Notes under the pieces: model-generated | What the model saw: the letters and a program-made list of their open reading frames with translations, nothing else | What the model was told of the DNA's origin: nothing | Databases searched by the model: none | DNA from: a virus | DNA: 64,000 nucleotides | IMG/VR virus record: IMGVR_UViG_3300032084_001540 | Coordinates: 1-64,000 of that record | Strand: one strand, 5' to 3' | Shown here: positions 1 through 64,000 of the stretch, piece by piece | Position numbering within the stretch: position 1 is the first letter of the stretch | How the letters are laid out: each line of letters starts with the position of its first letter | Made by a program: the position numbers and the translations under genes

Positions 1-90
1 ATACATCAGGCGCTCGCTGATACTTCCATCAGCATACTTGACGGGATAGAAGTCAACAACCATGTTTCCGTGCTGTGCTGTGAGTTGCAT
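1..90 (-). CDS. Partial gene running off the left edge, unrecognised
   Basis: The minus strand is open from an ATG at 88-90 to the window edge, giving 30 residues beginning MQLTAQHGNMVVDFYPVKYA. Only the amino end is visible, so no function can be assigned. There is no strong Shine-Dalgarno; a GGAT lies about 8 nt upstream. It is separated from the next upstream gene by about 95 bases that contain a stem-loop. Confidence 0.5.
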   Translation of the reverse strand, partial: MQLTAQHGNMVVDFYPVKYADGSISERLMY

Positions 91-154
91 TGGGTTGGAT
101 CCGTTTCTTTGACTCTTTAATAATACACGATTTTGGGGTGCTCACAAGCGACCG

Positions 155-178
155 TGTGCCACTTTGGCAGGTGGCACA
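155..178 (-). terminator. Stem-loop between two minus-strand genes
   Basis: An 8-bp perfect stem (TGTGCCAC/GTGGCACA) with an 8-nt loop follows the 59-residue gene. No T-tract follows on the minus strand, so it may be a processing or mRNA 3'-end structure rather than an intrinsic terminator. Confidence 0.4.
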
Positions 179-184
179 AGGGTT

Positions 185-364
185 TTATACATTTTCAGGG
201 CTATCTTCCTCTGGAGAGGGATATGTTATGATGATTCTTTCCGTCCTTTCTCCCATAGAATTAAGGACAGATTGTCGGTGCCAAGTTCCACCAAGAATGT
301 TGCAGATGTTATTGAGTTGAATTTCCATCATCATTTTTGATGTTTTTTTGTCTAATTGTTTCAT
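185..364 (-). CDS. Small hypothetical protein, 59 aa
   Basis: ATG at 362-364 and TAA at 185-187 encode 59 residues. The start overlaps the stop of the upstream gene as ATGA, which suggests translational coupling, and a GGAGGT lies about 10 nt before the ATG. The protein has an amphipathic Lys/Met-rich amino end followed by NICNILGGTWHRQSVLNSMG and an acidic tail. I do not recognise a family. The good ribosome site and coupling are the main support for a real gene. Confidence 0.6.
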   Translation of the reverse strand: MKQLDKKTSKMMMEIQLNNICNILGGTWHRQSVLNSMGERTERIIITYPSPEEDSPENV

Positions 365-651
365 TGAAAAAATACCTCCAAACCAATAAAGTTACGTTTC
401 ATCGCTGTTAGTGGGAGTGTAGAGTTTATGTCAACAACCGCACCAACTTTCTTTGAATTAATTGGTGCGAAGTATTGTCGTTTCTTTGTGTTGTAAAACC
501 CCCAGATTGTGCTAACTGGAGCGCCACTATTGTAATTATAGTGGTGAAGATGGTCACACCAAATACTAATAACATTTGACTTAAATTCAGAGGTTCGGTA
601 TCTAAATCCTTTGGGTGCTTCATGAATAAAATCGGGGGGAAGTTCAATCAT
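361..651 (-). CDS. Conserved cyanophage-type hypothetical protein, 96 aa
   Basis: This 96-residue protein has a central stretch WGFYNTKKRQYFAPINSKKV, which I recall from unassigned small cyanomyovirus proteins of the form WGFYNTKxR-x-APINS. No catalytic motif or membrane segment is visible. It starts one base inside the stop of the KxDG protein gene and its stop overlaps the next ATG, so three genes form a tightly coupled series. Function unknown. Confidence 0.7.
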   Translation of the reverse strand: MIELPPDFIHEAPKGFRYRTSEFKSNVISIWCDHLHHYNYNSGAPVSTIWGFYNTKKRQYFAPINSKKVGAVVDINSTLPLTAMKRNFIGLEVFFQ

Positions 652-1586
652 CAGTTAGCAATAGCAAATCGTCCGTTATTAAAGTTAGCACGGGAGAACT
701 GTTGACGGTCAACCATCTTGAATGTGCCGTAGCAATTCTTGACAACAATGCCCTCATGTTTGGCAAGGTCGTCACCAATCAGGCAGACACACATCTCACG
801 AGCAAAGTATGACTCTGCTGCGACACTCTTCATCGTGATGATGAGATTGTAGAGAGCAAAGAATGCCCAGTCAATGTTAGTATCTTTGGCAAGATCGAAG
901 ACGTTGAGCTCTCTACCCTCGCGAATGTAAGAGTTGATTGTCTTCTTGACGTTTGCTTTTGCAACCTTAGTTTTGAACTCAGGGAACACAATATCTTGCA
1001 TCAAATATCGTGCATGTGCTGCAAGAACTTTGAGATCATGAGATGGTTTGATGTAAGTTGTATTTACAGACAGGAACTTAACATCATCAGAATACCAAAG
1101 ACCGTTGTAAGGTTCAGAAACAGCGGTTGCAATCGTGTCGCCACGGTATCGCGTATGAAGAGCAAATACGATCCGCTCATCAATAGGTTTCAAGAACTTG
1201 TAAGTGATAGTATTAGGAGTGGTTGACACATTACCACCTTCACCCATAAAATCACCCTGGAAGATGCCATCAACTCTAGGAAGATATTGCAGACAAAGTG
1301 TTAGTACACGACGAAGATTCTCTGACTCGTGGTTAGCATAAATGTCATCTACAGTATAGTTGATCTTGGGAGTTTTCTTGTTGAATACACTTTTAGTGCC
1401 AACAAAGAACTCACCGTTATCAGGATTCGTGCCAAATACAACGGCGGGAGCACCATCATACTTGACAGTTGCCATGTTGCCAACATCACCCTCAAGAGTA
1501 AACTCTAGGAACTTGATGACATTTAGAGCAGCATCTTTGCCGTCAAGTAGAAGATCTTCGGGGTGTTCGATGTGTGTGTTTTTCAT
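651..1586 (-). CDS. KxDG-motif nucleotidyltransferase-like protein (ligase fold), 311 aa
   Basis: Starting at ATG 1584-1586 the protein has 311 residues. It contains VKYDGAPAVVFG (K42-x-D44-G45), FQGDFM at 109-114, EGIVVK at 278-283 and FKMVDR at 289-294. These are in the right order for motifs I, III, IV and V of the ATP-grasp-unrelated ligase/capping nucleotidyltransferase superfamily, where the motif I lysine carries AMP or GMP. I infer a nucleotidyltransferase; whether it acts on RNA, DNA or protein is not visible. It differs from T4 RnlA, RnlB and gp30 in overall sequence. An upstream in-frame ATG at 1652 would overlap the helicase gene; the 1586 start was chosen because it leaves the conserved core intact and lies next to a promoter-like site. 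Confidence 0.65.
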   Translation of the reverse strand: MKNTHIEHPEDLLLDGKDAALNVIKFLEFTLEGDVGNMATVKYDGAPAVVFGTNPDNGEFFVGTKSVFNKKTPKINYTVDDIYANHESENLRRVLTLCLQYLPRVDGIFQGDFMGEGGNVSTTPNTITYKFLKPIDERIVFALHTRYRGDTIATAVSEPYNGLWYSDDVKFLSVNTTYIKPSHDLKVLAAHARYLMQDIVFPEFKTKVAKANVKKTINSYIREGRELNVFDLAKDTNIDWAFFALYNLIITMKSVAAESYFAREMCVCLIGDDLAKHEGIVVKNCYGTFKMVDRQQFSRANFNNGRFAIAN

Positions 1587-1592
1587 ACTGTT

Positions 1593-1621
1593 AGTATGGC
1601 ATGGAATGGGACAGAAATCAA
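1593..1621 (-). promoter_or_regulatory. Sigma-70-like promoter, TTGATT-17-CATACT
   Basis: The -35 box is at 1616-1621 and the -10 box at 1593-1598. The predicted start falls on or next to the ATG at 1586, implying an almost leaderless mRNA. The 12-mer CATGCCATACTA around the -10 also occurs at the helicase promoter (2876). Confidence 0.5.
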
Positions 1622-1651
1622 GCGATAGTGGACGGTTCGCCAACTGGCACA

Positions 1652-2854
1652 CTAGCGGCGGACGACACTATCTAACATCTCACCTTTCTCGAATACAGTA
1701 TCAACAACCGTCTGCAATGCTCTCGCAGTAGCAACACCAACGGTGGAATATACAGGCACAACGCATAGCCCATAGGTCTTAGATTCTGCACCAAGACGCA
1801 ACACACGACCGATAGTCTGTGTCATCTCGATGATATTCATGTTACGCATGAAGATGACAGTTTCCAACTCACTGACGTTGATACCCTCAGAGAGAATAGA
1901 ACGATGCAGAACAACAAACTTCTTCTCAGGATCGCGACCCCAAGCATTCAACGTATTGAAGAACTCTTCACGATTGACTTTCTTACCATCGACAACTGCA
2001 CCTGTCTTGGATGTGATATAGAGGTAAGAATAACCACGCTTGATCAACTGCATGGCAAAATCAGTTGCTGCAAACAAGTTCATAAGTTGCTTGCTAGTCT
2101 TCACACAAACCAGAATCTTCTTGGTATCAGTCTCTTCAATGGTGTCAATCACGTTCTCAGCATCAGTCTCACACGAAATCATCCGTGAGTTAGTGTGCAT
2201 TGCAAACTTTTGTGCATGAATACGAGGAGGGATAATGTATCCACCATCAACTAACTCAGGAGCAGAAATACGGGCAATGATTTGACCATAAACTGCCTCA
2301 TCATTCATGCCTGGTTTATTGATAGTGATTGAAGTCTTGCGCGTAGCTGTGAAGAAGTAGCAACGATCTGCCTCGTAAGAGAAGAACTCAGTGGGAGGGA
2401 AGAAGTTACGCTTAACGCTGTTATGTGCTTCGTCAAAGTATATTGTATTGACCTCAATATCTGCCTCCATGATACGGTGGAGAGAATTGTATGTGGTGAA
2501 GATGATGACATTCTCACCCATACTACGGGCGCAACCTGCATACAGATGAATCTTTTCTGCCTTGGTGGTGCTAGTGTAGTGAGTTTCACCACTGTGAACG
2601 TGCATCACATGCAGATATGGGTCACTGTTGTTAGGATCAATGACCTCCATAAACTCGCTGCAAAGTTGTTCAGCAAGGAGAATACGTGGAGCAACAACAA
2701 CTGTGGTGGTGCCGTTGTTGATACTATCCAGACGATTCTTGGTGTCTGTGATCATGCACATTGTCTTACCACCGCCAGTGGGGACAATTACCTGACCTTT
2801 GTCATAAGCAACCATACGATCGACAATCCGTTGCTGATGGGGACGCAGTTGCAT
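1652..2854 (-). CDS. Superfamily II DEAH-box helicase
   Basis: The likely start is ATG 2852-2854 (MQLRPHQQRIVDRM), giving 400 residues and fitting the Q-motif-like RPHQ opening of UvsW/Res-type helicases. Visible motifs: I PTGGGKT (25-31), II DEAH (141-144), III FTATR (168-172), and VI QTIGRVLR (346-353). These make it an ATP-dependent SF2 nucleic-acid translocase, probably for recombination, repair or fork remodelling. It is shorter than T4 UvsW, and I do not claim it is UvsW. A sigma-70-like promoter lies about 15-20 bases upstream of the chosen start, making it an early gene candidate. The ATG of the next gene (1586) lies 66 bases past its stop. Confidence 0.85.
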   Translation of the reverse strand: MQLRPHQQRIVDRMVAYDKGQVIVPTGGGKTMCMITDTKNRLDSINNGTTTVVVAPRILLAEQLCSEFMEVIDPNNSDPYLHVMHVHSGETHYTSTTKAEKIHLYAGCARSMGENVIIFTTYNSLHRIMEADIEVNTIYFDEAHNSVKRNFFPPTEFFSYEADRCYFFTATRKTSITINKPGMNDEAVYGQIIARISAPELVDGGYIIPPRIHAQKFAMHTNSRMISCETDAENVIDTIEETDTKKILVCVKTSKQLMNLFAATDFAMQLIKRGYSYLYITSKTGAVVDGKKVNREEFFNTLNAWGRDPEKKFVVLHRSILSEGINVSELETVIFMRNMNIIEMTQTIGRVLRLGAESKTYGLCVVPVYSTVGVATARALQTVVDTVFEKGEMLDSVVRR

Positions 2855-2875
2855 GAAGATCTCTGATATGAATAT

Positions 2876-2904
2876 AGTATGGCATGAAAAAAGCACTCTG
2901 TCAA
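2876..2904 (-). promoter_or_regulatory. Sigma-70 promoter, TTGACA-17-CATACT
   Basis: The -35 TTGACA is at 2899-2904 and the -10 CATACT at 2876-2881. The -35 hexamer is exactly the loop of the terminator stem at 2892-2911. It would drive the SF2 helicase (ATG at 2854). Confidence 0.75.
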
Positions 2905-2911
2905 GAGTGCT
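2886..2911 (-). terminator. Intrinsic terminator whose loop is the next -35 box
   Basis: On the minus strand AGCACTC-(TTGACA)-GAGTGCT is followed by a T-run. The 7-bp stem and T-tract make a good rho-independent terminator for the genes ending at 2940; the loop is a perfect -35 hexamer. Confidence 0.75.
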
Positions 2912-2939
2912 AGACCAGTTCATCAACTGTCACATGGTA

Positions 2940-3479
2940 TCAATTTGAGTCCATAACATCTGAATACTCACCATCATCGATAGATTTAACAAAAGTTGAT
3001 AGCAACTGCGGAGAGACTTCTTCGGCATAGTATAAGAACAGATCCTCATCTTCATAGAAGTCTTCATGGAAATCATCGTCCTTAATTTGCTTCAGCTCGT
3101 CCATATTTTGCTGAATCGATTGTGCATTGACATAAGATTCAACAAACTTTATCACAAACTCATCCAGTAAAACTGGATAGTTGTGCATTTGAATCTTCAG
3201 ACGTTCGTATAACTTTGCCTTCTCTGGGTTCTTTTTAAGAAAGTCGGGCAAAGTGTATGGTGATTCTTCATCCCAAGACTCAGCATCTTCTGCCTCTTCT
3301 TCTCTCTGATAAATCTCATCTTGCTCCTCTTCAGATAACGAAATAAGTTCATCATCTTTAAGTGGGACAGGATCAACACTTACAACTTCGTTTTCACGAA
3401 AATCTTCAAACTCATCAAAATCTTCCTCGTATGTAGGATCATTGTACTTAGGATCATTGTACTTAGGATCTTCACTCAT
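2940..3479 (-). CDS. Highly acidic hypothetical protein, 179 aa
   Basis: This 179-residue protein is rich in Asp/Glu throughout, with a short amino-terminal repeat DPKYNDPKYNDP encoded by a 15-bp direct repeat near 3440-3470. The middle (YTLPDFLKKNPEKAKLYERL) looks helical. No known domain is recognised. Strong negative charge could mean a DNA mimic or a protein-binding role, but this is only inference. Its start overlaps the end of the upstream acidic gene by 8 bases, and it is followed by an intrinsic terminator. Confidence 0.7.
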   Translation of the reverse strand: MSEDPKYNDPKYNDPTYEEDFDEFEDFRENEVVSVDPVPLKDDELISLSEEEQDEIYQREEEAEDAESWDEESPYTLPDFLKKNPEKAKLYERLKIQMHNYPVLLDEFVIKFVESYVNAQSIQQNMDELKQIKDDDFHEDFYEDEDLFLYYAEEVSPQLLSTFVKSIDDGEYSDVMDSN

Positions 3480-3843
3480 TTACTTCTTCCTCACTAAATT
3501 TTTCAGAAACTGCTTCACTTTCAACATCAATATCCACGTCGGCAGCATCAACGTCCTCACCTTCTTCTTCTAAAGAAGCTTCCATTTTGTCCTCCATATC
3601 TTCGATGTCTTTCTCATCAACAGGTGTGAATGGAATTTGACAGATTTCACATAGTTCTTTCAACGTATCGTTATCATAAATTTGTGCAATCTCCTTGCGT
3701 AGATCTTCAGCAGTATCGCCAACAAAACTATCAAGCATCATGTCATATGCAAACTTGTATAGTTCTTGTTCATCCATGCTTTCCAAAACTTTCACAGCGT
3801 AAGCACCGCTCAGTTTGGCAAATTGTTCATCAGTGTATGTCAT
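3472..3843 (-). CDS. Acidic hypothetical protein, 123 aa
   Basis: The first 80 residues look alpha-helical (MTYTDEQFAKLSGAYAVKVL) and contain ELCEIC; the last 45 residues are mostly Asp/Glu (EEEGEDVDAADVDIDVESEA). It is co-directional and overlapping with the following acidic protein, so the two may act together. No family recognised; function unknown. Confidence 0.7.
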   Translation of the reverse strand: MTYTDEQFAKLSGAYAVKVLESMDEQELYKFAYDMMLDSFVGDTAEDLRKEIAQIYDNDTLKELCEICQIPFTPVDEKDIEDMEDKMEASLEEEGEDVDAADVDIDVESEAVSEKFSEEEVNE

Positions 3844-3875
3844 TAGAAGATCAAATAGGTGTTGAAAAGTGTAAC

Positions 3876-4079
3876 TTATGTATGTGATAAAACCTTCCAG
3901 TTAATATCACTTTGTTCGGTTATCCAGAAAAAGTATTTACCATTGAATGAACGTAAGAACATTCTATTTTGTCCGAAAGATTCCTCCGTATGTTCTACCA
4001 CACAGACAGTAATCTTGTCCATTTCATTAGCAAATCGGTTTTTTGCTTTGTTTGAGAGTGGTTCAACTTCGACAATCAT
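3876..4079 (-). CDS. Small hypothetical protein, 67 aa
   Basis: A 67-residue protein starting MIVEVEPLSNKAKNRFANEM, with a likely beta-rich second half (RMFLRSFNGKYFFWITEQSD). It is soluble by appearance, with no motif recognised. It sits in a run of small co-directional genes between 3.4 and 5.1 kb. Confidence 0.65.
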   Translation of the reverse strand: MIVEVEPLSNKAKNRFANEMDKITVCVVEHTEESFGQNRMFLRSFNGKYFFWITEQSDINWKVLSHT

Positions 4080-4089
4080 AACAGCAATG

Positions 4090-4302
4090 TCACTTCTTTG
4101 TTATCTTAGCAATAAATTTGACTGCTGTCTCCTTAGTGCGACACTTCTTCAACTGGACACACTTGCCATCTTTGTTTGGTCCTATCACCATGAATTGTTT
4201 ACTCCTGGCAATCGGCACAGCAGCATAGTTTCCACAGTTAGAATAGAAACCCTGAGATTGTTGCTTAGAATCAAGAATATAGAAGTTTGGAGGATACTTC
4301 AA
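4090..4302 (-). CDS. Small basic hypothetical protein, 70 aa
   Basis: This Lys-rich 70-residue protein (net basic) has PNFYILDSKQQSQGFY near the amino end and KKCRTKETAVKFIAKITKK at the end. Its ATG overlaps the stop of the upstream gene as ATGA. A nucleic-acid-binding role would fit its charge but is not shown. Confidence 0.65.
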   Translation of the reverse strand: MKYPPNFYILDSKQQSQGFYSNCGNYAAVPIARSKQFMVIGPNKDGKCVQLKKCRTKETAVKFIAKITKK

Positions 4303-4514
4303 GAGTATGCGGCAGGATACAGTTCATCAAGAATTTTGTGACACTTCTTGTATGTCTTCATGTCATGAATGTTTTGTTTTTGGTAACTCCTAACAGCAGA
4401 GAAAATTAATTGATTCTTTTGCTGATAGTCTTCCTTGAATCGTGCAAAGTTTCGGCAACCACATTTTGGATAGTCACCATAAACTTCTTTGTACGCATCA
4501 TTCACATTCTTCAT
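4299..4514 (-). CDS. Small hypothetical protein, 71 aa
   Basis: The start at ATG 4512-4514 (MKNVNDAYKEVYGDYPKCGC) was chosen over an upstream in-frame start that would overlap the preceding gene by 100 bases; the chosen start overlaps by 17. The protein is Lys/Tyr/Gln-rich with CGCRNF and a second Cys near the end. No family recognised. Confidence 0.6.
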   Translation of the reverse strand: MKNVNDAYKEVYGDYPKCGCRNFARFKEDYQQKNQLIFSAVRSYQKQNIHDMKTYKKCHKILDELYPAAYS

Positions 4515-4695
4515 GACAGTTGTTGTTCTTTTGGTAAAGTTTTCGGACTTTTTTGAGTGCTTTGAGCTCATACTTAATGTTAGCATAAGCAGTTTCAGCA
4601 TCTAGTTTTTTTGCCATTTCCATGGCACAAATCATACTAACACGGGTTCCAAATAATTGGATTGCTTTATCGTAGCAGTCTTGTTCTTCGTACAT
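4498..4695 (-). CDS. Small hypothetical protein, 65 aa
   Basis: Sixty-five residues, predicted helical, starting MYEEQDCYDKAIQLFGTRVS and ending in CHEECE. The ATG is one base after the stop of the upstream gene. Four Cys residues could be metal-linked, but no clear zinc motif is present. Confidence 0.6.
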   Translation of the reverse strand: MYEEQDCYDKAIQLFGTRVSMICAMEMAKKLDAETAYANIKYELKALKKVRKLYQKNNNCHEECE

Positions 4696-4696
4696 T

Positions 4697-5095
4697 TTAC
4701 GCTGTAGATTTACGACCGTGAGTTGGGCATCTTGGGTTGATTAAATCAGTACAGTTACATACAGATTTAATTATACCACTATCAAAATGAATTTGCAACC
4801 TAGGGAATGGTGAATATTTACAATCCCATAGTGATGGATACACAGTGATGGTATTAAACAAATTCACAGCTCTAACTCTACCATGATTTCCGTTGGGAGT
4901 GTGTTTCAATAGTGGAAGTTTAGATTCTGGATTTGCCTCCCAATCTTGTGTTCCACTATAATCAATCTCAAATAGTTGTCCTATAGGTGAAATCCAATAG
5001 TGAGCACAACAATTATAGAGATCTTTAGTTTGCAACTCTCGTTGAAAACCAGGACCAAGATCATATGAAGATTTAATGGTATCAAATAAACCCAT
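4697..5095 (-). CDS. Conserved cyanophage-type hypothetical protein, 132 aa
   Basis: It begins MGLFDTIKSSYDLGPGFQRE, an opening I recall from unassigned cyanomyovirus proteins, and contains GQLFEIDYSGTQDW and a Cys-rich end (CNCTDLINPRCPTHG) that could bind zinc. It is preceded by a strong sigma-70 promoter (5123-5151) and a GGAGGT about 12 nt before the ATG, so early expression is likely. Function unknown. Confidence 0.75.
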   Translation of the reverse strand: MGLFDTIKSSYDLGPGFQRELQTKDLYNCCAHYWISPIGQLFEIDYSGTQDWEANPESKLPLLKHTPNGNHGRVRAVNLFNTITVYPSLWDCKYSPFPRLQIHFDSGIIKSVCNCTDLINPRCPTHGRKSTA

Positions 5096-5122
5096 AGTTA
5101 TTCTTGCACCTCCACAAAGGTT

Positions 5123-5151
5123 ATTTTATTCATGTTTTTAGAAATTGTCAA
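5123..5151 (-). promoter_or_regulatory. Sigma-70 promoter, TTGACA-17-TAAAAT
   Basis: A perfect -35 is at 5146-5151, overlapping the stop of the metallopeptidase gene, and a 5/6 -10 is at 5123-5128. The spacing is the ideal 17 bp. It drives the 132-residue gene and the following small genes. Confidence 0.8.
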
Positions 5152-5573
5152 TACTGTGTTAAGAATTGTTGACATAGTTGTGCTTCTTTACTGAACGATT
5201 CTTGCTCCCATGGTTCATCCTCATAGGTAGTATCGGGGTCGATAAGCTTACCGTGCCAGTAGTTTTTACCACGACGTTCTTTACGATCACTGACTAACCA
5301 TTGCTTGACATGTAACATCTCGTGCATCAATGTGCTGATGTAATTTTCTCTCTCAAGACCAGAGTGTAGTTCAATGAGAAACTCACGAGGACGATATGTG
5401 CTGTCCATAACAGTGCAAGCACCATTTAGACCTTCTCTCATAAGACCACGCACTACAATATCTACATCAAATTTATACCGATTAAGTTTGTGCCTGTTGA
5501 CAAACCACTCAACAGCAGATCTTGTGATCCGCTTGTATCCAGAATAGTCTGCAATTGAAAGGGAATAAGACAT
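5148..5573 (-). CDS. HExxH zinc metallopeptidase-like protein (SprT-like)
   Basis: The ATG at 5571-5573 (MSYSLSIADYSGYKRITRSA) gives 141 residues; a TTG two codons upstream is an alternative. Counted from the ATG, the zincin motif HEMLH lies near residues 84-88 (TLMHEMLHVKQW), with an acidic and His-containing region further on (YWHGKLIDPDTTYEDEPWEQ). This layout resembles SprT/WLM-type small metallopeptidases. Substrate unknown; a role in host or virion protein processing is possible. It lies just after the tail-fibre block in a separate transcription unit. Confidence 0.7.
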   Translation of the reverse strand: MSYSLSIADYSGYKRITRSAVEWFVNRHKLNRYKFDVDIVVRGLMREGLNGACTVMDSTYRPREFLIELHSGLERENYISTLMHEMLHVKQWLVSDRKERRGKNYWHGKLIDPDTTYEDEPWEQESFSKEAQLCQQFLTQY

Positions 5574-5640
5574 AACCAATGGAGAAACCAGACACCAGAA
5601 ATAACAAACAAGAGTTTCATGCGGTTAGGTCGTGTCGTTC

Positions 5641-5720
5641 ATATACACACTATAAGACCCCCACAAGCGTCTGCAAGGGGGGTATAGGACACTTTATAGA
5701 GTGTCACACGGTTTAGTCAA
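5641..5720 (-). promoter_or_regulatory. Fibre-operon end: two hairpins and a promoter-like site
   Basis: This intergenic stretch (5574-5712 has no convincing gene) holds GACACT-TTATAG-AGTGTC and a larger stem of CCCCC/GGGGG around 5668-5682. TTGACT-16-TATAAA (-35 at 5715-5720, -10 at 5693-5698) overlaps the first hairpin. It probably ends the fibre operon and restarts transcription for the metallopeptidase gene. Confidence 0.5.
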
Positions 5721-7344
5721 CAAAAGCAACCCAGTGCCATCCAACAATAGCATCTTTTGCTGCTGATAATTCGATGCCACCATAACCTTGTGTTCCTATT
5801 TTAGAGAATCCATTAACACCAACATCTGAAGAATGGTCATAATTTGTGGCACAATATGATGCGTTAGCTCTTTTACCATCGAGAGAATATGCTGTGATTT
5901 CTGGAGTGTCTGCCATTGGCACAGTATATCTCACACTTGTCGGGCGATTAGAAACGTTAACAGAAGCAGTGTGTCTATGATAAGTGGCACCAAGAGATGT
6001 AACTTGACCAGGAACTTTCTCATCTCCTGGAGAATAATCATATGAAGTTTGAAGATAACGCTGACATACACGCAAATCTTCTTCAAATCTCATGTATTCA
6101 AACTCTGATGGATATTTTTGACCAGGATGTGCGACTTCCCACTGAACACCAGTCATCTCAAACCAGTTTGACGCACTATCCATCAAACCAAAACCTCCAC
6201 CACGTTTTGCATCACTACTGTCAACCCAAGTTGAATCTGGAGTTCCACTATTATAGTTAGTTCCCTCATCTAACCAAGTATAGATAATAAAATCTGTACC
6301 AGTAAGAGAATCGTCACCATAAGCAGAACCAGGATTAGTATCTGCTGGAACAATGAAGTGCTTAAACTCCCAAGTATTTGCAGAGTTAATCGTTACTTCT
6401 TTGACAAAGTTTCTGGCAGGGTCAATATTACGAAACTCTACTGTAAATGTTCCTGTTTTATTTGAACGACACCAAAAACTGTAGATAGACTCTTTTGCAT
6501 TTGCATAACCATATCTGAGTGGTTCAATATCATCTCTACTATTAAATCTTTGTTGTATGAAGAAATACTCAGAAGCAGCAGGAGTTTCAGCACCATTACA
6601 ATCAATGTGTAAAGCATAATGATGACCAGTATCTGTACCAAATCCTGCACTTCTTGACATACCAACAGCATTATCCATGCTGCTGGCTAGATTCCACCTA
6701 TCAACACACATACAACCGTTATTTGCCGTTCTAGCGGTAACAGGAAGCGTAACAGATGTTGATAGTCCTAACTGAGCAATTCTCATGCCTCCATTATCAA
6801 TTAGGTTCCTACGGTAGGAAGTCGTAACAGCAGGATAATACTGATAGAGAGTATGAACACCAACGTTACCAGTTACTGACAGTGTGTGATCAGGATTTGT
6901 GGATGCGATGCCAACAGAACCACCACCATCAAAACTAATAGCAGTTCCATAACCTACCAAGTATGGAGTATTACTATCAGCACCATCATGTGAGTTTCCA
7001 AATGATACTTGACCAGTAGCATTAACATGCATCATGGTGCTACCATCAACTCTCAGTTTGATGGCACTATTCTCATATCCTCCTGTCTCGTCTGACTCAA
7101 TTTTGAGTGTGCTACTGTCTAATGATATTTGACCTGCATTAAGACTACCTCCCTCTTTTCTCATCAAGATAGTGGTCTCTGCACCATCACCTCTTGATAC
7201 TGTTAATGTGTGAGTGGTATTACCAATTCCACTAACATTAGTTGTACCGATGGCAACTGCTCGATTGGTTGCATCAACCGTTAGGGTCGCACCTTGAGTA
7301 CCAATCCCTGAAGCGTAATCAGCAAGAATCCTAGCCTGTGTCAT
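5713..7344 (-). CDS. Tail-fibre protein, 543 aa
   Basis: The amino part carries fibre repeats of the GIGTTN/VGIASTNPDHTLSVTG type, typical of trimeric cyanophage fibre shafts. From about residue 180, RRNLIDNGGMRIAQLG opens a globular carbohydrate-binding-like tip domain common at the end of marine phage fibres, which extends to WHWVAFVD at the carboxyl end. It likely contacts the host surface. It is the last gene of the fibre operon, preceded by a late-promoter-like AATAAATA and an AAAGGT ribosome site. Confidence 0.8.
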   Translation of the reverse strand: MTQARILADYASGIGTQGATLTVDATNRAVAIGTTNVSGIGNTTHTLTVSRGDGAETTILMRKEGGSLNAGQISLDSSTLKIESDETGGYENSAIKLRVDGSTMMHVNATGQVSFGNSHDGADSNTPYLVGYGTAISFDGGGSVGIASTNPDHTLSVTGNVGVHTLYQYYPAVTTSYRRNLIDNGGMRIAQLGLSTSVTLPVTARTANNGCMCVDRWNLASSMDNAVGMSRSAGFGTDTGHHYALHIDCNGAETPAASEYFFIQQRFNSRDDIEPLRYGYANAKESIYSFWCRSNKTGTFTVEFRNIDPARNFVKEVTINSANTWEFKHFIVPADTNPGSAYGDDSLTGTDFIIYTWLDEGTNYNSGTPDSTWVDSSDAKRGGGFGLMDSASNWFEMTGVQWEVAHPGQKYPSEFEYMRFEEDLRVCQRYLQTSYDYSPGDEKVPGQVTSLGATYHRHTASVNVSNRPTSVRYTVPMADTPEITAYSLDGKRANASYCATNYDHSSDVGVNGFSKIGTQGYGGIELSAAKDAIVGWHWVAFVD

Positions 7345-7357
7345 CGTTTTTTACCTT

Positions 7358-7365
7358 TATTTATT
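7358..7365 (-). promoter_or_regulatory. T4-late-like motif AATAAATA
   Basis: It sits 14-20 bases before the 543-residue fibre gene. T4 late promoters are TATAAATA; cyanophage versions are similar. Confidence 0.5.
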
Positions 7366-8194
7366 AAGCAGCAGCGACGTTTACAGCGCCAGCGTTAGTA
7401 ACAGTGATTTTGTATAATGTACCATTAGGTGCTGCAAGAATGACTCCAGCACCACTTTCAGACGTAAGTCTCATGTCACCAGTGCCACCCTCAAATGTGG
7501 CGACAGTGTTCACAGTAGTGTTATTCTTTCTTGCTTGAATAACAACAGATGCTTTTTTGTTAGTTGCATCAGTGTCAACAATTGTAGTAGCAACACGAGC
7601 ATATTCTGTCTTAGTTCCAGCAGCATCAAAAGAATCAAATCTCAGAACTCCAATGGTTTGACCATTCTGAATTGCTGGATCATTAGTGAATAATGATAGG
7701 TCTGGAGCTCCAATACCAGATGATGATGTAGATTCAATCGTTACAACTTGATCATTTGATGTACCACCAAAAACGTGAAGTGCTGTTGTTGGAGTATCGG
7801 TTCCAATACCAACCAGACCAGCAGAAGTTATACGAAGTCTTTCATCTCCTCCATATCTATATCTTAAAGACCCATTATCTGTTTGAGATATATTTGAGTC
7901 AGAACCTGCAGTATCATGTCTAATTTTTAATAAATTTTCACTCGTTCCAGATATTCTGATATTTCCATCTAAAACATGAAGTTTTCCAGAAACTGGATTA
8001 TCAGTTCCTATACCAACATCATCTTTACAATGTAAATTACTATGAACAGTGGCAACACCAGTGATCTGAGTACCACCCTCAACGTATAATCTATCACCAA
8101 CATCAGCAGTGGTGCCGATACCTAAAGTACCAGCACCCTCATTGACGTGAATGTCAAAAGAAAACTTAGATAATTCTCTTGCTTTACTAGACAT
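7364..8194 (-). CDS. Tail-fibre shaft-like protein, 276 aa
   Basis: This protein consists largely of fibre-type repeats (VGIGTDNPVSGKLHVLDG, VGIGTDTPTTALHVFGG) and ends in a short beta-rich domain (GTLYKITVTNAGAVNVAAA). It has no receptor-tip domain or chaperone, so it may be a shaft or connecting segment assembled with the neighbouring fibre genes. Preceded by CTAAATA 18 bases upstream. Confidence 0.75.
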   Translation of the reverse strand: MSSKARELSKFSFDIHVNEGAGTLGIGTTADVGDRLYVEGGTQITGVATVHSNLHCKDDVGIGTDNPVSGKLHVLDGNIRISGTSENLLKIRHDTAGSDSNISQTDNGSLRYRYGGDERLRITSAGLVGIGTDTPTTALHVFGGTSNDQVVTIESTSSSGIGAPDLSLFTNDPAIQNGQTIGVLRFDSFDAAGTKTEYARVATTIVDTDATNKKASVVIQARKNNTTVNTVATFEGGTGDMRLTSESGAGVILAAPNGTLYKITVTNAGAVNVAAA

Positions 8195-8206
8195 GATTAT
8201 ACTTTT

Positions 8207-10978
8207 TTAAATATTTAGTTCGGACCTGAGGTAAGCAACCTCAGTTTCCAATACTTTAACTTTACCAGCAAGATCCTGGAGTGCTCTCAACATTGGTGCT
8301 GTCAGTTTCTTATAGTGAACAGTAACAAGTTCTTGTCCACCATCAGGAGTTGGATCATAGTCACAGAGTTCAACGTTGATTGGTTCAACTTCCTCTGCAA
8401 TCAGACCATATTCAAGTTCAGTTTCTGCCTCTTCAGTCCACTCACCAGTTTCATCATTTTGAATTCTGTAGTTATATTCAACAGGGTTTAAATCATAGAT
8501 CCAATCAATACTCTCAGATGTTAATCCAACAATATTTTTCTTAGTTTTCCGAGCAGAACTATTATAACCAAAACGACCGTTAGATCTTACGAACAAGTCT
8601 CTTCTGGTGGATCCCAGAGCTTCAGAATATGACCTAGCATTGATAATTGCACCGTTGCTGTTTAACTGGAAACGAGTGGTAGCACCATTGCAACGCAGAG
8701 ACATTGTAGTTCCAGGAGATTGAATAATCCCAACTCCAGTAATCTGCAAGTCATCATTACCAGCAGAGTCTTGGAACGTTGTGCTAGTGGTTCCAGATTT
8801 TAAAATTCCAGAACCATTGATTGTCAAGTCAACGTTACCAGCACTGTCCTCGAATTGAAATGTTCCCCCACCTGATCGCAGAGTTCCAGTGGTTCCAGTA
8901 ATCCTCATTCTGGTCGTATTATTAGTCTTAAACAGAATATGTGATTCTGACTGATCAAGTAAAATTTCTTCACCCCCATCATTACTTGTGAGTGTAAGAT
9001 CATCTGTTGACCCAGCAATAGTTCCAAAAGATACACTTCCACTAAATGTTGAAACACCAGCGATAGTCATTCCATGATCAACAACCAAACTTCCACTAGT
9101 TCTTGCTCCATCAGCAGTGGTAGCAAACATATTAACATTGTTATAATATAAGTTTGTTGATCCACCGTCTTGTGAAAAGATGTGAAATTTATTATTATAT
9201 CCCATCATCATGTCACCCGTGCTAAGGGTAATGTTAGACCCTGTTACATCCGTAGGTGGATTGGCAGCAGTATCCATATCACTACCAATCAAAATACTCC
9301 TGTCTAAGGAGTTTGGTAGTTCTAAATTATGTCCAATAACAACATTACCATTAGTAGAATTGTCTGTTACATTTTCATTGATTTCAGATCCGATGATAAC
9401 ATTATCAGTTCCTCCATTTGTATTGCACATCGCACGACTGCCAATAATGACAGAATTTGTGCTCGATGTTGGTGCTCCAAGAGCATATCCAATTCTAACA
9501 TTGTTAGCAGCACCACTTGCTCCAGCAGCAGTACATCCAAGTGAAATAAGTCTAGAGGAAGTGCCGCTCTTATCACCAGGACCAGCGTTAATCAGAATGG
9601 GTGCGTATCCATCGGTGTTAGCATTATCCACGCACATGCTAACACCAAGTCCTAATACTACGGATTCATTAGTGGTTGGTGCGGGATTATCACCAAGAGT
9701 TACACCAATACCAATCTGTCCGTCTGGACCAAGAACAACTCTTTGCTTGTTAGTAGATGCGCCTGGAGATCCGCTGCTGGTACTACCTGTATAGAAGTTA
9801 ATTGCTCCATCAGTGCTATGAGTGACAATTTCTAAGTTATTTCCCCCCTGACCAGTTCCATCATAACCATATCCAATGAATGGCATATTTGTCTCGCCAT
9901 TACGATGATCTTCAGATATAGGTCTGAAGGCAATACCACCAGCAACTCTAACTCTGGCATCATTCATCTCATGCCTTGAATTATAATCAATAAACGTACC
10001 AAATCCAGTGATTCCAAGACCATCATCTGGTCGAGCAGATGCACTCGTATCAACTTTTGCGCTGATATGTACTCTTTCTGAGTTCAGATTGTCACCAAGG
10101 ATGATACTGGACTGGAATCCACATTGTCCAGTGAGATTATCACCCTGAGATCCTACCTTGACCTTAAAGTTTCCTGATGTTTGTTCGTCCTGAAATTCAA
10201 TCTCACAGCGTTCTTCATCTCCGTCCTCATTACGGAATCGGGCAAGAATTTTTACATTATCCGATCTTACATGAAATAATGTTTGTGGTGCTAGAGTTCC
10301 AATACCAGTATTTCCACTTTGATCAATAACAAATGGAGAGTAATCTGGATTTAATTCGTCAGAAACTCTAAAACTATTTCTTGATTGGGTATTAACAATT
10401 TCTAATGCAGCTCCAGGAACACTGGTTCCGATACCTACGCTTGCATCAGCACCATCAACTGTAACACCTGTATTTTGTTCACCAACAGTTAGTACACCAA
10501 CAATTCTGGTGTTTCCATCACAGAAGATAGCAGCACTATCTTTACCCATGGTGACAGTGCCGATACCATTCTGAGTGCCAAATGTACTCAGACCAGTAAT
10601 GCTAATGTTATCAAGAGCAGTAGCAGCAGCAGTCAAAAATCCAACAACACCAAGACTACCAGCAACATCTAAGTTTCCAGTTACTTTTAGTGTGCCTACT
10701 GTACCTGGATTAGAGACATTAAATGCCTTGAATACTACAACTTCTACTTTATCATTTGTCTCGCACGGATCATCGAGAATGATGCTGCTGCTATCATTTG
10801 CAGTATAATCCTCACCTTCAAGTAACTTGATACCATTTAGGTAAACTTGAATAAATCCAACGTCATATTGACCAGTAACAACAAAAGTTTTCTGCCCTGA
10901 TGTGGCAGTAAAAATCTGTCTACCAATAGTAGTGTTGGAGTCAGCAGGATTTCTGCCGATATATCCGTAATCAGCCAT
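8207..10978 (-). CDS. Tail fibre with C-terminal S74 self-cleaving chaperone
   Basis: The 923-residue protein starts with an appendage-anchoring domain (residues ~10-95: IGRQIFTATSGQKTFVVTGQ, VYLNGIKLLEGEDYT). Fibre repeats follow (VGIGTSVPGAALEIVN and similar). From about residue 800 comes a Peptidase_S74 intramolecular chaperone: Ser808-ARKT-Lys813 provides the S/K dyad five residues apart, then GLIAEEV, and a coiled-coil end (LAGKVKVLETEVAYLRSEL). In this family the chaperone trimerises the fibre and then cuts itself off. It starts directly at the stop of the 176-residue gene, with a TGATG-type overlap. Confidence 0.9.
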   Translation of the reverse strand: MADYGYIGRNPADSNTTIGRQIFTATSGQKTFVVTGQYDVGFIQVYLNGIKLLEGEDYTANDSSSIILDDPCETNDKVEVVVFKAFNVSNPGTVGTLKVTGNLDVAGSLGVVGFLTAAATALDNISITGLSTFGTQNGIGTVTMGKDSAAIFCDGNTRIVGVLTVGEQNTGVTVDGADASVGIGTSVPGAALEIVNTQSRNSFRVSDELNPDYSPFVIDQSGNTGIGTLAPQTLFHVRSDNVKILARFRNEDGDEERCEIEFQDEQTSGNFKVKVGSQGDNLTGQCGFQSSIILGDNLNSERVHISAKVDTSASARPDDGLGITGFGTFIDYNSRHEMNDARVRVAGGIAFRPISEDHRNGETNMPFIGYGYDGTGQGGNNLEIVTHSTDGAINFYTGSTSSGSPGASTNKQRVVLGPDGQIGIGVTLGDNPAPTTNESVVLGLGVSMCVDNANTDGYAPILINAGPGDKSGTSSRLISLGCTAAGASGAANNVRIGYALGAPTSSTNSVIIGSRAMCNTNGGTDNVIIGSEINENVTDNSTNGNVVIGHNLELPNSLDRSILIGSDMDTAANPPTDVTGSNITLSTGDMMMGYNNKFHIFSQDGGSTNLYYNNVNMFATTADGARTSGSLVVDHGMTIAGVSTFSGSVSFGTIAGSTDDLTLTSNDGGEEILLDQSESHILFKTNNTTRMRITGTTGTLRSGGGTFQFEDSAGNVDLTINGSGILKSGTTSTTFQDSAGNDDLQITGVGIIQSPGTTMSLRCNGATTRFQLNSNGAIINARSYSEALGSTRRDLFVRSNGRFGYNSSARKTKKNIVGLTSESIDWIYDLNPVEYNYRIQNDETGEWTEEAETELEYGLIAEEVEPINVELCDYDPTPDGGQELVTVHYKKLTAPMLRALQDLAGKVKVLETEVAYLRSELNI
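8212..8218 (-). promoter_or_regulatory. Late-like motif CTAAATA
   Basis: Located 18 bases before the 276-residue gene, overlapping the stop codon of the S74 fibre gene. Confidence 0.45.
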
Positions 10979-11508
10979 CAGTTAACACCTGTAAGGAAAC
11001 TAAAGTTTACGTCGAGAGAATTGTTGGTGCTAGAAAATACTCGAACAGTGTCTCCAGCTCCAAGAACAGTTTTACCAGCATCAGAAATGACAACAGATGA
11101 ACCAGTTGGAACTGGAATATCTGCTAACAGCATTACATCAACATTATCAGAGGTTGAAACAACAACTGTTGCACCAATTTGACTACTAGTAAGATTAGAA
11201 AGAGTGCCACCAATGATGATATTTTTTTCTGATGCAGTTAGAATATCGGATGGTCTACTAAAATCTATTTGTTGTCCAGCAGCAAAAGAAGAATTCACTG
11301 ATGATTCAGACATAACAACGCTGCCTGCACCAACCGATGTAACTTTTGCTCCAATGCGAAAATTACTGTTAAGAACATAATCTCCAATAGAAACACCAGC
11401 AGTACTGATTCCACTAATAGTTGTTGTTGTGGTAGAGATAACTCCTGAGGAGTTGGCAGTGACGATACCAACAGATCGTTTAACTGCCTTACTAAAACTT
11501 TCAGCCAT
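10978..11508 (-). CDS. Structural protein of the fibre operon, 176 aa
   Basis: A 176-residue Ser/Thr/Val-rich beta protein with no Cys (TTTTTISGISTAGVSIGDYV; ASEKNIIIGGTLSNLTSSQI). It has the feel of a small trimeric tail-appendage adaptor and lies between two fibre genes. A strong AGGAGG and a late-like AATAAATA precede it. No domain family recognised. Confidence 0.7.
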   Translation of the reverse strand: MAESFSKAVKRSVGIVTANSSGVISTTTTTISGISTAGVSIGDYVLNSNFRIGAKVTSVGAGSVVMSESSVNSSFAAGQQIDFSRPSDILTASEKNIIIGGTLSNLTSSQIGATVVVSTSDNVDVMLLADIPVPTGSSVVISDAGKTVLGAGDTVRVFSSTNNSLDVNFSFLTGVN

Positions 11509-11528
11509 TGTTCCTTAAAACCTCCTAG

Positions 11529-11536
11529 TATTTATT
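11529..11536 (-). promoter_or_regulatory. T4-late-like motif AATAAATA
   Basis: Located about 20-28 bases before the 176-residue gene, followed by AGGAGG; overlaps the stop of the 1315-residue fibre gene. Confidence 0.55.
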
Positions 11537-14500
11537 AACCGCCCAAGGCGATTACGAGACCGACTGTTGGCACAGATGATCCATTTAATGTCAAAACACC
11601 TTCAATATCGGTATCACCAATAACTTGAAGTGTCTTACCTGGATCGGTGGTGCCTACACCGACCATAACCGTTGAACCGAGCGAGATAACAGTGAAGGAG
11701 CTAAGAGCAGCACCAACCTGTAATGTATTGAGTGGATTTGTGGTTGCAATACCAACACTCCTGAGGGTATTAATACCAGCAGCAGTGCTACTCCAACGAG
11801 CACTGGTATGAACAGAAGTTTCAATACCAGTCAAGGATTGACCTTCACCTCGATATGAGGCAGCAGTTACAATACCCTGAACATTTACTTGTCCTTCATT
11901 AAAGAAGACGAAAGAAGAAACACCAACAGTAGCAATACCAGTGATGCTTAGGTGTGTGGCAACACCAACACCGTGCATTGTGAAACCCTCAGGAGTAGTT
12001 TCAGCAAGAATTGCACCAGCATAGTAAAGTTCAACACCACCACCTTCAACTGCTTTTAGGAGAGTATCTCCGTTAGAGTTACCAATAAACGATGCTGGTG
12101 AACCATGAATATTGATAGCACCAGTACCAACGTCCTTGATATATGAGTCACTACCATCATGATAGATGAGCAAGTCACCAGCATCACCAAAGTTTAGTAC
12201 AGCACCATCAGCGAAGAATACGCTAGAGGTGAATCCAACCGTGCTACCAAAACCAACGTTGAAGAATGTGGAGAATCCAGTGGAATGTATGTCAGTGAAG
12301 ATGCCAGAGTTAGCACGGAACTGATTATGAACAGTACCGAACCCAGTTACATCCAGATTCTTAGTAGATGTAATACCAAGAATATCAATATCACTTTGAA
12401 GTGTTACATGTTCTTGAACATTGACAGTTGAGTTAATATCAACTGCACCCCCATAAGTGGAGACACCGACAACATTAAAACTTCCAACACTTAAGTTGCC
12501 ACTGACATCAGCACTAGCATCAACATCAACAGTATTATTAAACGTTGATACACCTACAACATTTAGATCATCTAACTCAGTGTGCCCATCTACATCAATT
12601 GATGCATTGATATCAATATCAGAAGCGAATGTAGAAATACCAGTGACATTGAGTGTCTCACTAATATTAGTGATATCAAGTTCAGTTATACCATCAACAT
12701 CTAATCCAGCATTAAGATCTACATCAGAAGCAAATGTGGCAATACCAGTAACATTAAGTGTCTCGCTAATATTTGTAATGTCAAGTTCAGTTATGCCATC
12801 AACATCTATCGATGCATTGATATCAATATCAGAACCAAATGTAGATATTCCAGATACGTTAAGTGTCTCACTGATATTAGTAATATCTAACTCAGTACGA
12901 CCATCAACATCTATTGACGCATTGATATCAATATCAGAACCAAATGTAGATATTCCAGATACGTTAAGTGTTTCTGCAATATTGGTGATATCTAATTCAG
13001 TTCTTCCATCAACATCTAAGTCAGCATTAAGATCTACATTAGAAGCAAATGTAGCAATACCAGATACATTCAGATTGTCAAGTTCAGTATGACCATCAAT
13101 ATCTACATCGCCATCAGCATCAATAGCACCTGAGAATGTTGATACACCTACAACCTCAAAGTTGCCAGTGGAGGTAATTCCCTGAACATTTAGGTTCTCA
13201 TTAACTGTAGAGAATCCAGTGATTCTCAGTTCATTAATCGTACCAACTCCAGTGACACTCAGGTCAGTAGATAATGCACTTCTAGACCTAAGTTGATTGA
13301 ATACTGTGGTAAAACCAGATGCTTCAAAGTTATACGATGTTGTCTGACCAACAATATTCAGGTTTCCTGTAGATGTAATACCCTGAACGTTCAGGTTTTG
13401 CTGAACTGTTGTGAACCCAGTAACCCGAAGTTCTTGAATTGTACCTACGCCAGTGACACTCAGGTCAGTGGATAATGCACTTCTAGATCTAAATTGATTG
13501 AATACAGTGGCAAATCCAGAGGCAGCAAAGTTTCTGGTTGTAGTTTGTCCTACAACATTCAAATTGCCAACAGAGGTGATACCAAGGACATTCAGATTGT
13601 GACCAATGGTACTAAATCCAGTGATGTTAATATCCTGGAGAGTGACATCATCTAGAGTAATATCATCAGCAATGAGATCACCAGATACGACCAAATCACC
13701 TTCAATATATGCTACTGTAGTGCCCTCAGTTGACGCTGAGGCAACATGTAGAGAGTATTTTGGATCATTGGTATTGATACCAATGCTTCCAAGTCCTGTT
13801 ACCCCATTAACCTCCGCTCTGAAAGCTGTTCCACTAACTCCAACATGGAATGTAGAACCAACAGTAGAGATTCCAGAAGTATATGTGTCTGTAAATACAC
13901 CAGATCTGGAACGGAACTGATTATGAACCGTGCCAAAACCAGTTACATCTAGATTCTTAGTAGATGTGATTCCAAGAATATGAATATCATCTTGAACTGT
14001 CGTAAATCCAGTAACTCTAAGTTCTTGGATTGTACCGACACCAGAGACATACAAATCTGTAGAGATTGCACTTCTAGATCTAAACTGATTGAATACAGTA
14101 CCAAAACCTGATGCTTCGATATTGTATGAAGTTGTCTGACCTACAATATTAAGATTACCAGTAGAGGTAATGCCTTGAATATTAAGATTCTCTTGAACTG
14201 TGGTAAATCCAGTAACTCTAAGTTCTTGAATTGTACCAACACCAGTAACACTTAAGTCAGTGGAGATAGCACTTCTGGATCTAAACTGATTGAATACAGT
14301 ACCAAAACCTGATGCTTCAATATTATAGGATGTTGTTTGTCCTACAACGTTTAAGTTGCCAGTAGAGGTGATGCCCTGGATGTTCAGATTCTCCTGAACT
14401 GTTGTGAATCCAGTGACCCTTAACTCTTGAATAGTGCCAACACCCGATACATATAGATCGGTAGAGATTGCACTCCTAGTCCTGAACTGATTGAATACAG

Positions 14501-15482
14501 TACCAAAACCCGAAGCTTCAAAGTTATATGATGTTGTTTGACCGACAACATTCAAATTACCTGTGGAGGTAATACCCTGGATATTCAGATTTTCTTGAAC
14601 TGTGGTAAATCCAGTAACTCTAAGTTCTTGGATTGTACCGACACCAGTTACACTTAGGTCGGTAGAGATTGCTGTGCGAGTGCGGAACTGATTGTGAACC
14701 GTACCAAAACCAGTTACATCTAAATTTTTGGTAGATGTAATACCAATAACGTGAAGATGTGTCTGACCATCCTCATCAGAACCACCAGAACCAAGAGTTG
14801 TAAATCCAACAACTCTTACATTTTGCATTGACGAAATGCCAATGACATGGAGATGTGTTTGACCTCCAAGACTTGCTGCGCCACCACCAACAGTGACAAA
14901 TCCTACAATATTTGCATCCTGTGCATTTAAATCATCAAACTGGAGATCATCAACCTTCAGATCTCCATCAATGGTTACATCACCTTTAACATAAAGTGCT
15001 GTAACACCTGTGCCACTAGATCTAACATCTAACAGATATTCTGGTGAATCGGTATTAATACCAACAAAACCAGCAGTACTAGTGTGAAGTACAGTTCCAC
15101 CAGCACCAACGTGGAGATTATTGTCAACAATTGTTGTTATGCCAACAATCCTTACCTGATCTTCAAATGTGGAGATTCCAACGACCCTAAGTTCTTGGAT
15201 CGAAGTAAAACCAACGACATTTTGAGACCAAACAGTACTGAATCCTGACTGTCCGTCAGAACCCAACACTTCCCATAGCGTTGCTTCACCATCAAGGATG
15301 GTGGCAATGCCAGTTACATTTAGTGATGCGTTTGTAGCAGAATCAGCATTTAGTGATCCTGTTACATCGAATGTTGCTTCTGGAAGCGTACTTCCAATAC
15401 CTACCTGTCCGTCTTGAGCAAAGATGAGGTTGGTTCCAACCTCTAATCCATTTTTAACGACGAAGTTCTTCTGGATTCCCAT
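11535..15482 (-). CDS. Giant repeat-built tail fibre, 1315 aa
   Basis: The protein opens MGIQKNFVVKNGLEVGTNLI and continues with fibre repeats. Six or more copies of a 67-residue unit (containing GTVFNQFRSRSAISTDLSVT and GTIQELRVTGFTTVQ) fall in two blocks, followed by about four copies of a 35-residue unit (VDGRTELDITNISETLNVSG). A short terminal domain ends SSVPTVGLVIALGG. No chaperone or tip domain is present. It is most likely an extended trimeric shaft whose length is set by repeat number. It has a 40-base leader with CTAAATAA and a GGGGAG ribosome site. Confidence 0.85.
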   Translation of the reverse strand: MGIQKNFVVKNGLEVGTNLIFAQDGQVGIGSTLPEATFDVTGSLNADSATNASLNVTGIATILDGEATLWEVLGSDGQSGFSTVWSQNVVGFTSIQELRVVGISTFEDQVRIVGITTIVDNNLHVGAGGTVLHTSTAGFVGINTDSPEYLLDVRSSGTGVTALYVKGDVTIDGDLKVDDLQFDDLNAQDANIVGFVTVGGGAASLGGQTHLHVIGISSMQNVRVVGFTTLGSGGSDEDGQTHLHVIGITSTKNLDVTGFGTVHNQFRTRTAISTDLSVTGVGTIQELRVTGFTTVQENLNIQGITSTGNLNVVGQTTSYNFEASGFGTVFNQFRTRSAISTDLYVSGVGTIQELRVTGFTTVQENLNIQGITSTGNLNVVGQTTSYNIEASGFGTVFNQFRSRSAISTDLSVTGVGTIQELRVTGFTTVQENLNIQGITSTGNLNIVGQTTSYNIEASGFGTVFNQFRSRSAISTDLYVSGVGTIQELRVTGFTTVQDDIHILGITSTKNLDVTGFGTVHNQFRSRSGVFTDTYTSGISTVGSTFHVGVSGTAFRAEVNGVTGLGSIGINTNDPKYSLHVASASTEGTTVAYIEGDLVVSGDLIADDITLDDVTLQDINITGFSTIGHNLNVLGITSVGNLNVVGQTTTRNFAASGFATVFNQFRSRSALSTDLSVTGVGTIQELRVTGFTTVQQNLNVQGITSTGNLNIVGQTTSYNFEASGFTTVFNQLRSRSALSTDLSVTGVGTINELRITGFSTVNENLNVQGITSTGNFEVVGVSTFSGAIDADGDVDIDGHTELDNLNVSGIATFASNVDLNADLDVDGRTELDITNIAETLNVSGISTFGSDIDINASIDVDGRTELDITNISETLNVSGISTFGSDIDINASIDVDGITELDITNISETLNVTGIATFASDVDLNAGLDVDGITELDITNISETLNVTGISTFASDIDINASIDVDGHTELDDLNVVGVSTFNNTVDVDASADVSGNLSVGSFNVVGVSTYGGAVDINSTVNVQEHVTLQSDIDILGITSTKNLDVTGFGTVHNQFRANSGIFTDIHSTGFSTFFNVGFGSTVGFTSSVFFADGAVLNFGDAGDLLIYHDGSDSYIKDVGTGAINIHGSPASFIGNSNGDTLLKAVEGGGVELYYAGAILAETTPEGFTMHGVGVATHLSITGIATVGVSSFVFFNEGQVNVQGIVTAASYRGEGQSLTGIETSVHTSARWSSTAAGINTLRSVGIATTNPLNTLQVGAALSSFTVISLGSTVMVGVGTTDPGKTLQVIGDTDIEGVLTLNGSSVPTVGLVIALGG
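12590..13060 (-). repeat. Tandem 105-bp repeats in the giant fibre gene
   Basis: The sequence around 12836 recurs at about 12941 with near identity, a 105-bp period encoding 35 residues. About four and a half copies are present; neighbouring copies differ mostly at third positions. Confidence 0.8.
13290..14700 (-). repeat. Tandem 201-bp repeats in the giant fibre gene
   Basis: The phrase ACTGATTGAATACAGTACC starts near 14083, 14284 and 14485, with a diverged copy near 14686 and earlier ones near 13292 and 13493. The 201-bp period encodes 67 residues. A different segment, with a GIGT-type shaft repeat, interrupts the two blocks at about 13700-13900. Confidence 0.85.
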
Positions 15483-15522
15483 TGAGGTTCACTCTCCCCT
15501 CAAGACGCGAGTTGTTCTTTTA

Positions 15523-15530
15523 TTATTTAG
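15523..15530 (-). promoter_or_regulatory. Late-like motif CTAAATAA
   Basis: Located 40 bases before the giant fibre start and overlapping the stop region of the oxygenase gene. Confidence 0.5.
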
Positions 15531-16195
15531 TCAAATCCAAACTCGAACCACCCTGTAGCAATATATTTAGTGCCTGTTAGAGGCATTAATCCTCTATGAG
15601 TGTGTGTAAAGTCTGCTGGCCATATCAATGTCTGACCTTTTTTTGGATTTATTCTCTTACATTGATACTTGAATTCTGTTTCTCCACCCTCAAAATCATC
15701 ATTGAGGTATGTCATAAAAGTTAGAACTCTTTCTTGAGTTCTTTTATTTGCCTGTTCAGTATGCCATGCATGAAATCCCTGACCAGCTCTAGTTTTTTGC
15801 AATTTGAGTCCAAAAGGAGCAATATCAAAATCCTCTAGGATACTAAAAACATTACTATATTTCTCCAAACATATTTTTAAAAAATTTATATATTTTACAT
15901 TACAAACACTTAAGTAAGTCTCCGCAACATTAAATTGCTCTTCCGATCCTTTATCTGGGGGGTGAAATCCTTTCTGATGTAAATGAAACTGAGAGTCTTC
16001 AATTTTATGTGGAGAACATGGTCTCTTCATACATAACCCAACATGCTCTGCAAAATCTACATTTTCGACCATAGTGTCCCAGATAGGATCTAATCCTTCT
16101 GGATCAAATTTTCCTATAAATCCATCATATGCATGATTAACTCGAACATGATCAATTGAATCATGTTCGGGTTGCCAATTAAAGTGTTCTTTCAT
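15527..16195 (-). CDS. 2OG-Fe(II) oxygenase, prolyl-4-hydroxylase-like
   Basis: The 222-residue protein has GQGFHAWHTEQANKRTQERV with probable iron ligands H145-x-E147, then FEGGETEFKY, and a distal FTHTHRG (H198 or H200) followed by K210, which would hold 2-oxoglutarate. This is the P4H double-stranded beta-helix layout, with Glu in place of the more usual Asp. Such enzymes hydroxylate Pro or other residues using O2 and 2OG. It sits between the 1563-residue structural gene and the giant fibre, suggesting that a virion protein is the substrate (inference). A weak TTGAAG-17-GATTAT lies at 16243-16271. Confidence 0.8.
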   Translation of the reverse strand: MKEHFNWQPEHDSIDHVRVNHAYDGFIGKFDPEGLDPIWDTMVENVDFAEHVGLCMKRPCSPHKIEDSQFHLHQKGFHPPDKGSEEQFNVAETYLSVCNVKYINFLKICLEKYSNVFSILEDFDIAPFGLKLQKTRAGQGFHAWHTEQANKRTQERVLTFMTYLNDDFEGGETEFKYQCKRINPKKGQTLIWPADFTHTHRGLMPLTGTKYIATGWFEFGFD

Positions 16196-16203
16196 AAAAT
16201 AAG

Positions 16204-19200
16204 TTATGCTTGAGATTCAGTCCAGTTTAGAGTACAGTAAACATAATCTGTACCAATAGTCCAGTCTTCAACGTCAATCTTTGCTACAACAGTAAGAATA
16301 TCAGGTCCTTCGGGGAATGTCAAGTTTCCACCAACAATAGAGTTTCCAAGGGGTGCAAGAGCTGTTAAGTCAGAAGTAACTCGGTTGGTGTCAAGGTTGA
16401 TACCAAAGATCTTGTCTCCACCTTTAACAACATCAGAACCTGATGCGTTATGTAAGAGGAATTGTGAGATTGATGGGAGATCATTACCCGTAAAATCATC
16501 AAAAGAGTTTCCAAGTCTAGTATTAAGTCTCAAGTCAATAGAGCACTCTTTACTTGCCACCATATCAATTCTTTGGAGTTGCAGTTGCATTCGATTAATA
16601 ATGTCTCTTTGACCGAAAAGACCAGCAACACCAGAGTCAACAGAAGGGGCAAGTCTAACAGAAAGAATCGGGAACTCAATACTCTCAAATGCAGAGAGTT
16701 TTCCACCAATATTTGCCGAGTTTGATAGTTCAATCGATGCTCTCTGGAAATGAGTGGCAGCACTACTAGTACCAGCACCTCTAGTACATCCATTCAACTT
16801 GTATTTTTTAAAGAAGGTTCCTGCCTGAGTCGTAAATGTTCCATCACTCGTGATGCTAGTAAATGTAACTAGCTCATCGCCAACATACAGGGTATATGTG
16901 CTGTCCACATTGTCAAAGTAATTAGGAGCCTGGTTAGTTCTGACATCAATCGTGGTCTCACTGTTAGTGAGATTCTCGCCAAGAGTGCCATAGAATGTGT
17001 TAATCACAGTAGCAGAATCCTGCTCGCCAGTTGGGAAGATCTTTCTGGAGGTTTTGTTAAACAAATATGCCTGATCATCTTCAAATTGACCGTCCATGAT
17101 TACAGATACACCCCAATGTGCGAGTCTAGGAGCATAGTTAGATGATGATGTATTCTCAACTTCATATCTACTAGGTAAGTTACCAGAACGGAAGTAAGCA
17201 ATAACTTCCTTATTGTTGTGAATCATTCTATGTGCATATTTAACTTTGCCGTTTGTATCCTTGAATCCGAATCTAATAGTACCAGCACCATACCAAGAGT
17301 AATCGATATATGCCATCTGAATTCTTGATAGCTCCAGAACATAACCAGATGGACCACTTCCATCCATTCTATCAATATTCCATTCGGTTTGTGGAACTCT
17401 AAGTTCCTCAGTTTTAATAGGAATAATACCACCAACAGATTCGCTTCTAAATTCTGGAGTTATTTCAATTTCAGAGTCAGAATTGATATTTTGAATTTTA
17501 TATGTTGTTCCACGAAGAACAATTTTATCACCAATAATAAGTTGCTCACTAAATCTAGTATCTGTTCCACTTATAATGTTAGAACCTTTTGTTCCTGAAA
17601 CCTTACCAGACAACTTAACGGTAGAATTTCTTCTCACAAAGAAAATTTGAGTGCCATCAAATTCAAAGTACATTCCATTTTGGAAGTCAAACATTCCTGA
17701 TCTAAGAGCAGAACCAGTCCAATTAGGAACATAAGATCTGACAAGACCACTGGAAGTAAGTTGTGTGGCTTCTGAAGTTCCAAGACTAACCGCTAGAGTT
17801 CTTGGGTCATAAACTTCAATGACTTTAAGTTCTTGATCACCACCATAAACATTAAATCCAGATGCTACAGTGGCACCGATAGTAACGATAGATGGCATCG
17901 CATAATCTGAGATAGAAGAAATACCATGTGGGAACTTATATTTTACAAGTCCTCTATAGAAACTACCAACACCAACACCACTCATGGATTCGGAAGAGAT
18001 TCCAAATGCTTGGGTTCCAACTGTATGTGCCGATTCAGATGTACCGTTTTGTGCTCTAGCAGCAATAGTCAATCCAAGAGAGTTGATTCCAGAATAGTAG
18101 AATTCTTCACTATCAATCTTTACGATACCAGTAGTTCCAAATCCAACAGTGGAGTCGAGTGCTAACAGAGTCGTAGATCCAGAACCAGGAACTGCTTCAG
18201 CAATTGCTTGTCTTGGATATCCAATAAGATCAATATCAGTTGGTGGCTTGAAGTTAACAGCAAAACTGATTTGCAAACCTTTACCAGATTGATACCTAAA
18301 ATACTTTCTGGTCTGACGGATCATCTGAGCACCCTTAAATGGTTGGTTGGTTGCGATTTCCATGCCACCGTCAAAAGGTCTATGTTGTGCATAACCTTCA
18401 GATCTAGGAACCAGTCGAGTTGGAATAAAGAAATTAGTTCCTGTCGAAAGACCAGAACTGATGTCGGCATCCATTGTTGCAATAGTATCTGAAGCAACAG
18501 CACTGATTTCTCTTTGATATCTTGTTCCAGCAGTAACTCCCGAAACAGTGAATTTATGATCATTAGCAACAGTAGACATATCTGTTGTTGCTACTTCTAC
18601 TGTATCGCCAGTAGTACCAGTTCCTTGACCAGCAAGATGTTTTAATCCAAATGTGTTGTTTGTATATCTTAAAACTTCATAAGTCTTGCCATCAGTAAGT
18701 CCATTGATTGGGTTTCCACCAGAGGCAACTTCATATAAAACTTGGTTTCCGCTAGAGAATCCATGATCATTAATTGATATAATATCTTTTCTACTGTCAA
18801 TCAGCCATCTCCTCAGTCTTGTTTTGTAAGTCTTAACTGTAGAACTAGTTACATTAACAAAATCAGTCAATGCTGGATTGAATGACATACGGAATGATTG
18901 TCCATCACCAGAAACCGAGTGTAGATAATAAAGAGAAGTACTGATACCAGGCATGTTGGAGTGGGAGCTCCCAGTTGTAAATCTGTTATTTGCATCTCTA
19001 TATCTTTTTCCTGTATAATCAAAGTTTTCTTGAGCCTGAGAGCCAGTGCTAAATCCTCTGTAGTCGATAATTTCTCCAATAACCCATGGTCCTCCATTTG
19101 CAGTAGTCGGTTCAGCAGCAGTACCACCAGAACCATTTCCAAATGTCATGAAATCATTTGTTGTATTTCTAGCATTTTCATAGATAGCATTATCAGCACC

Positions 19201-20895
19201 CCTTCTACCAACTTGTGATGATGGGACAGGTGCTTGCATCGATGCAGAAAAACTTCCGCTAACGTCATAGATGACAATTTGATCACCAATCTTAATATCA
19301 GAAAGGAATTTTGAACCAGAACCAGATAACTGTGACTGATTACTAACAGTAGAAACGCCAACAGTACCAGTTCCTTGCTTCAAACCACTAACGTGTTTGA
19401 ACTTAAATTGATGGAATTGTGTTTTTGCAACATGAGCAGAACTAGTGAGATCAATGGTTGTGCCTGCAGATGCGTCTGCTGAGGAACCTGCAAGAGAGAA
19501 ATAGTCCTGACCTTTAGATACGGTGAAGTATACATCACCCTTGTTCAATCCGTCTAGTGCTGTATTTGCAGTGCCAGTAGTTCCATATTCATTTAGATTT
19601 GGTTCATAAATCAACATCTGACCTTCAATAAATCCATGATTCGGAGAATAGAATGGAGATCCAGTGATAGCAGTGGTAATACCAGTGGCAGCAGAAGCAA
19701 CATAAACAGTTAGAGATTGCTCAGAAACTGTTGTAGTTGAAGCCACAGATACAGTAGTGTCATTCAATACTTCATTAATATTGTATGTGTCATCAGCAAC
19801 GCCATCTCTAGTACCAAAGAGATAAACTGGGAAACTTGTAGATAGTGGATTTTTAGTTTGTGTTTTGATAAAAATCTCACTTCCTGGAGAAGATCCACCA
19901 TCAGTAAAAGCACCAATGATTGAACTTACCTTATGATTACTTCCGCTACCACCGCTGAGAGAAATTCTAGATCCATCTTTAGAAGTTGAGAGAGCAAAAG
20001 TATTGGAAGTAATATAATCAACATAATATAGACCTCTAGAATCAATGCCAACAATGTCAGCACCGCCACCGTGAGTATATTGAACTATATCATTATTAAC
20101 AAGTCCATGATTAGACTTAGTAATAATGTTTTCATTAAGGTCTGTTGATGGAGTAAATGTGACCTGAACAGATGTATTGAATAGTTTTAGGTCGGAGATA
20201 CTAAAAAATTCTCCAACGTATACTTGAGTATATGGTTCTTTGGCGTTTGCGTAGTCTTCGATACTTGGGTTCGATAGTTTAAACTTGAATGTATTGATAC
20301 CAACAAGACTATCAACAACAAATGCACCATCAACTGCGTTATCTTTAGTTGCTCTGATGTCAATTGGAAATCCAACAGAAAGTCCATGAGACGATGCTGT
20401 TGAGACTGTAACAACAGTAGAACCAGATTCAACTGCAATTGTTTCTACATCTGAGATGAGAGAGTCTGTTCTAGTAAAGAATAGAGGAATATTTTCTACA
20501 AGTTCAATAGTTTCCCATTTAGTTGTCTGTGGACCATACTCAAAGTCCGTATCAACCAGAGTGTTAGGATTAGATACACGAATCTTACTAACTGGGTCAA
20601 TCAGTGCTTCGACAGGTTCAAATTCTACAGATGCCTTATCGTAGTAGATTTGAAGCTCATCGCTGTCTGACATCCCTGTGGTGTCATATACGAGAACAAT
20701 AGTAGTGTCGCCAGTATTATCATCATACGATACTGAAGATGCTCCAAGATTTACATTGGAGAAATTATAGATGATCTTACCATCAGTTACATTTGTAATG
20801 AGAAGTAATTCTTTTTGCGAGATAAATTCATCTCGAATAATGATGGTCTTCTCAGATGCATCGAATGTGTAGTTAAAGAGTAACTTCTTTGACAT
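16204..20895 (-). CDS. Giant virion structural protein, 1563 aa
   Basis: It opens MSKKLLFNYTFDASEKTIII. Several copies of a beta module follow with the pattern HGL-xx-G-x-V-x-Y then YYV/F-x-L: near residues 165-215, 255-320, 410-480 and 715-770 (examples: SNHGLVNNDIVQYTHGG; NDHGFSSGNQVLYE). The later half is less repetitive. It belongs to the large cyanomyovirus appendage proteins without a T4 counterpart. Its position next to fibre and adaptor genes suggests the baseplate periphery or the whisker/fibre base. No enzymatic motif seen. Confidence 0.8.
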   Translation of the reverse strand: MSKKLLFNYTFDASEKTIIIRDEFISQKELLLITNVTDGKIIYNFSNVNLGASSVSYDDNTGDTTIVLVYDTTGMSDSDELQIYYDKASVEFEPVEALIDPVSKIRVSNPNTLVDTDFEYGPQTTKWETIELVENIPLFFTRTDSLISDVETIAVESGSTVVTVSTASSHGLSVGFPIDIRATKDNAVDGAFVVDSLVGINTFKFKLSNPSIEDYANAKEPYTQVYVGEFFSISDLKLFNTSVQVTFTPSTDLNENIITKSNHGLVNNDIVQYTHGGGADIVGIDSRGLYYVDYITSNTFALSTSKDGSRISLSGGSGSNHKVSSIIGAFTDGGSSPGSEIFIKTQTKNPLSTSFPVYLFGTRDGVADDTYNINEVLNDTTVSVASTTTVSEQSLTVYVASAATGITTAITGSPFYSPNHGFIEGQMLIYEPNLNEYGTTGTANTALDGLNKGDVYFTVSKGQDYFSLAGSSADASAGTTIDLTSSAHVAKTQFHQFKFKHVSGLKQGTGTVGVSTVSNQSQLSGSGSKFLSDIKIGDQIVIYDVSGSFSASMQAPVPSSQVGRRGADNAIYENARNTTNDFMTFGNGSGGTAAEPTTANGGPWVIGEIIDYRGFSTGSQAQENFDYTGKRYRDANNRFTTGSSHSNMPGISTSLYYLHSVSGDGQSFRMSFNPALTDFVNVTSSTVKTYKTRLRRWLIDSRKDIISINDHGFSSGNQVLYEVASGGNPINGLTDGKTYEVLRYTNNTFGLKHLAGQGTGTTGDTVEVATTDMSTVANDHKFTVSGVTAGTRYQREISAVASDTIATMDADISSGLSTGTNFFIPTRLVPRSEGYAQHRPFDGGMEIATNQPFKGAQMIRQTRKYFRYQSGKGLQISFAVNFKPPTDIDLIGYPRQAIAEAVPGSGSTTLLALDSTVGFGTTGIVKIDSEEFYYSGINSLGLTIAARAQNGTSESAHTVGTQAFGISSESMSGVGVGSFYRGLVKYKFPHGISSISDYAMPSIVTIGATVASGFNVYGGDQELKVIEVYDPRTLAVSLGTSEATQLTSSGLVRSYVPNWTGSALRSGMFDFQNGMYFEFDGTQIFFVRRNSTVKLSGKVSGTKGSNIISGTDTRFSEQLIIGDKIVLRGTTYKIQNINSDSEIEITPEFRSESVGGIIPIKTEELRVPQTEWNIDRMDGSGPSGYVLELSRIQMAYIDYSWYGAGTIRFGFKDTNGKVKYAHRMIHNNKEVIAYFRSGNLPSRYEVENTSSSNYAPRLAHWGVSVIMDGQFEDDQAYLFNKTSRKIFPTGEQDSATVINTFYGTLGENLTNSETTIDVRTNQAPNYFDNVDSTYTLYVGDELVTFTSITSDGTFTTQAGTFFKKYKLNGCTRGAGTSSAATHFQRASIELSNSANIGGKLSAFESIEFPILSVRLAPSVDSGVAGLFGQRDIINRMQLQLQRIDMVASKECSIDLRLNTRLGNSFDDFTGNDLPSISQFLLHNASGSDVVKGGDKIFGINLDTNRVTSDLTALAPLGNSIVGGNLTFPEGPDILTVVAKIDVEDWTIGTDYVYCTLNWTESQA

Positions 20896-20896
20896 T

Positions 20897-21316
20897 TCAG
20901 AAACCTAAAGCGATTGTGAGAGCGGTAAGATAATCAGTGTAACTATTGCCGTCAAGAAAATAATCACCGTTGGTATTTATATTCCCTTGAGCAGTAATGA
21001 TGCCAGTGACGCTTAAATCACCATTCAATGTTTGATTTGAGTTACGTCCCATGACATCAGCAACTCTGAAGTCTTCGATAACAGCAAATTCAATGATATC
21101 TCCTAACGTAGCAGGAGATGTAAGTGTGCAAGAAGAACCGTCTAAAGCAGTATAATCTACACCAGTTACAAGTTTTACACCGTTTCTATAGACATCAAGG
21201 TGTGGGACTTTATATCCACTAGTTACAGTAAATACTGTCTGACCTGCTGTCGCAGTAACATTTAATCTTGCGGATTGATTATTGTTAGTAATCCTAATTG
21301 GGTTTCCGATTCCCAT
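20897..21316 (-). CDS. Small tail-appendage protein with fibre anchor domain
   Basis: From ATG 21314-21316 (MGIGNPIRITNNNQSARLNV) it has 139 residues. Residues ~15-95 match, position by position, the amino-terminal domain of the S74 fibre: ATAGQTVFTVTSGY, VYRNGVKLVTGVDYTA, IIEFAVIEDFRV. A short shaft segment follows (NGDLSVTGIITAQGN). I infer that it docks on the same site as the S74 fibre or caps it. Confidence 0.75.
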   Translation of the reverse strand: MGIGNPIRITNNNQSARLNVTATAGQTVFTVTSGYKVPHLDVYRNGVKLVTGVDYTALDGSSCTLTSPATLGDIIEFAVIEDFRVADVMGRNSNQTLNGDLSVTGIITAQGNINTNGDYFLDGNSYTDYLTALTIALGF

Positions 21317-21351
21317 TGCTGGCACTCCCTGCAACGACCGTTAGCTAAAAA

Positions 21352-21359
21352 CTATTTAG
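21352..21359 (-). promoter_or_regulatory. Late-like motif CTAAATAG
   Basis: Located about 36 bases before the 139-residue gene, next to the stop of the glycine-rich gene. Confidence 0.45.
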
Positions 21360-21361
21360 CA

Positions 21362-24031
21362 TTATCCTTCTACTGAAGTTTGATCCTCTGTTCCTCTATC
21401 TGGATAAACTCTATATTTAGTAGTTTTGCCATCAAGACCCCAAACAATTCTTACGGCACCAACGCCTCCTTTTTTGAATTTTGAACCCTGGAAGTTTTTG
21501 TTAGAGACTGGACCGCCTCCACCATATTTTCCTCCACCAATCGTAGTGCCATCATCTCCACCAGATCCACCCTGACCATTATTTTCATACTTACTATCAC
21601 TGCCGTCAGATCCAGCAGTCTGGCCAGCACCAGATTCTCCTTCTCCAAGAAGTCCAACACCACCACCACCGCGTCCAGTAGTGCCGAGAACACCGCCGCC
21701 ACCACCGCCGCCACCGCTACCTTTTTCCTGACGACCAGATCCTGCAATTGATTCATATTCGTCACCTTCACCCATGCCGCCGTTGCCACTATATCCAGCA
21801 GCTCCGCCACCGCCACCACCGTCATTAGAACCACGCTTGTTGCCACCTTTACCACCTACTCCACCACCATCTCTCTCAACACCACCACTTATTCCTAATT
21901 TTGGTCCATCTTTAGGTTGACTACCAGGACCAGATTCACCACCTCCTCCAAGTAAAAGAATAGAACTAGTTGTAAATTTCTTATCCTTTCTCCTTTCAAT
22001 CATACTGTTTTGAGCAGAACCGCCAGCGGTGATTCTTAAAATCTCTCCTGGAGTTACTTTCATTGTACCATACGAGAGACCTCCACCAGATCCTGCCCAT
22101 CCACCATCGGATTCTCCATCACCACCACCGCCAACACAAACAGCAGAGATTTGTCTAACACCAGTAGGAACTTTCCATTGTGTTACCAGACTTCCGTTTG
22201 ATTTTCCTTCAAAAACAACTTGACCACGAGGTTCTACAACTGACTTGCCTTCATCGTCGCCAACATCATCATTCTTTTTCTTGCATGGGAATGGATAATC
22301 AATGAATGGAGAGATCCAATCCTCTCTTATCATTTTTAATTCAACATTGAATATTCCAGCAGCTGCACATTTTTCAAAGAACAAATCAATTGATGCTGCT
22401 ACCGTTGATCTCCTCATACTACCAGAAGTATCAATAGAAAGAAGAAGAGTAGTGGAGTTATCTAAACATTGAACGTTTGCGATTTCAAACCAATCCGTTG
22501 CATTAGAAGATTTTCCACCATCTCTATTAACTTCATGATAGAACGCTTTATCGTCATCTTCAAAATTTTCTGGAATAAACATATCAGATTTCTTTCTTCT
22601 GCTACCTTTCGGTTGAAGTAAGTGGAAAGTTCTATTTGGCCAACACTTTCTAAATTCTTCCCATCTCTGAAAGGCTACTCCATCACCAGATATATTAGAT
22701 CTTAGTGATTCATCAGCAACTGCAATACAAATTGAATCCGCAGTAGAACTAGAAAATTCTACAAATCTAATTTTTGTTCTTCCATATCTACTAGTGCCAC
22801 CTCCTGATGAAGTTAAAACCAAAGATGCTGACGAACTGTCGTACCAACCAGCACCGCCTCCGCCACCACTACCTTGACCCGTTGTGCCAGCGTTACCTCC
22901 GATGGATCCTGTTCCTCCTCCACCTCCATCACGCTTTAGTTTACTTTTCTTTTTATCAGTATTCGCCCTTCCGCCATTATTAGCACCTTCATATTCACTA
23001 TATCTTGAAAAATCAATTTTTTTATTGATTACAGAACCCTTAAGAAGTTCACCTCCTTTAGGTCCAGTTGCATTTCCAATAGCAGTATATTTGGATTTCG
23101 ATCCTTTCTTTGTATATTCTTTGTGTGGAAAAACTGGGTGCAGTGCTTTGGGTTTTTTGCCACCAGCTCCAGCACCTTTACCTCTTCCTGCACCGCCACT
23201 ACTGCCCAATCCACCACCATCACCACCTCTTCCAAGAGTTCCACCGCCACCGCCACCGCCTGAAACAGCGATAACTCTACCTCCACGATAGAACATTGTT
23301 CCACCCCCACCAGATCCAGCAGTCGGACCACCATTGCCACCACCACCAGAGTTTAAGTTTGGACCCCCCTGTGCTCCTCTACCTGGATATCCCATCTTAA
23401 CAGAATGGACAACACCTCTTCGTAGAGTGTACTTTATAGTTCCACTTCCACCAGCACCACCTAATTGTCCTTTATCAGATTTTTCTCCTGGAGAACCCTC
23501 TAGAGTTACTTCTACTACGATATCATTTTCCTTTGCATAAAAGAAAACCATTCCAGCAGTAGGTGGACCAACTTCATAAAATGTATCTTCTAAGTTTACA
23601 TCATATCTTATTGCATTATCGGGCAATCCGAAGATTTGACCTTCAGTTGCTAAATCAATTGTTTCTGATTTTACCCAAGTAGGTCTTTTTTTAGAACTTT
23701 TTTCAAAAAATTGTTCTGTTCTCTTGTTTGGTTTAACAGACCCAAGAGGTAATTCAATAACACGAAGTAAATTTCTTCCTGGAATGAACACCACTTCAAT
23801 GGAATTTGTTACTACTGCATCACCCTCTGAGTGAGTAACTAGAACATCATAAGTTCCCGACTCGGTTGTTGTGATAAGAGAAGCACCAGCAGCACCAGTG
23901 TCAGTAGCAAAAACTTCCCCATCCTTTCTCCAATTATAGGTGAGTTGATTTTCTGTATTATCTGATACGTTTGCTTGACAACTGAGGACGACTACAACGC
24001 CCTCTCTAAATGACTTTTTAATGTCTGCCAT
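21362..24031 (-). CDS. Glycine-rich adhesin with Ig-like and VWA/MIDAS-like segments
   Basis: The 889-residue protein has, in order: an Ig-like domain (~1-85, LTYNWRKDGEVFATDTG), a glycine-rich block (~190-430, with GGGGGAGWYD), a central segment and a second glycine-rich block (~640-870). The central segment contains LLLSIDTSGSMRRSTVA, in which D534-x-S536-x-S538 is a perfect metal-ion-dependent adhesion site motif of von Willebrand factor A domains. The glycine-rich blocks resemble polyglycine-II adhesin or ALK-type glycine-rich domains. Together these suggest a host-surface adhesin. It overlaps the next gene by one base. Confidence 0.75.
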   Translation of the reverse strand: MADIKKSFREGVVVVLSCQANVSDNTENQLTYNWRKDGEVFATDTGAAGASLITTTESGTYDVLVTHSEGDAVVTNSIEVVFIPGRNLLRVIELPLGSVKPNKRTEQFFEKSSKKRPTWVKSETIDLATEGQIFGLPDNAIRYDVNLEDTFYEVGPPTAGMVFFYAKENDIVVEVTLEGSPGEKSDKGQLGGAGGSGTIKYTLRRGVVHSVKMGYPGRGAQGGPNLNSGGGGNGGPTAGSGGGGTMFYRGGRVIAVSGGGGGGGTLGRGGDGGGLGSSGGAGRGKGAGAGGKKPKALHPVFPHKEYTKKGSKSKYTAIGNATGPKGGELLKGSVINKKIDFSRYSEYEGANNGGRANTDKKKSKLKRDGGGGGTGSIGGNAGTTGQGSGGGGGAGWYDSSSASLVLTSSGGGTSRYGRTKIRFVEFSSSTADSICIAVADESLRSNISGDGVAFQRWEEFRKCWPNRTFHLLQPKGSRRKKSDMFIPENFEDDDKAFYHEVNRDGGKSSNATDWFEIANVQCLDNSTTLLLSIDTSGSMRRSTVAASIDLFFEKCAAAGIFNVELKMIREDWISPFIDYPFPCKKKNDDVGDDEGKSVVEPRGQVVFEGKSNGSLVTQWKVPTGVRQISAVCVGGGGDGESDGGWAGSGGGLSYGTMKVTPGEILRITAGGSAQNSMIERRKDKKFTTSSILLLGGGGESGPGSQPKDGPKLGISGGVERDGGGVGGKGGNKRGSNDGGGGGGAAGYSGNGGMGEGDEYESIAGSGRQEKGSGGGGGGGGVLGTTGRGGGGVGLLGEGESGAGQTAGSDGSDSKYENNGQGGSGGDDGTTIGGGKYGGGGPVSNKNFQGSKFKKGGVGAVRIVWGLDGKTTKYRVYPDRGTEDQTSVEG

Positions 24032-25428
24032 TATAGTCCAACGAATTGAAATCTTGCGGATCCATCACCACCATCACTTCCATCGGCAGAGGTTCCTCCA
24101 CCTAAAGATCCACTGATGCAGAATTTAGTTCTGGTGACAATATCTTTATTTAGATAACCTGAGCCACCTCCACCACCACCTTCAAAGATAGCAACGTTAC
24201 CAGCTTTTCCACTATCTCCACCATACCAACCAGCGCCGCCTCCTCCACCTGACATTTTTCCAGTAACATTTGTTCCGCCACCATATAGTTTTCCACCATC
24301 CTTTCTGCCACCAAAACCAGATCTTGTTTGTGTTCCACCACCACCACCTCTTGATGGTGCATTTTTAGCATTTCCTCCAATTAAACCACCACCATTACCA
24401 CCTTGTCCATCTTCGTCAGAGTTACGACGACCAGATCCTGATCCACCACCGCCTCCAGCGATTAAAATAGCATTGTTTGTATTAACTTCTCCTTCAAAAA
24501 TACCACTATAACCACCACCAGCACCACCATCTTCTGTTCCAGACCATCCACCACCTGGATAACCACCTTGAGCGATTGGTTGCCCACTTGCTTTACCTTT
24601 TCCTCTTTCTCCACCTGCTGCAACAATTAAAGTATACTCAATGCCTTTCTTGAGAGTAAATTGCCCCTGAGCACCTCCACCAGTTCCGCCTTTTCTTTTA
24701 GAAACAGATCCATCAGGATCCTGATTATCATTAAATGCCAAGAACTTTCCAGTGTTGGGTGTATTAGAACTACCACCAGCAGCACCGCCACCACCACCAA
24801 CTAAAAATACTTGCAATTTGATATCTGATCTTGGAGTTACTATATAAGTCCCTCTTTGAATTCCAAAATTCAGAACCTTTCCATCAAGTTCAAAGTTCCA
24901 TGATGTAATAGTTCCACCAATAGCAGGAGAGACAGAAATAGTATTGTCAAGATCTTCTGTCACGGAATCTGGTTGAGTTATAACACTGATAAGTGGTTTA
25001 ACTTGCAAATTAACAATAGTAGAATTCAGGGGAGAATTAACTGCCCTTGGTGCAAAAGTAGAAACTCCAGATTGAGCGACATTAAAAGATCTAGAGTCTG
25101 GATAAAATATAGCTTGCTGAAAATAATTTGTATCATCAGAATCACTATTCAAATTACTTAGGGATAGTGATTCTCCTGAACCAACAATTGCATCTCTAGT
25201 AACTCCTCCACCAAAATCTCTGTCTTTTTGATACCAAACATATCCAATTGTACCTACACCAGCACTATACCCAGAAGGATATACGACTGTTGCAATCCCA
25301 GTAAAAGACACCGATCCGCTGAATCCAATGGAAGCGGATGGTGACTCTGGTTGTGTTTGATAGACTAGAGATGGTCTGTTAATATCAACATAAGAGTTGA
25401 AATGTCTGAATCCTACTGCCAAACTCAT
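24031..25428 (-). CDS. Glycine-rich adhesin-like tail protein, 465 aa
   Basis: The amino half looks like one or two Ig-like domains (IGFSGSVSFTGIATVVYPSG; TVSTITSW-type strands). From about residue 210 (DIKLQVFLVGGGGGAAGGSS) it becomes a glycine-rich domain with repeated GGGGG and GGGGGAGWYGG, the same signature as in the larger neighbour. No VWA motif is seen. The two are likely paralogues over this region and may form one adhesin. It overlaps both neighbouring genes by a few bases. Confidence 0.75.
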   Translation of the reverse strand: MSLAVGFRHFNSYVDINRPSLVYQTQPESPSASIGFSGSVSFTGIATVVYPSGYSAGVGTIGYVWYQKDRDFGGGVTRDAIVGSGESLSLSNLNSDSDDTNYFQQAIFYPDSRSFNVAQSGVSTFAPRAVNSPLNSTIVNLQVKPLISVITQPDSVTEDLDNTISVSPAIGGTITSWNFELDGKVLNFGIQRGTYIVTPRSDIKLQVFLVGGGGGAAGGSSNTPNTGKFLAFNDNQDPDGSVSKRKGGTGGGAQGQFTLKKGIEYTLIVAAGGERGKGKASGQPIAQGGYPGGGWSGTEDGGAGGGYSGIFEGEVNTNNAILIAGGGGGSGSGRRNSDEDGQGGNGGGLIGGNAKNAPSRGGGGGTQTRSGFGGRKDGGKLYGGGTNVTGKMSGGGGGAGWYGGDSGKAGNVAIFEGGGGGGSGYLNKDIVTRTKFCISGSLGGGTSADGSDGGDGSARFQFVGL

Positions 25429-28400
25429 GAGAAGTTCTGCCCTCCAGTAACGCCGTAGAGTGATGCTCCACCATCAAAAGTGAAGAATGAGTAAATGTCT
25501 TCTTGATTAACTCCAACAGAAACCTGAGGAACAATTCCATTTGACCAGTATACTGGAATGATATTACCATCAGCATCTTTGAAAGAGTCGATTCCTACTT
25601 GATGTCCAATAGCATCTTGAACGACCTTGACAGTAAAGTTGCTTGCCTCTCCTGGTGGATTTGAAAGTTGGAAGTTAGTGACAGCATCAACAACTGAAAG
25701 TGTAAATGTATTTGCTTGGTCAAGTTCAATAGAAACAACATTGTTGACGATAGAAGTTGGATGAGCTGGTTGGAAATGAGATTTAAATCTCACTCTTCCA
25801 TCAACGTCAAGATCTGCGCGAGTTCCTGAAGTTCCAACGCCTACATGTCCTGTGCTACCAGCACTGATAGCAGTTGTATTACCTTGTCCAACATATAGAG
25901 ATTCACTTGCAGTCACAATACCTGCAAAGATTGTGCCGATACCAGAACTGCCATCAAGACTGAACTGAGTTGAGATAAACTGCCCACCAATGTCAAGTAA
26001 ACCTTGCGGATTTGGTTTCAGGATGCCAACACGTCCGTTAGTATCAACACCAACAAATTCAGTTGTAAATCCAGACTTGATGACAAATGCTTTATCGGTG
26101 CTAGTTGTTGATAGTCCAATGCTCAGACTTGCATCTGGTTGCGTACTACCAATACCAACGAATCTATCCGCAATAGTATGAACACCAATCTTAGCACCAC
26201 CAACCGTGTCATTAGGAACCCATAGTGAATCATTTGGAAGATTGTTAATCCTGGAACCATCACCGTAAAGGTATGTGGTAGCAGTGATAAATCCTGCAGC
26301 AAAGATATTATTTGCAACGTGAAGATCGAAGTCTGGTCGCGTGGTGCCGATACCTAGTGAACCGCCGATGGCAACAATCAAACCATCTCTTTGTGCTGCA
26401 TCATATCCAGCACTGTATTCTTCTACATTATCGAGACCAATAACAAGTTCAGCAGCACCAGGGCCAGCAGCAGATGCGATTCCAAGTCTATCAAGTTGAG
26501 AGACATTCTCAGTGGATGATGTGCTGACATTAGCAAATCGATACCAGTCGTTATCTACAGTGTAGACCCAACCAGCATATCCACCAGCACTAGGACTTGC
26601 GAAGAACTTAACATCACCTGGAGAACCAGCAATCGTTGGTGTGGTTGTAGATATGCCAACATTTCTAGAGATTGTAGCATCTCCCTGAATGAAGATTGAG
26701 TTAGCTTCAATGCCATTCTTACCATTGAAGGTTACTTTCTTGCTGAAGACAACAGGACCATCAAACTCAGAGAGAATGTCACTATCCTCACCACCAGTAA
26801 CAGAGATCTTTCTGGTTACATTAACTTCGTCTGGAGTCAGGATATCAAATCCCACTTCCTCTTCACCAAGAGTAATGTTCTCACCCTTGACTGTAGGAAC
26901 TGGTGTATTGAAAGTTTCATCTTTACCAGTTTGAGGATTGGTCTTAACATTTCCAATGTAGAAATTACCTTCATTGTCCATGCCTGTATAGACATTCTTA
27001 CCACCATCCCTATCTACAGATTGTGATAAGAGTCTCTCTACACCAGAGAGAACTTTATCCTGTTTACTTGGTAGAGATGTTGAATAGTTGCCAGGACCAA
27101 ATCCAAGATATTCAAATGTATGTCCAGAGGATCTGTTGAGAGATACTCTCCTCACCTCAGATGGAATTACTTTAATCTTTCTTATCGTAGAATTAACTTG
27201 GTGTGAAGATGATTTAGTTCCAAGAGTGCCTCTAAACACAGAAGATCCAGAATCGTTAGAGATTCTCATAATTTCATCATCAACAATGATGAAGTCTCCT
27301 TTTCTCAGACCAGAAGAACTGAAGTTAGTGACAGAAATTGTAGTTGCTGATGTATTTGGAATAGTTGCAGCAAGAGTTGTAGTAATTCCAGCATAAATTG
27401 GAACCATTCTACCACCAGTGTTCTCTTCATTATTGGTGATATTACCATCTTGTGCTGCAAATCCTGTTCTAAGAACTTTTGAATCACTATCAAGCAATGT
27501 AGCAACAAACGGCAGCTCAGAACCAACACCAATTCTTGTAGTAAATGTTGTTACACCAACAACATCAAGAACTGGCACATCGTTATTGAATGTAGTTGCA
27601 GCAGTACCAACAATTCTAATAACATTGTTTGCCGTCAATCCATGATTGCCTCCAGATGTAATAGTAGCAACACCAGACCGAGGATCATATGTAATTGAAT
27701 TGATACCAACTGATTGTCCAGTTACAGATGCACTAGCATCAGATACAATTGTAGATCCAAGACTAGTTACGCAATTGATTACGGAGCTTGCAGAAGATAC
27801 TCGAATGCTTCTGGTTGTGATTCCTGTAATCTGATACAGTTCATTATATCCTCTATATGATTCTGACTTAATACCACTAATTCTGATGCCATCACCATAG
27901 TTGGTGTTAATACCAGTGACCTGAACTGATGCCTGAGCAAATCCAGTTGTTGTAATACCACTAATCAGGTTAGCAGTTTGTCCAATTCCCCATGCACTAC
28001 CAGCATCAGTAATTGTTACATTTGTAATTCCACCAACAGCATCAACAGTGACTTTAGCAAGAGCATTAATACCAACATCATTACCAACTAGTTCGACATT
28101 GAACACATCACCAGCAGAACCACTACCGTATCCAGCACCAGAGCTAGCAATACTTACAGCAGTGACACCATTTAGACCATGATCAGGTCTTACCCACAAA
28201 GTATGACCAGTACCAGTCACCACATTACTATGAATATTAGTAAGAGCAATACCAACACCAGAATCTTTCCAGAACTTAATTGCAGTCTCTTTAGTAATAC
28301 TCTTGGTCAGATCATTAGTTACAACCTTACCAATCAAACCACTTTTAGCAAAACTTTTAGATTCAGTAGGATCAGAAGTTGGATTGTCTCTATCAACTTG

Positions 28401-31349
28401 TGGGAAGAGATCTGAAACATTCTGACTGAAAGAATCGGCAGTAAATGGAGATATTGTGGGTTTGACACTTGCATTCAAAGCAACAATATGATAAACACCA
28501 TCCTGAACTGAAGGAATATGCTTTCTTACTTCTCTACTTTGGTAGATATAGTAAGTATTGCTATATCTCTTTCTTCTAACATGTGCAGTTTCTTCAATAG
28601 TTCTTACAGAAGTATCATTGGTAAGATCGCCTGGATCAGTAGAAAGACCGACTGTAAATCCTCTGGCGCTAGTGATTCCAGTAACAATAAAGTCTCTGTT
28701 GAATCCAGTAGCAGCAACACCAGTAATGTTTTCAGAACTCTTTGCGTTAATAATTTCGATTGTGTTTCCAACATCAAAACCATGAGGAACTTCAGTTACG
28801 ATGTTGGCAATATTATTTGCCCAGTCAGCTTTGGAAACAAATTTAAAGTTTCTCTGATCAGAGAAGTTTGTTATAGATGTCGCAGTAATTTCAGTGTCAT
28901 CATCTGCTAAAGTATCACTAGATTCCTGGATTACATATCCCTCAAGAGGAGGTCTAGCAGAAGAGATGCCAGCTGGAATGACATATCTGAGTTTGTATAA
29001 ACGATCATCAAGACTTCTTGAGTCTGGTTGTCTTACAATGAATGATCTTGGAGTGGCAGAACCAAGTCCTGTTGTTCCTACACCAATAGGACCAGCAATG
29101 TGAGTGAATAGAGTATTTTCTGTGCTAGCAGTTCCTACACTAACATACCAATTTCTTTGATTGGTATCGAATTGTACTGGGTGTCCAAGTTCACCAGGAG
29201 TCTTATCAGAAACTCTGGAAATAACCTTTAGAGTTCCACCAAGACTGTTAATGGAAATCTCCTGCCCATTTAATGCTTCATTAAGTGTCTTAGCAATTTT
29301 CAGAGAATCTGTTCCAACACCAGAAGTAATTGCAAAGTAAAGAGTATTCTCATCGATTCCGTCTGGAAGCTGACCAGTATCAGACTCAAATCTGACCGTC
29401 TCACCCTCAGATAACTGATGATACTGATTTAAAGCAATAATATTAGAAGTAATACTATTAACGCCAGACACTCTGCCTACAGTATATCTTTTCTCTGCAC
29501 TTACCTCATTTGAAGTGTTTGCTGTGTTACCAAAAATGACCTTAGCGTTATATCTCTGAAGATTGCCAGATACAGGAATCAAGCAGTTAAGATCTTCATT
29601 AATCTTTGCACCAAGTCTATATCCCTCAATATTCGTTCTAGGAGGAACTTGTGAGTTTGTTTCATTCAGAAGATATAATCTAGAAGTTGAACCAACACCA
29701 ACTGTTGTTTCTACGTCAATAGCAGCAAATTCAAGTGTTTGCTCTTCAATATCTCTAATTTTTGGTGGAATGATGTGGGAAATATAACCGACATCATCTC
29801 TACTGAATGCTGATTCTTTAAATCCCTGTGCTACAAAAGCGTGTGATCCAAAGTTGGAGTTTGAGTTCGTGATGGATTGATCTCCACCAGACTCAGCAAG
29901 GAAGTGTTGCTCAAAACCAACACCAAAGATGTTAACTGCCTGAATAAAGGCATCGTTACTGGTCTTAATGTGGAAGTTTCTATATGCTGGTTTGTAAACA
30001 GCAGAAGAATTTGACTGAATATTATCAATACTGGTGGAATCATCATAGATGGCACTACCACTATTATATTTGATGAAAGCATCATTATCTTTTTGCAGCG
30101 AGATTCCAGTGAATCCAGCAACAGTCATCGCTTTGAAACCGTCTGCTTTTTTGCCATCAGCGTGCATACCACACATGCCGTAGACAGATCTCATTGTGAC
30201 ATCTTTCACATACGGAGATGCTGATGTTACTGTATCGACAGCAAGGCTAATAGTTGCGTTTGCTGGATTTTCAAGGGCAGTACCAGGGTTATTACTCACC
30301 TTGTACTGGAACTCGGTTGTGCTGGTCACACCAGAGACAACCTGCTGACCGTTGTAACCACCTGCGGTGATGCCCTCGACCAGAATAGCAGTATCTACAT
30401 CAAGTCCCTCTAGAGGAGCAGATAGGTTGACTGTGACAGTGGTGGTAGCAACGACACCATCACCTGATTTTATACTACTGATGCCAATTTCACCACCGCG
30501 TGGTCCAACAATACGATATTCATCTACCTTAGTCTGAATATCAACCGTTCCAGCAGGGAAGTCAGGTTCAATGGCACGACCAGAATCTTGGTCATATACG
30601 TCTCCAACCTTTTGATAGTAAACATCCAGGTCAGTTTTTGAGTCAGAGAACTGCAGAATCTCATCATTGATATCAATGTTATTGACACCATCAGCAAATT
30701 CAAATAAAGTTAGTTTATTGTGAGAGAAGTTAGGTACAAAAGTATTCTCGGTATAATCCTTAAATACTCTTCCGTTTGGATCACCATCAAATACAGTGAA
30801 CTGAGTAATAAAACATGAACCCGTCAGTCTAAAAATTGCTGATCTAGCAATATTATCGTTTGATGGGCTAGGAATAAATCTTGGACGAATCTTTGTCTTT
30901 CTTTGATCCAAACCAACAATAGAAGTACCACGAGGAATAATTACTCCACCGTGAACAGAGTTAAGTTTATAAAGATCATTACCTGCTGTTGTGACATCAA
31001 AGTTAGAGGTCAGAGAATATGGTGTAATAATTAGACCATTTGTTCCTGCCCTATTATAATATCTTACGTTATTTCCTTCCGCATATGGGATCCAACCTGG
31101 ACGATTATCAACAATATGATCTCCTGGATAGAGAACGATAGTTGTTTGGGCAAATCTATCGTTATCTTGACCAGATTGATATGAAAATCTTGCTGCTTCA
31201 ATTAGGGCTCTTTGGATAGACTTGAAAGGACGGGTAAGTGAATTACCTTGGTTTTCAATACTATCAGTAGAATCAATATCGTTCGGGTTTACATATAAAA
31301 CATTTCCCTTAGCATTCTTCAGGAAGTTTTGTAGACGACTGAGAGGCAT
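25425..31349 (-). CDS. Giant tail structural protein, 1974 aa
   Basis: The opening MPLSRLQNFLKNAKGNVLYV, followed by an LYVNPNDIDSTDSIENQGN-type segment, recalls very large appendage proteins of cyanomyoviruses. Residues ~40-530 look like a right-handed beta-helix (for example AVNIFGVGFEQHFLAESGGD). Three HGL/HGF-type modules follow in the middle (EVPHGFDVGNTIEI; GGNHGLTANNVIRI). The last ~450 residues contain fibre repeats (LGIGTTRPDFDLHVANN) and a terminal domain ending ASLYGVTGGQNFS. It is probably a major baseplate appendage. It is the longest gene here. Confidence 0.8.
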   Translation of the reverse strand: MPLSRLQNFLKNAKGNVLYVNPNDIDSTDSIENQGNSLTRPFKSIQRALIEAARFSYQSGQDNDRFAQTTIVLYPGDHIVDNRPGWIPYAEGNNVRYYNRAGTNGLIITPYSLTSNFDVTTAGNDLYKLNSVHGGVIIPRGTSIVGLDQRKTKIRPRFIPSPSNDNIARSAIFRLTGSCFITQFTVFDGDPNGRVFKDYTENTFVPNFSHNKLTLFEFADGVNNIDINDEILQFSDSKTDLDVYYQKVGDVYDQDSGRAIEPDFPAGTVDIQTKVDEYRIVGPRGGEIGISSIKSGDGVVATTTVTVNLSAPLEGLDVDTAILVEGITAGGYNGQQVVSGVTSTTEFQYKVSNNPGTALENPANATISLAVDTVTSASPYVKDVTMRSVYGMCGMHADGKKADGFKAMTVAGFTGISLQKDNDAFIKYNSGSAIYDDSTSIDNIQSNSSAVYKPAYRNFHIKTSNDAFIQAVNIFGVGFEQHFLAESGGDQSITNSNSNFGSHAFVAQGFKESAFSRDDVGYISHIIPPKIRDIEEQTLEFAAIDVETTVGVGSTSRLYLLNETNSQVPPRTNIEGYRLGAKINEDLNCLIPVSGNLQRYNAKVIFGNTANTSNEVSAEKRYTVGRVSGVNSITSNIIALNQYHQLSEGETVRFESDTGQLPDGIDENTLYFAITSGVGTDSLKIAKTLNEALNGQEISINSLGGTLKVISRVSDKTPGELGHPVQFDTNQRNWYVSVGTASTENTLFTHIAGPIGVGTTGLGSATPRSFIVRQPDSRSLDDRLYKLRYVIPAGISSARPPLEGYVIQESSDTLADDDTEITATSITNFSDQRNFKFVSKADWANNIANIVTEVPHGFDVGNTIEIINAKSSENITGVAATGFNRDFIVTGITSARGFTVGLSTDPGDLTNDTSVRTIEETAHVRRKRYSNTYYIYQSREVRKHIPSVQDGVYHIVALNASVKPTISPFTADSFSQNVSDLFPQVDRDNPTSDPTESKSFAKSGLIGKVVTNDLTKSITKETAIKFWKDSGVGIALTNIHSNVVTGTGHTLWVRPDHGLNGVTAVSIASSGAGYGSGSAGDVFNVELVGNDVGINALAKVTVDAVGGITNVTITDAGSAWGIGQTANLISGITTTGFAQASVQVTGINTNYGDGIRISGIKSESYRGYNELYQITGITTRSIRVSSASSVINCVTSLGSTIVSDASASVTGQSVGINSITYDPRSGVATITSGGNHGLTANNVIRIVGTAATTFNNDVPVLDVVGVTTFTTRIGVGSELPFVATLLDSDSKVLRTGFAAQDGNITNNEENTGGRMVPIYAGITTTLAATIPNTSATTISVTNFSSSGLRKGDFIIVDDEIMRISNDSGSSVFRGTLGTKSSSHQVNSTIRKIKVIPSEVRRVSLNRSSGHTFEYLGFGPGNYSTSLPSKQDKVLSGVERLLSQSVDRDGGKNVYTGMDNEGNFYIGNVKTNPQTGKDETFNTPVPTVKGENITLGEEEVGFDILTPDEVNVTRKISVTGGEDSDILSEFDGPVVFSKKVTFNGKNGIEANSIFIQGDATISRNVGISTTTPTIAGSPGDVKFFASPSAGGYAGWVYTVDNDWYRFANVSTSSTENVSQLDRLGIASAAGPGAAELVIGLDNVEEYSAGYDAAQRDGLIVAIGGSLGIGTTRPDFDLHVANNIFAAGFITATTYLYGDGSRINNLPNDSLWVPNDTVGGAKIGVHTIADRFVGIGSTQPDASLSIGLSTTSTDKAFVIKSGFTTEFVGVDTNGRVGILKPNPQGLLDIGGQFISTQFSLDGSSGIGTIFAGIVTASESLYVGQGNTTAISAGSTGHVGVGTSGTRADLDVDGRVRFKSHFQPAHPTSIVNNVVSIELDQANTFTLSVVDAVTNFQLSNPPGEASNFTVKVVQDAIGHQVGIDSFKDADGNIIPVYWSNGIVPQVSVGVNQEDIYSFFTFDGGASLYGVTGGQNFS

Positions 31350-31379
31350 CGGTTTATTACGAACAGGATGGTGCTTTTC

Positions 31380-31387
31380 TTATTTAG
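31380..31387 (-). promoter_or_regulatory. Late-like motif CTAAATAA
   Basis: Located about 31-38 bases before the 1974-residue gene, in the divergent intergenic region 31350-31434. Confidence 0.5.
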
Positions 31388-31405
31388 ACGGGTAAGAAAG
31401 ACGAA

Positions 31406-31413
31406 AATAAATA
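31406..31413 (+). promoter_or_regulatory. T4-late-like motif AATAAATA on the plus strand
   Basis: Located 22-29 bases before the plus-strand gene at 31435. It is back-to-back with the minus-strand motif at 31380. Confidence 0.5.
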
Positions 31414-31434
31414 TGTGCATATAGAAGATGTAAA

Positions 31435-32223
31435 ATGCCCGAAATACCAGATATATCAAATAACGATATTAGTATCAGATCGATCCAAATAAAGGATGTA
31501 AATAATTGGATATTATCTCCATCACAATCTATTCCACCTGTAGTCCCAGTGACGCAAGTGATCGGACTTCCCATTGTCAACATACCTGGATGTGTTGAGG
31601 CAACTGAAACTAATAGTTCTAAAAATAATCAACTACGTGAGGATGATCCAAATGGCACCGTTACATTTTGCGATTCTGGAGTGCCAAGTTTCAGTACTAT
31701 AAATTATGAACCAGACCAGATGGTGTTCACTGGAGAGGCAAAAGTTCCAAATGTGAAACCACCAGAAGCACCTAAAACATCAGGTATAAAACCAGTACCA
31801 GTGCCTTCAACACCACCGATGACCGCAAAGCAAGAATGCCCAACCAGGGAGCAGCAACTAAAAAACCCTATAGGAAAAGTCCTTAAGGGTAATAAAAAGA
31901 TTACTGGATATGAGTTGGTTGGCAAAGAATGTCTAATGGTTACAGAAGATTTGACCATTCCAGATCAGATAATTGGTAGTATACCAAATGCAGGAATGGT
32001 GACAACTACAGCATCTATTGCCCTTGTGGCAACGACCTCGGCACTGCTTGCAAAACCTCTTGCTGACCTTTTGTTAAAAGTGGTGAAACCGACTGTGAAG
32101 AAGGTAGTGAAGAAGATTGCCTCCTTACGGGGTAAGAAGATCCAGGTATTGTCGAAAGTGGAGCGCCAATCTGAGCAGAGGATACGGAATCACGCGATTC
32201 GTCAACTGCGGGGGAAGGAATAG
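31435..32223 (+). CDS. Cyanophage structural-type protein with a hydrophobic segment, 262 aa
   Basis: One of five genes on the plus strand. It begins MPEIPDISNNDISIRSIQIK and contains IGLPIVNIPGCVEATETN, a pattern I recall from conserved but unassigned cyanomyovirus proteins. A Pro-rich middle (VPSTPPM) follows, then a hydrophobic helix around 185-210 (ASIALVATTSALLAKPLADL) and a very basic end (KKVVKKIASLRGKK...). The last 209 bases overlap a minus-strand gene tail to tail. A membrane- or DNA-contact role is possible. Confidence 0.75.
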   Translation: MPEIPDISNNDISIRSIQIKDVNNWILSPSQSIPPVVPVTQVIGLPIVNIPGCVEATETNSSKNNQLREDDPNGTVTFCDSGVPSFSTINYEPDQMVFTGEAKVPNVKPPEAPKTSGIKPVPVPSTPPMTAKQECPTREQQLKNPIGKVLKGNKKITGYELVGKECLMVTEDLTIPDQIIGSIPNAGMVTTTASIALVATTSALLAKPLADLLLKVVKPTVKKVVKKIASLRGKKIQVLSKVERQSEQRIRNHAIRQLRGKE

Positions 32224-33031
32224 TATGTCTATGTTGAGGAACGATACCTCCAGGGTTCGTAACAACCACATCCGCACACACTTTATGATATGGAGACTTC
32301 TTGTGGAAATAGATGCCCTCCTTCTTGAGTTGTCCACAATTCTTGAGTCTGGCAAGCTCAAAATCTAATCTTTTATTAGCATTCTGTTGTTGCATCAATG
32401 CAATATTTGCTCGTGCTGCATCTTTACAAAGTTCTTGTGCCGTCTTATCTAAAGGTGTGGACCATGTGATAGAAAACCCTACACCTAGACTGTAGTTATC
32501 TTTCTGTCCTGTCCTAGTTTTCTTGGTGAATAATATGTCACCAGGATTGTCAATAATACCGTCCCCAATGTCATTCCCATCAGCATCTAAGGCACCAAAG
32601 TTATCGCTGACATCATATACTGGATCGTCAAAGTAAGGTTCATATGGTTTAGAAGCAGACGCACTTCCTGTTACATAAGGGGTGAAGTTGCGAGTTGCAC
32701 CCTGACACTGGATTCCAGCTCCATAAGTGTTAGTAATATATGGACCTTGTAAAACCTGAATGGCTTGATTGGTAACTGAGCCAGAGCTATTCGCAACGGG
32801 TGATGCTGTTGCCGATACGCCTCCAATGGTTTCAGCATTAACTGGTGATGCTACAAGAGCAGCAACTACTGGGAGAAAATACTTGTAGTGTCGGTTGCGC
32901 TTTCGACCTCCGTTACTCTTTGAATAATTGTTTGATTTTGAAGACCTGGACCAGAGTAAGTTTCTGTAAACTGAAACGCTGCCCCTGGCACTGTTTGCAC
33001 GAACACTGGTTTGCTCGTTATTCCTGTCCAT
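32015..33031 (-). CDS. Exported protein with internal signal-like segment, 338 aa
   Basis: The first ATG (33029-33031) precedes a 47-residue Ser/Asn/Arg-rich stretch and then YKYFLPVVAALVASPVNA, which looks like a signal peptide cleaved after VNA. The mature part contains FTPYVTGSASASKPYEPYFD, a helical segment ALMQQQNANKRLDFELARL and a Ser/Pro-rich end. The gene overlaps its upstream neighbour by 166 bases in another frame. A GGAGGT lies close to the signal-peptide region but no ATG, GTG or TTG follows it in frame, so either the long amino end is real or the start is non-canonical. The carboxyl 70 residues overlap the plus-strand gene. Confidence 0.6.
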   Translation of the reverse strand: MDRNNEQTSVRANSARGSVSVYRNLLWSRSSKSNNYSKSNGGRKRNRHYKYFLPVVAALVASPVNAETIGGVSATASPVANSSGSVTNQAIQVLQGPYITNTYGAGIQCQGATRNFTPYVTGSASASKPYEPYFDDPVYDVSDNFGALDADGNDIGDGIIDNPGDILFTKKTRTGQKDNYSLGVGFSITWSTPLDKTAQELCKDAARANIALMQQQNANKRLDFELARLKNCGQLKKEGIYFHKKSPYHKVCADVVVTNPGGIVPQHRHTIPSPAVDESRDSVSSAQIGAPLSTIPGSSYPVRRQSSSLPSSQSVSPLLTKGQQEVLQAVPRSLPQGQ

Positions 33032-33303
33032 GAAGATGTCACTCCATCAATAGTTACATTAGTTGCCCCAGTTGTAGGGGATAAATTTCCATTCACTGTG
33101 ATACCACTACCAGTAGCAGAATACTGATACCCAGTGTTATAGTCCATCGAATTTATGGTCTCAGTTATCTTCTGAGTGGTCTCAGTTCTTGAGGTCATAG
33201 ACCCTTGGGTAAAATTTGGGACCACGGGGACTGCAGATGCAGCAACCCCATGGAGAGCACCAAGAATCAACCCGAGACCGATTGCTTCTTGAAACCTAGT
33301 CAT
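32866..33303 (-). CDS. Exported beta-rich protein, 145 aa
   Basis: It begins MTRFQEAIGLGLILGALHGV with cleavage likely after AAS-A (signal peptide), followed by a Thr/Ser/Gly-rich mature region. GAAFQFTETYSGPGLQNQTI aligns with GSAFSFTEAFNAGDAIPSNT of the upstream exported protein, so the two are probable paralogues. Export through the host Sec pathway is inferred. The start lies 3 bases downstream of its neighbour's stop. Confidence 0.7.
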   Translation of the reverse strand: MTRFQEAIGLGLILGALHGVAASAVPVVPNFTQGSMTSRTETTQKITETINSMDYNTGYQYSATGSGITVNGNLSPTTGATNVTIDGVTSSWTGITSKPVFVQTVPGAAFQFTETYSGPGLQNQTIIQRVTEVESATDTTSIFSQ

Positions 33304-33306
33304 GAT

Positions 33307-33795
33307 TTACTTAACGTAGATTTCAGACACAAATTGACCCGTTGCAGACGTGCCTGCCCCGCCTGCAGTCAAGGACATAGAGCCAGCAGAATCGATGCTA
33401 CCAGCGAGAGTACCAGCCACGCCACCAGCAGTGGTTGTGACACTTCCAAACGCGGGCAAGGAGGGAGCGACACCACTAGTGATGGTTGTATTACTTGGAA
33501 TTGCGTCTCCTGCATTGAATGCTTCTGTAAAGGAGAATGCAGATCCGTCTGTTGTTTGTGAGTATGAACCTGCGGACAGAGTTGCCGCTGCGGTTGTGCT
33601 TCCAGGTGCCGTAAGTCCACCCAAAGTGGAAGCTGAGATGTTAGAACCACTTACAGAGTATGATGAACCTAGTCTAGTTGCTTGAGATGCAGCTGCATCA
33701 ACTGTCAACTGAACACTAGTCGATAGTTTAGTAGTAATATCGGCATGTGCAGGTGCCGTCATCAGAATCATTACAAAAGGCAAGAACCTTTTCAT
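33307..33795 (-). CDS. Exported beta-rich protein, 162 aa
   Basis: A clear signal peptide opens the protein: MKRFLPFVMILMTAPAHA, with cleavage before DITTKLST. The mature chain has no Cys and is Ser/Thr/Ala/Gly-rich, like a secreted or outer-layer beta protein. It shares its core with the next gene downstream. It has its own late-like motif GATAAATA 27-34 bases upstream, so it may be made late with the virion parts. Confidence 0.75.
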   Translation of the reverse strand: MKRFLPFVMILMTAPAHADITTKLSTSVQLTVDAAASQATRLGSSYSVSGSNISASTLGGLTAPGSTTAAATLSAGSYSQTTDGSAFSFTEAFNAGDAIPSNTTITSGVAPSLPAFGSVTTTAGGVAGTLAGSIDSAGSMSLTAGGAGTSATGQFVSEIYVK

Positions 33796-33821
33796 TTAAA
33801 AACGAGTCTACACTGTTGATT

Positions 33822-33829
33822 TATTTATC
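33822..33829 (-). promoter_or_regulatory. T4-late-like motif GATAAATA
   Basis: Located 27 bases before the exported protein gene at 33795 and just upstream of the oxygenase stop. Confidence 0.5.
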
Positions 33830-34412
33830 AAGCTCCATGTTTGACTGCTTGCTCTAAAGAGACTTTACCATTTTTAGGAAGCATGACCATATTGGCAGCA
33901 AATGTCTTTCTCGTCTCATCACTGTTATGTGGTGTAACACCATGGCACATATAAGATGGGAAAAATATAATATCACCTGCTTTGATTTCTGGATACACAG
34001 CAGTGCTAAATCCCATTGCTTGACACCAAGATTCTGTTGTCTGAATGAGATTTCTATCCCAAAAGTAAAATTCAGAAAAATCTGGACCGTCGTTTAAATA
34101 GAACACACAGGAGAGATCATTTCCACCATGATCATGAACTTCTTGAAAGAATCCTCTATTGTAAAAATTCAACCAAGGATGTGAGAGAATGAAACTCATC
34201 TCCTCCTTAAAATTCTTCTTAACAATGTTTATACTCGGCGTCAGATATTGAGCATACTCTTTCCAATTTAATTTTGTTCTTTCTATCTTACATGCGTCAC
34301 CCCATGTATAATCATCGTTCTTATTAGGGACAGAGTTTAGTTTATCAATAAATTGTTGTGCATTTGGTGCTTGAAACTTCCAATAAAAATTTGTTTCAAA
34401 AATAGTTTTCAT
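33828..34412 (-). CDS. 2OG-Fe(II) oxygenase-like protein, 194 aa
   Basis: The core is FQEVHDHGGNDLSCVFYLND (H93-D94-H95), then PEIKAGDIIFFPSYMCHGVT (H157) and R168 in DETRKTFAANM. The order His-x-His/Asp, distal His, Arg fits small non-haem 2OG-Fe(II) oxygenases of the PF13759 type. The substrate is unknown. It starts within the stop of the preceding 64-residue gene, which has a sigma-70-like promoter, so it may be made before the structural proteins that surround it. Confidence 0.75.
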   Translation of the reverse strand: MKTIFETNFYWKFQAPNAQQFIDKLNSVPNKNDDYTWGDACKIERTKLNWKEYAQYLTPSINIVKKNFKEEMSFILSHPWLNFYNRGFFQEVHDHGGNDLSCVFYLNDGPDFSEFYFWDRNLIQTTESWCQAMGFSTAVYPEIKAGDIIFFPSYMCHGVTPHNSDETRKTFAANMVMLPKNGKVSLEQAVKHGA

Positions 34413-34606
34413 TAAATGCTGATATCGGAGTATACAAGTTCTTCATCAAGAACATCACGAACAAACGAATGTACTCTCATAAATTGATCAGTGGTATCAC
34501 AAGTTATTTTTTTAGTTTCACCATCGCTCGAATAGAGATAAAAAGTCTTTGCAGGAACATTGACCACACAACGGGTCAAATACACATCATTGTCTGTGAG
34601 ATCCAT
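34412..34606 (-). CDS. Small conserved hypothetical protein, 64 aa
   Basis: It has 64 residues, beginning MDLTDNDVYLTRCVVNVPAK, with a beta-rich core (KTFYLYSSDGETKKITCDTT) and a helical end. No family named. It overlaps the upstream gene by 20 bases and the next oxygenase start by one, consistent with a coupled pair. Its promoter-like site is at 34632-34660. Confidence 0.65.
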   Translation of the reverse strand: MDLTDNDVYLTRCVVNVPAKTFYLYSSDGETKKITCDTTDQFMRVHSFVRDVLDEELVYSDISI

Positions 34607-34991
34607 GATTTAGATAGTTTTTGACTTCTGTAGTATAGGACGGATGGGGTCTGGTGTCAAGAGCTCCATGCATCTTTTTAGTAAGTGTCACACGCTCCTC
34701 TCCCATGATCATGTCCACCATTCCAAGTTCATATTCTTGTCTGGTAACGACATAGAACCATGACTCAAAAAAACCATTTTGCTGTAATTTGGTCATTCTA
34801 TGGACACCATCCTCTAGAAGATAGTATCCGTTTTCAAAATCAATAACAATTCCTGGATATTTTGTCTCAGCTGCATCAACTATTTCTTGATGGATTGCTT
34901 TAGGATAACAAATTTTCCAATGAGGAATTAAAACTGCTTTTCTGTCATCATTAACTACTTTGTACGCTTTAGATGATTCCATCATACTCAT
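34587..34991 (-). CDS. Hypothetical protein with a ParB-like motif, 134 aa
   Basis: It contains YLLEDGVHRMTKLQQNGFFE, resembling the DG-x-HR signature of ParB/Srx-like nuclease folds, followed by SWFYVVTRQEYEL. This resemblance is short and may be convergent. The last 28 residues overlap a good sigma-70 promoter and the start of the next gene. The first ATG (34991) overlaps the stop of the upstream structural gene by 23 bases; a start at 34985 or 34982 is also possible. Confidence 0.6.
   Translation of the reverse strand: MSMMESSKAYKVVNDDRKAVLIPHWKICYPKAIHQEIVDAAETKYPGIVIDFENGYYLLEDGVHRMTKLQQNGFFESWFYVVTRQEYELGMVDMIMGEERVTLTKKMHGALDTRPHPSYTTEVKNYLNHGSHRQ
34632..34660 (-). promoter_or_regulatory. 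Sigma-70-like promoter, TTGACA-17-TATACT
   Basis: The -35 at 34655-34660 and -10 at 34632-34637 lie inside the coding end of the ParB-like protein gene. It is one mismatch from consensus and lies 26 bases before the 64-residue gene and the oxygenase that follows. Confidence 0.65.
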
Positions 34992-35877
34992 CCAATTGCA
35001 TCACTTCTTTAGCAGTATTTAATCTTTGTTTCTCAGCATTATTGCGAGCGATATTTCTATTGGATGCGTGAATTGCGATCTCAAAGTCTGTCTTGACATC
35101 TTTAATTTTTGAAAGTCCCTCAAGTTTGTCTGGATTTTGCAGCAGTCCTTGTCTCAGGACTATAATCTCATTTGCAAGAGTCGTGATTGATGACAAACAA
35201 GCAGCACAATATGTATTATTGCCTTGAAGTGCGAAAGGAGCAGATGCGATTGTCTCATAAACAACAGTCGTGGTTCCAGCAACTCCAGTTACACTGTTGA
35301 TTCCTGTATGGGTGGCAAGATCTTTGCCGTAGTAATGTCCCAAGTTTGTGACCGCAGAGTGACTGATGCCCCCTTGATCAGTGTCAACGCCCTTGGTAAA
35401 AGCGTAATCTGATCCAAAGGTTGTTCCAGTTTCGATACCACTATTCTGAAACTTACCAACAAACAAATAAGTTGTTACTCCGATACCAGATGATGCGTTT
35501 AAGACAATGCTGGTATCAGCATATAGATTGTCAACGTTGGCGTCATCAATATCATCAAACTTGAATGTAGCTAACTCATCCTCACGGATTCTAAATCTAC
35601 CTCCTGTATAACTATTATCCGTAGTTGTCCCAGAACCGCATCCAAGTTGATTAGCAGTTTGTCCAATCTGCAGAATTTGTGCCTTCTTCGTGTTGATCAG
35701 AGCAACATCAGTTTTGATCGAATCCTCAATCTTCTCAGCTGGATGCTTAAAATTGTCTCTAGTCGTACTAAACGCTGGGATTGATTGAGTGCTGGTGGTT
35801 GTATTGATATCCGTTAGGATGCCAACCTGAGTTTCGCAATGCTGAATCGCGTTAGATGAAAAAGTAGAGATTGCCAT
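34969..35877 (-). CDS. Structural-type hypothetical protein, 302 aa
   Basis: This 302-residue protein begins MAISTFSSNAIQHCETQVGI and has an Ala/Thr/Gly-rich beta middle (VVYETIASAPFALQGNNTYC) and long helices at both ends (LEGLSKIKDVKTDFEIAIHA). This suggests an elongated virion component. It lies one base after the stop of the oxygenase gene. No named family. Confidence 0.65.
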   Translation of the reverse strand: MAISTFSSNAIQHCETQVGILTDINTTTSTQSIPAFSTTRDNFKHPAEKIEDSIKTDVALINTKKAQILQIGQTANQLGCGSGTTTDNSYTGGRFRIREDELATFKFDDIDDANVDNLYADTSIVLNASSGIGVTTYLFVGKFQNSGIETGTTFGSDYAFTKGVDTDQGGISHSAVTNLGHYYGKDLATHTGINSVTGVAGTTTVVYETIASAPFALQGNNTYCAACLSSITTLANEIIVLRQGLLQNPDKLEGLSKIKDVKTDFEIAIHASNRNIARNNAEKQRLNTAKEVMQLDEYDGII

Positions 35878-36561
35878 TTAGAGTTGTCTCCATTGTGTGG
35901 GATGTGTGCATCCTTGGTGATGATTAAGATGTTCTGGCTTCAATGTAATTCTGATGTCTCCAGCAACTACAACACGCTCTCCACCTCTGTCTTCATAAAA
36001 CTTTTGAGTGTAGTGATATGTCTTACTAGGCATGATCACTATAGTTCCTTCGGCAGGAGTGATACTATATGTATTACAGTTGTAAATGTTTTGTTCTGTG
36101 ATTAGATTATTTTTTCCCGAATCAAATACAGATTCTATAAACTCGTTCTGATTTGACTTCTGTTGAATAATCAGTCTATCAGATTGCGGATTTGTCTTCA
36201 CATAATATATGAAACTCAGGTTTGCTTCATTATGAAAGTGTGGACTCAGAGATGGTGTCTCATTATCTTGATGCAGAGTCACCCAAGATTTTGTGACCAG
36301 AGCATTCAGTTTTTCAAAGTCTACTTGCATTGAATTTAGATAGCAGAAGACTGCTTCTTTAACTCCAGTAAACATGTCACGATAAGTATCATCATGATGG
36401 AGAAGAATACGTCCAGAGTATTCAGGACTCTCATTCTCATATCCATTGAACCAATACTTCTTAAGTTCCTCTAGGTGAGCATTCTTAAAGTTTTCATGTC
36501 CTTCAAAAATATGCTGATATATTACGAGAGGAAATAATGTATGAACTTTTCCTTGGGGCAT
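35878..36561 (-). CDS. 2OG-Fe(II) oxygenase-like protein, 227 aa
   Basis: It contains SPHFHNEANLSFIYYVKT (H108-x-H110), a distal H183 in PSKTYHYTQKF, and R196 in GGERVVVAGDIRITLK, the order expected for the 2OG-Fe(II) oxygenase fold (PF13759-like). It is distinct in sequence from the 15.5-kb and 33.8-kb enzymes. Its start is adjacent to the stop of the paralogous appendage protein, whose 3' end carries a promoter-like site. Hydroxylation of an appendage protein is a reasonable but untested role. Confidence 0.75.
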   Translation of the reverse strand: MPQGKVHTLFPLVIYQHIFEGHENFKNAHLEELKKYWFNGYENESPEYSGRILLHHDDTYRDMFTGVKEAVFCYLNSMQVDFEKLNALVTKSWVTLHQDNETPSLSPHFHNEANLSFIYYVKTNPQSDRLIIQQKSNQNEFIESVFDSGKNNLITEQNIYNCNTYSITPAEGTIVIMPSKTYHYTQKFYEDRGGERVVVAGDIRITLKPEHLNHHQGCTHPTQWRQL

Positions 36562-37337
36562 CAGTCTGCGTTCACAATATACTCATCATTATCGCCTGGA
36601 TAGTCTCCTGGTGTCAAGCCCTCATATTCAGGAATAACAACAGAAACATCTTTACGAACTCCAGTGACTGTATAATAACAAGAGATATGTCCACCAGCAT
36701 TGTTTTGAATCTTAATCTGATTTCCCCACTTGATTTCTTTAAAGAATAACTCTTGGTATGATCCAATAGGAGTTAAGTGAACACTAATGGTCTCAGTATC
36801 AACCAGATCTCTCCAATATTCTGGAAGGTGTATAATATTTGTTCCTTCAATCTTTCCTCTGGTGTAGACAGCAGCTTCAGGTCCCTCAATACAAACATGT
36901 CTCAGTCTTTTATTCTTTTCAGATGGGTGAGGGATATCAAAACTCTTCTTACTGCTAGCAAGTGATTTATTTGATGCAATGTCTGCATTGATCTTAGAAA
37001 TAGTCGGACTCGTAATAGTTCCAGTAAAAATTGCGTTAGCAAGACCAGTAAGGTTTCTATCAATCACCATCTCACCCTTGACTAGGGTCATATTAGTACC
37101 AAGAGTCAGAGTGGCAAGAAATCCACCGTTCAAATCAATAAAACAGTTGGTTACGTCAGTTCCTGCTGCTCTAAATGTAGCAATTGTGCTCTCTGTTTGA
37201 CAGAGGTTACATGAAATGTGAGCAACGTTCTGGAAGAAATATCCAGTAGGGATATCCATGGAAGGAGTCTGTTGCCAGATATTGCCAGAGTTTCCATCAC
37301 CAGGACCACTGACAACACCAAAATTCTTAATAGTCAT
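36561..37337 (-). CDS. Tail-appendage protein, paralogue 1, 258 aa
   Basis: The carboxyl half (from ~135) carries a domain shared with the upstream neighbour: DIPHPSEKNKRLRHVCIEGP, then AAVYTRGK, LPEYWRDLV, and VHLTPIGSYQELFFKEI. The neighbour has FTINHPDPNKRGMKLRYTVL, GVYCRGR, LPDEWRHLV and VSITPIGAFQDIFVKRI. The amino half is a short fibre-like beta region (TATLTLGTNMTL-like). This is a recurrent end domain of cyanomyovirus structural proteins; its function is unknown. It overlaps its neighbour by 4 bases. Confidence 0.7.
   Translation of the reverse strand: MTIKNFGVVSGPGDGNSGNIWQQTPSMDIPTGYFFQNVAHISCNLCQTESTIATFRAAGTDVTNCFIDLNGGFLATLTLGTNMTLVKGEMVIDRNLTGLANAIFTGTITSPTISKINADIASNKSLASSKKSFDIPHPSEKNKRLRHVCIEGPEAAVYTRGKIEGTNIIHLPEYWRDLVDTETISVHLTPIGSYQELFFKEIKWGNQIKIQNNAGGHISCYYTVTGVRKDVSVVIPEYEGLTPGDYPGDNDEYIVNAD
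36588..36617 (-). promoter_or_regulatory. Sigma-70-like promoter, TTGACA-18-GATAAT
   Basis: The -35 at 36612-36617 and -10 at 36588-36593 lie in the 3' coding end of the paralogue 1 gene, 27 bases before the 227-residue oxygenase start. Confidence 0.5.
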
Positions 37338-38026
37338 AGATTAAATTGATCCGAAAGTTCTTGACCTGCTGGAAATTCTGTTACCAACTTTGGTTGATCT
37401 TTTCTTTCAGCAAAAATGTGATAATAAGCATTAATTGGAATGCCACCTCTTGAATCCAAGAAAATAGCAAAGTCCTGAATTCGTTTCACAAAGATATCTT
37501 GGAAAGCACCAATAGGAGTAATACTTACAGTAATTGTTTCTTCATGAACAAGATGTCTCCACTCATCAGGGAGGAAGATAGTATTGGTATTCTTTACCCT
37601 ACCTCTACAGTACACACCAATCTCTGGACCCTCCAGGACAGTGTATCTGAGTTTCATCCCCCTCTTATTGGGATCAGGATGATTGATTGTGAATCCACAG
37701 ACTGCCTTAGAAACAATTCTGGTGGAAATAATATCACAAACAACATACTTTGATTTTGTCAAAGTATTGACCCAAAGAAACTGATCAATGTGTGCGTCGT
37801 CTTTTACTTCAAGACAGAATGGTCCAATGGTGGTTCCTCCTCTGGCAAACATCACTGTCCCATAAGCAAGAGGAAAGGCACCTGAAGCTCCAACTTGAAG
37901 ATGATTCTCCATGTAACTAGATCCATGAACCTTTAAAGCATCAATTGGTCCGCCAATTGATACACTAGTTTTTGATCCAACATACAAGTGCTTATGCACC
38001 TGCTGCTCATCCATACTCCAACTCAT
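37334..38026 (-). CDS. Tail-appendage protein, paralogue 2, 230 aa
   Basis: It opens with MSWSMDEQQVHKHLYVGSKT and a fibre-like shaft repeat, then has the same EGPE / RG / LP-W / TPIG-F domain as the downstream gene. This duplicate pair lies directly after the spike-needle gene, so the proteins may decorate the baseplate or form short tail fibres. No tip motif recognised. Confidence 0.7.
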   Translation of the reverse strand: MSWSMDEQQVHKHLYVGSKTSVSIGGPIDALKVHGSSYMENHLQVGASGAFPLAYGTVMFARGGTTIGPFCLEVKDDAHIDQFLWVNTLTKSKYVVCDIISTRIVSKAVCGFTINHPDPNKRGMKLRYTVLEGPEIGVYCRGRVKNTNTIFLPDEWRHLVHEETITVSITPIGAFQDIFVKRIQDFAIFLDSRGGIPINAYYHIFAERKDQPKLVTEFPAGQELSDQFNL

Positions 38027-38037
38027 TACTATCCTCC

Positions 38038-38604
38038 TTATGTTGGAATCTTGCCTTGTGTTGCTCCCTGTGAACCATAACGGGAACTATCAGAGACACA
38101 CTGACCGATACCAGTAACCATGTCCAGATATTTATTACCAATAAGTCTAACACATTGTTCGGATTGAAGCAAGACCATTTTCTTGCCCGTGAAGTTAACT
38201 TTAGGAGAAGTTCCCTCGATTCTGGTGTTTGCCTTCATGGTCAACACACCATCATCCTTATTGTCCCCTTTTGCTTCAATGATTACATTCTTTCCTTGCA
38301 ATCTCAAGTCACCATTCTTTGCTGTGATACAAACATCACCATTCTCAACGTGAACATTGTAAGCAATTTCTCCGCGTTCTCTGTCTTCTCCTGTCTTGAA
38401 CTCCATCTTACCAGGAGCCTGCATGATGGTTTGACCCTTGGTCGCACCATCTTGGTTCATCATGAAGTAATGTCTAACGTCTGCTTTGCTACCAATAAAA
38501 GCAGCAGAGCGAGTCTTGTCTGGAAGCAAACTCCCAAACGAAATTGAACCATATGCGTTGGCAACCCAACTGGAATATCGTGCGTCTTTATCCGAAGTTG
38601 ACAT
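38038..38604 (-). CDS. Baseplate spike needle, beta-helix (gp5 C-terminal-like), 188 aa
   Basis: The middle is a regular beta-strand series NVHVENGDVCITAKNGDLRL and QGKNVIIEAKG, which matches the spacing of the intertwined triple-stranded beta-helix of the T4 gp5 C-terminal needle. The cyanophage needle is a separate gene here, overlapping the ATG of the OB-fold protein by one base. It probably forms the membrane-piercing tip together with gp5. Confidence 0.8.
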   Translation of the reverse strand: MSTSDKDARYSSWVANAYGSISFGSLLPDKTRSAAFIGSKADVRHYFMMNQDGATKGQTIMQAPGKMEFKTGEDRERGEIAYNVHVENGDVCITAKNGDLRLQGKNVIIEAKGDNKDDGVLTMKANTRIEGTSPKVNFTGKKMVLLQSEQCVRLIGNKYLDMVTGIGQCVSDSSRYGSQGATQGKIPT

Positions 38605-41600
38605 TAATCCTCATCTTTAACGTTTCTTGTGATATCACTGATTGCATTAAGATCTGGTCCAACACAATCTTTGATACTAACAACATCATCTGGATCAATA
38701 TTTCTAAGAACTCTATCCAATGATTGTGCTGGTGTTGTGTCCGTACCTGCGGCTCCAGTTGGACAGACATCCAATACTGGAATAATCACAGCACCAACAC
38801 CAGTTCTGCTATTTAGTCTGATTTGTGGAATTTGTTCCCATCCCTCGGTTATGTTCGCGAACTTAATGTCAATGAGTCTGCCGTTAGGATCGAAAATTGG
38901 TCTCATATCAACGTCATTGTCAGGAGAAATAATGATTTCATCACCTGGATTGTATCCAATTCCAGTTCTATCAATCCTAACCCGCTTGAGGCAGAGTTTC
39001 TTTTTCTTGCCACTTGAAGAGAATGGTCCCAACCTTTCGCCAGTTGAAGTCTCAGCACCAGAATCTCTGAAGGGACAAGTAACTGTAGCACCAGTAGGAA
39101 CCTTATAACAGTCAGTTAGACCCTTTCCTTCAACATCGATGGTAGTGCTAACGTCTTCATCGACAAATTTTCCAAGGACTTGAGGACTATTTGTTACCAT
39201 CTGACCTGTATTTGGGTCTTTTACACTCTTAAATCCAGTGGAAATTGGTCTCCTAGCTTCATCATATGCAATACCAACATATCTACCTTTACTTCTTCTG
39301 ATGAATCCATCCGCATCATCATCCTCATCCTTCTTAAATCTCTGCTTCTTGATTTCATTTGGATCAATCTGATCTCCAGTGTTAGATAATGATGTAATTG
39401 TTGATGCAATACCAAGTCTTGCATTAGTAATAGTGTCTGCTATGTTAGCAATTACAAACTTTGCTTCGCCATTTCCACCAGAAATCGCAACCTCATCTCC
39501 TTTCGTATAACCACTACCAAATTTGTTGTAGATAAATGACTTGATAGATCCATCATCATCATTTGTTGTAATATCAACTGTCAGACCTTGACCAGTTCCA
39601 CCAACAATAGCAACATTTTGAGATGATGAGTAACTCTTACCTATAGATACTGATCCATTCTCAGGTAAGATTGGAACACCACCAAGAGGACGACCAGAAA
39701 TTTTAACAGCATCAGCAAGAGAAAGTTGTTGAGTAACCGTCTTCAATTTAATCAAGAAATCTCCATCACCAGGAAATTTTGCATTTGTCAGAATACCATC
39801 GGTAAATGTAGCTGTGCCATTTAGATCTGGTGCTTGATTCCTTGATAAAGATCTATCATCAGAAGATGTAGCATTACCAGGAAGAGTTACAAAAGTGTTG
39901 GTAGGAAAGTAAAGACACGTATCATCTTGGACTCTTAAAATAGTTCCAGGGTCATATACAAACCAGTCACCAGTGCCAGTCTTAATTACAGTTTGATCAT
40001 TTCTAGCATAGATTGATCCATTACCACTTAAACTGCCATCTGGTTTTTGTAAATATCCAAATCCAGTTTCGATAACATCAACTCTAACAACTTTACCAAA
40101 GGTTTCTGAATTCTTGGGAAGTTTATTACCTTCTTCATCATATACCTGCTCTCCGCCAATAGCAAAGATTCTCTCTCCCCTATAATTATAGATTTTTTCA
40201 AGTGGATTAGCTGTCTGATATTCTAGATCGACTTTTGCCTCAATGTATGCACCTCTACCAGGACCAGGAGCATTAACAACAACAGAAGGATTTCTAATGT
40301 ATCCTCTACCAGGATCAGTAATGTCAACCGAAACAATTTCCCCATCATCATTAATAACAGGATCTAACTTTGCTTTTGAGAAACCACCAACATCTCCTGT
40401 GCCACCAGTGTCACCATCACCTGGTGTTGGAAGTGGAGGTGGTGGTGTATCTCCCCCATTAGAAGGAGGTTTGATTGGTGAAGGTGATGGACGGTTTGGC
40501 GGTCCTCCACCTTGAACTTCTAGACTTGGTGCTGTGGTTGGAACTGGGCCAGTATTACAAGCACCCAATCCGCTAGTAAATACATCAGTTAAAGATGTTC
40601 CCAATGCAGCAGCATCAGCAGCAGCATCACCTACACCGTTAATAGAATCCTTGAGTGCCTTTGCAGAATCTGCGATTGATAGGATTGCACTGAAATCAAT
40701 AGGAACAGAAAATCCTTGACCAGTCAAAAGATTTGAAACAGTTGTCTCTGCCAGTGCTGAAAGTTCTTCACAAGAGAAAAGAGAAGATGCATTAAAAGAA
40801 CTGATGAAGTCAAGAGCACCACCGATAGCACCAGCAATTCCACCGATAGCACCGATAACACCCTCAATAGCACCTAAGATACCACTAATTGCTCCAGAGA
40901 TTGTGGATAAAAGATTTCCTAAGATATCACCAATGATGTTTTCAAGGACACAGGTTGCAAAGTTGATTAGTTTATTTGCTTGATCTTTCAAAAACCCAAG
41001 TACAAAGTCAAGAAGTGTGTCAATGATAGCATCAAATACACAACCTAAAGCATCCATGGCAGTCTCTGCCGTGTCTTTTGCTTTCGGTCTCAAAGTAGCA
41101 TCAATATTCGCAATCAGCAATCCAGACACTTCAGAGAACTTGGCAAGAATAGTTCCTCTTGCTTTATCAATTAAGTCCTTAATAAAAGAAGCAATATCAC
41201 CTGCCGCCTTCATCTGTTCTTTATTCAGATCGCCAATGAATCCAAGAGCTTGATCAACATAAACTCCATTGAAGTTCTTAATTGCCTTACTGAGTTTTGA
41301 CACTCTCTTCATGGCAACTTCCATGCCGACAGAAGAGTTGTCTTCTACGGGTGCTTCTGCTGGTTTTACTTCACCAGTAGCATCATCATGTTCTACTCTT
41401 GCTTGATCTCCTGCACTCAGAATGTCTTTGTTTACCGCACTACCAGCAGACTCATTTAAAACTATGTCATTGGTGATGTTATTTGATTGAGTTGGTCCTG
41501 GAGCTCCACCACCAGCAAGTGCTGTGCTACTAGAGTTTCCAGCAGATGACGAGATAGCAGACTGGTTTTTAATATCGGGTTGACCAGGAGCAACCCCATT

Positions 41601-42035
41601 GCTATATCCAGAGAAGGGAACAAATCCTACACTGGGTATTTGAGTACCAAAGTTCTCTTGTGCTGATTTATCCAGAACACCCAATACACATGGTTGCTGT
41701 GCATCTTCACCGTCAATGAAGAATCCAAAAACAAACTCTCCACCAGAAAGGTTTGCTGATTGGGACATACCACCACTACCTGATCCAGCAGTGATGGGGA
41801 AGATACAATATGCCCAAGGCAGATCATCATCAGTCAGAGTTAATGGGTCTGCTGTATGATATCCAAAAATTCTAACCTTTACTCTTCTCTTAAAACCAGG
41901 AAGAGAATCTCCAGAACCAGCAGAGTATCCTGGCACATTGGCTGCCCAAGCTTCAGACTGAACAACTTGTCCAATCCACCAATGAAATCCATCTCTACCG
42001 ATAAAATGTTTTTTAAGTAGACTCTCTTCGATCAT
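38604..42035 (-). CDS. 5: Baseplate central spike gp5-like, OB-fold, 1143 aa
   Basis: The amino domain (~1-130) carries the gp5 OB-fold signature: FHWWIGQVVQSEAWA, RVKVRIFGYHTADPL, DDLPWAYCIFPITAGSG, and GEFVFGFFIDGEDAQQPCVL. No lysozyme domain of the T4 gp5 type is apparent after it. Instead there is a long Ala/Gly-rich helical region (~260-480: GAISGILGAIEGVIGAIGGI), a Pro-rich linker around 515-545, and a beta region with repeated DPGRGYIRNPSV and TGFGYLQKPDG patterns. The needle is a separate gene. It is twice the size of T4 gp5 (575 residues). Confidence 0.8.
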   Translation of the reverse strand: MIEESLLKKHFIGRDGFHWWIGQVVQSEAWAANVPGYSAGSGDSLPGFKRRVKVRIFGYHTADPLTLTDDDLPWAYCIFPITAGSGSGGMSQSANLSGGEFVFGFFIDGEDAQQPCVLGVLDKSAQENFGTQIPSVGFVPFSGYSNGVAPGQPDIKNQSAISSSAGNSSSTALAGGGAPGPTQSNNITNDIVLNESAGSAVNKDILSAGDQARVEHDDATGEVKPAEAPVEDNSSVGMEVAMKRVSKLSKAIKNFNGVYVDQALGFIGDLNKEQMKAAGDIASFIKDLIDKARGTILAKFSEVSGLLIANIDATLRPKAKDTAETAMDALGCVFDAIIDTLLDFVLGFLKDQANKLINFATCVLENIIGDILGNLLSTISGAISGILGAIEGVIGAIGGIAGAIGGALDFISSFNASSLFSCEELSALAETTVSNLLTGQGFSVPIDFSAILSIADSAKALKDSINGVGDAAADAAALGTSLTDVFTSGLGACNTGPVPTTAPSLEVQGGGPPNRPSPSPIKPPSNGGDTPPPPLPTPGDGDTGGTGDVGGFSKAKLDPVINDDGEIVSVDITDPGRGYIRNPSVVVNAPGPGRGAYIEAKVDLEYQTANPLEKIYNYRGERIFAIGGEQVYDEEGNKLPKNSETFGKVVRVDVIETGFGYLQKPDGSLSGNGSIYARNDQTVIKTGTGDWFVYDPGTILRVQDDTCLYFPTNTFVTLPGNATSSDDRSLSRNQAPDLNGTATFTDGILTNAKFPGDGDFLIKLKTVTQQLSLADAVKISGRPLGGVPILPENGSVSIGKSYSSSQNVAIVGGTGQGLTVDITTNDDDGSIKSFIYNKFGSGYTKGDEVAISGGNGEAKFVIANIADTITNARLGIASTITSLSNTGDQIDPNEIKKQRFKKDEDDDADGFIRRSKGRYVGIAYDEARRPISTGFKSVKDPNTGQMVTNSPQVLGKFVDEDVSTTIDVEGKGLTDCYKVPTGATVTCPFRDSGAETSTGERLGPFSSSGKKKKLCLKRVRIDRTGIGYNPGDEIIISPDNDVDMRPIFDPNGRLIDIKFANITEGWEQIPQIRLNSRTGVGAVIIPVLDVCPTGAAGTDTTPAQSLDRVLRNIDPDDVVSIKDCVGPDLNAISDITRNVKDED

Positions 42036-42037
42036 TA

Positions 42038-42265
42038 TTAATCCTCGTAAATTCTACATTCGTCTGCATCAGGTTCCATCTCACAGAAAAGTTCGAGTGC
42101 AGTTGGATCATGATGATCTCCTGCCTCAATTTCTTCTTTGTGGTTTTCTGCATAAACTTCAAGTTCATGAAGTTCACCTTCAATATGACGACGTTGGTTA
42201 GGAGAAGTCATAGGATTGTCAAGGATCTCTTTGTCCTTTGCAATGTGAGTTTCGATGTTTTCCAT
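42038..42265 (-). CDS. Small acidic hypothetical protein, 75 aa
   Basis: It has 75 residues, Glu/Asp/His-rich (EIEAGDHHDPTALELFCEME), predicted helical, with two Cys. It sits between the spike and the gp27-like hub genes and is preceded by AATAAATA. It may be a scaffold or chaperone for hub assembly, which is only an inference from location. Confidence 0.65.
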   Translation of the reverse strand: MENIETHIAKDKEILDNPMTSPNQRRHIEGELHELEVYAENHKEEIEAGDHHDPTALELFCEMEPDADECRIYED

Positions 42266-42278
42266 AATGGTTTTCTGT

Positions 42279-42286
42279 TATTTATT
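42279..42286 (-). promoter_or_regulatory. T4-late-like motif AATAAATA
   Basis: Located 14-21 bases before the 75-residue gene and overlapping the stop of the hub gene. Confidence 0.55.
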
Positions 42287-43592
42287 CGGGGTCATTGTAA
42301 GAATCTCGTATTAGCATAAGTGATGTCGCTGGATCATTCTTAGTTACTGAATGACATAGAGACGCAATCAAATACTTTCCGCTCTTCTTCTTGTCATACT
42401 TTGTTGGCTTGCCTCCTTCTGCTTGAGGAAAAGAAATATCAATGATGTCTCCTGCCTTTAAACTTAAGTCAAGATCCATCTGAACATAATGCTTAACTTG
42501 ATATGCCTGGTTGTATCTCATTAGAGATTGTACCATGGCAGCACCAGCCTTCATATTCTGTGCTTGTTTATCAGAATTCCAATTTGATAATTGCTCCTCT
42601 GCATTCTTTCCTGATGGTAATGTGCCATTGTCAAGAATAGCCGTCATTAATCTAGTGACTTCTTGAAACTCCTCAGCAACAAAGTCTGGTTTCTTTGCAG
42701 CAGTTGTAATCTTGTCCTTCTGATCATTCATCAAAGAAAACTCTTTGACAAATGCCTCAAATTTGTAGAAGTCAAAGAATAATGATCGGTTTGCATAGAC
42801 ACCAAGTGCTAAGTTCTGCTGTAGATCTAAAGCATTGGATATACTATACTCGTAAATCTTTCTTTTTTCACCTTCGCCGTCAGGATATGGTGACTCAGAG
42901 TAGAAATATTTCTGAATTGGTTCCTGATCGAACAGACTATCTATAGACTTAAAATTGAACCCTTCTGCATTCATAAAGAATAAGAATCCAGCAGATGCAT
43001 TATACTCACCACTCTTCTCTGGAATAGATTTATTTGCTAACCAAGAACAGGTCCAGAATGGTTTTCTATCATTACCAATAAAATTATACTGATTTATTGT
43101 GCTTTCAATATTCTTTGCTTGATAAAACGATGTCTTTAACCTTTCAGACAATATAGTTGTTACAGAATCATTAATCTTGCCCTCATATCTTTTCACAACT
43201 CTGGTCTGCTCGTTTGATAAGTATTCTTTGGCACATAGATGCAAGGCAAACATAGTCTTGTTAGTGTCTTCTACTTGGCCACTGATTTTATTAACATACA
43301 AAGAAGAGTCGCCAACAAATTTTAATTCTCTCTCGTACTTATCTTTAATAATTCCAGTAAGTTGTTCTCCACCTCTGATCGGCAAACCCTCAATAGTGTT
43401 TGCAAGTTTACCGTCATCCTCAATAGACTGATTAGTTTCTGATACTCCAATATCAGCAGTAATCGTCGGTGACATAATATTTTCATAGTAATTGAACTCA
43501 ACAGTTCCTGGTCTGAGATCAATATCTCTGCCTGGATCTTTACTTGAAAAAATTGTTAGCGACTTTATATCGCCTCGTTTTTGACTACTCAT
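42282..43592 (-). CDS. 27: Baseplate hub protein, gp27-like
   Basis: A 436-residue protein with the beta-barrel-like sequence VEFNYYENIMSPTITADIGV followed by LPIRGGEQLTGIIKDKYERE, and near the end LDLSLKAGDIIDISFPQAEG and KKKSGKYLIASLCHSV. These segments match the tail-hub family (gp27/gp44) strands in order and length (T4 gp27 is 391 residues). It lies between gp5 and the tape-measure-like genes, as expected for hub synteny. Confidence 0.7.
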   Translation of the reverse strand: MSSQKRGDIKSLTIFSSKDPGRDIDLRPGTVEFNYYENIMSPTITADIGVSETNQSIEDDGKLANTIEGLPIRGGEQLTGIIKDKYERELKFVGDSSLYVNKISGQVEDTNKTMFALHLCAKEYLSNEQTRVVKRYEGKINDSVTTILSERLKTSFYQAKNIESTINQYNFIGNDRKPFWTCSWLANKSIPEKSGEYNASAGFLFFMNAEGFNFKSIDSLFDQEPIQKYFYSESPYPDGEGEKRKIYEYSISNALDLQQNLALGVYANRSLFFDFYKFEAFVKEFSLMNDQKDKITTAAKKPDFVAEEFQEVTRLMTAILDNGTLPSGKNAEEQLSNWNSDKQAQNMKAGAAMVQSLMRYNQAYQVKHYVQMDLDLSLKAGDIIDISFPQAEGGKPTKYDKKKSGKYLIASLCHSVTKNDPATSLMLIRDSYNDPE

Positions 43593-46500
43593 TGTCTCTG
43601 CAAGAATCCTAAGAGTTGTGCTTTGTAGAATGCTTCAATACTCTCCTTCTTATTTAACCCTGTTCGAGCACCAACATTTCCACCACCATCACTACCGCCA
43701 CGATTACCGCCACCACTACCAGGTCCACCAATTGGCATTGGTATAAACATCGATGATGGCTGCTTCATTCCAGAAGAGATCTTTTCATACTCAGTCATTT
43801 GAGATATTGATGCTGCCTTTTGTCCTGGTTTCATTGATGGAGCAGCACTAAAACCACCAGCAGTAGTCTGAGAACCACCTCCAGAGGAAGAACTAGAAGA
43901 AGAACTAGAAGAAGAACTAGATGATTTCACCGCGCTCAGTGCTGCAGCTGCATCATTATCTGGAGTTGCCGTTCTGGTGGAGGGAGTAATATCACCAGCA
44001 TCCGCCATCTCTGTCTCAGTTACCTGTAGAGAATCTACATCTTTCTGATCCCCAGTAACACCAGAATACTGATTCATTAACCTCTTCAGAGAAGAAGAAT
44101 ACTGCGGATCAGTAGCATATCCCTCTGCCCTCAGTTTATCAGCAGCAGCAAAAGCAGACGGTGCTTTATTAACACCTGTATATCCTCTATAGTCTTTATA
44201 CCACTGCTTGACTAAATGATTAACAGCATCTTGTGGTTCGTTAAAGTTTTTAAATCTTTCATCCATATAAACACTTTGACCATTAATAACCTCTCTTGTG
44301 TTACTAACTGTGGCAGATTCTGAGGAGGTAGCCTTGATGCCGAAGAAATTGTTTTTGGCAGATAACGCAGTACCCCAGGCAGACTCTAAAGCAAATTGTG
44401 CTGCGATTAACTGTGGGAACATTGCTCCTGCCTTCTGACCCATAGCATAAAAAGCCTTCCATTTCTCTTCATTAGTGCCCTTTACATTACCACCACTAAT
44501 GATTTTTTTGTTTGGTCCCGTAGGTCCTGTATTGCCAATACCATCGCCTCCATTTCCACCACCCATACTTTTAATACCAGATGTAATACCAGATACCATA
44601 CTGCCAATACCATCACCAATCTTACCAAAGAATCCTTTCTCCTCTCCAGCACCCTCATTGTCTGCTGGTGGACTCTCTTTTGGTGTTTTGGGTGCTTTGC
44701 TTGTAGATGACCCACCAAATATTCCAGGCAAGAATGATTTTCCTACATGAGGGAGCAAGAATGGTAATCCAGGAGGTGATAGTAATAAAAGATTTGGAAC
44801 TTTTTTCAGTGCTCCGTTGTTAATAAATTTATCCATTCCAGGAATGAACTTAGCAAAACTTCCCAGAATTTCTTGTATACCAGGCATGGAATCAAAGATT
44901 CCTCTAATAGAAAATCCTTCCTTCAAGGCAGTCTTCCATTCTGTGGGAATTCCAGGAATCAGATCAATTGCTCCATGAACAGATCCAAAAGGACCTTTAG
45001 GCATTTTCACCTCAAAGTTCATCATCGCCTTGTAAATGGGATTGATGGATAACATATCAGCAAAGATTTTTCCTGGTCTGATGTCAGGAACATCTACCGT
45101 TGGAAAGTTTTCAAAGAATCTAACAGCACCATCTTTTAAGAAATTAAATGCAGCACCAGCAACATTCAGAGCAGCAGCAATATCACTCTGTAGTCTTTCT
45201 CCCAATTTAGAAATTCCGCCGCCCATAATCAGGACATGCATCAAATCACCAACATATTCACCGACAAGTTCACCAAGAATCGTACCCAATACTGGAATTG
45301 GAATAAATGATCCCAAGAAACCACCCAATGCAGCACCAACTCCTTTGAATAGTGCCTTACCAATACCTTCTCCAGCAAGAATTGATGCTACAGCAATAAT
45401 GAGAGGACCCACAATCGGAATCCTACCAAACATTTTGGAAACTCCCTTCATGGCTGATTTGCCAAACAATTTGATTCCAAATCTATTGGCAGATTTTGCT
45501 ATACCACCCTTAAATATTTTACTACCTGCTTTACTGCCACCAAGAGATCCTGTTTGTGGTGCTGCTGTAATTTTACCAGACTCAATGAGTTTTGTAACAT
45601 GTGCCTTACCAGTGGTTAATGCCTGAGTTGGAGTTCTTCCTGCCTGAATCGCCTTATCGTACTTAGCTTGGAAAGCATTAGCAGCATTATGCCCAAACTT
45701 TCTCTGTATGCTCGCAGCTGGTTTTGGACGACCAGTAGGAGACATCCCAGGTGGTTTGATCTTAGGTTGCGTGGGTTTTGGTAATGTGGGTTTTGTTGGT
45801 TTTACTCCTGGTTTATTTTTGTTACCTCTGTTGAATGGATTCATATCCATTGCCAACATTGCTGAACCAACAATGATAGCAGCGTTGATTAGATGAACTA
45901 GTTTGTCAGAGATGCTCGCCACCGCATTCAGAGCGTCTTCTCCAAATGTATCTCCGATCCACCCAACAGTTGCATCATAAGCATCCATACCCCAAGATAC
46001 GAACGTTATGAGACCATTTAATATCTTACCACCAATATCTAAAATAAACTTTAGTGCATTAATAACTCCCATGAGAATGGGTTTAAGCTGGTCAACAAAT
46101 GGTAATAGTCTCATCAAAAGACCATAACCAATCATGGTTGCGATACCACTCAATATCCTTTCAAAAAAACTTTTTGGTTTAGGGAGTGTTAATCCTTTAG
46201 TTTTTTTGCCAATCTTTTTTACTTCACGTTCATCTTCACCCTTATTTCCTTTCTGTTTTTCTATTAGTTTTGTTCTTTTCTTGGCAATATCTGCCTTTGA
46301 TTTAATTCTTGTCTTAAAGTACGACTCAATATTGACTACAGATACTCTTATCTTCTCTACACGAATTAATTTTGGATCACCACCACTAACAGAAGCAATC
46401 TTTTTCTCAGGATTTCCAGTTACACTAGGACTAAATGCAACAATAGCAGAACTTCTTGGGCTAGCGCCAGGAGCAGTTCTTACAAGACCACGACCTTCTT

Positions 46501-46621
46501 CTTTTCTTTCGGATGGTTTTGTCTGGAATGACTTTCTTATAGCACCCTTCTTGCCAGCACCAGTCACAGACTTGGTGATGGCACCTTTTGCTAATCCTGC
46601 TGCTAATGCTGGTATTGCCAT
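43589..46621 (-). CDS. Long tail protein with C-terminal GH73 glucosaminidase domain, 1010 aa
   Basis: The amino third is basic and coiled-coil-like. Residues ~150-260 and ~400-480 contain hydrophobic helices (IATMIGYGLLMRLLPFVDQL). Residues ~715-860 are a GH73-type peptidoglycan hydrolase: PQLIAAQFALESAWGTALSA with catalytic Glu746, then NNFFGIKA. A poly-Ser linker encoded by a 12-bp repeat follows. This fits a tape-measure or hub-associated tail protein that locally opens the host cell wall. It overlaps the gp27-like gene and shares a 58-bp cassette with its upstream neighbour. Confidence 0.8.
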   Translation of the reverse strand: MAIPALAAGLAKGAITKSVTGAGKKGAIRKSFQTKPSERKEEGRGLVRTAPGASPRSSAIVAFSPSVTGNPEKKIASVSGGDPKLIRVEKIRVSVVNIESYFKTRIKSKADIAKKRTKLIEKQKGNKGEDEREVKKIGKKTKGLTLPKPKSFFERILSGIATMIGYGLLMRLLPFVDQLKPILMGVINALKFILDIGGKILNGLITFVSWGMDAYDATVGWIGDTFGEDALNAVASISDKLVHLINAAIIVGSAMLAMDMNPFNRGNKNKPGVKPTKPTLPKPTQPKIKPPGMSPTGRPKPAASIQRKFGHNAANAFQAKYDKAIQAGRTPTQALTTGKAHVTKLIESGKITAAPQTGSLGGSKAGSKIFKGGIAKSANRFGIKLFGKSAMKGVSKMFGRIPIVGPLIIAVASILAGEGIGKALFKGVGAALGGFLGSFIPIPVLGTILGELVGEYVGDLMHVLIMGGGISKLGERLQSDIAAALNVAGAAFNFLKDGAVRFFENFPTVDVPDIRPGKIFADMLSINPIYKAMMNFEVKMPKGPFGSVHGAIDLIPGIPTEWKTALKEGFSIRGIFDSMPGIQEILGSFAKFIPGMDKFINNGALKKVPNLLLLSPPGLPFLLPHVGKSFLPGIFGGSSTSKAPKTPKESPPADNEGAGEEKGFFGKIGDGIGSMVSGITSGIKSMGGGNGGDGIGNTGPTGPNKKIISGGNVKGTNEEKWKAFYAMGQKAGAMFPQLIAAQFALESAWGTALSAKNNFFGIKATSSESATVSNTREVINGQSVYMDERFKNFNEPQDAVNHLVKQWYKDYRGYTGVNKAPSAFAAADKLRAEGYATDPQYSSSLKRLMNQYSGVTGDQKDVDSLQVTETEMADAGDITPSTRTATPDNDAAAALSAVKSSSSSSSSSSSSSSGGGSQTTAGGFSAAPSMKPGQKAASISQMTEYEKISSGMKQPSSMFIPMPIGGPGSGGGNRGGSDGGGNVGARTGLNKKESIEAFYKAQLLGFLQRQ
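43887..43922 (-). repeat. 12-bp microsatellite encoding a poly-Ser linker
   Basis: Three copies of GAAGAACTAGAA (plus strand) encode a run of Ser. Slippage would alter linker length in frame. Confidence 0.8.
43920..43980 (-). repeat. Shared linker cassette, copy A
   Basis: Near-identical to 46975-47034 (about eight differences in 58 bases) and encodes STRTATPDNDAAAALSAVKS just after the GH73 domain. Confidence 0.75.
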
Positions 46622-46625
46622 ATTA

Positions 46626-49184
46626 TTACAAGATTATGTTGTGAAGTGCTCTGTTGCTAAACACGACCATATTATTAGGATCCTCAGCAGAAACGTTTCT
46701 GTTCCTAGAACCTTTAGCAGAGGCAGCTGATTGAGTTTGCTTATTAGCCTGCCCATTAGAAGCTGCAACCAACGCATTGGATTCAGATTGTGACATTTCT
46801 GATGGAGAAGTTTGAGATAATTCAGCAGCGTTATTAATACCTCTACTGGGAGATGTTTTTCCTTTCACTAAAGGATTGACGCTATATCTAGATTGAGTGG
46901 GAGATAGAGTACCAGCAGAATCCTTTCTATACCCAGACATAGAAACATTTGAAGTTACAGGTGTGAGTCCGCCAGATGATTTCGCCGCACTCTGTGCTGC
47001 AGCTGCATCATTATCTGGGGTTGCAGTTCTAGAACCACCACTAGAATCAACAGAATCAATATCAGAGGCATCGCCGCCTCCAGCACCTAAAGCAATTTTT
47101 ATAGATTTTGGTTTTACTTGTTTATACGTTTCCAGAAACTCTTGCTCTGCTTTTGTTCCTGCCCTGCCCCCAAGTTCAACACCAATACATCCAAGAGTTC
47201 CATCACTATTAATATCATTGTGAAGCATCAATCCAGATCTACTGCCAATAGAACCACTAGAGTTACCAATAAATGAGGACCAATGCCCAATTCCAGGTAG
47301 TCCAGGCCAATTTCCATGTTCATCGAATCCAACTAGACTGTAATTACCATCTGGCATCGGAGCATTTCTAGTATCATATCTTGCTTTCTGTGAGACTCCT
47401 TTGCCAGAATTGGTTCCACTGATGGCAAGGTATTTTTTACCAACCCGCTTTCCATCTGCATTTTTTAATACTAATTCCCCTTCAATACTATTTCCAGTTC
47501 CCTTTACCTCAATACTACCACCACCTGCAGCATACATTGTATTATTAAGTAGTTTTGGTTTGTTCGTTCCTCCACCAGAAGCATTCATCTTCTCAAGATT
47601 ACCCACTCCGATTTTATTGACAGCACCCTTGCTCATGACAAACTCACCAGGAGTTAGCATAGCAGGAACAGTGTCAGTTCCTTGTGGTTGTGGTGTTCCA
47701 CCTCCAGAGAGATAATTGATTGTTGGACTGAATATCCCAGGAACCTGACCACCACCAGACATTTGGAGGTTTACTGTCTGATTATATGATGGGGATGATT
47801 GAACCTCACCGCCACCTGATAAAAAACTAATAGAGTCATTTTTTGGCGGAGAATTTTTGCCGCCATTTTTGGAATTAAAAGTTGATTTTCGCACAGGCCC
47901 GCCGCCTGTGAATCCTTTGACGATACCACCAGTGCCATGACTAGGACTAGGTTTGGACGGAACTAATCCACCACTGTTGAAACCATACTTCTTGGTCTCA
48001 CCAGTATCCAGTTTACTTAATTGTTCTTTCGCTTCAGCATCTCTTCCCTGAAGTCTATCCATAAAGGATGGATTGTTTGCTATTTTTTCTAACTCTGCTC
48101 TCGTAGCAGCTTCTCCTTTTTTCTTTACGTTATCCTGAGTTTTTCTTTCCTGCTCATCAACAGTATCAGGCATAAGCATAGGAATAGCAGCACCAGCAGC
48201 GAATAATGCTCCTCCAATCAGTAATGGTTTTGGAACCTTACCCAATAATCCTGCTGCTTTAACTCCTAGTTTGAAGGCAAGTCCTATCAATTTAGGCACA
48301 AGTCTCAGTAGACTACCAGTCATCTTCAGTAGAGTTCTGGTAAGTCCATTGCCAAAAATGAGGTAGATCGCTAACAGAGCAGGCCAAAACTTACTTAAGA
48401 ATCTGAATACATTACCCAATTTTCTCTGGTTTTCTTTATCACCAATCCAATCCACTATTCTCATCAACGCTCCATAAAAGAGCATGGTCCCTAGTGCTTT
48501 GAATAGTCTTTCAAAAAGACCCATAGCAGGTTTTAAAAGTTTTTTAAAGGAGGTTCCAACCTTCTTCATAAAACCTTCTCTAAATTTTTCTTTCTTCTCT
48601 CCTTTCTCTTTTTCTAAACGCTTTCTCTCTTTCTCTGCTAGTTTTTTATCTAACTTCAGATCCTTTGCCATCAATTTCTCAATGGAAGTTGTGCTCTTTA
48701 AAATAGCATCCAACTTCTCAATCAGAGGGTCTTTCTTTACCTTTGCTCTCTGCTTCCTTTTTTGCTCCTGTTCTGATTCAGGTTGTGCAGTTCCAGGAAG
48801 TAGTTTTTGTGTGGGTTTTGCTGAGACTCCACCTATATTTCCTGCAACATCCCCTCCACCACCAGAAGACTTCTGTTCAAGTTTCTGTACTGATTTCTTC
48901 TGTTCAAATACTCTATCAACAAATGATTTAAATTCAATCTTATCTTTTTTATATGTCTTGACTCCCTCTTTTCTCTCAGATGGCGTTACATTGTCACCAC
49001 CAATTCTACCATCAGATAAAAGTTCTTGGTAATACTTATCATATTTGTCTTCGCCAACAAACTTTTTGACATTAATAGTTTTTTTCTTGCCACCTCTAAT
49101 TGAAGACAGCAAGTCATCAAGACCTTTAGGAACCTCCTCGTCTTTCTCTTCTCTGATAGATTTTAGGAGATCATCAAGATCCAT
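46626..49184 (-). CDS. Tape-measure-like tail protein with a peptidoglycan-active domain, 852 aa
   Basis: ATG 49182-49184 (MDLDDLLKSIREEKDEEVPK) was chosen, since the upstream in-frame codon is TTG. The amino third is Lys/Glu-rich coiled coil. Residues ~230-345 hold hydrophobic helices (KFWPALLAIYLIFGNGL), as in tape-measure proteins. Residues ~560-690 contain LMLHNDINSDGTLGCIGVEL (H655 and C666), the signature of YkuD/DUF2778-type L,D-transpeptidase-like folds, with the His-x10-Cys arrangement. I infer a cell-wall-directed activity different from that of the neighbouring GH73 protein. Confidence 0.75.
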   Translation of the reverse strand: MDLDDLLKSIREEKDEEVPKGLDDLLSSIRGGKKKTINVKKFVGEDKYDKYYQELLSDGRIGGDNVTPSERKEGVKTYKKDKIEFKSFVDRVFEQKKSVQKLEQKSSGGGGDVAGNIGGVSAKPTQKLLPGTAQPESEQEQKRKQRAKVKKDPLIEKLDAILKSTTSIEKLMAKDLKLDKKLAEKERKRLEKEKGEKKEKFREGFMKKVGTSFKKLLKPAMGLFERLFKALGTMLFYGALMRIVDWIGDKENQRKLGNVFRFLSKFWPALLAIYLIFGNGLTRTLLKMTGSLLRLVPKLIGLAFKLGVKAAGLLGKVPKPLLIGGALFAAGAAIPMLMPDTVDEQERKTQDNVKKKGEAATRAELEKIANNPSFMDRLQGRDAEAKEQLSKLDTGETKKYGFNSGGLVPSKPSPSHGTGGIVKGFTGGGPVRKSTFNSKNGGKNSPPKNDSISFLSGGGEVQSSPSYNQTVNLQMSGGGQVPGIFSPTINYLSGGGTPQPQGTDTVPAMLTPGEFVMSKGAVNKIGVGNLEKMNASGGGTNKPKLLNNTMYAAGGGSIEVKGTGNSIEGELVLKNADGKRVGKKYLAISGTNSGKGVSQKARYDTRNAPMPDGNYSLVGFDEHGNWPGLPGIGHWSSFIGNSSGSIGSRSGLMLHNDINSDGTLGCIGVELGGRAGTKAEQEFLETYKQVKPKSIKIALGAGGGDASDIDSVDSSGGSRTATPDNDAAAAQSAAKSSGGLTPVTSNVSMSGYRKDSAGTLSPTQSRYSVNPLVKGKTSPSRGINNAAELSQTSPSEMSQSESNALVAASNGQANKQTQSAASAKGSRNRNVSAEDPNNMVVFSNRALHNIIL
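46975..47034 (-). repeat. Shared linker cassette, copy B
   Basis: Encodes SRTATPDNDAAAAQSAAKSS just after the YkuD-like domain; partner of the cassette at 43920-43980. Confidence 0.75.
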
Positions 49185-49356
49185 TTGCTTGCTGTTGTTG
49201 TTTGAGTTTCTCTTCCTCAATATGTTGCTTCAAGAGTTCAATATAGATGTCCCGTTCCCACGGAATCATGGCTTCAACCTCTGTTAATGAGTATTTATGG
49301 TACTGCATTAACGCAAAATTTATCCTGAAGTATGCCTCCAAATTCATGTGAGACAT
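49174..49356 (-). CDS. Small baseplate-hub-region protein, 60 aa
   Basis: The sequence MNLEAYFRINFALMQYHKYS then EAMIPWERDIYIELLKQH and a Gln-rich tail makes a mainly helical protein. I recall this type as a small partner of gp26 in cyanomyoviruses. It lies between gp26 and the tape-measure-like gene, a position used by tail-assembly chaperones in other phages. It could act as such a chaperone (inference). A CATAAATA at 49292-49299 lies inside this gene. Confidence 0.65.
   Translation of the reverse strand: MSHMNLEAYFRINFALMQYHKYSLTEVEAMIPWERDIYIELLKQHIEEEKLKQQQQANGS
49292..49299 (-). promoter_or_regulatory. T4-late-like motif CATAAATA
   Basis: Inside the 60-residue gene, about 110 bases before the tape-measure-like start; could give that gene its own late transcript. 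Confidence 0.35.
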
Positions 49357-49358
49357 AC

Positions 49359-50078
49359 CTAGCTGAAAAAACTATTTAACCCCTCTAGAACTACTTTGTT
49401 TACTTTCTTAGTACTTGGGTTCTTAAACTTAACTTCATGAGAAAGTTTTGGCATCGTTTCAAAGAACTTTTCAATCTGTTTGAATTGTGCTGAACTAAGT
49501 TGCTCAACAAATTCAACCAGTTCTTTATCAGTATAGTCAGACGCCGCCCAAGCATCTTCCTCATTGTAAATGGTCTCGATGCAAGACGCAATTACACTAA
49601 AAGTTTTCTCAACGTTTGAAACATCTTCAGTAATGAAATTATTATCAATGAATTGAGACAATGAAGGATACTTCATTTTCATTCTAAGAGTATCATCCAA
49701 AATCACTTCAGAATTATGATCCTTCTGCTTGTTAACTTTGATATCATAGATAGAAATTTTTACTGGAACTTCAGTAATCTCATCATCAGGAGCAATAACA
49801 TTGACTTCAATTTCTTCACCAACAGACTTGCCGCGAATCATCAGGAACAAATATTCGATATCAAATGTGGGAAGTGTTTCAATATCAATGCCTGGTGTTA
49901 AGATACATGCCTGCAAGACGTTTTTAATTGCAAGTGTGATCTCACTATTATCCTGACTCTCCATTGCAAGGACTAGAAGTTTCTCTTCTTTAACAATGAA
50001 CGGTCTAATTTCGATCTCCTTTTCAGTTGAAGGCAACTCAATCTTGTAAGAAGGAGTGGCAATTCTAGGTAAAGCCAT
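49359..50078 (-). CDS. 26: Baseplate hub subunit gp26
   Basis: A 239-residue protein starting MALPRIATPSYKIELPSTEK with RPFIVKEEKLLVLAMESQDN, the signature opening of T4-type gp26 (T4 208 residues). The end KKVNKVVLEGLNSFF is helical. gp26 takes part in central hub assembly. The neighbouring genes are gp54-like and tape-measure-like, fitting T4 hub synteny. Confidence 0.85.
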   Translation of the reverse strand: MALPRIATPSYKIELPSTEKEIEIRPFIVKEEKLLVLAMESQDNSEITLAIKNVLQACILTPGIDIETLPTFDIEYLFLMIRGKSVGEEIEVNVIAPDDEITEVPVKISIYDIKVNKQKDHNSEVILDDTLRMKMKYPSLSQFIDNNFITEDVSNVEKTFSVIASCIETIYNEEDAWAASDYTDKELVEFVEQLSSAQFKQIEKFFETMPKLSHEVKFKNPSTKKVNKVVLEGLNSFFS

Positions 50079-50104
50079 GTTTTTTAATATAATTCAGTGT
50101 GTTT

Positions 50105-50112
50105 TATTTATT
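50105..50112 (-). promoter_or_regulatory. T4-late-like motif AATAAATA
   Basis: Located 27-34 bases before gp26 and overlapping the stop of the gp54-like gene. Confidence 0.55.
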
Positions 50113-50926
50113 CGGGACCAGATGGAGTATTGTTGAATGAAGCTGGAGATGGTGGGTAATTACCCTTCTTAGTGTAACTACTTTGATTGTCTCCACTGTT
50201 TTCAGCATTATCACTTGGTGCAGTATTGCTTTGTTCACTCTTTTGTACTGTTGTGTTATCTGTAGATTGTTGTGCAGAGTTTACACTACCCCCACCAGAA
50301 CCAATATTATCTAAGATATATCTATCATATGCAAAATCAACAGTACATTTCAATACATCACTTGGTCCATAAGATACTGACATTGAACTCAAGTTGATTG
50401 GAAATGCATTAACAAACGTATAAGTTATTGAGGCATTAGATCCGTTCACACCATTTGGTACAACATCATTAGAATAATTCTTATTGAACTTCAAGAGATG
50501 AATGTTGCACTTATAATCTTCGGGATATCTAAATCTAGTAAATGCATAACCCTCTCTGTTTCCAATATAATCTCCCTGTCCATCTGGTCCATGAATATAT
50601 TGCATCCAAGACTCTAAAATTTTGATTGTGTCATATCTAGTGTCAACATAGAATGTACAATTCAGATCAGAAAAGTCTCTACGATATGCCATCTTCGATG
50701 TGATGCCATGATATGTAGTGTCAGTTGCAGTAGAGAATCTTGATCCAGGTAGAGAAGTGCTCTCACACATAACATTCATGTGCTCTACTGAAATTCTATC
50801 TCCAAATGGAAACTTAGATAGACCAGACATGCCTAGTTGATACTGAGCAGTTAATGCTACATCAGTAATCTTATTAACAAATTTACTAATACCGCCGCCT
50901 TGGAATGCTACCTTGCCGTTAGCCAT
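50108..50926 (-). CDS. 54: Baseplate tail-tube initiator, gp54-like
   Basis: A 272-residue protein with CESTSLPGSRFSTATDTTY, RRDFSDLNCTFYVDTRYDTI and MSVSYGPSDVLKCTVDFAYD. These follow the strand order of T4 gp54 (the gp19 tail-tube fold). A low-complexity Ser/Thr/Asn end follows. It would start tail-tube polymerisation on the gp48-capped hub. A gp19-like tube protein is the main alternative, but the length (T4 gp19 is 163 residues) argues against it. It diverges from the plus-strand gp4 gene. Confidence 0.65.
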   Translation of the reverse strand: MANGKVAFQGGGISKFVNKITDVALTAQYQLGMSGLSKFPFGDRISVEHMNVMCESTSLPGSRFSTATDTTYHGITSKMAYRRDFSDLNCTFYVDTRYDTIKILESWMQYIHGPDGQGDYIGNREGYAFTRFRYPEDYKCNIHLLKFNKNYSNDVVPNGVNGSNASITYTFVNAFPINLSSMSVSYGPSDVLKCTVDFAYDRYILDNIGSGGGSVNSAQQSTDNTTVQKSEQSNTAPSDNAENSGDNQSSYTKKGNYPPSPASFNNTPSGPE

Positions 50927-50934
50927 CTAAATAA
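50927..50934 (+). promoter_or_regulatory. Late-like motif CTAAATAA on the plus strand
   Basis: Located 28-35 bases before gp4, starting one base after the ATG of the divergent gp54-like gene. Confidence 0.5.
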
Positions 50935-50961
50935 GAATAGTGTTCCCATATTATGTAGGCT

Positions 50962-51396
50962 ATGAGTTACAAGGGAAAGTTCCGTCCCAGTAATTATTTG
51001 AAGTATAAGGGTGATCCAACTAAGGTTATTTACCGTTCATTATGGGAACTTAAATTTATGAATTGGTGTGATCGTAATGAAAATATTTTAGAATGGGGTT
51101 CAGAAGAGATTGTAATTCCATACATCTCTCCAGTTGATGGTAGAGTTCATCGTTACTTTCCTGACTTTTATATCTCTCTCAGAAATACATCTGGAAGACT
51201 GCAAAAATATATCGTAGAGGTCAAACCCCTAAAGCAAACGATGCAACCCAAGAGACCAAAGAAAAATACTAAACGGTATCTTACTGAGTCTGCTACCTAC
51301 GCTGTAAACATTGCTAAGTGGAAAGCAGCAACTGAATTTTGTAAAGATAGACTATGGAATTTTAAAATCATAACTGAGAAAGAATTAGGTTTATGA
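50962..51396 (+). CDS. 4: Head completion protein gp4
   Basis: It opens MSYKGKFRPSNYLKYKGDPT and YRSLWELKFMNWCDRNENIL, the T4 gp4 pattern, at 144 residues (T4 gp4 is about 150). The order E29, D68 (FPDFYI) and E86-x-K88 (VEVKP) is the PD-(D/E)XK nuclease core of the TnsA-like fold to which gp4 belongs. It closes the DNA-filled head before tail joining. It is the first gene of a four-gene plus-strand island; its stop overlaps the next ATG. Confidence 0.85.
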   Translation: MSYKGKFRPSNYLKYKGDPTKVIYRSLWELKFMNWCDRNENILEWGSEEIVIPYISPVDGRVHRYFPDFYISLRNTSGRLQKYIVEVKPLKQTMQPKRPKKNTKRYLTESATYAVNIAKWKAATEFCKDRLWNFKIITEKELGL

Positions 51397-51740
51397 ATCG
51401 AATCAAGAAACATAAAAAAGACTTGATTGCAATGGGAAATGCTGATGATAAGATGATGTTTCTTATGGAAATCATCGGTGAAAGTGAATTAATTCCCGAA
51501 AGACCTGGAGCTTTTTATACATACTTGTATAGACCTAAGACTCCCAACATTCAGTATGATGAATATCCCCTAGTTGTCATTACCTCAATTGAACAATGGG
51601 GGTGGAAAGGATTTAACTTCCACTGGAGAAAATCTAGAAATTATACATTCCCAGAAGTAATGGGGAAAATGATGAGAGTTGATGAAGAAGAACTTCTTGA
51701 CTTACTTGACATCAACTACGCAAAATTCGACGTATCTTAA
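51393..51740 (+). CDS. Conserved cyanophage protein between gp4 and gp48, 115 aa
   Basis: A 115-residue protein with YLYRPKTPNIQYDEYPLVVI and WGWKGFNFHWRKSRNYTFPE. It is a recurrent unassigned gene in this island in related cyanophages by my recollection. Its position suggests a virion assembly role. It overlaps gp4 by four bases and lies five bases before gp48. Confidence 0.7.
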   Translation: MNRIKKHKKDLIAMGNADDKMMFLMEIIGESELIPERPGAFYTYLYRPKTPNIQYDEYPLVVITSIEQWGWKGFNFHWRKSRNYTFPEVMGKMMRVDEEELLDLLDINYAKFDVS

Positions 51741-51745
51741 ATCCC

Positions 51746-53086
51746 ATGGCAGCATCAGGAGACAAGAGTTCAAAAATTACCTTGGCGAATGGAAAAACCG
51801 TTAACGTCAACACTAACCTGGACAATGGTCAAGGAACTCTGACGGATTCTAACGGAAAGACTATTGGATTCATTGGATCTAAAGGAAATGTTTACTTTAA
51901 TGGTGGGGACAGCACTGCTCAAAAAGCATTAGTTGGTGGCGGTGGCAGAAACGGACAGTTAAGAGCATCGATACAGAGGAATCTAAAAAATCAAGTAAAA
52001 GCGATGGCAGAGAATGAAAACAAAGCCATCATCAATAACAATGCTAGCACCACTCAGAAATTAAATCTGAAAGACATGGGATATGGTGATAGTCTTGATA
52101 TTCCAGATCCCCTTGCTCCTAATGGAGGAAGTGGTGATAAGACTGGAGATCAAGAAGCATCACCATCTACAGAGGAAAAAAATACTAACCAGCAACCAAA
52201 TCAATCATATAGTCAAGGCAAATCTGCGTCAGGGACGATGAGATATCCTGTCGATCAACCAAAAGACTTAGACTTCGTTATCTTTAAAGGGTTTGAATAT
52301 CAACCTCTTGCTGCTGCAGGTGGACCAGGAGGATTTGGATCTGGAATGCTATCAAGAATGTCTGAGCGTTTGATGGATGCTACAGAAAAGTTTGCTATCA
52401 TTCTACCTATTCAACAAAGTGTAAATGATACTAACTCTGTTTCTTGGGGAGATGATAATCTAAACTTCCTTCAAGCAGCAGCTGCTGGAGCAATCACTGA
52501 GGCTACCAAAGTGATTGGAGGAGCAGATGGTAGACCAGGACAAGTGATCGATAGTTTTGTTAAAACAGTCGGAAATGCGTCAGCTCAAGGACCTATCAAA
52601 AGTTTCCTTGCTACTAAGGCAGCACAAGAGATTATCGGTTCTGATATCTTTGGCAGGAGCACTGGTATGGCTGCCAACAACAACCTAACCCTATTGTTCA
52701 AGGGTGTTTCTCTTAGAGGATTTGCATTTCAATTTACAATGACACCAAAGCGTGTAGAGGATTCAGAGGAGATCAAAAAAATTATCAGAGCATTCAAACA
52801 AGCAAAGGCACCTGGAGTTGGTGCATCAGGATTATTTTTACAGGCACCCAACATTTTTAAAATTGAATATAGAAATTCTGAGGGTCAACCACATCCATAT
52901 CTGAATACATTTAAACCACTGGCATTAACTGATATGGCAATAAGTTATACACCAAACAATCAATATACTACATATGAAGATAGTGGAATGATTCAATATC
53001 AGATGAACTTAACCTTCAAGGAGATTGATCCAATCTTCCGCGAAGATTATGATGATGGCGAAGGTTTACGAGGCATGGGATTCTAA
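51746..53086 (+). CDS. 48: Baseplate tail-tube cap gp48
   Basis: The 446-residue protein has a low-complexity Asn/Lys/Gly amino half. The carboxyl half matches gp48/gp54-type strands: LRGFAFQFTMTPKRVEDSEE, IIRAFKQAKAPG, IFKIEYRNSEGQPHPYLNTF and MAISYTPNNQYTTYEDSGMI. It would cap the hub and control tube growth with gp54. The order gp4, 115-aa protein, gp48, gp53 supports the call. It overlaps gp53 by one base. Confidence 0.8.
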   Translation: MAASGDKSSKITLANGKTVNVNTNLDNGQGTLTDSNGKTIGFIGSKGNVYFNGGDSTAQKALVGGGGRNGQLRASIQRNLKNQVKAMAENENKAIINNNASTTQKLNLKDMGYGDSLDIPDPLAPNGGSGDKTGDQEASPSTEEKNTNQQPNQSYSQGKSASGTMRYPVDQPKDLDFVIFKGFEYQPLAAAGGPGGFGSGMLSRMSERLMDATEKFAIILPIQQSVNDTNSVSWGDDNLNFLQAAAAGAITEATKVIGGADGRPGQVIDSFVKTVGNASAQGPIKSFLATKAAQEIIGSDIFGRSTGMAANNNLTLLFKGVSLRGFAFQFTMTPKRVEDSEEIKKIIRAFKQAKAPGVGASGLFLQAPNIFKIEYRNSEGQPHPYLNTFKPLALTDMAISYTPNNQYTTYEDSGMIQYQMNLTFKEIDPIFREDYDDGEGLRGMGF

Positions 53087-53745
53087 TGGGTTACTTCAGA
53101 CAAATACCAAACTGGATGTACACATCCAGACTACAAACTAAAAATTCAGATTATGATTTTGTTGAAGCAAAAAACTTTTATCGTAGAGCAAAAGTTCGCT
53201 CAGACTTCTTTGATAGATTCACATCGTTTGAGATGTATCAGATCATTGGAGAAGAACGTCCCGATAATGTTGCACAGAAAGTGTATGGTGATCCAGAATT
53301 GGACTGGGTTATCTTGACAGTAAACAATATTGTCAATGTGTATTCAGAGTGGCCTCTGGCATCAAGATCTTTTGAAAAATTCTTAATTCAAAAATATCAA
53401 TCAATCCAAGGATATAATCAAGTTCATCACTATGAGACCGTGGAAGTAAAAAATTCCAGAGGGAGGATTGTTCTCCCTGCTGGAATTGAAGTTGATTCAG
53501 ATTTTAGATTTACCTATGTTGATGGTAATAATGAAGTCTTAGACTCTGATGTAACTATAGAAGTGACAAACAGAGACCATGAGTTAAAGATTCAAGACGA
53601 ACTCAGAAACATTTACGTTCTAAGACCGATCTTCCTACAAACTTTCTTGAATGATATAGATGAAATTATGGAGTATCCAAAAAAATCATCTTCATATATT
53701 GGAGATAAGTTGAAGCAAGGTGGAATAAAACCAACTGATTATTAA
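53086..53745 (+). CDS. 53: Baseplate wedge protein gp53
   Basis: It begins MGYFRQIPNWMYTSRLQTKN, and the region RYRRAKVRSDFF-like to GDPELDWVILTVNNIVNVYS is the conserved gp53 core, with the FEKF...YQ follow-on. It is 219 residues (T4 gp53 is about 196). gp53 links wedges to the hub. It ends at 53745, one base before the end of the convergent His-rich gene. Confidence 0.85.
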   Translation: MGYFRQIPNWMYTSRLQTKNSDYDFVEAKNFYRRAKVRSDFFDRFTSFEMYQIIGEERPDNVAQKVYGDPELDWVILTVNNIVNVYSEWPLASRSFEKFLIQKYQSIQGYNQVHHYETVEVKNSRGRIVLPAGIEVDSDFRFTYVDGNNEVLDSDVTIEVTNRDHELKIQDELRNIYVLRPIFLQTFLNDIDEIMEYPKKSSSYIGDKLKQGGIKPTDY

Positions 53746-54060
53746 TCAGTCAACTCGAACTCTCACACCAAAGTAAAATAAATCATGATGATCGTAGTAA
53801 TGATGATCATGACGATGGTGATGCCATGGACTACAGTTGCGAATCCTAGTCACTTCTCTTTTGGTCTGGGGTCCATGGGGACTTTGCCATCTAGTAGTTT
53901 TGATTTTCTGACAGTGCTTCCAATCATACTTTGTTCTAGATCTCTTAGTTCTCTCCTCAATCTCTCCCCAATCATGATAATGATAGTAATGACGAGAGTG
54001 AGCAGAGGCAGCAGGTGCTGCCAAGACTAACCCAAATAAGAGAAGTGGTAGGAATTTCAT
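53746..54060 (-). CDS. Exported His/Tyr-rich protein, 104 aa
   Basis: A signal peptide (MKFLPLLLFGLVLAAPAASA) is followed by HSRHYYHYHDW and, near the end, WHHHRHDHHYYDHHDLFYFG. At least a dozen His in the mature chain suggest metal binding or a pH-dependent surface. Its two central Cys may form a disulfide. It lies between gp32 and the convergent gp53 with no intervening bases. Export by the host Sec system is inferred; no family recognised. Confidence 0.7.
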   Translation of the reverse strand: MKFLPLLLFGLVLAAPAASAHSRHYYHYHDWGEIEERTKRSRTKYDWKHCQKIKTTRWQSPHGPQTKREVTRIRNCSPWHHHRHDHHYYDHHDLFYFGVRVRVD

Positions 54061-54081
54061 TCGTCTGTACGGTAAGGGTTC

Positions 54082-54978
54082 TCAGCTGTTGGCGAGATTC
54101 TGGAAGTAACTCAGAGCATCTTCCTCATCTGCATCAGCAGTTTGTGCTACAGGTTCAGGTGCTTTAGACTTGAAGTCGGGGGTGAATGATCCGCGACCAT
54201 CACTCTCATCACTAAGTTCTTCATCCATAACAGGGCGAGAAGACCGTTGTCCAAGCACCATCTTCAGTCGCTTATCAAGATCCTCATAGGACTTGAACTG
54301 AGATGCATCAACAATCTCAGCAAGACCATATTCTTTCTTCCAGATTGCTTCCATTGCATCGTCATCGTCTAGCAAAGGTGCTTGACGTGCGAACTCAGAA
54401 GAATCATAGTTCCAGTAACCTGCAACTTTCTTGATCTTCAGTTTGAAGTCTGCACCCTGCCAGAAATCAAATGGATTGATAGCAGTCTCGTCTTCAAACT
54501 CAGGTTGCATTGCTTCCATGATCTTATCAAAGATCTTCTTACCAAACTTATAAAGGAAAACTCTTCCCTCATTCTCAGGATTTGTGGGATCTTTTACCAC
54601 ATAGATGTTGGTATAGTAGGACAATTTGCGCTTCTGCTTACGGGCAGTTTCTTTGTCAGCATCACTACCACTGTTCCACAGTTCACGATTGTACTCAGAG
54701 ACAGGATCCTTTCCACCAAGAGTGGTTAAAGAGTTCTCAATGTACCATCCACCAGGACCTTGGAAGGCGTGAGTATATAGTTTTGCCCATGGAAGATCTT
54801 CTCCATCAGGAGCTGGCAGGAAACGGATAACTGCATAACCATTGCCAGTCTTGTCCATTTCAGGTTTCCAGAGACGGTCATCGCCTCCAGTTTTGGTGCT
54901 CATTTTTTCAACTTCCTTGACCAGTTTGGAGGTCAGGGAACCAAGAGAAGATTGCTTCTTAAGATTTGCAAAAGACAT
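54082..54978 (-). CDS. 32: Single-stranded DNA-binding protein gp32
   Basis: The start MSFANLKKQSSLGSLTSKLV (ATG 54976-54978) follows GAGGT at 8-nt spacing and gives 298 residues (T4 gp32 is 301). The OB-fold region (ENEGRVFLYKFGKKIFDKIM, FDFWQGADFKLKIKKVAGYW) and an acidic tail (TADADEEDALSYFQNLANS) fit. The protein contains no Cys at all, so the zinc site of T4 gp32 (Cys77, Cys87, Cys90 with a His) is missing. It coats replicating DNA and recruits gp59 and other proteins. Confidence 0.9.
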   Translation of the reverse strand: MSFANLKKQSSLGSLTSKLVKEVEKMSTKTGGDDRLWKPEMDKTGNGYAVIRFLPAPDGEDLPWAKLYTHAFQGPGGWYIENSLTTLGGKDPVSEYNRELWNSGSDADKETARKQKRKLSYYTNIYVVKDPTNPENEGRVFLYKFGKKIFDKIMEAMQPEFEDETAINPFDFWQGADFKLKIKKVAGYWNYDSSEFARQAPLLDDDDAMEAIWKKEYGLAEIVDASQFKSYEDLDKRLKMVLGQRSSRPVMDEELSDESDGRGSFTPDFKSKAPEPVAQTADADEEDALSYFQNLANS

Positions 54979-55024
54979 TTGGATTACCTCGGGTTGTTTA
55001 GATTTGGCTTGTGTGTACTTCGTA

Positions 55025-55053
55025 AGTATATCAGTCAGAGTCCACCATGTCAA
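55025..55053 (-). promoter_or_regulatory. Sigma-70 promoter of gp32, TTGACA-17-TATACT
   Basis: The -35 at 55048-55053 lies in the end of the DUF1825-like gene and the -10 at 55025-55030 overlaps its boundary. The predicted start gives a leader of about 40 bases before the gp32 ATG. Confidence 0.75.
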
Positions 55054-55372
55054 GCTGTTGCTTGAGTGTGGTGATCATCTTTTCCATGTTAGAAAAAATT
55101 ACCGACATGTCGATATCGCGTGGCATACCCATCATAACAGCAGACTTCAGGATACTCTCCTTCATCTGGACAGCTTCTGGATCGTCACTCAAAGAGAGTC
55201 TAGTGTATAAGATTCTCTGCTTCTCAAGAAGACGTTGAAGAAGAAGGATATGATCCTTTTTTTCTTCCATATCCATACTAGGAAAGGCGAAAACGTTTTC
55301 ATAAACGCTCTCTTGCAATTCCTGAATTTGAGTCATCTCTGCTCGGACAACTTCTGAATCAAAAAAACTCAT
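55031..55372 (-). CDS. DUF1825-like protein, 113 aa
   Basis: It starts MSFFDSEVVRAEMTQIQELQ, strikingly like the cyanobacterial DUF1825 family opening (MxFFDSEIVQ-x-E). The helical length, the central LLQRLLEKQRILYTRLSLSDD and the end EKMITTLKQQLD also fit. DUF1825 proteins are near-universal in cyanobacteria and also occur in cyanophages; no function is settled to my knowledge. It sits between gp59 and gp32, overlapping gp59's stop by ATGA, so a replication-time role is plausible. Confidence 0.7.
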   Translation of the reverse strand: MSFFDSEVVRAEMTQIQELQESVYENVFAFPSMDMEEKKDHILLLQRLLEKQRILYTRLSLSDDPEAVQMKESILKSAVMMGMPRDIDMSVIFSNMEKMITTLKQQLDMVDSD

Positions 55373-55968
55373 TGATCTTCCACTAATACGTCTTTTAAAA
55401 TTTTTCTATAATGAAATACATCGATATTTAGAAACTTATCATACTTAGAAAGTTTCAAAGATACTAATTTCCATACAGGATCGTCGATCTTTCTATCAAA
55501 GTGGGATTTATATCCCAGTATTTTGTTCAAAATCAACATGGTCTCTAGAGATAATTTTCCCTGTAGATGTGCCTTGAGAATAGGAGGGTGATAACTATCA
55601 TCTCTTGAGAACATTCTGTCAAAGTCTCTATCTAGAAAGACTTCTTCAATCTCATTTTTAAAAGAGTATGAGAGACTCTGGATTTTCTTCTGCCATTGAC
55701 GATGCACTTTATCACCCTCTCGCATTAGCTCTACAATATAGAGTGATTGTGGATCATTGCATGTGGCAAAGTTGGCGACAAAGAATTCTTCAATCTCTTT
55801 GTCATTTTTCTGGCGAGACAGTTTCTCAAAAAAGTATCTGTCTTTTCTTTTGTAGAAAGAATTAAGAGAAGCACGACTAGAACCACAATACTTATGGTAG
55901 TCATACTTCTCTTTAGTAAAATGATTTTTTATTGCCAGAAATTTTTTGTAGCAATCAAAAGGCATCAT
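55369..55968 (-). CDS. 59: Helicase loader gp59
   Basis: The 199-residue protein aligns by eye with T4 gp59 (217 residues) in RKDRYFFEKLSRQKNDKEIE, ...FFVANFATCNDPQSLYIVEL and LSLETMLILNKILGYKSHFD. gp59 loads the gp41 helicase onto gp32-coated DNA. Its start touches the gp33 gene and its stop overlaps the DUF1825-like start. Its neighbours, gp32 and gp33, match the T4 order. Confidence 0.85.
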   Translation of the reverse strand: MMPFDCYKKFLAIKNHFTKEKYDYHKYCGSSRASLNSFYKRKDRYFFEKLSRQKNDKEIEEFFVANFATCNDPQSLYIVELMREGDKVHRQWQKKIQSLSYSFKNEIEEVFLDRDFDRMFSRDDSYHPPILKAHLQGKLSLETMLILNKILGYKSHFDRKIDDPVWKLVSLKLSKYDKFLNIDVFHYRKILKDVLVEDQ

Positions 55969-56225
55969 TACAATGGCAAACGGGCACGACTTGTTCTTTT
56001 TAGAAAGTTAAGTTCAGTGGCGTTGTATTTAATTTTTTCTTTGAGTGGTTTGGAGATTAGTTTAGATACAGAATCGAAGTCGATCTTATTCTCCTCACAG
56101 AAGTAAACTACAGCATCGATGTAGTTCATCTCTGGATTCTCTTTGATAACTTTCTCGACTTCTTGTGCGAATCGAGTTGGACACAGAAATTTCTGTTCCA
56201 GAACCTTATCTAGTTCATTCTCCAT
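55968..56225 (-). CDS. 33: Late-transcription co-activator gp33
   Basis: From ATG 56223-56225 (MENELDKVLEQKFLCPTRFA) it has 85 residues (T4 gp33 is 112). PEMNYIDAVVYFCEENKID and LISKPLKEKIKYNATELNFL align with T4 gp33 MSYLEATTAFLEENSIPETQ and IPSGIIEKIQSEAIDENLL. gp33 bridges RNA polymerase and the gp45 clamp at late promoters. The chosen start overlaps the upstream gene by 11 bases; a TTG start 27 bases earlier is possible. Confidence 0.8.
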   Translation of the reverse strand: MENELDKVLEQKFLCPTRFAQEVEKVIKENPEMNYIDAVVYFCEENKIDFDSVSKLISKPLKEKIKYNATELNFLKRTSRARLPL

Positions 56226-56898
56226 TTTGTTTTGAAAGATTGTGATTGACAAATTCTTTAATATAACGAACTAGAAGTTTAATATACTCGTCTTTGTTCC
56301 TTTTGTCAAATACTTTTACTTCACCCCCAGGAGTAACCATAAGAGTAATGAGTTTCTTGACTGGAATACCAGTCATCTCATAGTACATACAAGCATATGC
56401 AGTCTCTTGAACAAAGTAGTTTTCTAACCACTTCTCTGGTTTGATCTTCTCCGAGGTCTTAAAGTCAATGACTGCTAGTTCTCCTTCGTACTCACCAATG
56501 CAGTCTACTCTTCCCGCCAATCCAAGATACTCAGAGAACAGAGTACGTTCGATAGCATGAATATTATTTATCTTATCAAGTTCCTCTTTAGCATGATGGA
56601 ACATGAACTGAGTGGCAGGACGAAATTCATTCCAGTCCAATTCAAGATTCATTAGATACGCTTGGGCAGCCTCATGGAAATCTGTACCACGTTTTGTTGC
56701 CCTCTTCGTAATTCTGTTAGCTTCCTCTTCTCCAATTCGCTTACGCCACTTGATAAAAATCTCGCGATTATAGAAAGAAGTGACAGAAGTAATAGAAGGC
56801 ACCCAAGAACCATTCGGGACTTGATAGAGTCTGCATCCAGGAGTTTCTTTTTTGTTAAGTTCAACGTCACCGAGATAATTATGATGAATGAAATTCAT
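56215..56898 (-). CDS. PD-(D/E)XK exonuclease (MGME1/RecB-like)
   Basis: A 227-residue protein with H75 in GTDFHEAA, E117 in AIERTL, D132 in GRVDCIGE, D145-x-K147 in LAVIDFKTSE, and Q164 in FVQETAYA. These are the conserved positions of MGME1-like single-strand exonucleases. It is widespread in cyanomyoviruses near PhoH. A role in DNA end processing or nucleotide recycling is inferred. It overlaps PhoH by one base. Confidence 0.8.
   Translation of the reverse strand: MNFIHHNYLGDVELNKKETPGCRLYQVPNGSWVPSITSVTSFYNREIFIKWRKRIGEEEANRITKRATKRGTDFHEAAQAYLMNLELDWNEFRPATQFMFHHAKEELDKINNIHAIERTLFSEYLGLAGRVDCIGEYEGELAVIDFKTSEKIKPEKWLENYFVQETAYACMYYEMTGIPVKKLITLMVTPGGEVKVFDKRNKDEYIKLLVRYIKEFVNHNLSKQNGE
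56281..56309 (-). promoter_or_regulatory. Sigma-70-like promoter, TTGACA-17-TATATT
   Basis: Inside the 3' end of the exonuclease gene: -35 at 56304-56309, -10 at 56281-56286. It may supply gp33-gp59 with a separate transcript, about 50 bases ahead of gp33. Confidence 0.45.
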
Positions 56899-57647
56899 TA
56901 GATGTTCAGAGCAATTTTGTTCATGAGATACTCTTTGACTAATCCAGAACGAACGATGTCTTCAACACCAAATTCAATGATTGTAAATGATGGCATGTTC
57001 CTAATGATTCTTAGGAAATCAAGAATACCATTTCGTTCATATGATTTAGTCAAATCACTTTGACTCGCATCACCACAGAACATGATCTTTGTATTCTCAC
57101 CACAGCGTGTGATGATTGAATCAAGTTCGTGGAAGTTTAGATTCTGTGCTTCATCGACGATGATAATTGTATCATCCAATGTAGTACCCCGAATAAAACT
57201 TGTAGACCAAAAGGAGATAGTCTCCTGAGTTTTAAGATTACCATACAGCATCTCAAAGTCAGAGTCTGTTGGCATCTCAAACATATACTTTACCATATTC
57301 TTATATGGAATCTGGTAAAGAGCTGACTTGTCTTCATGATCTCCAGGGAGAAAACCAATCTCTCTGGTAGATACAAGAGATCTTACAATATAGATCTTTT
57401 TGTAAGGTGTGTTCTCATCAAGAACTTCTTTCAGTGCATTGTACAAAACAATAAATGTTTTTCCTGTGCCTGCTGCACCATACGCAAAGAGGTTCTTCCC
57501 CTTTTTGTATTCTGCAAACAAAATCTCTTGGTTAGGAGTTAAGGGAGTAATGTCACACAGAAGATCATTGTTAATCGGTTTCTTTCGTTTCATCTGCTTG
57601 GCAGTTAAACCGACTCCGATTGGATCATCCTTCTTTCTTCTTGGCAT
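56898..57647 (-). CDS. phoH: PhoH-like ATPase
   Basis: A 249-residue P-loop protein: GAAGTGKT at 57-64 (Walker A) and IIIVDEAQN at 161-169 (Walker B), with SLVSTREIGFLPGDHEDKSA-like PhoH motifs between. PhoH proteins are SF1-like ATPases linked to RNA metabolism and phosphate stress. They are very common in cyanophages, but their phage role is unsettled. The stop abuts the exonuclease ATG. Confidence 0.9.
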   Translation of the reverse strand: MPRRKKDDPIGVGLTAKQMKRKKPINNDLLCDITPLTPNQEILFAEYKKGKNLFAYGAAGTGKTFIVLYNALKEVLDENTPYKKIYIVRSLVSTREIGFLPGDHEDKSALYQIPYKNMVKYMFEMPTDSDFEMLYGNLKTQETISFWSTSFIRGTTLDDTIIIVDEAQNLNFHELDSIITRCGENTKIMFCGDASQSDLTKSYERNGILDFLRIIRNMPSFTIIEFGVEDIVRSGLVKEYLMNKIALNI

Positions 57648-57649
57648 AG

Positions 57650-57898
57650 TTAACTGTAGTCTCGGTTTTTGCGAACTGTAGAACCAGGTTGTTTAGATGC
57701 CCTATCTAAAACCTCATTCCAACCATTAGAGTTGGCTTCTCCTTTCCACCCACCCACATCTTGTGCTCCAGCGCAACCCTGTGACCAGTCTTTATCCCAG
57801 TCAGGGTTTTCATCTTTCCACTCAGAGTAGGCTTTCATGGTCATAGAAAGAGTCTGTGTCTCTCCAGTTTTTAAATTCTTTACAGGATAAGTAGGCAT
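57650..57898 (-). CDS. FmdB-like small protein
   Basis: Starting at ATG 57896-57898 (MPTYPVKNLKTGETQTLSMT), it matches the FmdB-type opening MPTY-x-V/F-x-N-x-TGE, with 82 residues and a Trp/Asp-rich middle. A longer start at 57958 would overlap the dehydratase gene. The typical CPxCG zinc knuckle is absent. A late-like CTAAATAA lies 20-27 bases upstream. Related small proteins are frequent in cyanomyoviruses. Confidence 0.7.
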   Translation of the reverse strand: MPTYPVKNLKTGETQTLSMTMKAYSEWKDENPDWDKDWSQGCAGAQDVGGWKGEANSNGWNEVLDRASKQPGSTVRKNRDYS

Positions 57899-57917
57899 AA
57901 TTAATTTCTGGATAGAT

Positions 57918-57925
57918 TTATTTAG
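57918..57925 (-). promoter_or_regulatory. Late-like motif CTAAATAA
   Basis: 20-27 bases before the ATG of the FmdB-like gene; supports the shorter start at 57898. Confidence 0.5.
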
Positions 57926-58944
57926 AGTTTGATCCATCGAGGATTGTCTAGAGTCCATTGAACGACCTCTTTAACTCGATCCTCAATGGGTTTGGGTTCC
58001 CATCCCATCAGTTTCATCTTCTCTCCAGACAAAGCATAGCGAAGATCATGACCAGGACGTGCTGAATGGAAGTCAACCAGATCATACTTAAGATCTTTAC
58101 CTTGTGCGAGAGCAATCATCTGTGCCAACTCAAGGTTGTTCAGTTCTCTTGCACCAACAATATTAAACTTAGGACATTTAGCATCTCCCCAGTTTAATTC
58201 TACGACTGTAGGTTGTTCCAGGAGGAAGAGCAAGGCGTCTGAAACATCTTCAGCATGGATATAGTGCCTAGAACCAGGAATCGTCCTTGTAGCGTCACTG
58301 TGAATAGTAATAGTCTCACCATCACGTACACGTTTAATACACATTGGAATGTATTTCTCTGGATGCTGACGCTGACCAAAGACATTCATCGTGTGAGTGA
58401 TGTAGACAGGCAGTTTGTAAGTGTTTTGAAATGCTACTGCCAGTTCTTCACCACCTGCCTTACTAGCACTGTAGGGATTGGTGGAGTTGTAACGGTCATT
58501 CTCTCCATAAAGAATGCCATTAGGTGCAGGTCCGAATACTTCGTCAGTACCAAAGTAAACAAATCTTTCTAGGTGATCAAGTCCACGAGCATAGTCAAGG
58601 ATGTTGCAGGTAGCAACGACATTATCCATCACGAACTCCATAGGGAATTCAATGCTGCGATCCACATGGGAACCAGCAGCAAGGTGAAGGATGTAATCAA
58701 CCTTCCCAATATCAGCAGCAATCAATGGATTCACTGCTGCTTTCAGGTCATGGAAAACAACTTTAACGCGAGCACGATCAGCAGGAGAGAAGTCCTTCAG
58801 GACATCATGCAAACGATTCAGATTACCACTAAAGTCTAATCTATCAAGTGTAACAACTTCCCAGTCAGTATTCTTTAGAATCTGGGATACAAGATGGTGG
58901 GCAATAAAACCAGCACCACCAGTAATAAGAGCTCTCTTACTCAT
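57922..58944 (-). CDS. NAD-dependent sugar-nucleotide 4,6-dehydratase (RmlB-like)
   Basis: A 340-residue extended short-chain dehydrogenase: GGAGFIA (9-15) binds NAD, SHVDRSIEFPMEF follows, T133-D134-E135 (FGTDEVFG) and Y158-x3-K162 (YSASK) are the catalytic triad of dTDP-glucose 4,6-dehydratases. RHYIHAEDVSDALL is also typical. Sugar specificity cannot be read from the sequence. It could modify host LPS or supply sugars for phage glycans. It overlaps the next gene start by four bases. Confidence 0.85.
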   Translation of the reverse strand: MSKRALITGGAGFIAHHLVSQILKNTDWEVVTLDRLDFSGNLNRLHDVLKDFSPADRARVKVVFHDLKAAVNPLIAADIGKVDYILHLAAGSHVDRSIEFPMEFVMDNVVATCNILDYARGLDHLERFVYFGTDEVFGPAPNGILYGENDRYNSTNPYSASKAGGEELAVAFQNTYKLPVYITHTMNVFGQRQHPEKYIPMCIKRVRDGETITIHSDATRTIPGSRHYIHAEDVSDALLFLLEQPTVVELNWGDAKCPKFNIVGARELNNLELAQMIALAQGKDLKYDLVDFHSARPGHDLRYALSGEKMKLMGWEPKPIEDRVKEVVQWTLDNPRWIKL

Positions 58945-59153
58945 TCAATTTCCTCTGTTTTTTTATTAAATCCAAATGGACCTGCTGATTTTTCTTCCAA
59001 TGCTAGTTTTAGTGCGACACTGCCGACTGCTTCCATACATTTAAGAATGTCTTCTGTCTTAGCACCTTCACCAAGTTCTTTAGCGATGTACCAATACTTA
59101 GGCCAAAATGTTTGACCTGCCAATTCATAATCTTCAAGTGTTAATAGTTTCAT
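58941..59153 (-). CDS. Small hypothetical protein, 70 aa
   Basis: ATG 59151-59153 (MKLLTLEDYELAGQTFWPKY) overlaps the ThyX stop as ATGA. The protein is helical with WYIAKELGEGAKTEDIL and an end FGFNKKTEEIE. Unrecognised. Tight coupling with ThyX and the dehydratase suggests one operon. Confidence 0.65.
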   Translation of the reverse strand: MKLLTLEDYELAGQTFWPKYWYIAKELGEGAKTEDILKCMEAVGSVALKLALEEKSAGPFGFNKKTEEIE

Positions 59154-59788
59154 TTCCAATCAAGTGCTTCGGATACTGTAGGGAATTTATTACAGAAGAT
59201 CTTTTTACATCCTTCTGCAATGTCCATGTGTTCTTTCTGTGTTCCATTAGCAGAACGCAGATTTATATAGTGAATCCATGAGCGACATGATCCGCTCATA
59301 TAGATTTTTGTTCCCGTCGCAAGGGGCATCACCATTCTAGCACACTCTTTTGCAACTTCTTCAGACAAAAGTTCTTCATAGAGTATCTGTGCTTGACGGA
59401 AATGTTCTTGAATCTTAAACAAAAGTCTAGATGTAATCAACGGATCCAAGTCATCAATAGAATTTTGTCGATTCTTTGTGTCTTGACGACGAAGTTCTGG
59501 AAGTGGAATATGATTCTCCAGCAGAGTTGTTGCAGCATACCGTTGAGAAAACTCTTGATATGTAAAACTACGGTGCCTCAGAATTTGAGCTGCGATTGCT
59601 CTAGAAGTTTCAATCTCAAGGGTCATAAAGGACTGTTCAAATACAGACCAATGATTGTGCTTGATACAATACTTCAGAAGTCCAGCATAATTTGGATTCT
59701 CTTGATTGTTTGGGTTTGAGACACGGGCAACGTATGCCATCAAGTTCTCAGCGTCAGGAGTGACCGATACGAATTTAACTGTTTGCAT
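59150..59788 (-). CDS. thyX: Flavin-dependent thymidylate synthase ThyX
   Basis: The 212-residue protein carries the signature RHRSFTYQEFSQRY at 71-84, which is the RHRxxSxxxxSxR motif of ThyX with Gln-Glu-Phe in the middle. The end SANGTQKEHMDIAEGCK contains the family's R...Q/E-H elements. It methylates dUMP using FAD and methylene-THF to supply dTMP for phage replication. Common in cyanomyoviruses. Confidence 0.95.
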   Translation of the reverse strand: MQTVKFVSVTPDAENLMAYVARVSNPNNQENPNYAGLLKYCIKHNHWSVFEQSFMTLEIETSRAIAAQILRHRSFTYQEFSQRYAATTLLENHIPLPELRRQDTKNRQNSIDDLDPLITSRLLFKIQEHFRQAQILYEELLSEEVAKECARMVMPLATGTKIYMSGSCRSWIHYINLRSANGTQKEHMDIAEGCKKIFCNKFPTVSEALDWK

Positions 59789-59993
59789 AATATGCCAAAT
59801 AATACTTTACTATTCCAGAGGTGGTCAGATTACCCTGAGACACCCAGTCATGAACGCATTCATAAATGCTTTGACATGTATATCTAGGTCTGCCGTCAGT
59901 AAGTTCCGACCCAAACTTCTTCAATAGAATGTTCAAACCTTGCGCTCTCGTGTCCATACGTTCTTGTGAGTAGCGCCAATCATTATCTATCAT
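59775..59993 (-). CDS. Small hypothetical protein, 72 aa
   Basis: The start MIDNDWRYSQERMDTRAQGL (ATG 59991-59993) overlaps the upstream stop by 11 bases and is preceded by AGAG; an alternative ATG is at 60014. The protein contains DGRPRYTCQSIYECVHDWVS and an aromatic end (GIVKYYLAYYANS). Its stop lies inside the ThyX start. No family recognised. Confidence 0.65.
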   Translation of the reverse strand: MIDNDWRYSQERMDTRAQGLNILLKKFGSELTDGRPRYTCQSIYECVHDWVSQGNLTTSGIVKYYLAYYANS

Positions 59994-60204
59994 ATGGCAT
60001 TTCTCTATAGTCATCAAGTTCAGGAGCAAGTTCGGGATCAAATACTTCATCATAGTCTGAGATATGAGGAACAATATCCTCATACTGAGGTCTATATGGC
60101 TCTTCATCAGAGTCAATCTCAGACTTGAGGCACTCGACTAGAGACTCCAAGTTCCTTATAATCAGTTTGATTTTTTCTTTATCCATAAAGAAACAGTCTT
60201 TCAT
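59983..60204 (-). CDS. Acidic hypothetical protein, 73 aa
   Basis: ATG 60202-60204 gives MKDCFFMDKEKIKLIIRNLE followed by a strongly acidic Asp/Glu/Pro/Tyr-rich tail. An upstream GTG in frame (60222) is inside the predicted RNA start region of the promoter, so it was rejected. The first codons lie in a 23-bp exact repeat shared with a gene at 60.9 kb. Function unknown. Confidence 0.6.
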   Translation of the reverse strand: MKDCFFMDKEKIKLIIRNLESLVECLKSEIDSDEEPYRPQYEDIVPHISDYDEVFDPELAPELDDYREMPYDR

Positions 60205-60222
60205 GACCTCAATCAATTCCAC
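60200..60222 (-). repeat. 23-bp exact repeat, copy 1
   Basis: Exact copy of 60921-60943. Here it covers the leader and first codon of the 73-residue gene. Confidence 0.85.
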
Positions 60223-60231
60223 TACACATCA

Positions 60232-60260
60232 ATTATACACAAAAAAGGAGAGATCGTCAA
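60232..60260 (-). promoter_or_regulatory. Sigma-70 promoter, TTGACG-17-TATAAT
   Basis: The -35 at 60255-60260 lies in the loop of the terminator at 60245-60271; the perfect -10 is at 60232-60237. It drives the 73-residue gene and the genes through ThyX. Confidence 0.75.
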
Positions 60261-60271
60261 GACCTCTCCTT
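60241..60271 (-). terminator. Intrinsic terminator with a promoter in its loop
   Basis: An 8-bp stem AAGGAGAG/CTCTCCTT with an 11-nt loop is followed by a minus-strand T-run. It lies 7 bases past the stop at 60278. Its loop holds the -35 of the next promoter. Confidence 0.85.
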
Positions 60272-60277
60272 AAAGTA

Positions 60278-60466
60278 TTATGATTCAGTCAACAGTGACT
60301 TGCATGTCCTCTTACAAACTGTCTGACTGTCATCACACTCTATCAAACAGTTAAAATAATCATTAATTGCATCGCTTTGTGTATCAGATTTGTCTAGTGT
60401 CCTCTCAAGATTAAAAATTGACTGTCTCCAACCAGCTAGTTGATTAAAAGAAATTAGGTTGTGCAT
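60278..60466 (-). CDS. Small Cys-containing hypothetical protein, 62 aa
   Basis: ATG 60464-60466 (MHNLISFNQLAGWRQSIFNL) follows GGAGG at 4-nt spacing. The end CLIECDDSQTVCKRTCK has four Cys that could bind metal or form disulfides. A longer TTG-start version is less likely because of the ribosome site. It is followed by an intrinsic terminator. Unrecognised. Confidence 0.65.
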   Translation of the reverse strand: MHNLISFNQLAGWRQSIFNLERTLDKSDTQSDAINDYFNCLIECDDSQTVCKRTCKSLLTES

Positions 60467-60623
60467 AACACCTCCATGTACGGAACTTATGGTCACATGA
60501 TTTAAGGTGGAAAGTTTCAAACCATTTGATCACCTCATAATTCTACCAGTATATAGTTGATTTGTGTGTAAATGAATACAATTGAGAAACAAAAATTTAT
60601 GCCTATGAGTTTATACTTATGCA
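60467..60623 (-). other. 157-base non-coding stretch
   Basis: Leader of the 62-residue gene. It contains a weak -10-like TATACT (60548-60553) without a good -35, and the AT-rich string GCATAA twice. No gene is seen on either strand. Confidence 0.4.
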
Positions 60624-60652
60624 TAAAAAAAGAGAGGTATTTCTACCTCTCT
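60624..60652 (-). terminator. Intrinsic terminator after the DUF4278-like gene
   Basis: The 9-bp stem AGAGAGGTA/TACCTCTCT with a 4-nt loop (60631-60652) is followed by a run of T on the minus strand. It lies 19 bases past the stop at 60671. Confidence 0.9.
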
Positions 60653-60670
60653 GTAATGTAAGTTAGTGAA

Positions 60671-60838
60671 TCACTTAGTATAGGTACGACCACGATAACA
60701 GAATGTACCGTGTGTCTCCTTGGACTCTACACAACGAGTAGAATACTCAACACCACGATAAGCGGCGTGAAGAACTCGTGCGTTGTGAACTGCAGATGCT
60801 TTGTTGATCTGCTTCTTGATCATGTTAAGTGTGTTCAT
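60671..60838 (-). CDS. DUF4278-like small protein, 55 aa
   Basis: ATG 60836-60838 and TGA at 60671-60673 encode MNTLNMIKKQINKASAVHNA followed by two YRG repeats: AYRGVEYS and CYRGRTYTK. The paired YRGxxY motif is typical of DUF4278 proteins of cyanobacteria and cyanophages. AGGAG lies 8 bases before the ATG. It is a highly likely gene despite its size. The role is unknown. Confidence 0.8.
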   Translation of the reverse strand: MNTLNMIKKQINKASAVHNARVLHAAYRGVEYSTRCVESKETHGTFCYRGRTYTK

Positions 60839-60877
60839 GAGTTGACTCCTAAAGTAGTTGGATTTTAATCCGTTCCT

Positions 60878-61042
60878 TTAGTCGTTTGCGTCCCATGGGT
60901 AGCAATCAGGTGTTGATTCCTTCATGACCTCAATCAATTCCACCTTCATTTCGGGTGAAATATTCTCATTTGTTCTCATCCGAAACATAATTGCATCAGC
61001 TTGAGCACATGTGAGTGATGAATAGAATAGTAATTCTAACAT
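60878..61042 (-). CDS. Small hypothetical protein, 54 aa, ending DAND
   Basis: ATG 61040-61042 encodes MLELLFYSSLTCAQADAIMF and ends SPEMKVELIEVMKESTPDCY-PWDAND. I recall similar short cyanophage proteins. A GGAG lies 11 bases before the ATG inside a perfect palindrome. It is driven by a perfect consensus promoter and a structured leader of about 57 bases. Part of the coding region is the 23-bp repeat. Function unknown. Confidence 0.75.
   Translation of the reverse strand: MLELLFYSSLTCAQADAIMFRMRTNENISPEMKVELIEVMKESTPDCYPWDAND
60921..60943 (-). repeat. 23-bp exact repeat, copy 2
   Basis: Encodes VELIEVM within the 54-residue gene; identical to 60200-60222. Confidence 0.85.
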
Positions 61043-61047
61043 AGGAT

Positions 61048-61115
61048 GAACGGCTCCGTTCCGCGACTTACTTGCGTCCCCTCAACGGGGATGAACGATA
61101 GGTCTATTATAGACC
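61048..61115 (-). promoter_or_regulatory. Structured leader of the 54-residue gene
   Basis: Contains perfect inverted repeats GAACGG-CT-CCGTTC (61048-61061), CCCC-TCAAC-GGGG (61078-61090) and GGTCTA-TTA-TAGACC (61101-61115). The palindrome closest to the gene includes the GGAG of the ribosome site. Confidence 0.5.
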
Positions 61116-61135
61116 CTATGATCTATTTATGTCAA
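61106..61135 (-). promoter_or_regulatory. Perfect sigma-70 promoter, TTGACA-18-TATAAT
   Basis: -35 at 61130-61135 and -10 at 61106-61111, both perfect hexamers; the -10 is centred in an inverted repeat. A late-like CATAAATA (61124-61131) overlaps the -35. Confidence 0.9.
61124..61131 (-). promoter_or_regulatory. T4-late-like motif CATAAATA overlapping the early promoter
   Basis: Shares bases with the -35 box of the consensus promoter at 61106-61135 and so may allow late as well as early reading of the same genes. Confidence 0.35.
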
Positions 61136-61330
61136 GTCTTCGCCAAATTCGTTAACCAAATTCTTTATCGTGGTCTCAGATCCGTCTAGGGTCTTAATCT
61201 CATACAGAGGAGATCTCATATACTTCTTCAATTTTCTATACTGCTTTGCTACTTCTGTTACCGCATCAACATTAACGTTAATTCTTGCTTTTCCATCCCC
61301 ATTTGGGGGACTATTAAATCCTACACTCAT
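61127..61330 (-). CDS. Small hypothetical protein, 67 aa
   Basis: MSVGFNSPPNGDGKARINVN opens a 67-residue protein with a basic middle (AKQYRKLKKYMRSPLYEIK). Its ATG overlaps the upstream stop by ATGA; the stop overlaps the -35 of the downstream promoter. Unrecognised; recalled as a conserved cyanophage type. Confidence 0.65.
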   Translation of the reverse strand: MSVGFNSPPNGDGKARINVNVDAVTEVAKQYRKLKKYMRSPLYEIKTLDGSETTIKNLVNEFGEDLT

Positions 61331-61626
61331 TTTTTCTTTGTCTTTGGTTTGTTTGCTTCACCCCAAAGTTTGGGGTTTCTTGTGCCATGTGTCCAATCCA
61401 TTCCCTTGATAACATCACCATAGAGATCATAGTATGCATCAAATATATCAGCAGAAGATCCCATAATGATATCAAACCAACGATCGTCATTCAAATCTAA
61501 GGTCATCAAATAAGAATTTGATGGGAGAGATTTATCTTTTGCAGCATCAGAATCACAGTTGGCATGAACTACTGTGATTCCATACTTACTCTTAAAGAGT
61601 TTTATATCGTCAGAAGATAGTACCAT
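61327..61626 (-). CDS. Small hypothetical protein, 99 aa
   Basis: MVLSSDDIKLFKSKYGITVV and a Trp/Asp-rich middle (LNDDRWFDIIMGSSADIFDA) with a Lys-rich end (NKPKTKKK). Start adjoins the upstream stop, and stop overlaps the next start. It belongs to a conserved but unassigned trio (67, 99 and 156 residues). Function unknown. Confidence 0.65.
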   Translation of the reverse strand: MVLSSDDIKLFKSKYGITVVHANCDSDAAKDKSLPSNSYLMTLDLNDDRWFDIIMGSSADIFDAYYDLYGDVIKGMDWTHGTRNPKLWGEANKPKTKKK

Positions 61627-62096
61627 TAACTGCGATTACCCCACGTAATTTCTGGAAAAGCCTGAGCGACTACATTCTTGGTAATTTTGTATACACTCTG
61701 AAGATCCTTGTCCTTACAAAGCACAAGAATATCTGCCTCTGATGGATGGAGAGTTTCAAGAACTTGAATAAAGATTGTTTCTCTCCTAGTTTTGGATAAA
61801 CTATCGTTGCCACCCTTCACAAAGTTGTAAAAGTTTCTACTCTCTTGGCGAATAGAAGTATGAATTGTTCCAGCTGGTGCATCATTTGGTTTGTATGGAA
61901 CTTTACCTTCTGGGAGCATAGAAACTACACTCTCATCAAAGTTCCAAATCAATGTGACCATCAATGCATCGGACTTGTACTTTTGCAGAACCTCTACTTT
62001 TTTTGCAGTGGTTCTCTGCTTAGAAACAAGTTCTAAAATTTCAGAAATGAACGGATTAGGTGGCAGTTCATTCTTCTTCGTCTTCGTTGTTGCCAT
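61626..62096 (-). CDS. DUF6433-like conserved cyanophage protein, 156 aa
   Basis: ATG 62094-62096 (MATTKTKKNELPPNPFISEI) is chosen over an upstream in-frame ATG that overlaps the membrane protein gene more. The segment VPYKPNDAPAGTIHTSIRQE, then RRETIFIQVLETLHPSEADI and ITKNVVAQAFPEITWGNRS, fits a family I recall as DUF6433 in cyanomyoviruses. Function not known. A perfect sigma-70 promoter lies about 165 bases upstream, inside the preceding gene. Confidence 0.65.
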   Translation of the reverse strand: MATTKTKKNELPPNPFISEILELVSKQRTTAKKVEVLQKYKSDALMVTLIWNFDESVVSMLPEGKVPYKPNDAPAGTIHTSIRQESRNFYNFVKGGNDSLSKTRRETIFIQVLETLHPSEADILVLCKDKDLQSVYKITKNVVAQAFPEITWGNRS

Positions 62097-62304
62097 AATA
62101 CTCTTCTGGGTTTTCAAATCTTACTGCAAATACTGTATCGGGGATCACATTACCATGTTCATCATACATCTCTGGATGCAAATTATCTGGATGATATGGA
62201 GTGGTTTTGACAACATGTTCTTTTGCCAACCATCCTATCACTGCGCCCACGAATAATGCCATTATACTAACAAATGACATTACTGTCAAGGTAAGAGCTT
62301 GCAT
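62068..62304 (-). CDS. Small membrane protein, 78 aa
   Basis: AAGGAG lies 8 bases before the ATG. Residues 5-27 (LTVMSFVSIMALFVGAVIGW) form one transmembrane helix; the rest is acidic and cytoplasmic by charge (FENPEEYYGNNEDEEE). It overlaps the next gene by 29 bases. A perfect consensus promoter lies within its first 15 codons. Unknown function; membrane placement inferred. Confidence 0.7.
   Translation of the reverse strand: MQALTLTVMSFVSIMALFVGAVIGWLAKEHVVKTTPYHPDNLHPEMYDEHGNVIPDTVFAVRFENPEEYYGNNEDEEE
62261..62289 (-). promoter_or_regulatory. Perfect sigma-70 promoter inside a gene, TTGACA-17-TATAAT
   Basis: -35 at 62284-62289 and -10 at 62261-62266 lie in codons ~6-15 of the membrane protein gene. 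Transcripts would start near 62254 and skip that protein but read the DUF6433-like gene and those after it. Confidence 0.75.
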
Positions 62305-62316
62305 CGTCTTTTCTCC

Positions 62317-62451
62317 TTATTGATTTTGTTTCCTTGCGTCGAAGGATAGATCAAAGCAGATGTGAAACTCTCTATTAAAGAGAGAAACCATCTTTTCAAA
62401 ACTGACTTGAAACGATTTCGGTTTCTCTCCTTTAGTTTTCTTTCGGAGCAT
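62317..62451 (-). CDS. Putative small basic protein, 44 aa
   Basis: ATG 62449-62451 with GGAG 5 bases upstream encodes MLRKKTKGEKPKSFQVSFEK and then a short hydrophobic helix. The GATAAATA late-like motif lies 15-22 bases upstream. The ribosome site and ATG are enclosed in a hairpin. A longer reading frame upstream would overlap the neighbouring gene. Existence is uncertain. Confidence 0.4.
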   Translation of the reverse strand: MLRKKTKGEKPKSFQVSFEKMVSLFNREFHICFDLSFDARKQNQ

Positions 62452-62464
62452 AAGCTCCACACCT

Positions 62465-62824
62465 CTATTTATCGGTAGTTTTTCTCTTTCTCCCTGGTTT
62501 TCGGTCGGTTTCATACTGCCATGTCTCCTGCAAAATTGAGTTGAAATACTCCATAATCTTTCTAGCTCTTGGTTTACCAAGATGTCCGTATCCCTCACGA
62601 ATTTGTTTGTGATTGGCGTCTTGTCCTCCTTCTAGATAAGTTTTTAGTTCTGCAATAGTGGTGGTAAGACTGCTGGCAGTAGAACTTTCAATAAATTCAT
62701 TTACTTCAGTTCTCTTAGCAGAATTAGATTTCAAATAGTCATACATTTTAAATGTCATCACGTCTCTCAACATAGCATCGTCAATTACTTGTTCAACCAT
62801 GAAAGAAAGATCGTTATGGTCCAT
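62465..62824 (-). CDS. Conserved-type hypothetical protein, 119 aa
   Basis: MDHNDLSFMVEQVIDDAMLR and a helical body with a basic end (DRKPGRKRKTTDK) suggest a nucleic-acid-linked role, by charge only. It starts at the stop of the glutaredoxin gene, so is likely cotranslated. No family recognised. Confidence 0.65.
   Translation of the reverse strand: MDHNDLSFMVEQVIDDAMLRDVMTFKMYDYLKSNSAKRTEVNEFIESSTASSLTTTIAELKTYLEGGQDANHKQIREGYGHLGKPRARKIMEYFNSILQETWQYETDRKPGRKRKTTDK
62466..62473 (-). promoter_or_regulatory. T4-late-like motif GATAAATA
   Basis: 15-22 bases before the 44-residue frame and overlapping the end of the 119-residue gene. Confidence 0.4.
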
Positions 62825-63075
62825 TACTCTTCTGCTTTTTCTGGTAAGTGCTTCTGTTCTCTCACAAACTGAATGGTTTCAGCACAACCTCCAATTGATT
62901 TATCGTTGAAGGTTACTTGAGGGAAGCTTCCGCTATCCCCATATTCAGCAATGAATGACTCTTTAGTAAAGTCCCTATCCAACTTGTAGATGACATGCTT
63001 CAGTTCTAACCACTGAAGCAACCCAGCCACTTTGTCGCAATACGGACAACCATCCTTAGAATAAACAACAAACAT
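62824..63075 (-). CDS. Glutaredoxin
   Basis: An 83-residue thioredoxin-fold protein: C10-PYC-C13 redox motif (DGCPYCDK), TVP-like FPQVTFNDKSIGG and GGCAE. It probably reduces ribonucleotide reductase or host thiols during dNTP synthesis, which fits ThyX nearby. Common in cyanomyoviruses. The start is about 27 bases after the TalC stop. Confidence 0.9.
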   Translation of the reverse strand: MFVVYSKDGCPYCDKVAGLLQWLELKHVIYKLDRDFTKESFIAEYGDSGSFPQVTFNDKSIGGCAETIQFVREQKHLPEKAEE

Positions 63076-63102
63076 AATGTTTTCGCTACTTGTTTTTATA
63101 TA

Positions 63103-63768
63103 TTAGATTAAAGATGTTGCCTCCTCCCAATCCTTTTGGAATCGTGCTAACCCATCATCAGTCATGACGTGATTATACATCTTCCAGAATACAACAGGGG
63201 GCATAGTAACTACTTCAGCACCATATAAGAAGCAACGTGATACATGATGACAGTCTCTCAGAGACGCAGCAAGAACCTGTGTAGGCATCTGATGAGAGCG
63301 AAGCACACCAGCAATGGCGCGAACCAGTTCTACACCACTGAAAGAGTTATCATTGCAACGTCCAACGAAAGGTGAGATGTATGTTGCACCTGCCTTTGCT
63401 GCCATGATTGCTTGTGCTACTGAAAATACTAACGTAACATTAGTCTTAATGCCAGCACTACTCAACACTCTACATGCTTTGAGTCCTTCCACTGTGCAAG
63501 GAACTTTGATGGTCACAGAATCTCCCATAGAGACCATAGAGATATATTGCTGTGCCTGAGCGATCATTTCTTCAGCAGTATCAGCAACAACCTCAATAGA
63601 TACACTCACAAAGTTTGGGAACTCATCAATAAGTTGTTGAGCAACATCAGGTAGAGTTCTGCCACTCTTAAGAATAAGTGTGGGGTTTGTTGTCACACCA
63701 TCAAGAAGTCCAGTTTCATTTGCTGCTCTGATTTCCTCAATATCAGCGGTGTCCAGAAAAATTTTCAT
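63103..63768 (-). CDS. talC: Transaldolase TalC
   Basis: A 221-residue fructose-6-phosphate-aldolase-like transaldolase: MKIFLDTADIEEIRAANETG, TTNPT at 26-30, Schiff-base Lys88 in SVTIKVPCT, and SPFVGRCND near residue 135. Phage TalC is proposed to boost the host pentose phosphate pathway and NADPH supply for nucleotides. It has no Shine-Dalgarno: a terminator T-run ends one base before the ATG. Confidence 0.95.
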   Translation of the reverse strand: MKIFLDTADIEEIRAANETGLLDGVTTNPTLILKSGRTLPDVAQQLIDEFPNFVSVSIEVVADTAEEMIAQAQQYISMVSMGDSVTIKVPCTVEGLKACRVLSSAGIKTNVTLVFSVAQAIMAAKAGATYISPFVGRCNDNSFSGVELVRAIAGVLRSHQMPTQVLAASLRDCHHVSRCFLYGAEVVTMPPVVFWKMYNHVMTDDGLARFQKDWEEATSLI

Positions 63769-63769
63769 T

Positions 63770-63793
63770 AAAAAAGAGGGTCTTTAGACCCTC
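63770..63793 (-). terminator. Intrinsic terminator abutting the talC start codon
   Basis: On the minus strand GAGGGTC-TAAA-GACCCTC (63776-63793) is followed by TTTTTT (63770-63775), then A and the talC ATG (63766-63768). The stem is perfect. Confidence 0.85.
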
Positions 63794-63847
63794 CAAGTAT
63801 AGCACACTCTACTGGATTTTGCCAGTGAGTTTAGCGGCGACGATACT

Positions 63848-64000
63848 TTATTTATCTTTGTAAATCTCTTCTAGTTTTTCTCTAGAGAGATCTACATACA
63901 TCAGTTCTTCACCCGCTTCAGGTGCTTCGGGATGACGCGGTTTAGGTCTATTCATCTCTATGTTAATAGATTGAATGTTACTCCACATCATAGCGAATGC
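63848..64000 (-). CDS. Partial or small gene at the right edge
   Basis: An open frame ends at TAA 63848-63850 and is open to the edge; if it starts at ATG 63989-63991 it encodes 47 residues (MMWSNIQSINIEMNRPKPRH then ...LMYVDLSREKLEEIYKDK). It ends 55 bases before the terminator ahead of talC. Unrecognised; amino end uncertain. Confidence 0.5.
   Translation of the reverse strand, partial: AFAMMWSNIQSINIEMNRPKPRHPEAPEAGEELMYVDLSREKLEEIYKDK
63849..63856 (-). promoter_or_regulatory. T4-late-like motif GATAAATA
   Basis: 80-90 bases before talC, in the last codons of the edge gene. The terminator between it and talC would reduce readthrough. Confidence 0.3.

Follow-up and report, generated by a model that had tools for sequence, protein, structure and literature searches.

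A candidate nested terminator-promoter at a transcription-unit boundary of T4-like cyanophages

In the 64,000-nucleotide stretch of viral DNA analysed here (the window), positions 2876 to 2911 carry, on the minus strand, a hairpin and T-run whose loop reads TTGACA, followed at promoter distance by a -10-like hexamer. The question raised by this locus is whether the same bases end one transcript and begin the next. The site is best explained as a nested terminator-promoter marking a transcription-unit boundary of T4-like cyanophages, a reading to which a probability of about 0.82 was assigned on the strength of sequence comparison.

Architecture of the element and its flanking genes

The window was found to derive from a T4-like cyanophage; Synechococcus phages were its nearest DNA matches. 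The element adjoins the stop codon of its upstream gene, which lies 28 nt from the hairpin, and the ATG of a helicase gene, both genes reading leftwards (Table 1). PHROG and Pfam searches with the 179-amino-acid upstream protein returned no match. Directly downstream of the helicase gene, ORF 651-1652 (-) matched Pfam DUF6267 (2.5e-75). Elsewhere in the window, ORF 11535-15482 (-) encodes 1315 amino acids with many TGFTTVQENLNIQGITSTGNLNVVGQ-type repeats, probably a structural, fibre-like protein; 57922-58944 (-) and 59150-59788 (-) matched an NAD-dependent epimerase/dehydratase and a ThyX-type thymidylate synthase, respectively (Pfam); and a strong plus-strand hairpin lies near the window edge at 155-178 (TGTGCCACTT-TGGC-AGGTGGCACA then AGGGTTTTAT).

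Table 1. Positions of the helicase-locus element, its flanking genes and further elements in the window and in cyanophage genomes
Feature	Sequence	Position	Strand	Details
Terminator hairpin AGCACTC-TTGACA-GAGTGCT	Window	2892..2911	(-)	7 bp; 8 bp if the U and A of the hexamer are paired
-35 hexamer TTGACA	Window	2899..2904	(-)	6/6; in hairpin loop
T-run	Window	2887..2892	(-)	Six T, the first being the final stem base; within promoter spacer
TGC of extended -10	Window	2884-2882	(-)	Precedes CATACT
-10 hexamer CATACT	Window	2876..2881	(-)	4/6; spacing 17
Predicted transcription start (A)	Window	2869	(-)	About 7 nt past -10; from sequence layout
UvsW-like DNA helicase, 400 aa (downstream gene)	Window	1652..2854; ATG 2854	(-)	PHROG 16 DNA helicase, 1.5e-61; Pfam ResIII, DEAD, Helicase_C
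Acidic hypothetical protein, 179 aa (upstream gene)	Window	2940..3479; stop codon 2942-2940	(-)	
Second nested element	Window	60232..60271	(-)	Hairpin 60271-60245, AAGGAGAGGTC-TTGAC-GATCTCTCCTT
Gap elements	ACG-2014f	27248, 32541, 36317, 45051		
Gap elements	P-SSM2	42317, 53941, 66936		
Gap element	S-SM2	167143		Before hli03
Gap elements	S-CAM3	50471, 62767		50471 before helicase

RNA folding gave a hairpin of -10.9 kcal/mol (z -3.0), a stability equalled in 1 of 200 shuffles, in which the outer U and A of the hexamer form an eighth pair and leave a UGAC loop. As in an intrinsic terminator, the hairpin is stable, contains GC and is immediately followed by the T-run; further along the minus strand the T-run (2892-2887) gives way to CATGC and then CATACT (2881-2876). 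The spacer between TTGACA and CATACT is 17 bp (GAGTGCTTTTTTCATGC), inside the 16-18 bp range of sigma70 promoters, and TGN stands ahead of the -10, as in the extended -10 type. The initial annotation had described this hairpin, its TTGACA loop, the T-run in the spacer and CATACT at 17 bp, with coordinates that proved exact to the base. The upstream transcript is predicted to end in the T-run (2887..2892), and a helicase mRNA begun at about 2869 would have a 15-nt leader before its ATG and would exclude the hairpin. Two other readings of the hairpin were rejected: a known structured RNA, no Rfam match being found in the window, and a bidirectional terminator, the other side having no T-run.

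The two signals stand in a fixed register, in which the -35 occupies the loop, the 3' arm, T-run and TGN together make up the 17-bp spacer and the -10 lies just past it. They are compatible because an arm of 7 bp and a tail of 10 bases add up to 17, the promoter spacer length, and because the loop letters are the part of a terminator freest to serve as a -35. A second nested element was located in the window, where the -35 (TTGACG, 60260-60255) again falls in the loop at a spacing of 17 from the -10 (60237-60232), which reads TATAAT and is better than the CATACT of the helicase element. Its hairpin starts directly after the stop of ORF 60278-60520, and a small ORF lies downstream (ATG 60204).

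Conservation and variation at the helicase locus

When the composite was defined strictly, with Watson-Crick pairs only, the window contained a single match, and a match arose in 1 of 300 resampled windows. The resampling here, like that of genomes below, followed an order-1 Markov model and did not shuffle dinucleotides exactly. As the definition was set after the site had been seen, this is weak evidence. Generic scans of positions 1-12000 revealed no excess of promoter-like sites (35 against 32.3) or of terminator-like sites (6 against 7.1). The evidence that the nested element is not a product of chance is therefore its conservation, which argues firmly for that conclusion.

The exact 20-mer was present in five IMG/VR stretches, one of which (L004) is the contig of locus L174. 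When megablast was run with the region, the element alone (49 bases) was matched in phage S-BM1, while an 81-base query matched 503 places in 316 phage records, of which 253 were Synechococcus phages and 37 were named 'Cyanophage' (E-value limit 10, the weakest rows being chance). Searching for the element with a pattern of fixed length proved too rigid, with matches in only 4 of 17 records.

The region upstream of the helicase gene was surveyed in 76 of 80 IMG/VR loci, the remaining four (L187, L205, L251 and L252) being excluded as they had no usable upstream DNA, and a hairpin was found in 69 of the 76. The initial annotation had named absence of the motif from close relatives as grounds for abandoning the idea; TTGAC was present at the top of the hairpin in 10 of the 13 loci with upstream DNA whose helicase protein was 82-99% identical. 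The other three comprised a degenerate form (L183) and two loci that lack it (L185, L186).

Twelve elements were aligned (alignment A1); these rows were hand-picked for having the element and display its variation, not its frequency. L174 was omitted as it has the same element as the window, and L180-L184, L208 and others as their stem lengths differ. TTGAC, the T-run, TG and the -10 core were kept in all 12 rows while the arms varied; the sixth base of the hexamer was A in ten rows and T in two, the first five being invariant, and the -10 of Syn19 read AATACT. Across the seven stem pairs 97.4% of cells were paired, with double changes at 4 of the 7 pairs, and the covariation score was reached by none of 500 shuffles; shifting the partner by 1-3 columns reduced pairing to 23-61%. 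The hairpin is thus kept as a structure and the loop as a sequence, a pattern expected of a terminator whose loop carries a -35 but not of a protein operator. The proposal that termination and initiation signals lie on the same bases was borne out, both being conserved, one through the covarying stem and the other through the invariant TTGAC, T-run, TG and -10 core.

Removal of 19 identical rows from the 69 helicase-upstream hairpins left 50 distinct ones. The -35 lay in the loop in 10 and partly in the loop in 2, and in the 5' arm in a further 10; 22 had a -10 and no good -35, 4 had a 4/6 match, and 2 had no -10. The 5'-arm layout belongs to distant helicase orthologs and took two forms, ACCCCTTGAC-TTTCGG-GTCAGGGGGT-TT-TATATT with a 17-bp spacing (8 of 50) and a different sequence whose arm contains TTTACA (2 of 50). 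In the eight loci of the first form (L190, L194, L197, L200, L201, L231, L250 and L253), TTGACT lies 17 bp from TATATT, the loop is UUCG-like and the T-run is short. A long hairpin, GCACAGAG...CTCTGTGC, was seen upstream of the helicase in L189, L191, L192, L198, L206, L207, L210 and others; it abuts a -10-like TATA[GTC]T almost without a T-run, and its -35 is unrecognisable. At the P-SSM2 helicase a hairpin with a GAAA loop precedes TATAAT, which indicates that a hairpin and a -10 can occur together without a -35.

Hairpins coupled to -10 boxes in cyanophage genomes

A promoter-blind scan of 15 cyanophage genomes called 353 distinct terminators. A sigma70-like -10 started 7-12 bases past the stem in 74 of these (class defined as [TC]AT[AGT]NT at positions +7 to +12, set after the first scans and without use of the -35; the AATACT element of Syn19 falls outside it), and TGN preceded it in 46. 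Starts of the -10 peaked at 10 bases past the stem (25 elements), against 0-7 per position beyond 18.

The 74 coupled terminators were then scored for hexamers matching TTGACA in at least 5 of 6 positions at spacings of 8-25. Matches were found in 19 at a spacing of 17, in 4 at 16, in 1 at 18 and in 1 at 24, and in none at any other spacing; controls gave 0-0.8% (0.6% at 17). A -35 at 16-18 was thus present in 24 of 74 coupled terminators compared to 6 of 279 others (Fisher 4e-13), and TTGACA was the top-ranked of all hexamers at a spacing of 17. To allow for the non-independence of elements related across genomes, similar elements were clustered, which gave 14 of 55 clusters against a mean of 4.5 of 243. 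At least four bases of the -35 lay in the unpaired loop in 21 of the 24 elements with a good -35 and, conversely, a -10 followed 16 of 20 terminators with TTGAC in the loop compared to 58 of 333 with other loops.

Under a stricter, first definition of the -10, a -35 of at least 5/6 was found in 15 of 78 terminators compared to 15 of 275 (Fisher 4e-4; rank test 2e-8), while TTGAC in the loop did not differ significantly (6 of 78 against 14 of 275), CATACT being excluded by that definition. Avoidance of UUCG/GNRA loops in the coupled class was not significant (7 of 74 against 40 of 279, p 0.34). Among strong promoter-like sites, many of which are likely chance matches, 18 of 1063 were nested, against 1 of 762 in resampled genomes. 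A late-type TAAATA box was seen no more than 30 nt after 46 of the 353 terminators, and none of these 46 had TTGAC in the loop.

Nesting is not universal in cyanophages. Most terminators coupled to a -10 (50 of 74) had no good -35 in register, and no nested element with a good -35 was found in Syn9, P-HM2 or S-CRM01. Scans of T4, HTVC008M and RB49 (first 50 kb) gave no nested case at 5/6 for both hexamers and, at the loosest setting (5/6 and 4/6), a single one in T4.

In the annotated stretches examined from ACG-2014f, P-SSM2, S-SM2 and S-CAM3, the elements located lay in short gaps between co-directional genes (Table 1), with two exceptions. The hairpin at ACG-2014f 31962 starts within the final bases of the upstream gene, and the element at S-SM2 143543 lies entirely inside an annotated small ORF, in which case either the annotation or the element is wrong.

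Interpretation and relation to known composite signals

As a boundary element, the site would end the upstream transcript and start transcription of the helicase gene from a host-type promoter. A polymerase elongating from upstream would make the hairpin and be released in the T-run; independently, polymerase carrying a host sigma factor would bind TTGACA and the extended -10 and start at about 2869. An open complex covers about -55 to +20 and an elongating polymerase some 18 bp in front of its active site; with such footprints, both polymerases could not be present together. A polymerase arriving from upstream would be stalled by an occupied promoter close to the stop codon at 2940, with the hairpin still unmade, and a terminating polymerase would cover the -10; mutual exclusion of the two is expected from this geometry. 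The initial annotation had proposed that promoter-bound polymerase might block upstream transcripts, or that the hairpin might tune how many of them get through.

The overlap may have no regulatory effect at all, the DNA being shared on account of short gaps and each signal working as it would alone. This is a sub-case of the nested terminator-promoter, which itself claims no coupling, and we give it a somewhat better than even chance. Terminators also stand directly before late-type boxes (the 46 of 353 with TAAATA within 30 nt), many hairpins are followed by a -10 box in the absence of a good -35, and the geometry follows from lengths alone; no direct counter-evidence was found, the present data fitting space-saving or regulatory fusion equally.

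A more elaborate and improbable alternative is that the polymerase released at the T-run stays on the DNA and loads the overlapping promoter, such that upstream transcription would feed the helicase gene. The release point at about 2887 is only some 18 bp from the predicted start and within the promoter, and E. coli polymerase is described in passages of PMC6978322 as usually remaining on DNA after intrinsic termination and as able to restart. The same passages, however, describe restarts as mostly antisense and the retained enzyme as core, which must rebind sigma. An equally doubtful extension is a transcription relay, in which the terminated polymerase would be re-used at the next promoter and a polymerase approaching an occupied promoter would be held back at the upstream stop codon before making the hairpin; if true, cyanophages would couple or alternate neighbouring transcription units by means of 36 bases.

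It is much less probable that the site is a terminator only, with the TTGACA loop and the -10 coincidental and the helicase gene served by read-through or another promoter. CATACT matches the consensus at just four positions and the region has no excess of promoter-like sites, but TTGAC and the -10 core were retained in 12 of 12 aligned elements and TTGAC loops were strongly coupled to a -10 (16 of 20 against 58 of 333). Least probable of all, and rejected on the stem covariation, is an operator in which a dimeric regulator binds the inverted repeat that flanks the -35 and the T-run is incidental: operators are commonly arranged as inverted repeats across a -35, but the arms change by compensation (double changes at 4 of 7 pairs) around a constant loop, stems at other elements are unrelated where a sequence-specific protein would keep the arms, and the T-run is invariant in A1.

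If the site is a nested terminator-promoter, abundant marine viruses would thereby pack stop and start signals into about 36 bases by a design rule that can be counted (loop equal to the -35, stem arm plus T-run equal to the spacer). Recognition of this rule would improve operon prediction in cyanophages, as terminator and promoter callers handle the two signals separately, and the element would provide a natural template for studying whether a terminator-released polymerase can be handed to the next promoter.

Composite promoter-terminator cassettes of T4-like phages were reportedly described by Arbiol in 2010 and Comeau in 2014, and are said to combine an active early promoter with an active terminator, to yield DNA mini-circles and to be associated with module exchange. 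These promoter-early stem-loops (PeSLs) are already published (cited in PMC4503421 and PMC5348500), and a passage of PMC4503421 puts their density in S-PM2 below that in other T4-like phages. The present element resembles them in joining a stem-loop terminator and a sigma70-type promoter in one small intergenic cassette between co-directional genes, and in occurring in T4-like phages in several copies per genome with unrelated genes on either side. In RB49 (positions 1-50000 scanned), three clear tandem cases were located (34519, 45360 and 47771, minus strand), in which the -35 begins 13-16 nt past the stem. Unlike these copies, in which terminator, gap, -35 and -10 follow in turn (an order measured here on RB49 and not taken from the PeSL papers), the -35 of the present element lies in the loop and starts 13 nt before the stem end. 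The element therefore looks like a nested, tighter variant of the PeSL-type composite signal when compared with the RB49 copies. Searches of open-licence papers, a limited base, for promoters inside or over terminators and for cyanophage promoters and terminators showed no description of the nested layout among the papers listed.

The middle genes of Syn9 are reportedly driven by host-like promoters (Doron, 2016). Nucleic-acid metabolism genes of cyanomyoviruses are classed as middle genes in a passage of PMC7238727. The helicase element is similar in placing a sigma70-type promoter ahead of a DNA-metabolism gene, and differs in that Syn9 lacks any nested element with a good -35. To our knowledge, no nested terminator accompanies the Syn9 middle promoters. 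The element also shares its parts with the ordinary succession of an intrinsic terminator and an extended -10 promoter (GC-rich hairpin and T-run, TGN before the -10), although in the ordinary case the terminator and the -35 and spacer usually lie on separate DNA.

A near-identical cassette was found before the helicase gene in the window and in Syn19, and before a different gene in S-BM1 and S-RIM2. The S-BM1 and S-RIM2 copies of this different gene share 97% identity and have no relationship with the gene that precedes the element in the window; between the window and S-E7, too, the genes preceding the element are unrelated. As the element is found at several genes in one genome and, in different phages, beside unrelated genes, it probably acts, or once acted, as a module junction. 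In S-RIM12 (KX349308), the elements at 38977 and 41824 were observed to have near-identical tails past the T-run (ATGCCATACTATAAGAGTCAAAGGAA) and different stems, as if a cassette had been copied and its stem had then drifted.

Follow-up and report, generated by a model that had tools for sequence, protein, structure and literature searches.

Three 2OG-Fe(II) oxygenase genes in the structural block of a T4-like cyanomyovirus fragment, two of them behind putative early promoters

Cyanophages have been reported to encode 2OG-Fe(II) oxygenases in up to nine copies, and the published hypotheses on their role concern DNA repair or 2OG and nitrogen metabolism (PMC9146016, PMC3037559, PMC2984593). 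A gene hot spot 'near gp5 with tRNAs' was listed by Sullivan and colleagues (PMC3037559). In cyanomyoviruses, host sigma-70 promoters are found on early genes and the motif NATAAATA on late virion genes (PMC2984593). Outside the phages, the Pseudomonas enzyme PPHD (4j25), which is of the bacterial prolyl 4-hydroxylase (P4H) type, acts on a non-collagen protein, EF-Tu, which it hydroxylates (PMC4543633). The three oxygenase genes described here (g1, g2 and g3) share with the known cyanophage auxiliary metabolic oxygenases their families, their phage group, the presence of several divergent copies per genome and the vicinity of gp5 and the fibres. Earlier reports on these enzymes emphasise proximity to uvsX/uvsY or 2OG/nitrogen metabolism; the present locus differs in having a putative promoter inside the preceding baseplate gene.

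The window analysed is a stretch of 64,000 nucleotides from a virus record of 64,418 bases (a 64.4-kb fragment; IMGVR_UViG_3300032084_001540). It encodes a gp5-type hub/lysozyme, tail tube, head closure, single-strand binding protein, PhoH and thymidylate synthase, and its matches are confined to phages of Synechococcus and Prochlorococcus and other cyanophages. Judged by this gene content and these cyanophage-only matches, the source of the window is a T4-like cyanomyovirus fragment. Nearly every gene of the structural block is carried on the minus strand, including the three oxygenase genes, which had been noticed in a first-pass annotation and proved to be intact open reading frames with Pfam matches above the curated cut-offs. 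The genes that surround them are as follows.

11535..15482, minus strand: baseplate/tail-like protein, 1315 aa, downstream of g1
15527..16195, minus strand: g1, putative P4H-type 2OG-Fe(II) oxygenase, 222 aa (PF13640, E=7e-15; PHROG 61)
16204..20895, minus strand: virion structural protein, 1563 aa, directly upstream of g1, gap 8 nt
33828..34412, minus strand: g2, oxygenase, 194 aa (PF13759, E=3e-14; PHROG 81)
34412..34606, minus strand: DUF7294 protein, 64 aa, overlapping g2 by 1 nt
34587..34991, minus strand: ParB-like small protein, 134 aa
34969..35877, minus strand: 302-aa protein between the ParB-like gene and g3, no family match (Pfam, PHROG)
35878..36561, minus strand: g3, oxygenase, 227 aa (PF13759, E=1e-11; PHROG 81)
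36561..37337, minus strand: tail-associated protein of the knob type (PHROG 17490), 258 aa, whose stop codon overlaps the g3 start by 1 nt
37334..38026, minus strand: knob paralogue, 230 aa, upstream of the knob
38038..38604, minus strand: small spike-like protein adjoining the hub
38604..42035, minus strand: gp5-type baseplate hub and tail lysozyme, 1143 aa

The oxygenases had been described as set among fibres, glycine-rich proteins and exported proteins, and the gp5-type hub/lysozyme, tail fibres and virion structural proteins found around them agree with this. Further neighbours, as read from their sequences, are glycine-rich proteins and short ones that begin with a signal-peptide-like segment. 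A homologue of the ParB-like protein adjoins g3 in phage S-SCSM2R and in 18/82 g3 loci.

Pfam bit scores were 56.1 for g1, 53.6 for g2 and 45.3 for g3 (curated cut-off 27). Each protein has the His-x-Asp/Glu/His pair, distal His and Arg/Lys originally attributed to it, and these sets are conserved in relatives. They comprise H145-x-E147, R156, H200 and K210 in g1 (HxE, H and K invariant in an alignment of 29 rows), H93-x-H95, H157 and R168 in g2 (invariant, 13 rows), and H108-x-H110, H183 and R196 in g3 (invariant, 20 rows). The description of the enzymes as three different oxygenases is correct in that g1 stands apart (PF13640, PHROG 61), but g2 and g3 belong to one family (PF13759, PHROG 81) with the same HxH...H...R arrangement. 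The textbook iron motif is HxD, and its usual form is HxD/E. Within the triad HxD/E...H, g1 fits as HxE...H; the invariant HxH...H of g2 and g3 is consistent within PF13759 and non-canonical. The H-x-H recurs in 3bvc (Roseovarius) and 2rg4 (Oceanicola), the only solved structures to which g2 and g3 could be related with confidence; it therefore characterises the family and is no defect of these copies. Because it departs from the usual HxD/E, hydroxylase activity of g2 and g3 is presumptive. These TIGR02466-like proteins are the best matches of g3 in both sequence and fold and the best sequence matches of g2; they are uncharacterised bacterial proteins, whereas g3 is viral, and their identity to g3 is about 13%. 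The best PDB matches of the predicted models of g1 (pLDDT 81) and g3 (pLDDT 74) were all 2OG oxygenases or uncharacterised relatives thereof, and both proteins are predicted to adopt the double-stranded beta-helix (DSBH) fold.

Profile searches with g1 returned prolyl 4-hydroxylases first (3itq, E=2.7e-18, alignment A1), then PHD2, P3H1, LH3 and PiuC, and the predicted fold of g1 matched the same set. The best profile and fold matches comprised P4Hs of B. anthracis (3itq, 5hv0, 5v7y) and Chlamydomonas (2jij), the PBCV-1 collagen prolyl hydroxylase vCPH (5c5t), and human PHD2 and LH3. Like the P4Hs, g1 conserves the distal His and, at +10 from it, the basic 2OG-binding residue (H200 and K210, both invariant). 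Unlike them, g1 lacks HxD, all members of its clade having HxE; its TM-scores are about 0.5, and there is no collagen-like substrate in the window. Although PPHD is likewise of the bacterial P4H type, it is farther from g1 than the B. anthracis P4H by profile. From sequence and predicted fold we infer that g1 is a P4H-type peptidyl hydroxylase. Collagen-like substrates for the window oxygenases were rejected, as none of the window open reading frames contains a collagen-like Gly-X-Y run. One collagen-like open reading frame (545 aa) was located near a g2 relative in locus L175, an isolated case, and the RN05-S knob homologues annotated 'collagen' had no Gly-X-Y run on inspection.

Relatives of g1, g2 and g3 were present in 428, 233 and 8 phage records, respectively, and IMG/VR contains many close g3 relatives (about 50% identity). 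Scans of viral contigs with the single g1 or g2 protein gave no relatives, and alignment queries were required. The 18 cyanophage isolate genomes contain 164 oxygenase genes of both families, 4 to 21 each. The earlier observation that oxygenases are placed in the fibre region holds above chance, as the 50 kb downstream of gp5 contain 76 of the 164 genes (46%), where 41.7 (25%) would be expected (rotation p=0.0002). The three genes of the window and their clustering are ordinary for cyanophages, and the enzymes are new members of known families. CP12 is a Calvin-cycle regulator and CpeT is phycobilin-related. Distances computed from match coordinates in the same cyanophage genome set put CP12 at most 3 kb from gp5 in 12 of 16 genomes with a match (one of the 16 matches being below the family cut-off) and CpeT at most 10 kb from gp5 in 15 of 15, even nearer than the oxygenases. 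The gp5 locus thus routinely lodges metabolic genes, so location among baseplate and fibre genes does not mark virion-acting enzymes, and the argument that enzymes near fibres modify fibres fails this control.

The surroundings of g1 relatives vary. In S-PM2 and S-RIM32 they directly follow the short tail fibre gene, and in S-IOM18 and P-RSM1 they lie near gp3 and uvsY with late-type motifs upstream. Locations between gp23 and gp3/uvsY or next to sugar-nucleotide genes also occur among g1 relatives, and most metagenome relatives adjoin other oxygenases. No conserved upstream partner of g1 or g2 was found among their relatives except other oxygenases.

Measured from the stop of the knob gene, the start of g3 lies at -23 to +8 nt in 77/81 relatives, most commonly as a 4- or 1-nt overlap, within a typical gene order of hub, small spike, knob and g3. 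Knobs without g3 are also common (51/58 knob loci with enough sequence had no oxygenase within the next 6 kb). The C-terminal knob sequence EYxGLTxxDYPGDN is present in 63/63 g3-linked knobs, and its Leu-Thr (241-242) in 6/88 others. A blind DNA scan for the knob motif found g3 directly downstream in 97 of the 104 GLT cases with enough sequence. The regulatory sites of the window, including one that coincides with this motif, are as follows.

15530-15524, minus strand: CTAAATA late-like motif preceding the 1315-aa baseplate/tail-like gene
16295..16323, minus strand: weak sigma-70-like site, TTGACA-N17-TATTCT with TG, 10/12, 99 nt before g1, within chance expectation
20981-20974, minus strand: TATAAATA, preceding the 1563-aa virion structural gene
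33822..33829, minus strand: NATAAATA late-type motif, 26 nt before a PHROG 564 gene with signal peptide
34632..34660, minus strand: putative sigma-70-type promoter, TTGACA-N17-TATACT, 11/12, lying within the ParB-like gene and 25 nt ahead of DUF7294-g2
36588..36617, minus strand: putative sigma-70-type promoter, TTGACA-N18-GATAAT, 11/12, 26 nt before g3, in the last knob codons

The same TTGACA-N18-GATAAT stands 26 nt before g3 in S-SCSM2R. Among g3-linked knobs, Leu241 is encoded by TTG in 61/63, compared with 21% of Leu codons in the same genes, and Thr242 by ACA in 57/63, compared with 39% of Thr codons. Asp249 is GAT and Asn250 is AAT in 63/63, whereas synonymous codons are mixed elsewhere. 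A site scoring 11/12 or better is present at the knob end in 53/63 linked and 12/88 unlinked loci, and in 0/148 control segments, and the knob-end sites of the other g3-linked loci score 8-10. Since the g3 loci share ancestry, binomial p values are inflated, and more weight attaches to the frozen synonymous sites. The features of a sigma-70 unit, namely -35 and -10 hexamers with a spacing of 16-18 nt, conserved and just upstream of the gene, are all found at g3, with the hexamers held in codons over 63 loci. On the evidence of these codons, the knob-tail signature of g3-linked loci is a putative sigma-70-type promoter preserved through codon choice. A small literature search found no earlier description of a promoter within the codons of a preceding tail gene.

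The knob tail might also be read as the peptide substrate of g3, with enzyme and substrate encoded as neighbours, as the distribution of Leu-Thr between linked and other knobs and the outcome of the motif-only scan would suggest. GLTxxDYPGDN passed that independent scan as a candidate g3 recognition motif, after which the codon analysis pointed to a promoter. We consider the substrate reading highly improbable, as the residues are fixed at the codon level with their synonymous sites frozen, and the unlinked knobs with Leu-Thr also retain TTGACA where inspected. A paired test on a knob tree built without the tail had no power to support it (5 starred pairs, p=0.25), as the columns behind the tree were too few for gains and losses to be resolved.

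The gene strand of the 64-kb window has eight sites scoring at least 11/12, compared with 1-3 expected. Only two lie at 5.7-50 kb, the 45-kb structural block, and these are the sites of g3 and of DUF7294-g2; the remaining six are at the replication and metabolic ends, outside the block. Over the 63 g3 loci, the density of strong sigma-70-like sites is 0.42 per 10 kb in the 4 kb upstream of g3 and 3.24 downstream (7.7 times). Late-type motifs are likewise denser downstream of g3 (1.90 to 7.61), and the island is therefore mixed and not purely early. A strong site occurs within the preceding 110 nt in 19/40 DUF7294 relatives versus 0/88 spike/tail genes. Upstream sites of g2 relatives score 11/12 in S-8S29 and P-SSM2 and 10/12 in Bellamy, and S-CAM8, MS29, P-RSM4, Syn30 and S-RIM4 have no strong site within 200 nt. 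DUF7294 and g2 are probably co-transcribed. Late-type motifs (NATAAATA, CTAAATA) precede many structural genes, including those starting at 33795, 31349, 20895 and 15482, and the NATAAATA at 33822..33829 indicates that late control resumes past g2. As g2 and g3 have putative sigma-70-type promoters of their own, and sigma-70 promoters serve early genes in cyanomyoviruses (PMC2984593), we infer that both genes are transcribed early, unlike the late virion genes. Upstream of g1 no strong early promoter was found, the best site scoring 10/12, and transcription of the late structural operon probably continues into the gene. This lack of a strong early promoter, together with the 8-nt gap to the structural gene, would be compatible with late expression of g1 and with a virion protein as its target. 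An early promoter is compatible with additional late read-through of the same gene.

On balance the three genes are probably ordinary cyanophage auxiliary oxygenases of two subfamilies, g2 and g3 belonging to an early, host-directed cassette and g1 being a P4H-type enzyme expressed by late read-through. The non-structural cassette would consist of g3, the 302-aa protein, the ParB-like protein, DUF7294 and g2, lodged between late baseplate-hub and late fibre genes. It would form two transcription units (g3 onward, and DUF7294-g2), each with a host-type sigma-70 promoter that lies within the coding sequence of the gene before it. Host RNA polymerase would transcribe both units early, ahead of virion protein synthesis, and during takeover g2 and g3 would most likely oxidise a host target, either a protein or a small molecule, whereas g1 may act on a virion protein or on one of the host, for instance a translation factor. 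That the oxygenases are cargo of a hot spot between gp5 and the fibres, without any link to their neighbours and with roles in DNA repair (uvsX/uvsY) or in exploiting the 2OG pool during nitrogen stress, is a possible account that we would entertain only tentatively. Both the hot spot and the hypotheses are published (PMC3037559, PMC2984593, PMC9146016), oxygenase genes also adjoin uvsY and uvsX, and the location is shared with CP12 and CpeT. However, the identical junction that g3 keeps with the knob shows that it is not free-floating, and the PDB and fold matches of g1 are P4H-type peptidyl hydroxylases, with no AlkB among the matches listed.

The first-pass annotation had proposed that the oxygenases hydroxylate Pro, Lys, Asn or Asp in fibres, adhesins and exported proteins as a post-translational modification system of the virion. 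The enzyme class and the placement stand, and the enrichment near fibres, the resemblance of g1 to P4H, PHD2, LH3 and vCPH, the g1 relatives immediately after the short tail fibre gene, and the linkage of g3 to a tail-associated knob gene all agree with the proposal. Virion modification does not follow from that placement, given the location control with CP12 and CpeT and the putative early-type promoters 25-26 nt before the first ATG, which leave such a system unsupported for g2 and g3. The window is without collagen-like repeats, and the g1 relatives beside gp23 and gp3/uvsY, sugar-nucleotide genes or other oxygenases also argue against it, so that the proposal as a whole is quite unlikely. 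Judging by sequence and context, g1 alone among the three enzymes may still reasonably be considered a candidate for virion hydroxylation. We know of no earlier virion-directed prolyl/lysyl hydroxylase in a tailed phage, and the specific version in which g1 is a late prolyl/lysyl hydroxylase of the adjoining upstream virion structural protein, with g2 and g3 early and host-directed in the same region, appears very unlikely. By analogy, a host protein such as EF-Tu would be as plausible a target of g1 as a virion protein. The matches of g1 include bacterial P4H/PPHD structures (4j25; 5v7y, 'interacts with and modifies elongation factor Tu'), and PPHD provides a precedent for EF-Tu hydroxylation (PMC4543633). 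Nevertheless, the TM-scores are only about 0.5, the g1 clade has HxE and not HxD, and the presumed late read-through fits poorly with an early takeover role; action of g1 on the host translation machinery, as of PPHD on EF-Tu, is thus unlikely.

In the preferred reading, of an early host-directed cassette and a P4H-type enzyme set among virion genes, gene position would be a poor guide to function in cyanophage structural modules. Enzymes with their own promoters appear to be lodged in the late block, one of these promoters being spelled out by codons of the tail gene that comes before. A direct prediction is that g2 and g3 are expressed early, and the search for a virion hydroxylase is narrowed to g1. 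The part most worth following is the promoter that would be encoded in the tail-gene codons.

The predicted sigma-70-type promoter ahead of g3, the 2OG-Fe(II) oxygenase gene at 35878-36561 (-), lies within the last codons of the knob gene (36561-37337, -), and the spacer between its hexamers is also conserved at the codon level. The promoter spans 36588-36617 in the window and has counterparts at the equivalent position of 63 g3-linked knob loci; within its spacer, the Asp245 codon is GAC in 43 of these loci, against a background of 19%, and Pro247 is encoded by CCA in 59 of 63. Such codon conservation may reflect an extra regulatory element.

In L422, on the contig common to L294, the gene order is knob, g3, knob, so that g3 is flanked by two knobs, and the second of these also carries a TTGACA site. 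A knob-type ORF likewise lies downstream of g3 in L217, and L221 was grouped under the same observation. TTGACA-type knob tails also occur with no g3 directly downstream (L373, L394, L442, L443, L444 and L467); presumably the promoter serves another gene in these six loci, or g3 has been lost.

The knob domain itself belongs to a widespread cyanophage tail-associated family and is also present in a tail-fibre-like protein of a Flavobacterium phage; sequence searches found no solved relative.

Elsewhere in the window, two long ORFs on opposite strands, 31435-32223 (+) and 32015-33031 (-), overlap by about 200 bases; the annotations of S-CAM22 and S-RIM44 show a comparable pair of overlapping ORFs. 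One locus holding a relative of g2 (the oxygenase gene at 33828-34412, -) also contains a collagen-like ORF of 545 aa with 41 Gly-X-Y triplets (L175, 2515-4152). Many metagenomic relatives of g1, the oxygenase gene at 15527-16195 (-), occur in tandem with one or two further oxygenase genes (among the loci L084-L163), which suggests multi-enzyme oxygenase clusters.

Follow-up and report, generated by a model that had tools for sequence, protein, structure and literature searches.

A conserved module with a MIDAS-like DxSxS loop in tail-cluster proteins of marine cyanophages

The tail-fibre cluster and its 889-residue protein

The window, that is the whole stretch of 64,000 nucleotides analysed here, is part of a 64,418-base virus record in IMG/VR. 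On its minus strand it contains an ORF of 889 residues (21362..24031) that carries the module described below and that, from its translation and its PHROG matches, encodes a protein of a tail-fibre cluster. The genes upstream of this ORF encode a tail fibre protein (phrog_529, E 0) and a protein rich in glycine, and those downstream a tail-fibre-like protein (phrog_18345) and virion structural proteins. Homologous genes of named cyanophages lie in the same cluster, between a tail collar/short tail fibre gene and a gp12-like gene. The status of phage tail protein, proposed for the ORF by an earlier sequence-only reading, is thus backed both by its tail-fibre neighbours and by this common cluster position. 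When the other end of the window was compared with phage records at the DNA level, 278 records matched (203 Synechococcus, 60 Cyanophage, 10 Prochlorococcus and 5 Marine entries), and on these matches the window virus was taken for a T4-like cyanophage.

For the adjoining glycine-rich protein of 465 residues (24031-25428, minus strand), Pfam gave a match to its ALK/LTK glycine-rich domain (E 3e-11). In S-PM2 a tRNA-Gly is annotated within the long tail fibre gene S-PM2t009 (L002 1785-1856). In S-PM2d, the module gene 221 is flanked by genes 218-220 and 224. ORFs 218, 219, 220 and 224 of this phage were reported to mutate during chemostat coexistence with the host; ORF 221 is unnamed in the main text of that report, where the mutated ORFs are given (PMC9910659). 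As far as that main text goes, these mutations tie the cluster to adsorption, and not gene 221 itself.

The 889-residue protein begins with a probable Ig-like domain (residues about 9-82, 23786..24007; this and all following features are on the minus strand), as suggested by weak PHROG matches (E 0.002-0.007) to tail proteins and Hoc-like head decoration; the N-terminal region of 182 residues gave no match among phage records. A first glycine-rich block, recognized by its composition (residues about 186-420, 22772..23476), precedes the module (residues about 432-580, 22292..22738), and a second one (residues 597-887, 21371..22243) follows it, defined by composition and by a match to PHROG 4474 over the same residues (E 5e-44). 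PHROG 29022, annotated 'virion structural protein', matches residues 453-582 (E 2e-21), and the module alone matches it with an E value of 6e-23.

The motif DTSGSM, read directly from the translation, corresponds to residues 534-539 (D534, S536 and S538; 22415..22432). It is preceded by TLLLSI and followed by RRSTVAASIDLFFEKC, as had been stated in the sequence-only reading, which also placed it between two glycine-rich blocks. Composition in 50-residue windows agrees with this placement, since glycine reaches 36-46% in several windows at 201-400 and 28-48% in several windows at 601-850, against 4-10% in those at 401-600. A chance origin of the motif, as a DxSxS arising in a protein rich in serine and glycine, can be ruled out almost with certainty: a bare DxSxS did appear in 33% of 10,000 shuffles of the protein, but DxSxS is kept together with its context in 47 of 47 full-length copies (see below), and this conservation is, for the sequences aligned, a stronger argument against chance than the shuffle frequencies of DxSGSM (0.12%) or of four hydrophobics plus DxSxS (0.26%).

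The module family and its invariant residues

As judged from the alignments, residues about 432-580 are a conserved and mobile module of ~150 residues present in tail-cluster proteins of marine cyanophages. A tblastn search with residues 430-600 retrieved 29 of 50,697 phage records, and searches with three other members retrieved 35 each (E up to 0.1). The phage records with the module are those of Synechococcus and Prochlorococcus phages and two marine single-cell virus records, with no others, and wherever the taxonomy was read the family was Kyanoviridae. The window module is 36-43% identical to nine cyanophage homologues. In IMG/VR, a pattern scan matched 152 stretches, among which 103 encode a relative and 80 were kept; a second IMG/VR-based alignment contains 68 loci and overlaps the first, and about 100 IMG/VR loci carry the module. 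An IMG/VR scan using the window module alone matched four stretches, none of which was confirmed. Cellular homologues were looked for in a single scan of genome_contigs with A1, and none of the 56 stretches matched was confirmed.

A remote branch of the family shares 18-24% identity with the first rows of the alignments; it is represented by two copies in one 76.5-kb virus record and is also present in two other contigs. The two copies of the 76.5-kb record are located at the C-termini of proteins of 295 and 299 residues (L217 1096-1983 and L219 1099-1998) and retain IDE, RD, DxSGSM and E-x-W.

No Pfam or NCBIfam model names the module. Searches of Pfam with ten members gave one CBM46 match (E 0.23, in one member only) and no match to Pfam VWA for any of the ten at E up to 10; PF13519 is absent from the window's record. 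In NCBIfam, four of five module proteins had no match, and the fifth had one unconvincing match (E 0.09). PHROG 29022 and PHROG 2155, both labelled 'virion structural protein', match ten and nine of the ten members, respectively; these clusters hold module proteins, but come without a named domain or a tested function.

The place of the module in its host protein varies. Among 85 distinct near-full copies, 36 begin within 20 residues of the start of the open frame, 10 finish within 15 residues of its end, and 39 are internal or cut by the end of the contig. A podovirus-type phage nozzle protein (L099 1004-4654, E 7e-199) ends in a module copy, in another locus (L147) the module comes after Ig domains, and an 883-residue protein (L100 3866-6517) contains two tandem modules, then matches to PA14 and GLEYA, which are adhesion-type domains.

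In total, 154 module rows in 153 loci were gathered. An alignment was made of 137 near-full-length copies from IMG/VR loci plus the window, and 47 remain at less than 90% identity. The count of invariant positions was made on these 47; neither split or partial copies nor the ten named-phage loci entered it. Seven positions never vary (47 of 47), and their placement relative to the strands was taken from DSSP on the model. D440 and E441 (22709..22714) belong to the IDE motif of the family and come after predicted strand 1, R503 (22523..22525) belongs to the NRD motif, after strand 3, D534, S536 and S538 form the MIDAS-like DxSxS loop after strand 4, and E570 (22322..22324) lies in the GERW/EDW motif, after strand 5. 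In model numbering these are D9, E10, R72, D103, S105, S107 and E139, to which 431 is added to obtain the ORF residues. All seven are polar, and each is found at or just past the end of a predicted strand.

D-x-S-G-S was observed in 90 of 90 module loci, a count that, like the 47 of 47 for DxSxS, is partly ascertained because the IMG/VR search patterns contained SGSM (one of the two patterns) or the DWF region. D440, E441, R503 and E570 were part of no IMG/VR search pattern. Downstream of DxSxS, the conserved candidates are limited to E139 (47/47) and to T112 at the start of a helix (43/47), both in model numbers. The second tandem copy of L100 is degenerate and reads D-N-S-S-S-L where the others have D-x-S-G-S-M; the D and the two S are therefore retained while G and M vary.

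Predicted fold and relation to VWA domains

AlphaFold2 models were obtained for residues 432-592 (41-row alignment; pLDDT 88.1, pTM 0.84) and for the S-PM2 module (44 rows; pLDDT 90.8, pTM 0.87). Both present the same order, strand-helix-strand-(short helix)-strand-(short helix)-strand-helix-strand, with DxSxS after strand 4 of 5. The module is thus predicted to be a compact Rossmann-like alpha/beta domain, the kind of fold anticipated by the sequence-only reading.

With neither model did Foldseek find a PDB chain at an E value of 0.001 or below; its rank 1 for the S-PM2 module model was 3rag (E 0.019). VIA also put 3rag first, both for the window module (Z 9.0, rmsd 3.3 Å, 139 aligned) and for the S-PM2 module (Z 8.4, rmsd 3.5 Å, 140 aligned). 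The rows below, which start well lower at Z 6.3 and 5.9, respectively, were Rossmann-like enzymes, CARF-type CRISPR proteins and a designed Rossmann fold. The protein of PDB entry 3rag, the uncharacterized Aaci_0196 of Alicyclobacillus acidocaldarius, is therefore the best structural neighbour of both models, yet the identity is 10-14%; a literature search found no paper on 3rag. When BFVD was searched with the first model, only two matches reached an E value of 0.001 or below, each of them a virion structural protein of a Synechococcus phage, and one phage model described as 'VWFA domain containing' was found at rank 28 (E 0.09). VWA chains were absent among the best 50 PDB matches listed by Foldseek or VIA for either model; since both programs align in sequence order and would miss a permutation, this absence is compatible with a relation.

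A canonical VWA domain has about six strands, with DxSxS on the first one and the Thr and Asp elements of the MIDAS downstream. The module shares with VWA/integrin I domains (PF00092, PF13519; E. coli YfbK) the hydrophobic strand, DxSGSM, the helix, a Rossmann-like fold (predicted for the module) and the invariance of DxSxS. The strand-loop-helix context of DxSxS is that of a VWA domain, and DTSGSM is identical to the motif of E. coli YfbK. In contrast, the motif comes after strand 4 of 5 in a module of about 150 residues, whereas in VWA it comes after strand 1. The second and third MIDAS elements (Thr and Asp), which the sequence-only reading proposed to look for, are missing downstream of DxSxS, where the sole later strand is strand 5; the candidate for the third-motif Asp, D440, is 94 residues upstream of the motif, and E441, R503 and E570 are additional invariant residues. 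What stands of the proposed VWA-like metal site is hence an invariant DxSxS loop of MIDAS type, flanked by a hydrophobic strand and a helix, and what does not is the order of the elements.

We then consider how far the likeness to VWA extends in sequence. Of five sub-threshold matches to PDB profiles, three were to VWA proteins (ITIH1, E 0.043; 4rck, 0.39; CobT, 1.6), with the motif as the aligned part. With hhalign, the C-terminal half matched a VWA profile with a probability of 94.9%, a value reached by none of 150 shuffles, and a second VWA profile with 95.4% (range of 91-95% over the two profiles for queries with the motif half). The motif-half queries gave 1-5% against HAD (at most 4.6%) and 0.2-0.4% against receiver profiles, and a HAD-like or receiver-like identity was dropped on these values. 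When the six motif columns were masked, the VWA probability fell to 0.5-0.6%. No likeness to VWA was seen in the sequence of the N-terminal half, whose score was equalled by 25 of 150 shuffles, and in a direct test against VWA strands 4-5 its local score was reached by 84 of 150 shuffles. As the VWA match is lost on masking, common descent is unproven and the likeness may be convergent; at the level of sequence, what is shared is a motif in a shared strand-loop-helix context, limited to the six motif residues. An ordinary VWA domain with its Thr and Asp motifs downstream, as first pictured, is thus highly improbable despite the identity with YfbK and the hhalign probability of 95%. In either model a single strand comes after the motif; on this and on the outcome of masking a canonical VWA was rejected, and the lack of Pfam VWA matches in all ten members adds to it.

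A circularly permuted VWA in which D440 would be the missing Asp fits these data. Its proposed sheet order, 3-2-1-4-5, was drawn solely from sequence-order alignments (Z 5-6) with NADP-binding, CARF and designed Rossmann folds and, if right, would make the IDE and DxSxS loops face each other. With such a sheet, the module would equal a VWA that was shortened, opened after its strand 2 and rejoined. Strands 4-5-1-2-3 of the module would then correspond to VWA strands 1-2-4-5-6, and D440 would stand in place of the third MIDAS Asp. This mapping of the strands relies on the general topology of VWA and Rossmann folds.

Possible roles of the invariant site

With the family, its invariant residues, its predicted fold and its tail-cluster setting directly supported, the best explanation, which we hold tentatively, is that the module is a mobile recognition domain carried by the tail and contains a MIDAS-like cation site. 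The site would be made of the DxSxS loop (D534, S536 and S538) together with D440, E441, R503 and E570, and would hold a divalent cation, Mg2+ or Ca2+ from seawater. We infer that, in MIDAS fashion, the domain would use this cation to hold on to the cyanobacterial surface by an acidic or glycan group.

A natural variant bears on this point. Two adjacent genes of P-SSM2, PSSM2_216 and PSSM2_215 (L200 4626-6166), each hold one half of the module, which is split likewise in AG-345-F15. The C-terminal half of the split type was found in six records, five of them at 99-100% identity and AG-345-F15 at 49.5%, and all four half-proteins match the module profile (i-Evalues 5e-13 to 7e-22, in a very small search). 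In the split copies four or five residues are missing from the SGSM loop, and IPD or IDD stands in place of IDE. In AG-345-F15 the Arg of NRD is replaced by Ile, in P-SSM2 it is not alignable, and E570 is retained in both. By these alignments, the P-SSM2 group has lost most of the conserved site, and because the split forms are one lineage this corresponds to one or two loss events and not to a statistic. The first half-gene of P-SSM2, named 'L-shaped tail fiber protein assembly', also resembles an LtfC-like beta-sandwich (below the Pfam cut-off).

The invariant residues could instead be a structural metal or salt-bridge site stabilizing a spacer or assembly domain, receptor binding being located elsewhere, for example in the glycine-rich blocks; we regard this as rather unlikely. 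The N-terminal, internal, C-terminal and tandem positions of the module are indeed scaffold-like, glycine-rich blocks are present on both of its sides in the 889-residue ORF, and E570, since it is kept in split copies that lack most of the site, may be structural. However, the invariant set is polar and placed at strand ends, and the split lineage keeps recognizable halves while losing the loop, which suggests that the site is dispensable for the fold. The site could also be catalytic, the module being a small hydrolase of surface polysaccharide or phosphate that uses acidic residues, an Arg and perhaps a metal; the chances of this appear low. The invariance of Asp, Glu, Arg and Ser exceeds the needs of a MIDAS and many enzymes have Rossmann-like folds, but the module has no significant match to an enzyme family in Pfam, NCBIfam or PDB profiles, and HAD and receiver profiles show no similarity to it.

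Carried further, the reading as a cation site leads to a more specific picture, possible although on the whole doubtful. The module would be a minimal permuted VWA with a rebuilt MIDAS (D440, D534, S536 and S538, with E570 or R503 for the missing Thr), used as a swappable metal-dependent recognition domain on marine cyanophage tail proteins, from the fibre clusters of myoviruses to a podovirus-type nozzle, and its site would be discarded where the module is split.

The sequence-only reading held a putative metal-dependent adhesion switch on a phage appendage to be novel. For VWA domains on appendages of tail type there is some precedent, as the available text on eCIS tail fibres reports VWA Pfam domains beside PKD and Ig-like domains (PMC12923769). 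These are likewise VWA-type domains on phage-tail-derived fibres, but they were found by Pfam and the module was not. The MoxR-VWA, CobT and TerF proteins of phages are phage-encoded VWA/MIDAS proteins; in the passages available they are chaperone partners, a chelatase subunit and stress proteins (PMC7824862, PMC8651126, PMC7911831), whereas the module belongs to a tail-fibre cluster. Our literature searches turned up no paper dealing with a permuted VWA, nor any in which a cyanophage tail protein has a VWA-type domain, and a description of the module was found neither in the domain libraries (Pfam, NCBIfam) nor in the literature searched.

How marine T4-like cyanophages recognize their receptors is poorly understood, and 'virion structural protein' is the only name given to most proteins of their fibre clusters. 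The seven-residue polar site gives the exact residues to probe in the S-PM2 / Synechococcus WH7803 system, for which the natural split version with its decayed site serves as a control. Should the fold turn out to be that of a permuted VWA, one of the best-known adhesion sites would have been rebuilt in an unusual way. Altogether, with its probable metal site, the module may be how marine cyanophages grip their hosts.

Follow-up and report, generated by a model that had tools for sequence, protein, structure and literature searches.

Interleaving of a putative intrinsic terminator and a predicted sigma70-type promoter at gene boundaries of marine cyanomyoviruses

Known composite elements and the locus at 60271-60232

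Composite promoter-stem-loops (promoter-early stem-loops, PeSLs) have been described in T4-like phages, where they are credited with gene shuffling (PMC4503421, which cites Arbiol et al. 2010 and Comeau et al. 2014). A study of S-PM2 searched for PeSLs and found few (PMC4503421). Early and middle transcription of the marine T4-like cyanophages has been described as still unclear; the cyanomyoviruses have no alt, modA, modB, motA or asiA and are thought to transcribe their early genes with the unmodified host polymerase (PMC2984593). In genome studies, promoters and terminators were each predicted on their own (PMC3037559). There is also an in vitro precedent in which polymerase that is retained on the DNA after intrinsic termination restarts at a nearby promoter (PMC6978380). 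As composite promoter-terminators at T4-like operon boundaries are known in the form of PeSLs, the novelty here lies not in the concept but in the interleaved arrangement and how widely it occurs: the interleaving recurs at many genes in many related viruses of ocean cyanobacteria, with stems that differ and yet pair.

The window that we analysed is a stretch of 64,000 nucleotides and represents almost the entire 64,418-base virus record, whose nearest matches are marine cyanomyoviruses. The minus strand from 60271 to 60232 reads AAGGAGAGGTC-TTGAC-GATCTCTCCTT-TTTT-GTG-TATAAT, and Table 1 lists the features. The initial annotation had described a hairpin with TTGACG in its loop, a T-run and TATAAT at 17 bp. 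This arrangement was confirmed, except that the stem is slightly longer than claimed: its 11 bp, one of them a G-T pair, leave just TTGAC as the loop and include the final base of TTGACG, so that the 3' arm holds one base of the -35 hexamer and the loop the other five. The first two Ts of the T-tract are at the same time the last bases of the stem. By its GC-rich stem and the T-tract that follows, the hairpin is a putative intrinsic terminator, and the 61-nt stretch that contains the element folds at -19.2 kcal/mol (z = -4.9), a value equalled in none of the shuffles. The start site of the promoter would lie near 60225.

The element fills a gap of 91 nt, with the phrog_665 gene on one side and the phrog_878 and thyX genes on the other, and the hairpin begins 6 nt past the stop codon of the phrog_665 gene. 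The leader immediately downstream of it carries one copy (60201-60222) of a 22-bp exact direct repeat, TCATGACCTCAATCAATTCCAC. The other copy (60922-60943) is located within the coding part of the phrog_504 gene (60878-61042). The repeat may be a trace of past recombination; its core was searched for in the collected loci and was not found elsewhere.

Table 1. Positions of the two elements and their neighbouring genes in the window
Feature	Position	Strand	Evidence
Upstream gene, 62 aa, phrog_665	60278..60466	minus	PHROGs E = 1e-23, residues 1-60
Terminator hairpin, 11-bp stem, loop TTGAC	60245..60271; loop 60260-60256	minus	sequence and fold
-35 hexamer TTGACG	60255..60260	minus	promoter scan, 11/12 match, spacer 17
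T-tract, six T, inside promoter spacer	60241..60246	minus	sequence
-10 hexamer TATAAT	60232..60237	minus	promoter scan
First downstream gene, 67 aa, phrog_878, start 60186	59983..60186	minus	PHROGs E = 2e-11 from profile position 1
thyX (thymidylate synthase), downstream, same direction	59150..59788	minus	Pfam PF02511 E = 6e-46
First-case hairpin, 8-bp stem AGCACTCT/AGAGTGCT, loop TGAC, then TTTTTC	2892..2911	minus	scan
First-case promoter	2876..2904	minus	scan
uvsW-like helicase ORF downstream of first case	1652..2926	minus	PHROGs DNA helicase E = 5e-62

The element resembles the PeSLs in that a stem-loop terminator is joined to an early sigma70-like promoter at a gene-block boundary of a T4-like phage. 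On sequence grounds it has both the sigma70-like early promoter (TTGACG-17-TATAAT, 11/12 consensus matches) and the adjoining stem-loop terminator (11-bp stem and T-tract, z = -4.9). The two differ in their geometry. We measured the distances directly in the sequences of RB49, which is a PeSL phage, and of T4, and found a tandem order in which roughly 12-32 nt separate the stem from the -35 that follows it, whereas in the window the loop contains the -35 and the spacer the T-tract; PeSL geometry here means that of the RB49 and T4 sequences. Repeated similar copies, as in PeSLs, were not encountered either, the copies in the window and in other cyanomyoviruses having unrelated stems. For KVP40 we found a repeat, AAAGGGTTGAC-N4-GTCAGCCCTTTC-TGTATTAT, whose hairpin includes TTGAC, with TATTAT as a -10-like hexamer at 18 bp. 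It differs from the window element as TTGAC is located in the 5' arm and not in the loop, the T-tract is weak (TTTC) and the copies hardly vary, as would be expected of a dispersed repeat. On one strand of KVP40 there are at least seven near-identical copies resembling AAAGGGTTGAC-N4-GTCAGCCCTTTC-NGTATTAT with TTGAC inside the hairpin; the PeSLs published for this phage may be these copies. The cyanomyovirus element would work like a PeSL, with a different geometry and no family of similar repeats.

A second element of the same architecture is located at 2911-2892. Its promoter has the -35 TTGACA (2904-2899), a spacer of 17 and the -10 CATACT (2881-2876), which is preceded by TG (extended -10). 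The true start of the uvsW-like helicase ORF is probably 2854, past the promoter. The claim that one genome holds two such cases with unrelated stems was borne out, as both are real. A hairpin before 5.7 kb, which had been put forward as a third and weaker case, was ruled out: it has a 15-nt loop, lacks a T-tract and matches the -35 at only 3 of 6 positions.

Excess over chance in cyanomyovirus genomes

We defined the full architecture as a TTGAC over the loop, a stem of at least 6 pairs, a T-rich tail and a -10 at 16-18 bp; terminators and promoters were called by simple consensus rules. Twelve whole cyanomyovirus genomes were scanned (Syn9, Syn1, S-SM2, ACG-2014h, S-SKS1, ACG-2014j, SynMITS9220M01, S-BM3, S-CAM3, RB11-B, Sf-CH1b and P-SSM2). 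S-PM2 joined the set later and is included in the counts given for 13 genomes. The initial annotation had proposed such a scan, and we detected a clear excess: 22 full-architecture elements occurred in 2.43 Mb, 20 of them in the 12 genomes and 2 in the window, compared to a summed mean of ~0.6 for ten dinucleotide shuffles per sequence (~35-fold), though several elements are orthologous between genomes and the counts therefore overstate the number of independent events. The T4 genome had 0 full-architecture elements. At the strict criteria there were also 0 in Syn9, P-SSM2 and S9220M01, thus the TTGAC form is not shared by all of these genomes.

Terminators and promoters are each under selection, which makes shuffles a weak null, and we therefore used three conditional nulls. 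TTGAC was present in 29 of 496 cyanomyovirus terminator loops and was the second commonest loop 5-mer after TTCGG (31); its reversal GTCAA, a partial mirror control, was present in 10 of the 496. A -10 at 16-18 bp followed 79% of the TTGAC loops compared to 16% of the other cyanomyovirus terminators. For the hairpin-blind test promoters were picked without regard to hairpins and then checked for a hairpin centred on TTGAC. Across the 13 genomes this was the case for 26 of 351 promoters (7.4%) compared to 2.1% of all TTGAC, which is a 3.5-fold difference (p = 2e-8). For RB49 the count was 1 of 67. In the arm-swap test the downstream stem arm was reassigned between promoters in 200 trials, and the number of hairpins in the genomes dropped from the observed 27 of 359 to 6.9 ± 2.4, with 14 as the highest value of all trials. 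The shuffle, hairpin-blind and arm-swap controls support what had been suggested from the two cases of the window, namely that compact phage transcription boundaries follow a design rule.

Two further lines were dropped. The 24 distinct stems all pair fully; as the elements were selected for pairing this is not evidence alone, and the hairpin-blind and arm-swap tests were used instead. In the thyX set a strong -35 in the loop traded off significantly against an extended -10 (TGn) (p = 3e-4); this was absent in the whole genomes (p = 0.56), so we do not claim it.

The class is broader than the TTGAC form. A good -10 (at least 5 of 6 matches) was found 5-13 nt past the stem for 60 of the 204 terminators with a strong T-tract in the 13 cyanomyovirus genomes (29%); the corresponding counts were 1 of 15 for T4, 3 of 28 for RB49 and 3 of 37 for KVP40. 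AT-rich terminator tails resemble -10 boxes and could produce the arrangement by chance, since composition-shuffled tails yield a -10 in 11% of the cases. However, the observed 29%, the ~35-fold excess of the full architecture over the shuffle mean and both the hairpin-blind and the arm-swap tests contradict this explanation, which we find barely credible. A search of IMG/VR with the pattern TTGAC...TTTTT...TATAAT returned a hairpin in 24 of 126 among the matches listed, and the contigs of 22 of these 24 carried two or more cyanomyovirus-like ORFs. General bacterial use was rejected, as 5 of the 120 pattern matches listed for bacterial genomes had a hairpin, compared to the 24 of 126 listed viral ones.

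Conservation upstream of thyX and uvsW

We collected 80 relatives of thyX from IMG/VR, 74 of them with at least 400 bp of upstream sequence. At 66 of these 74 loci a hairpin terminator followed by a -10 is located upstream of thyX, a few with a poor -10 or an odd distance being doubtful. The stems vary and still pair, while TTGAC, the T-tract, the spacing and the -10 are constant; examples are GAGGGTTC-TTGAC-GAACCCTC, AGCGTGTCT-TGAC-AGACACGCT and AAGAAGGGT-TGAC-ACCCTTCTT. The spacer measures 17 in 25 of the 28 distinct elements with a good -35. Promoters picked blind to hairpins carried one in 29 of 46 cases. Arm swapping reduced the count near thyX from 23 of 38 distinct promoters to 8.4 ± 1.8, a remainder to which the G-rich 5' arm shared by the stems of this set contributes by composition. 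Other loci have loops such as TTGAT, TTTAC or TTGCA or no -35 at all, hence the class extends beyond elements with the -35 in the loop. Upstream of the uvsW-like helicase the first-case hairpin recurs in the closest relatives with altered stems; more distant relatives have other forms, including ACCCCTTGACT-TTCG-GGTCAGGGGGT with TTGACT in the 5' arm.

The variation of the stems bears on two alternatives. The inverted repeat could be a protein-binding operator over the -35 instead of a terminator, given that the -35 lies at the centre of the dyad, a position from which a dimeric repressor could work. We consider this very improbable: the stems share their pairing and no common sequence, and a T-tract is present on just one of the two sides, as expected of a terminator but not of an operator. 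The second alternative is a PeSL-type mobile recombination cassette, kept because identical copies allow the swapping of neighbouring gene blocks. The two copies in the window and most cyanomyovirus copies have unrelated stems and thus offer little homology for recombination, and the mechanism was judged unlikely in S-PM2 (PMC4503421), so that a cassette seems unlikely to us despite several points in its favour. Gene shuffling in other T4-like phages has been attributed to composite promoter-stem-loops (PMC4503421), KVP40 holds its at least seven near-identical copies, the number of small genes between the element and thyX varies across relatives, and the 22-bp repeat is located just downstream of the window element.

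All elements that were checked are located between co-directional genes, often right past a stop codon. In S-CAM3 one follows regA and precedes a restriction enzyme gene, in ACG-2014h one follows an hsp20 gene, and S-SKS1 has one before psbA. Elements precede hli genes in Syn1, S-CAM3 and S-PM2, and a Syn1 element has psbD on one side and a gene pair that includes nrdC on the other. Several of these examples represent the same place in different genomes and are not all independent.

Proposed function and further signals in the window

We conclude that the element is very probably an intrinsic terminator interleaved with a sigma70-type promoter, which would end the upstream operon and start the next. 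The polymerase arriving from the upstream gene would transcribe the hairpin and halt in the T-tract. The same DNA would serve as the promoter of the next operon, its -35 being placed in the hairpin loop, and the 3' arm and T-tract together with a few further bases would form the 17 bp that separate the -35 from the -10. Unmodified host sigma70-type RNA polymerase would start this operon, and the plain sigma70-like boxes fit the use of such a polymerase in early transcription (PMC2984593). As new transcripts would begin downstream of the hairpin, it would be absent from the new RNA and would act only on transcripts that arrive from upstream. An operon boundary could in this way be packed into a gap of tens of bases, the element itself taking up roughly 40, and read-through transcription would be prevented from occluding the promoter of the next operon. 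The sequences show the anatomy, its excess over chance, its conservation at thyX and uvsW and the pairing kept as stems change; from these we infer termination at the hairpin, activity of the promoter and the advantage of the arrangement.

Packing could also be the whole explanation: both signals are needed at operon boundaries and small gaps would force them to overlap without any functional coupling. We give this somewhat less than an even chance. The elements do occupy gaps of tens of bases directly past stop codons, and many terminators have a nearby -10 without a -35 in the loop. However, the -35 is located in the loop and not merely near it, the spacing stays at 17 as the stems change, and RB49 and T4 are also compact yet keep the promoter after the terminator. 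By analogy with the in vitro system, the interleaved terminator and promoter might even be functionally coupled: the polymerase terminated in the T-tract would be released onto the next promoter and restart there, so that during early infection each operon hands polymerase on to its successor. Such coupling strikes us as quite improbable. The interleaved element would favour a restart at a nearby promoter as in that system, which differs in that it was studied in vitro with E. coli and has a separate terminator and promoter (PMC6978380). Whether ending one transcript affects starting the next could be tested with simple mutations of the interleaved terminator-promoter, and the recurrence of this element provides predicted operon boundaries and start sites in the neighbourhoods of thyX, uvsW, hli, psbA and nrdC.

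Other signals were noticed in the window. On the minus strand a second strong terminator, AGAGAGGTAGAAATACCTCTCT followed by T7, is located at 60652-60631, and many relatives have a similar terminator (AAGAGAGGTT/AACCTCTCTT) ~700 bp ahead of thyX. The plus strand has a 10-bp stem at 155-178 (TGTGCCACTT/AGGTGGCACA) with the loop TGGC and without a clean T-tract. A perfect 12/12 promoter, TTGACA-17-TATAAT, occurs without a hairpin at 62289-62261 on the minus strand. Ahead of the phrog_504 gene we observed a perfect TTGACA-18-TATAAT promoter (61135-61106, minus strand). Similar promoters with TTGACTAAATA or TTGACTATATA and an end resembling GGGTNTATAAT are present in S-SKS1, S-SM2, SynMITS9220M01 and Syn9, and several of them are located near the same genes.
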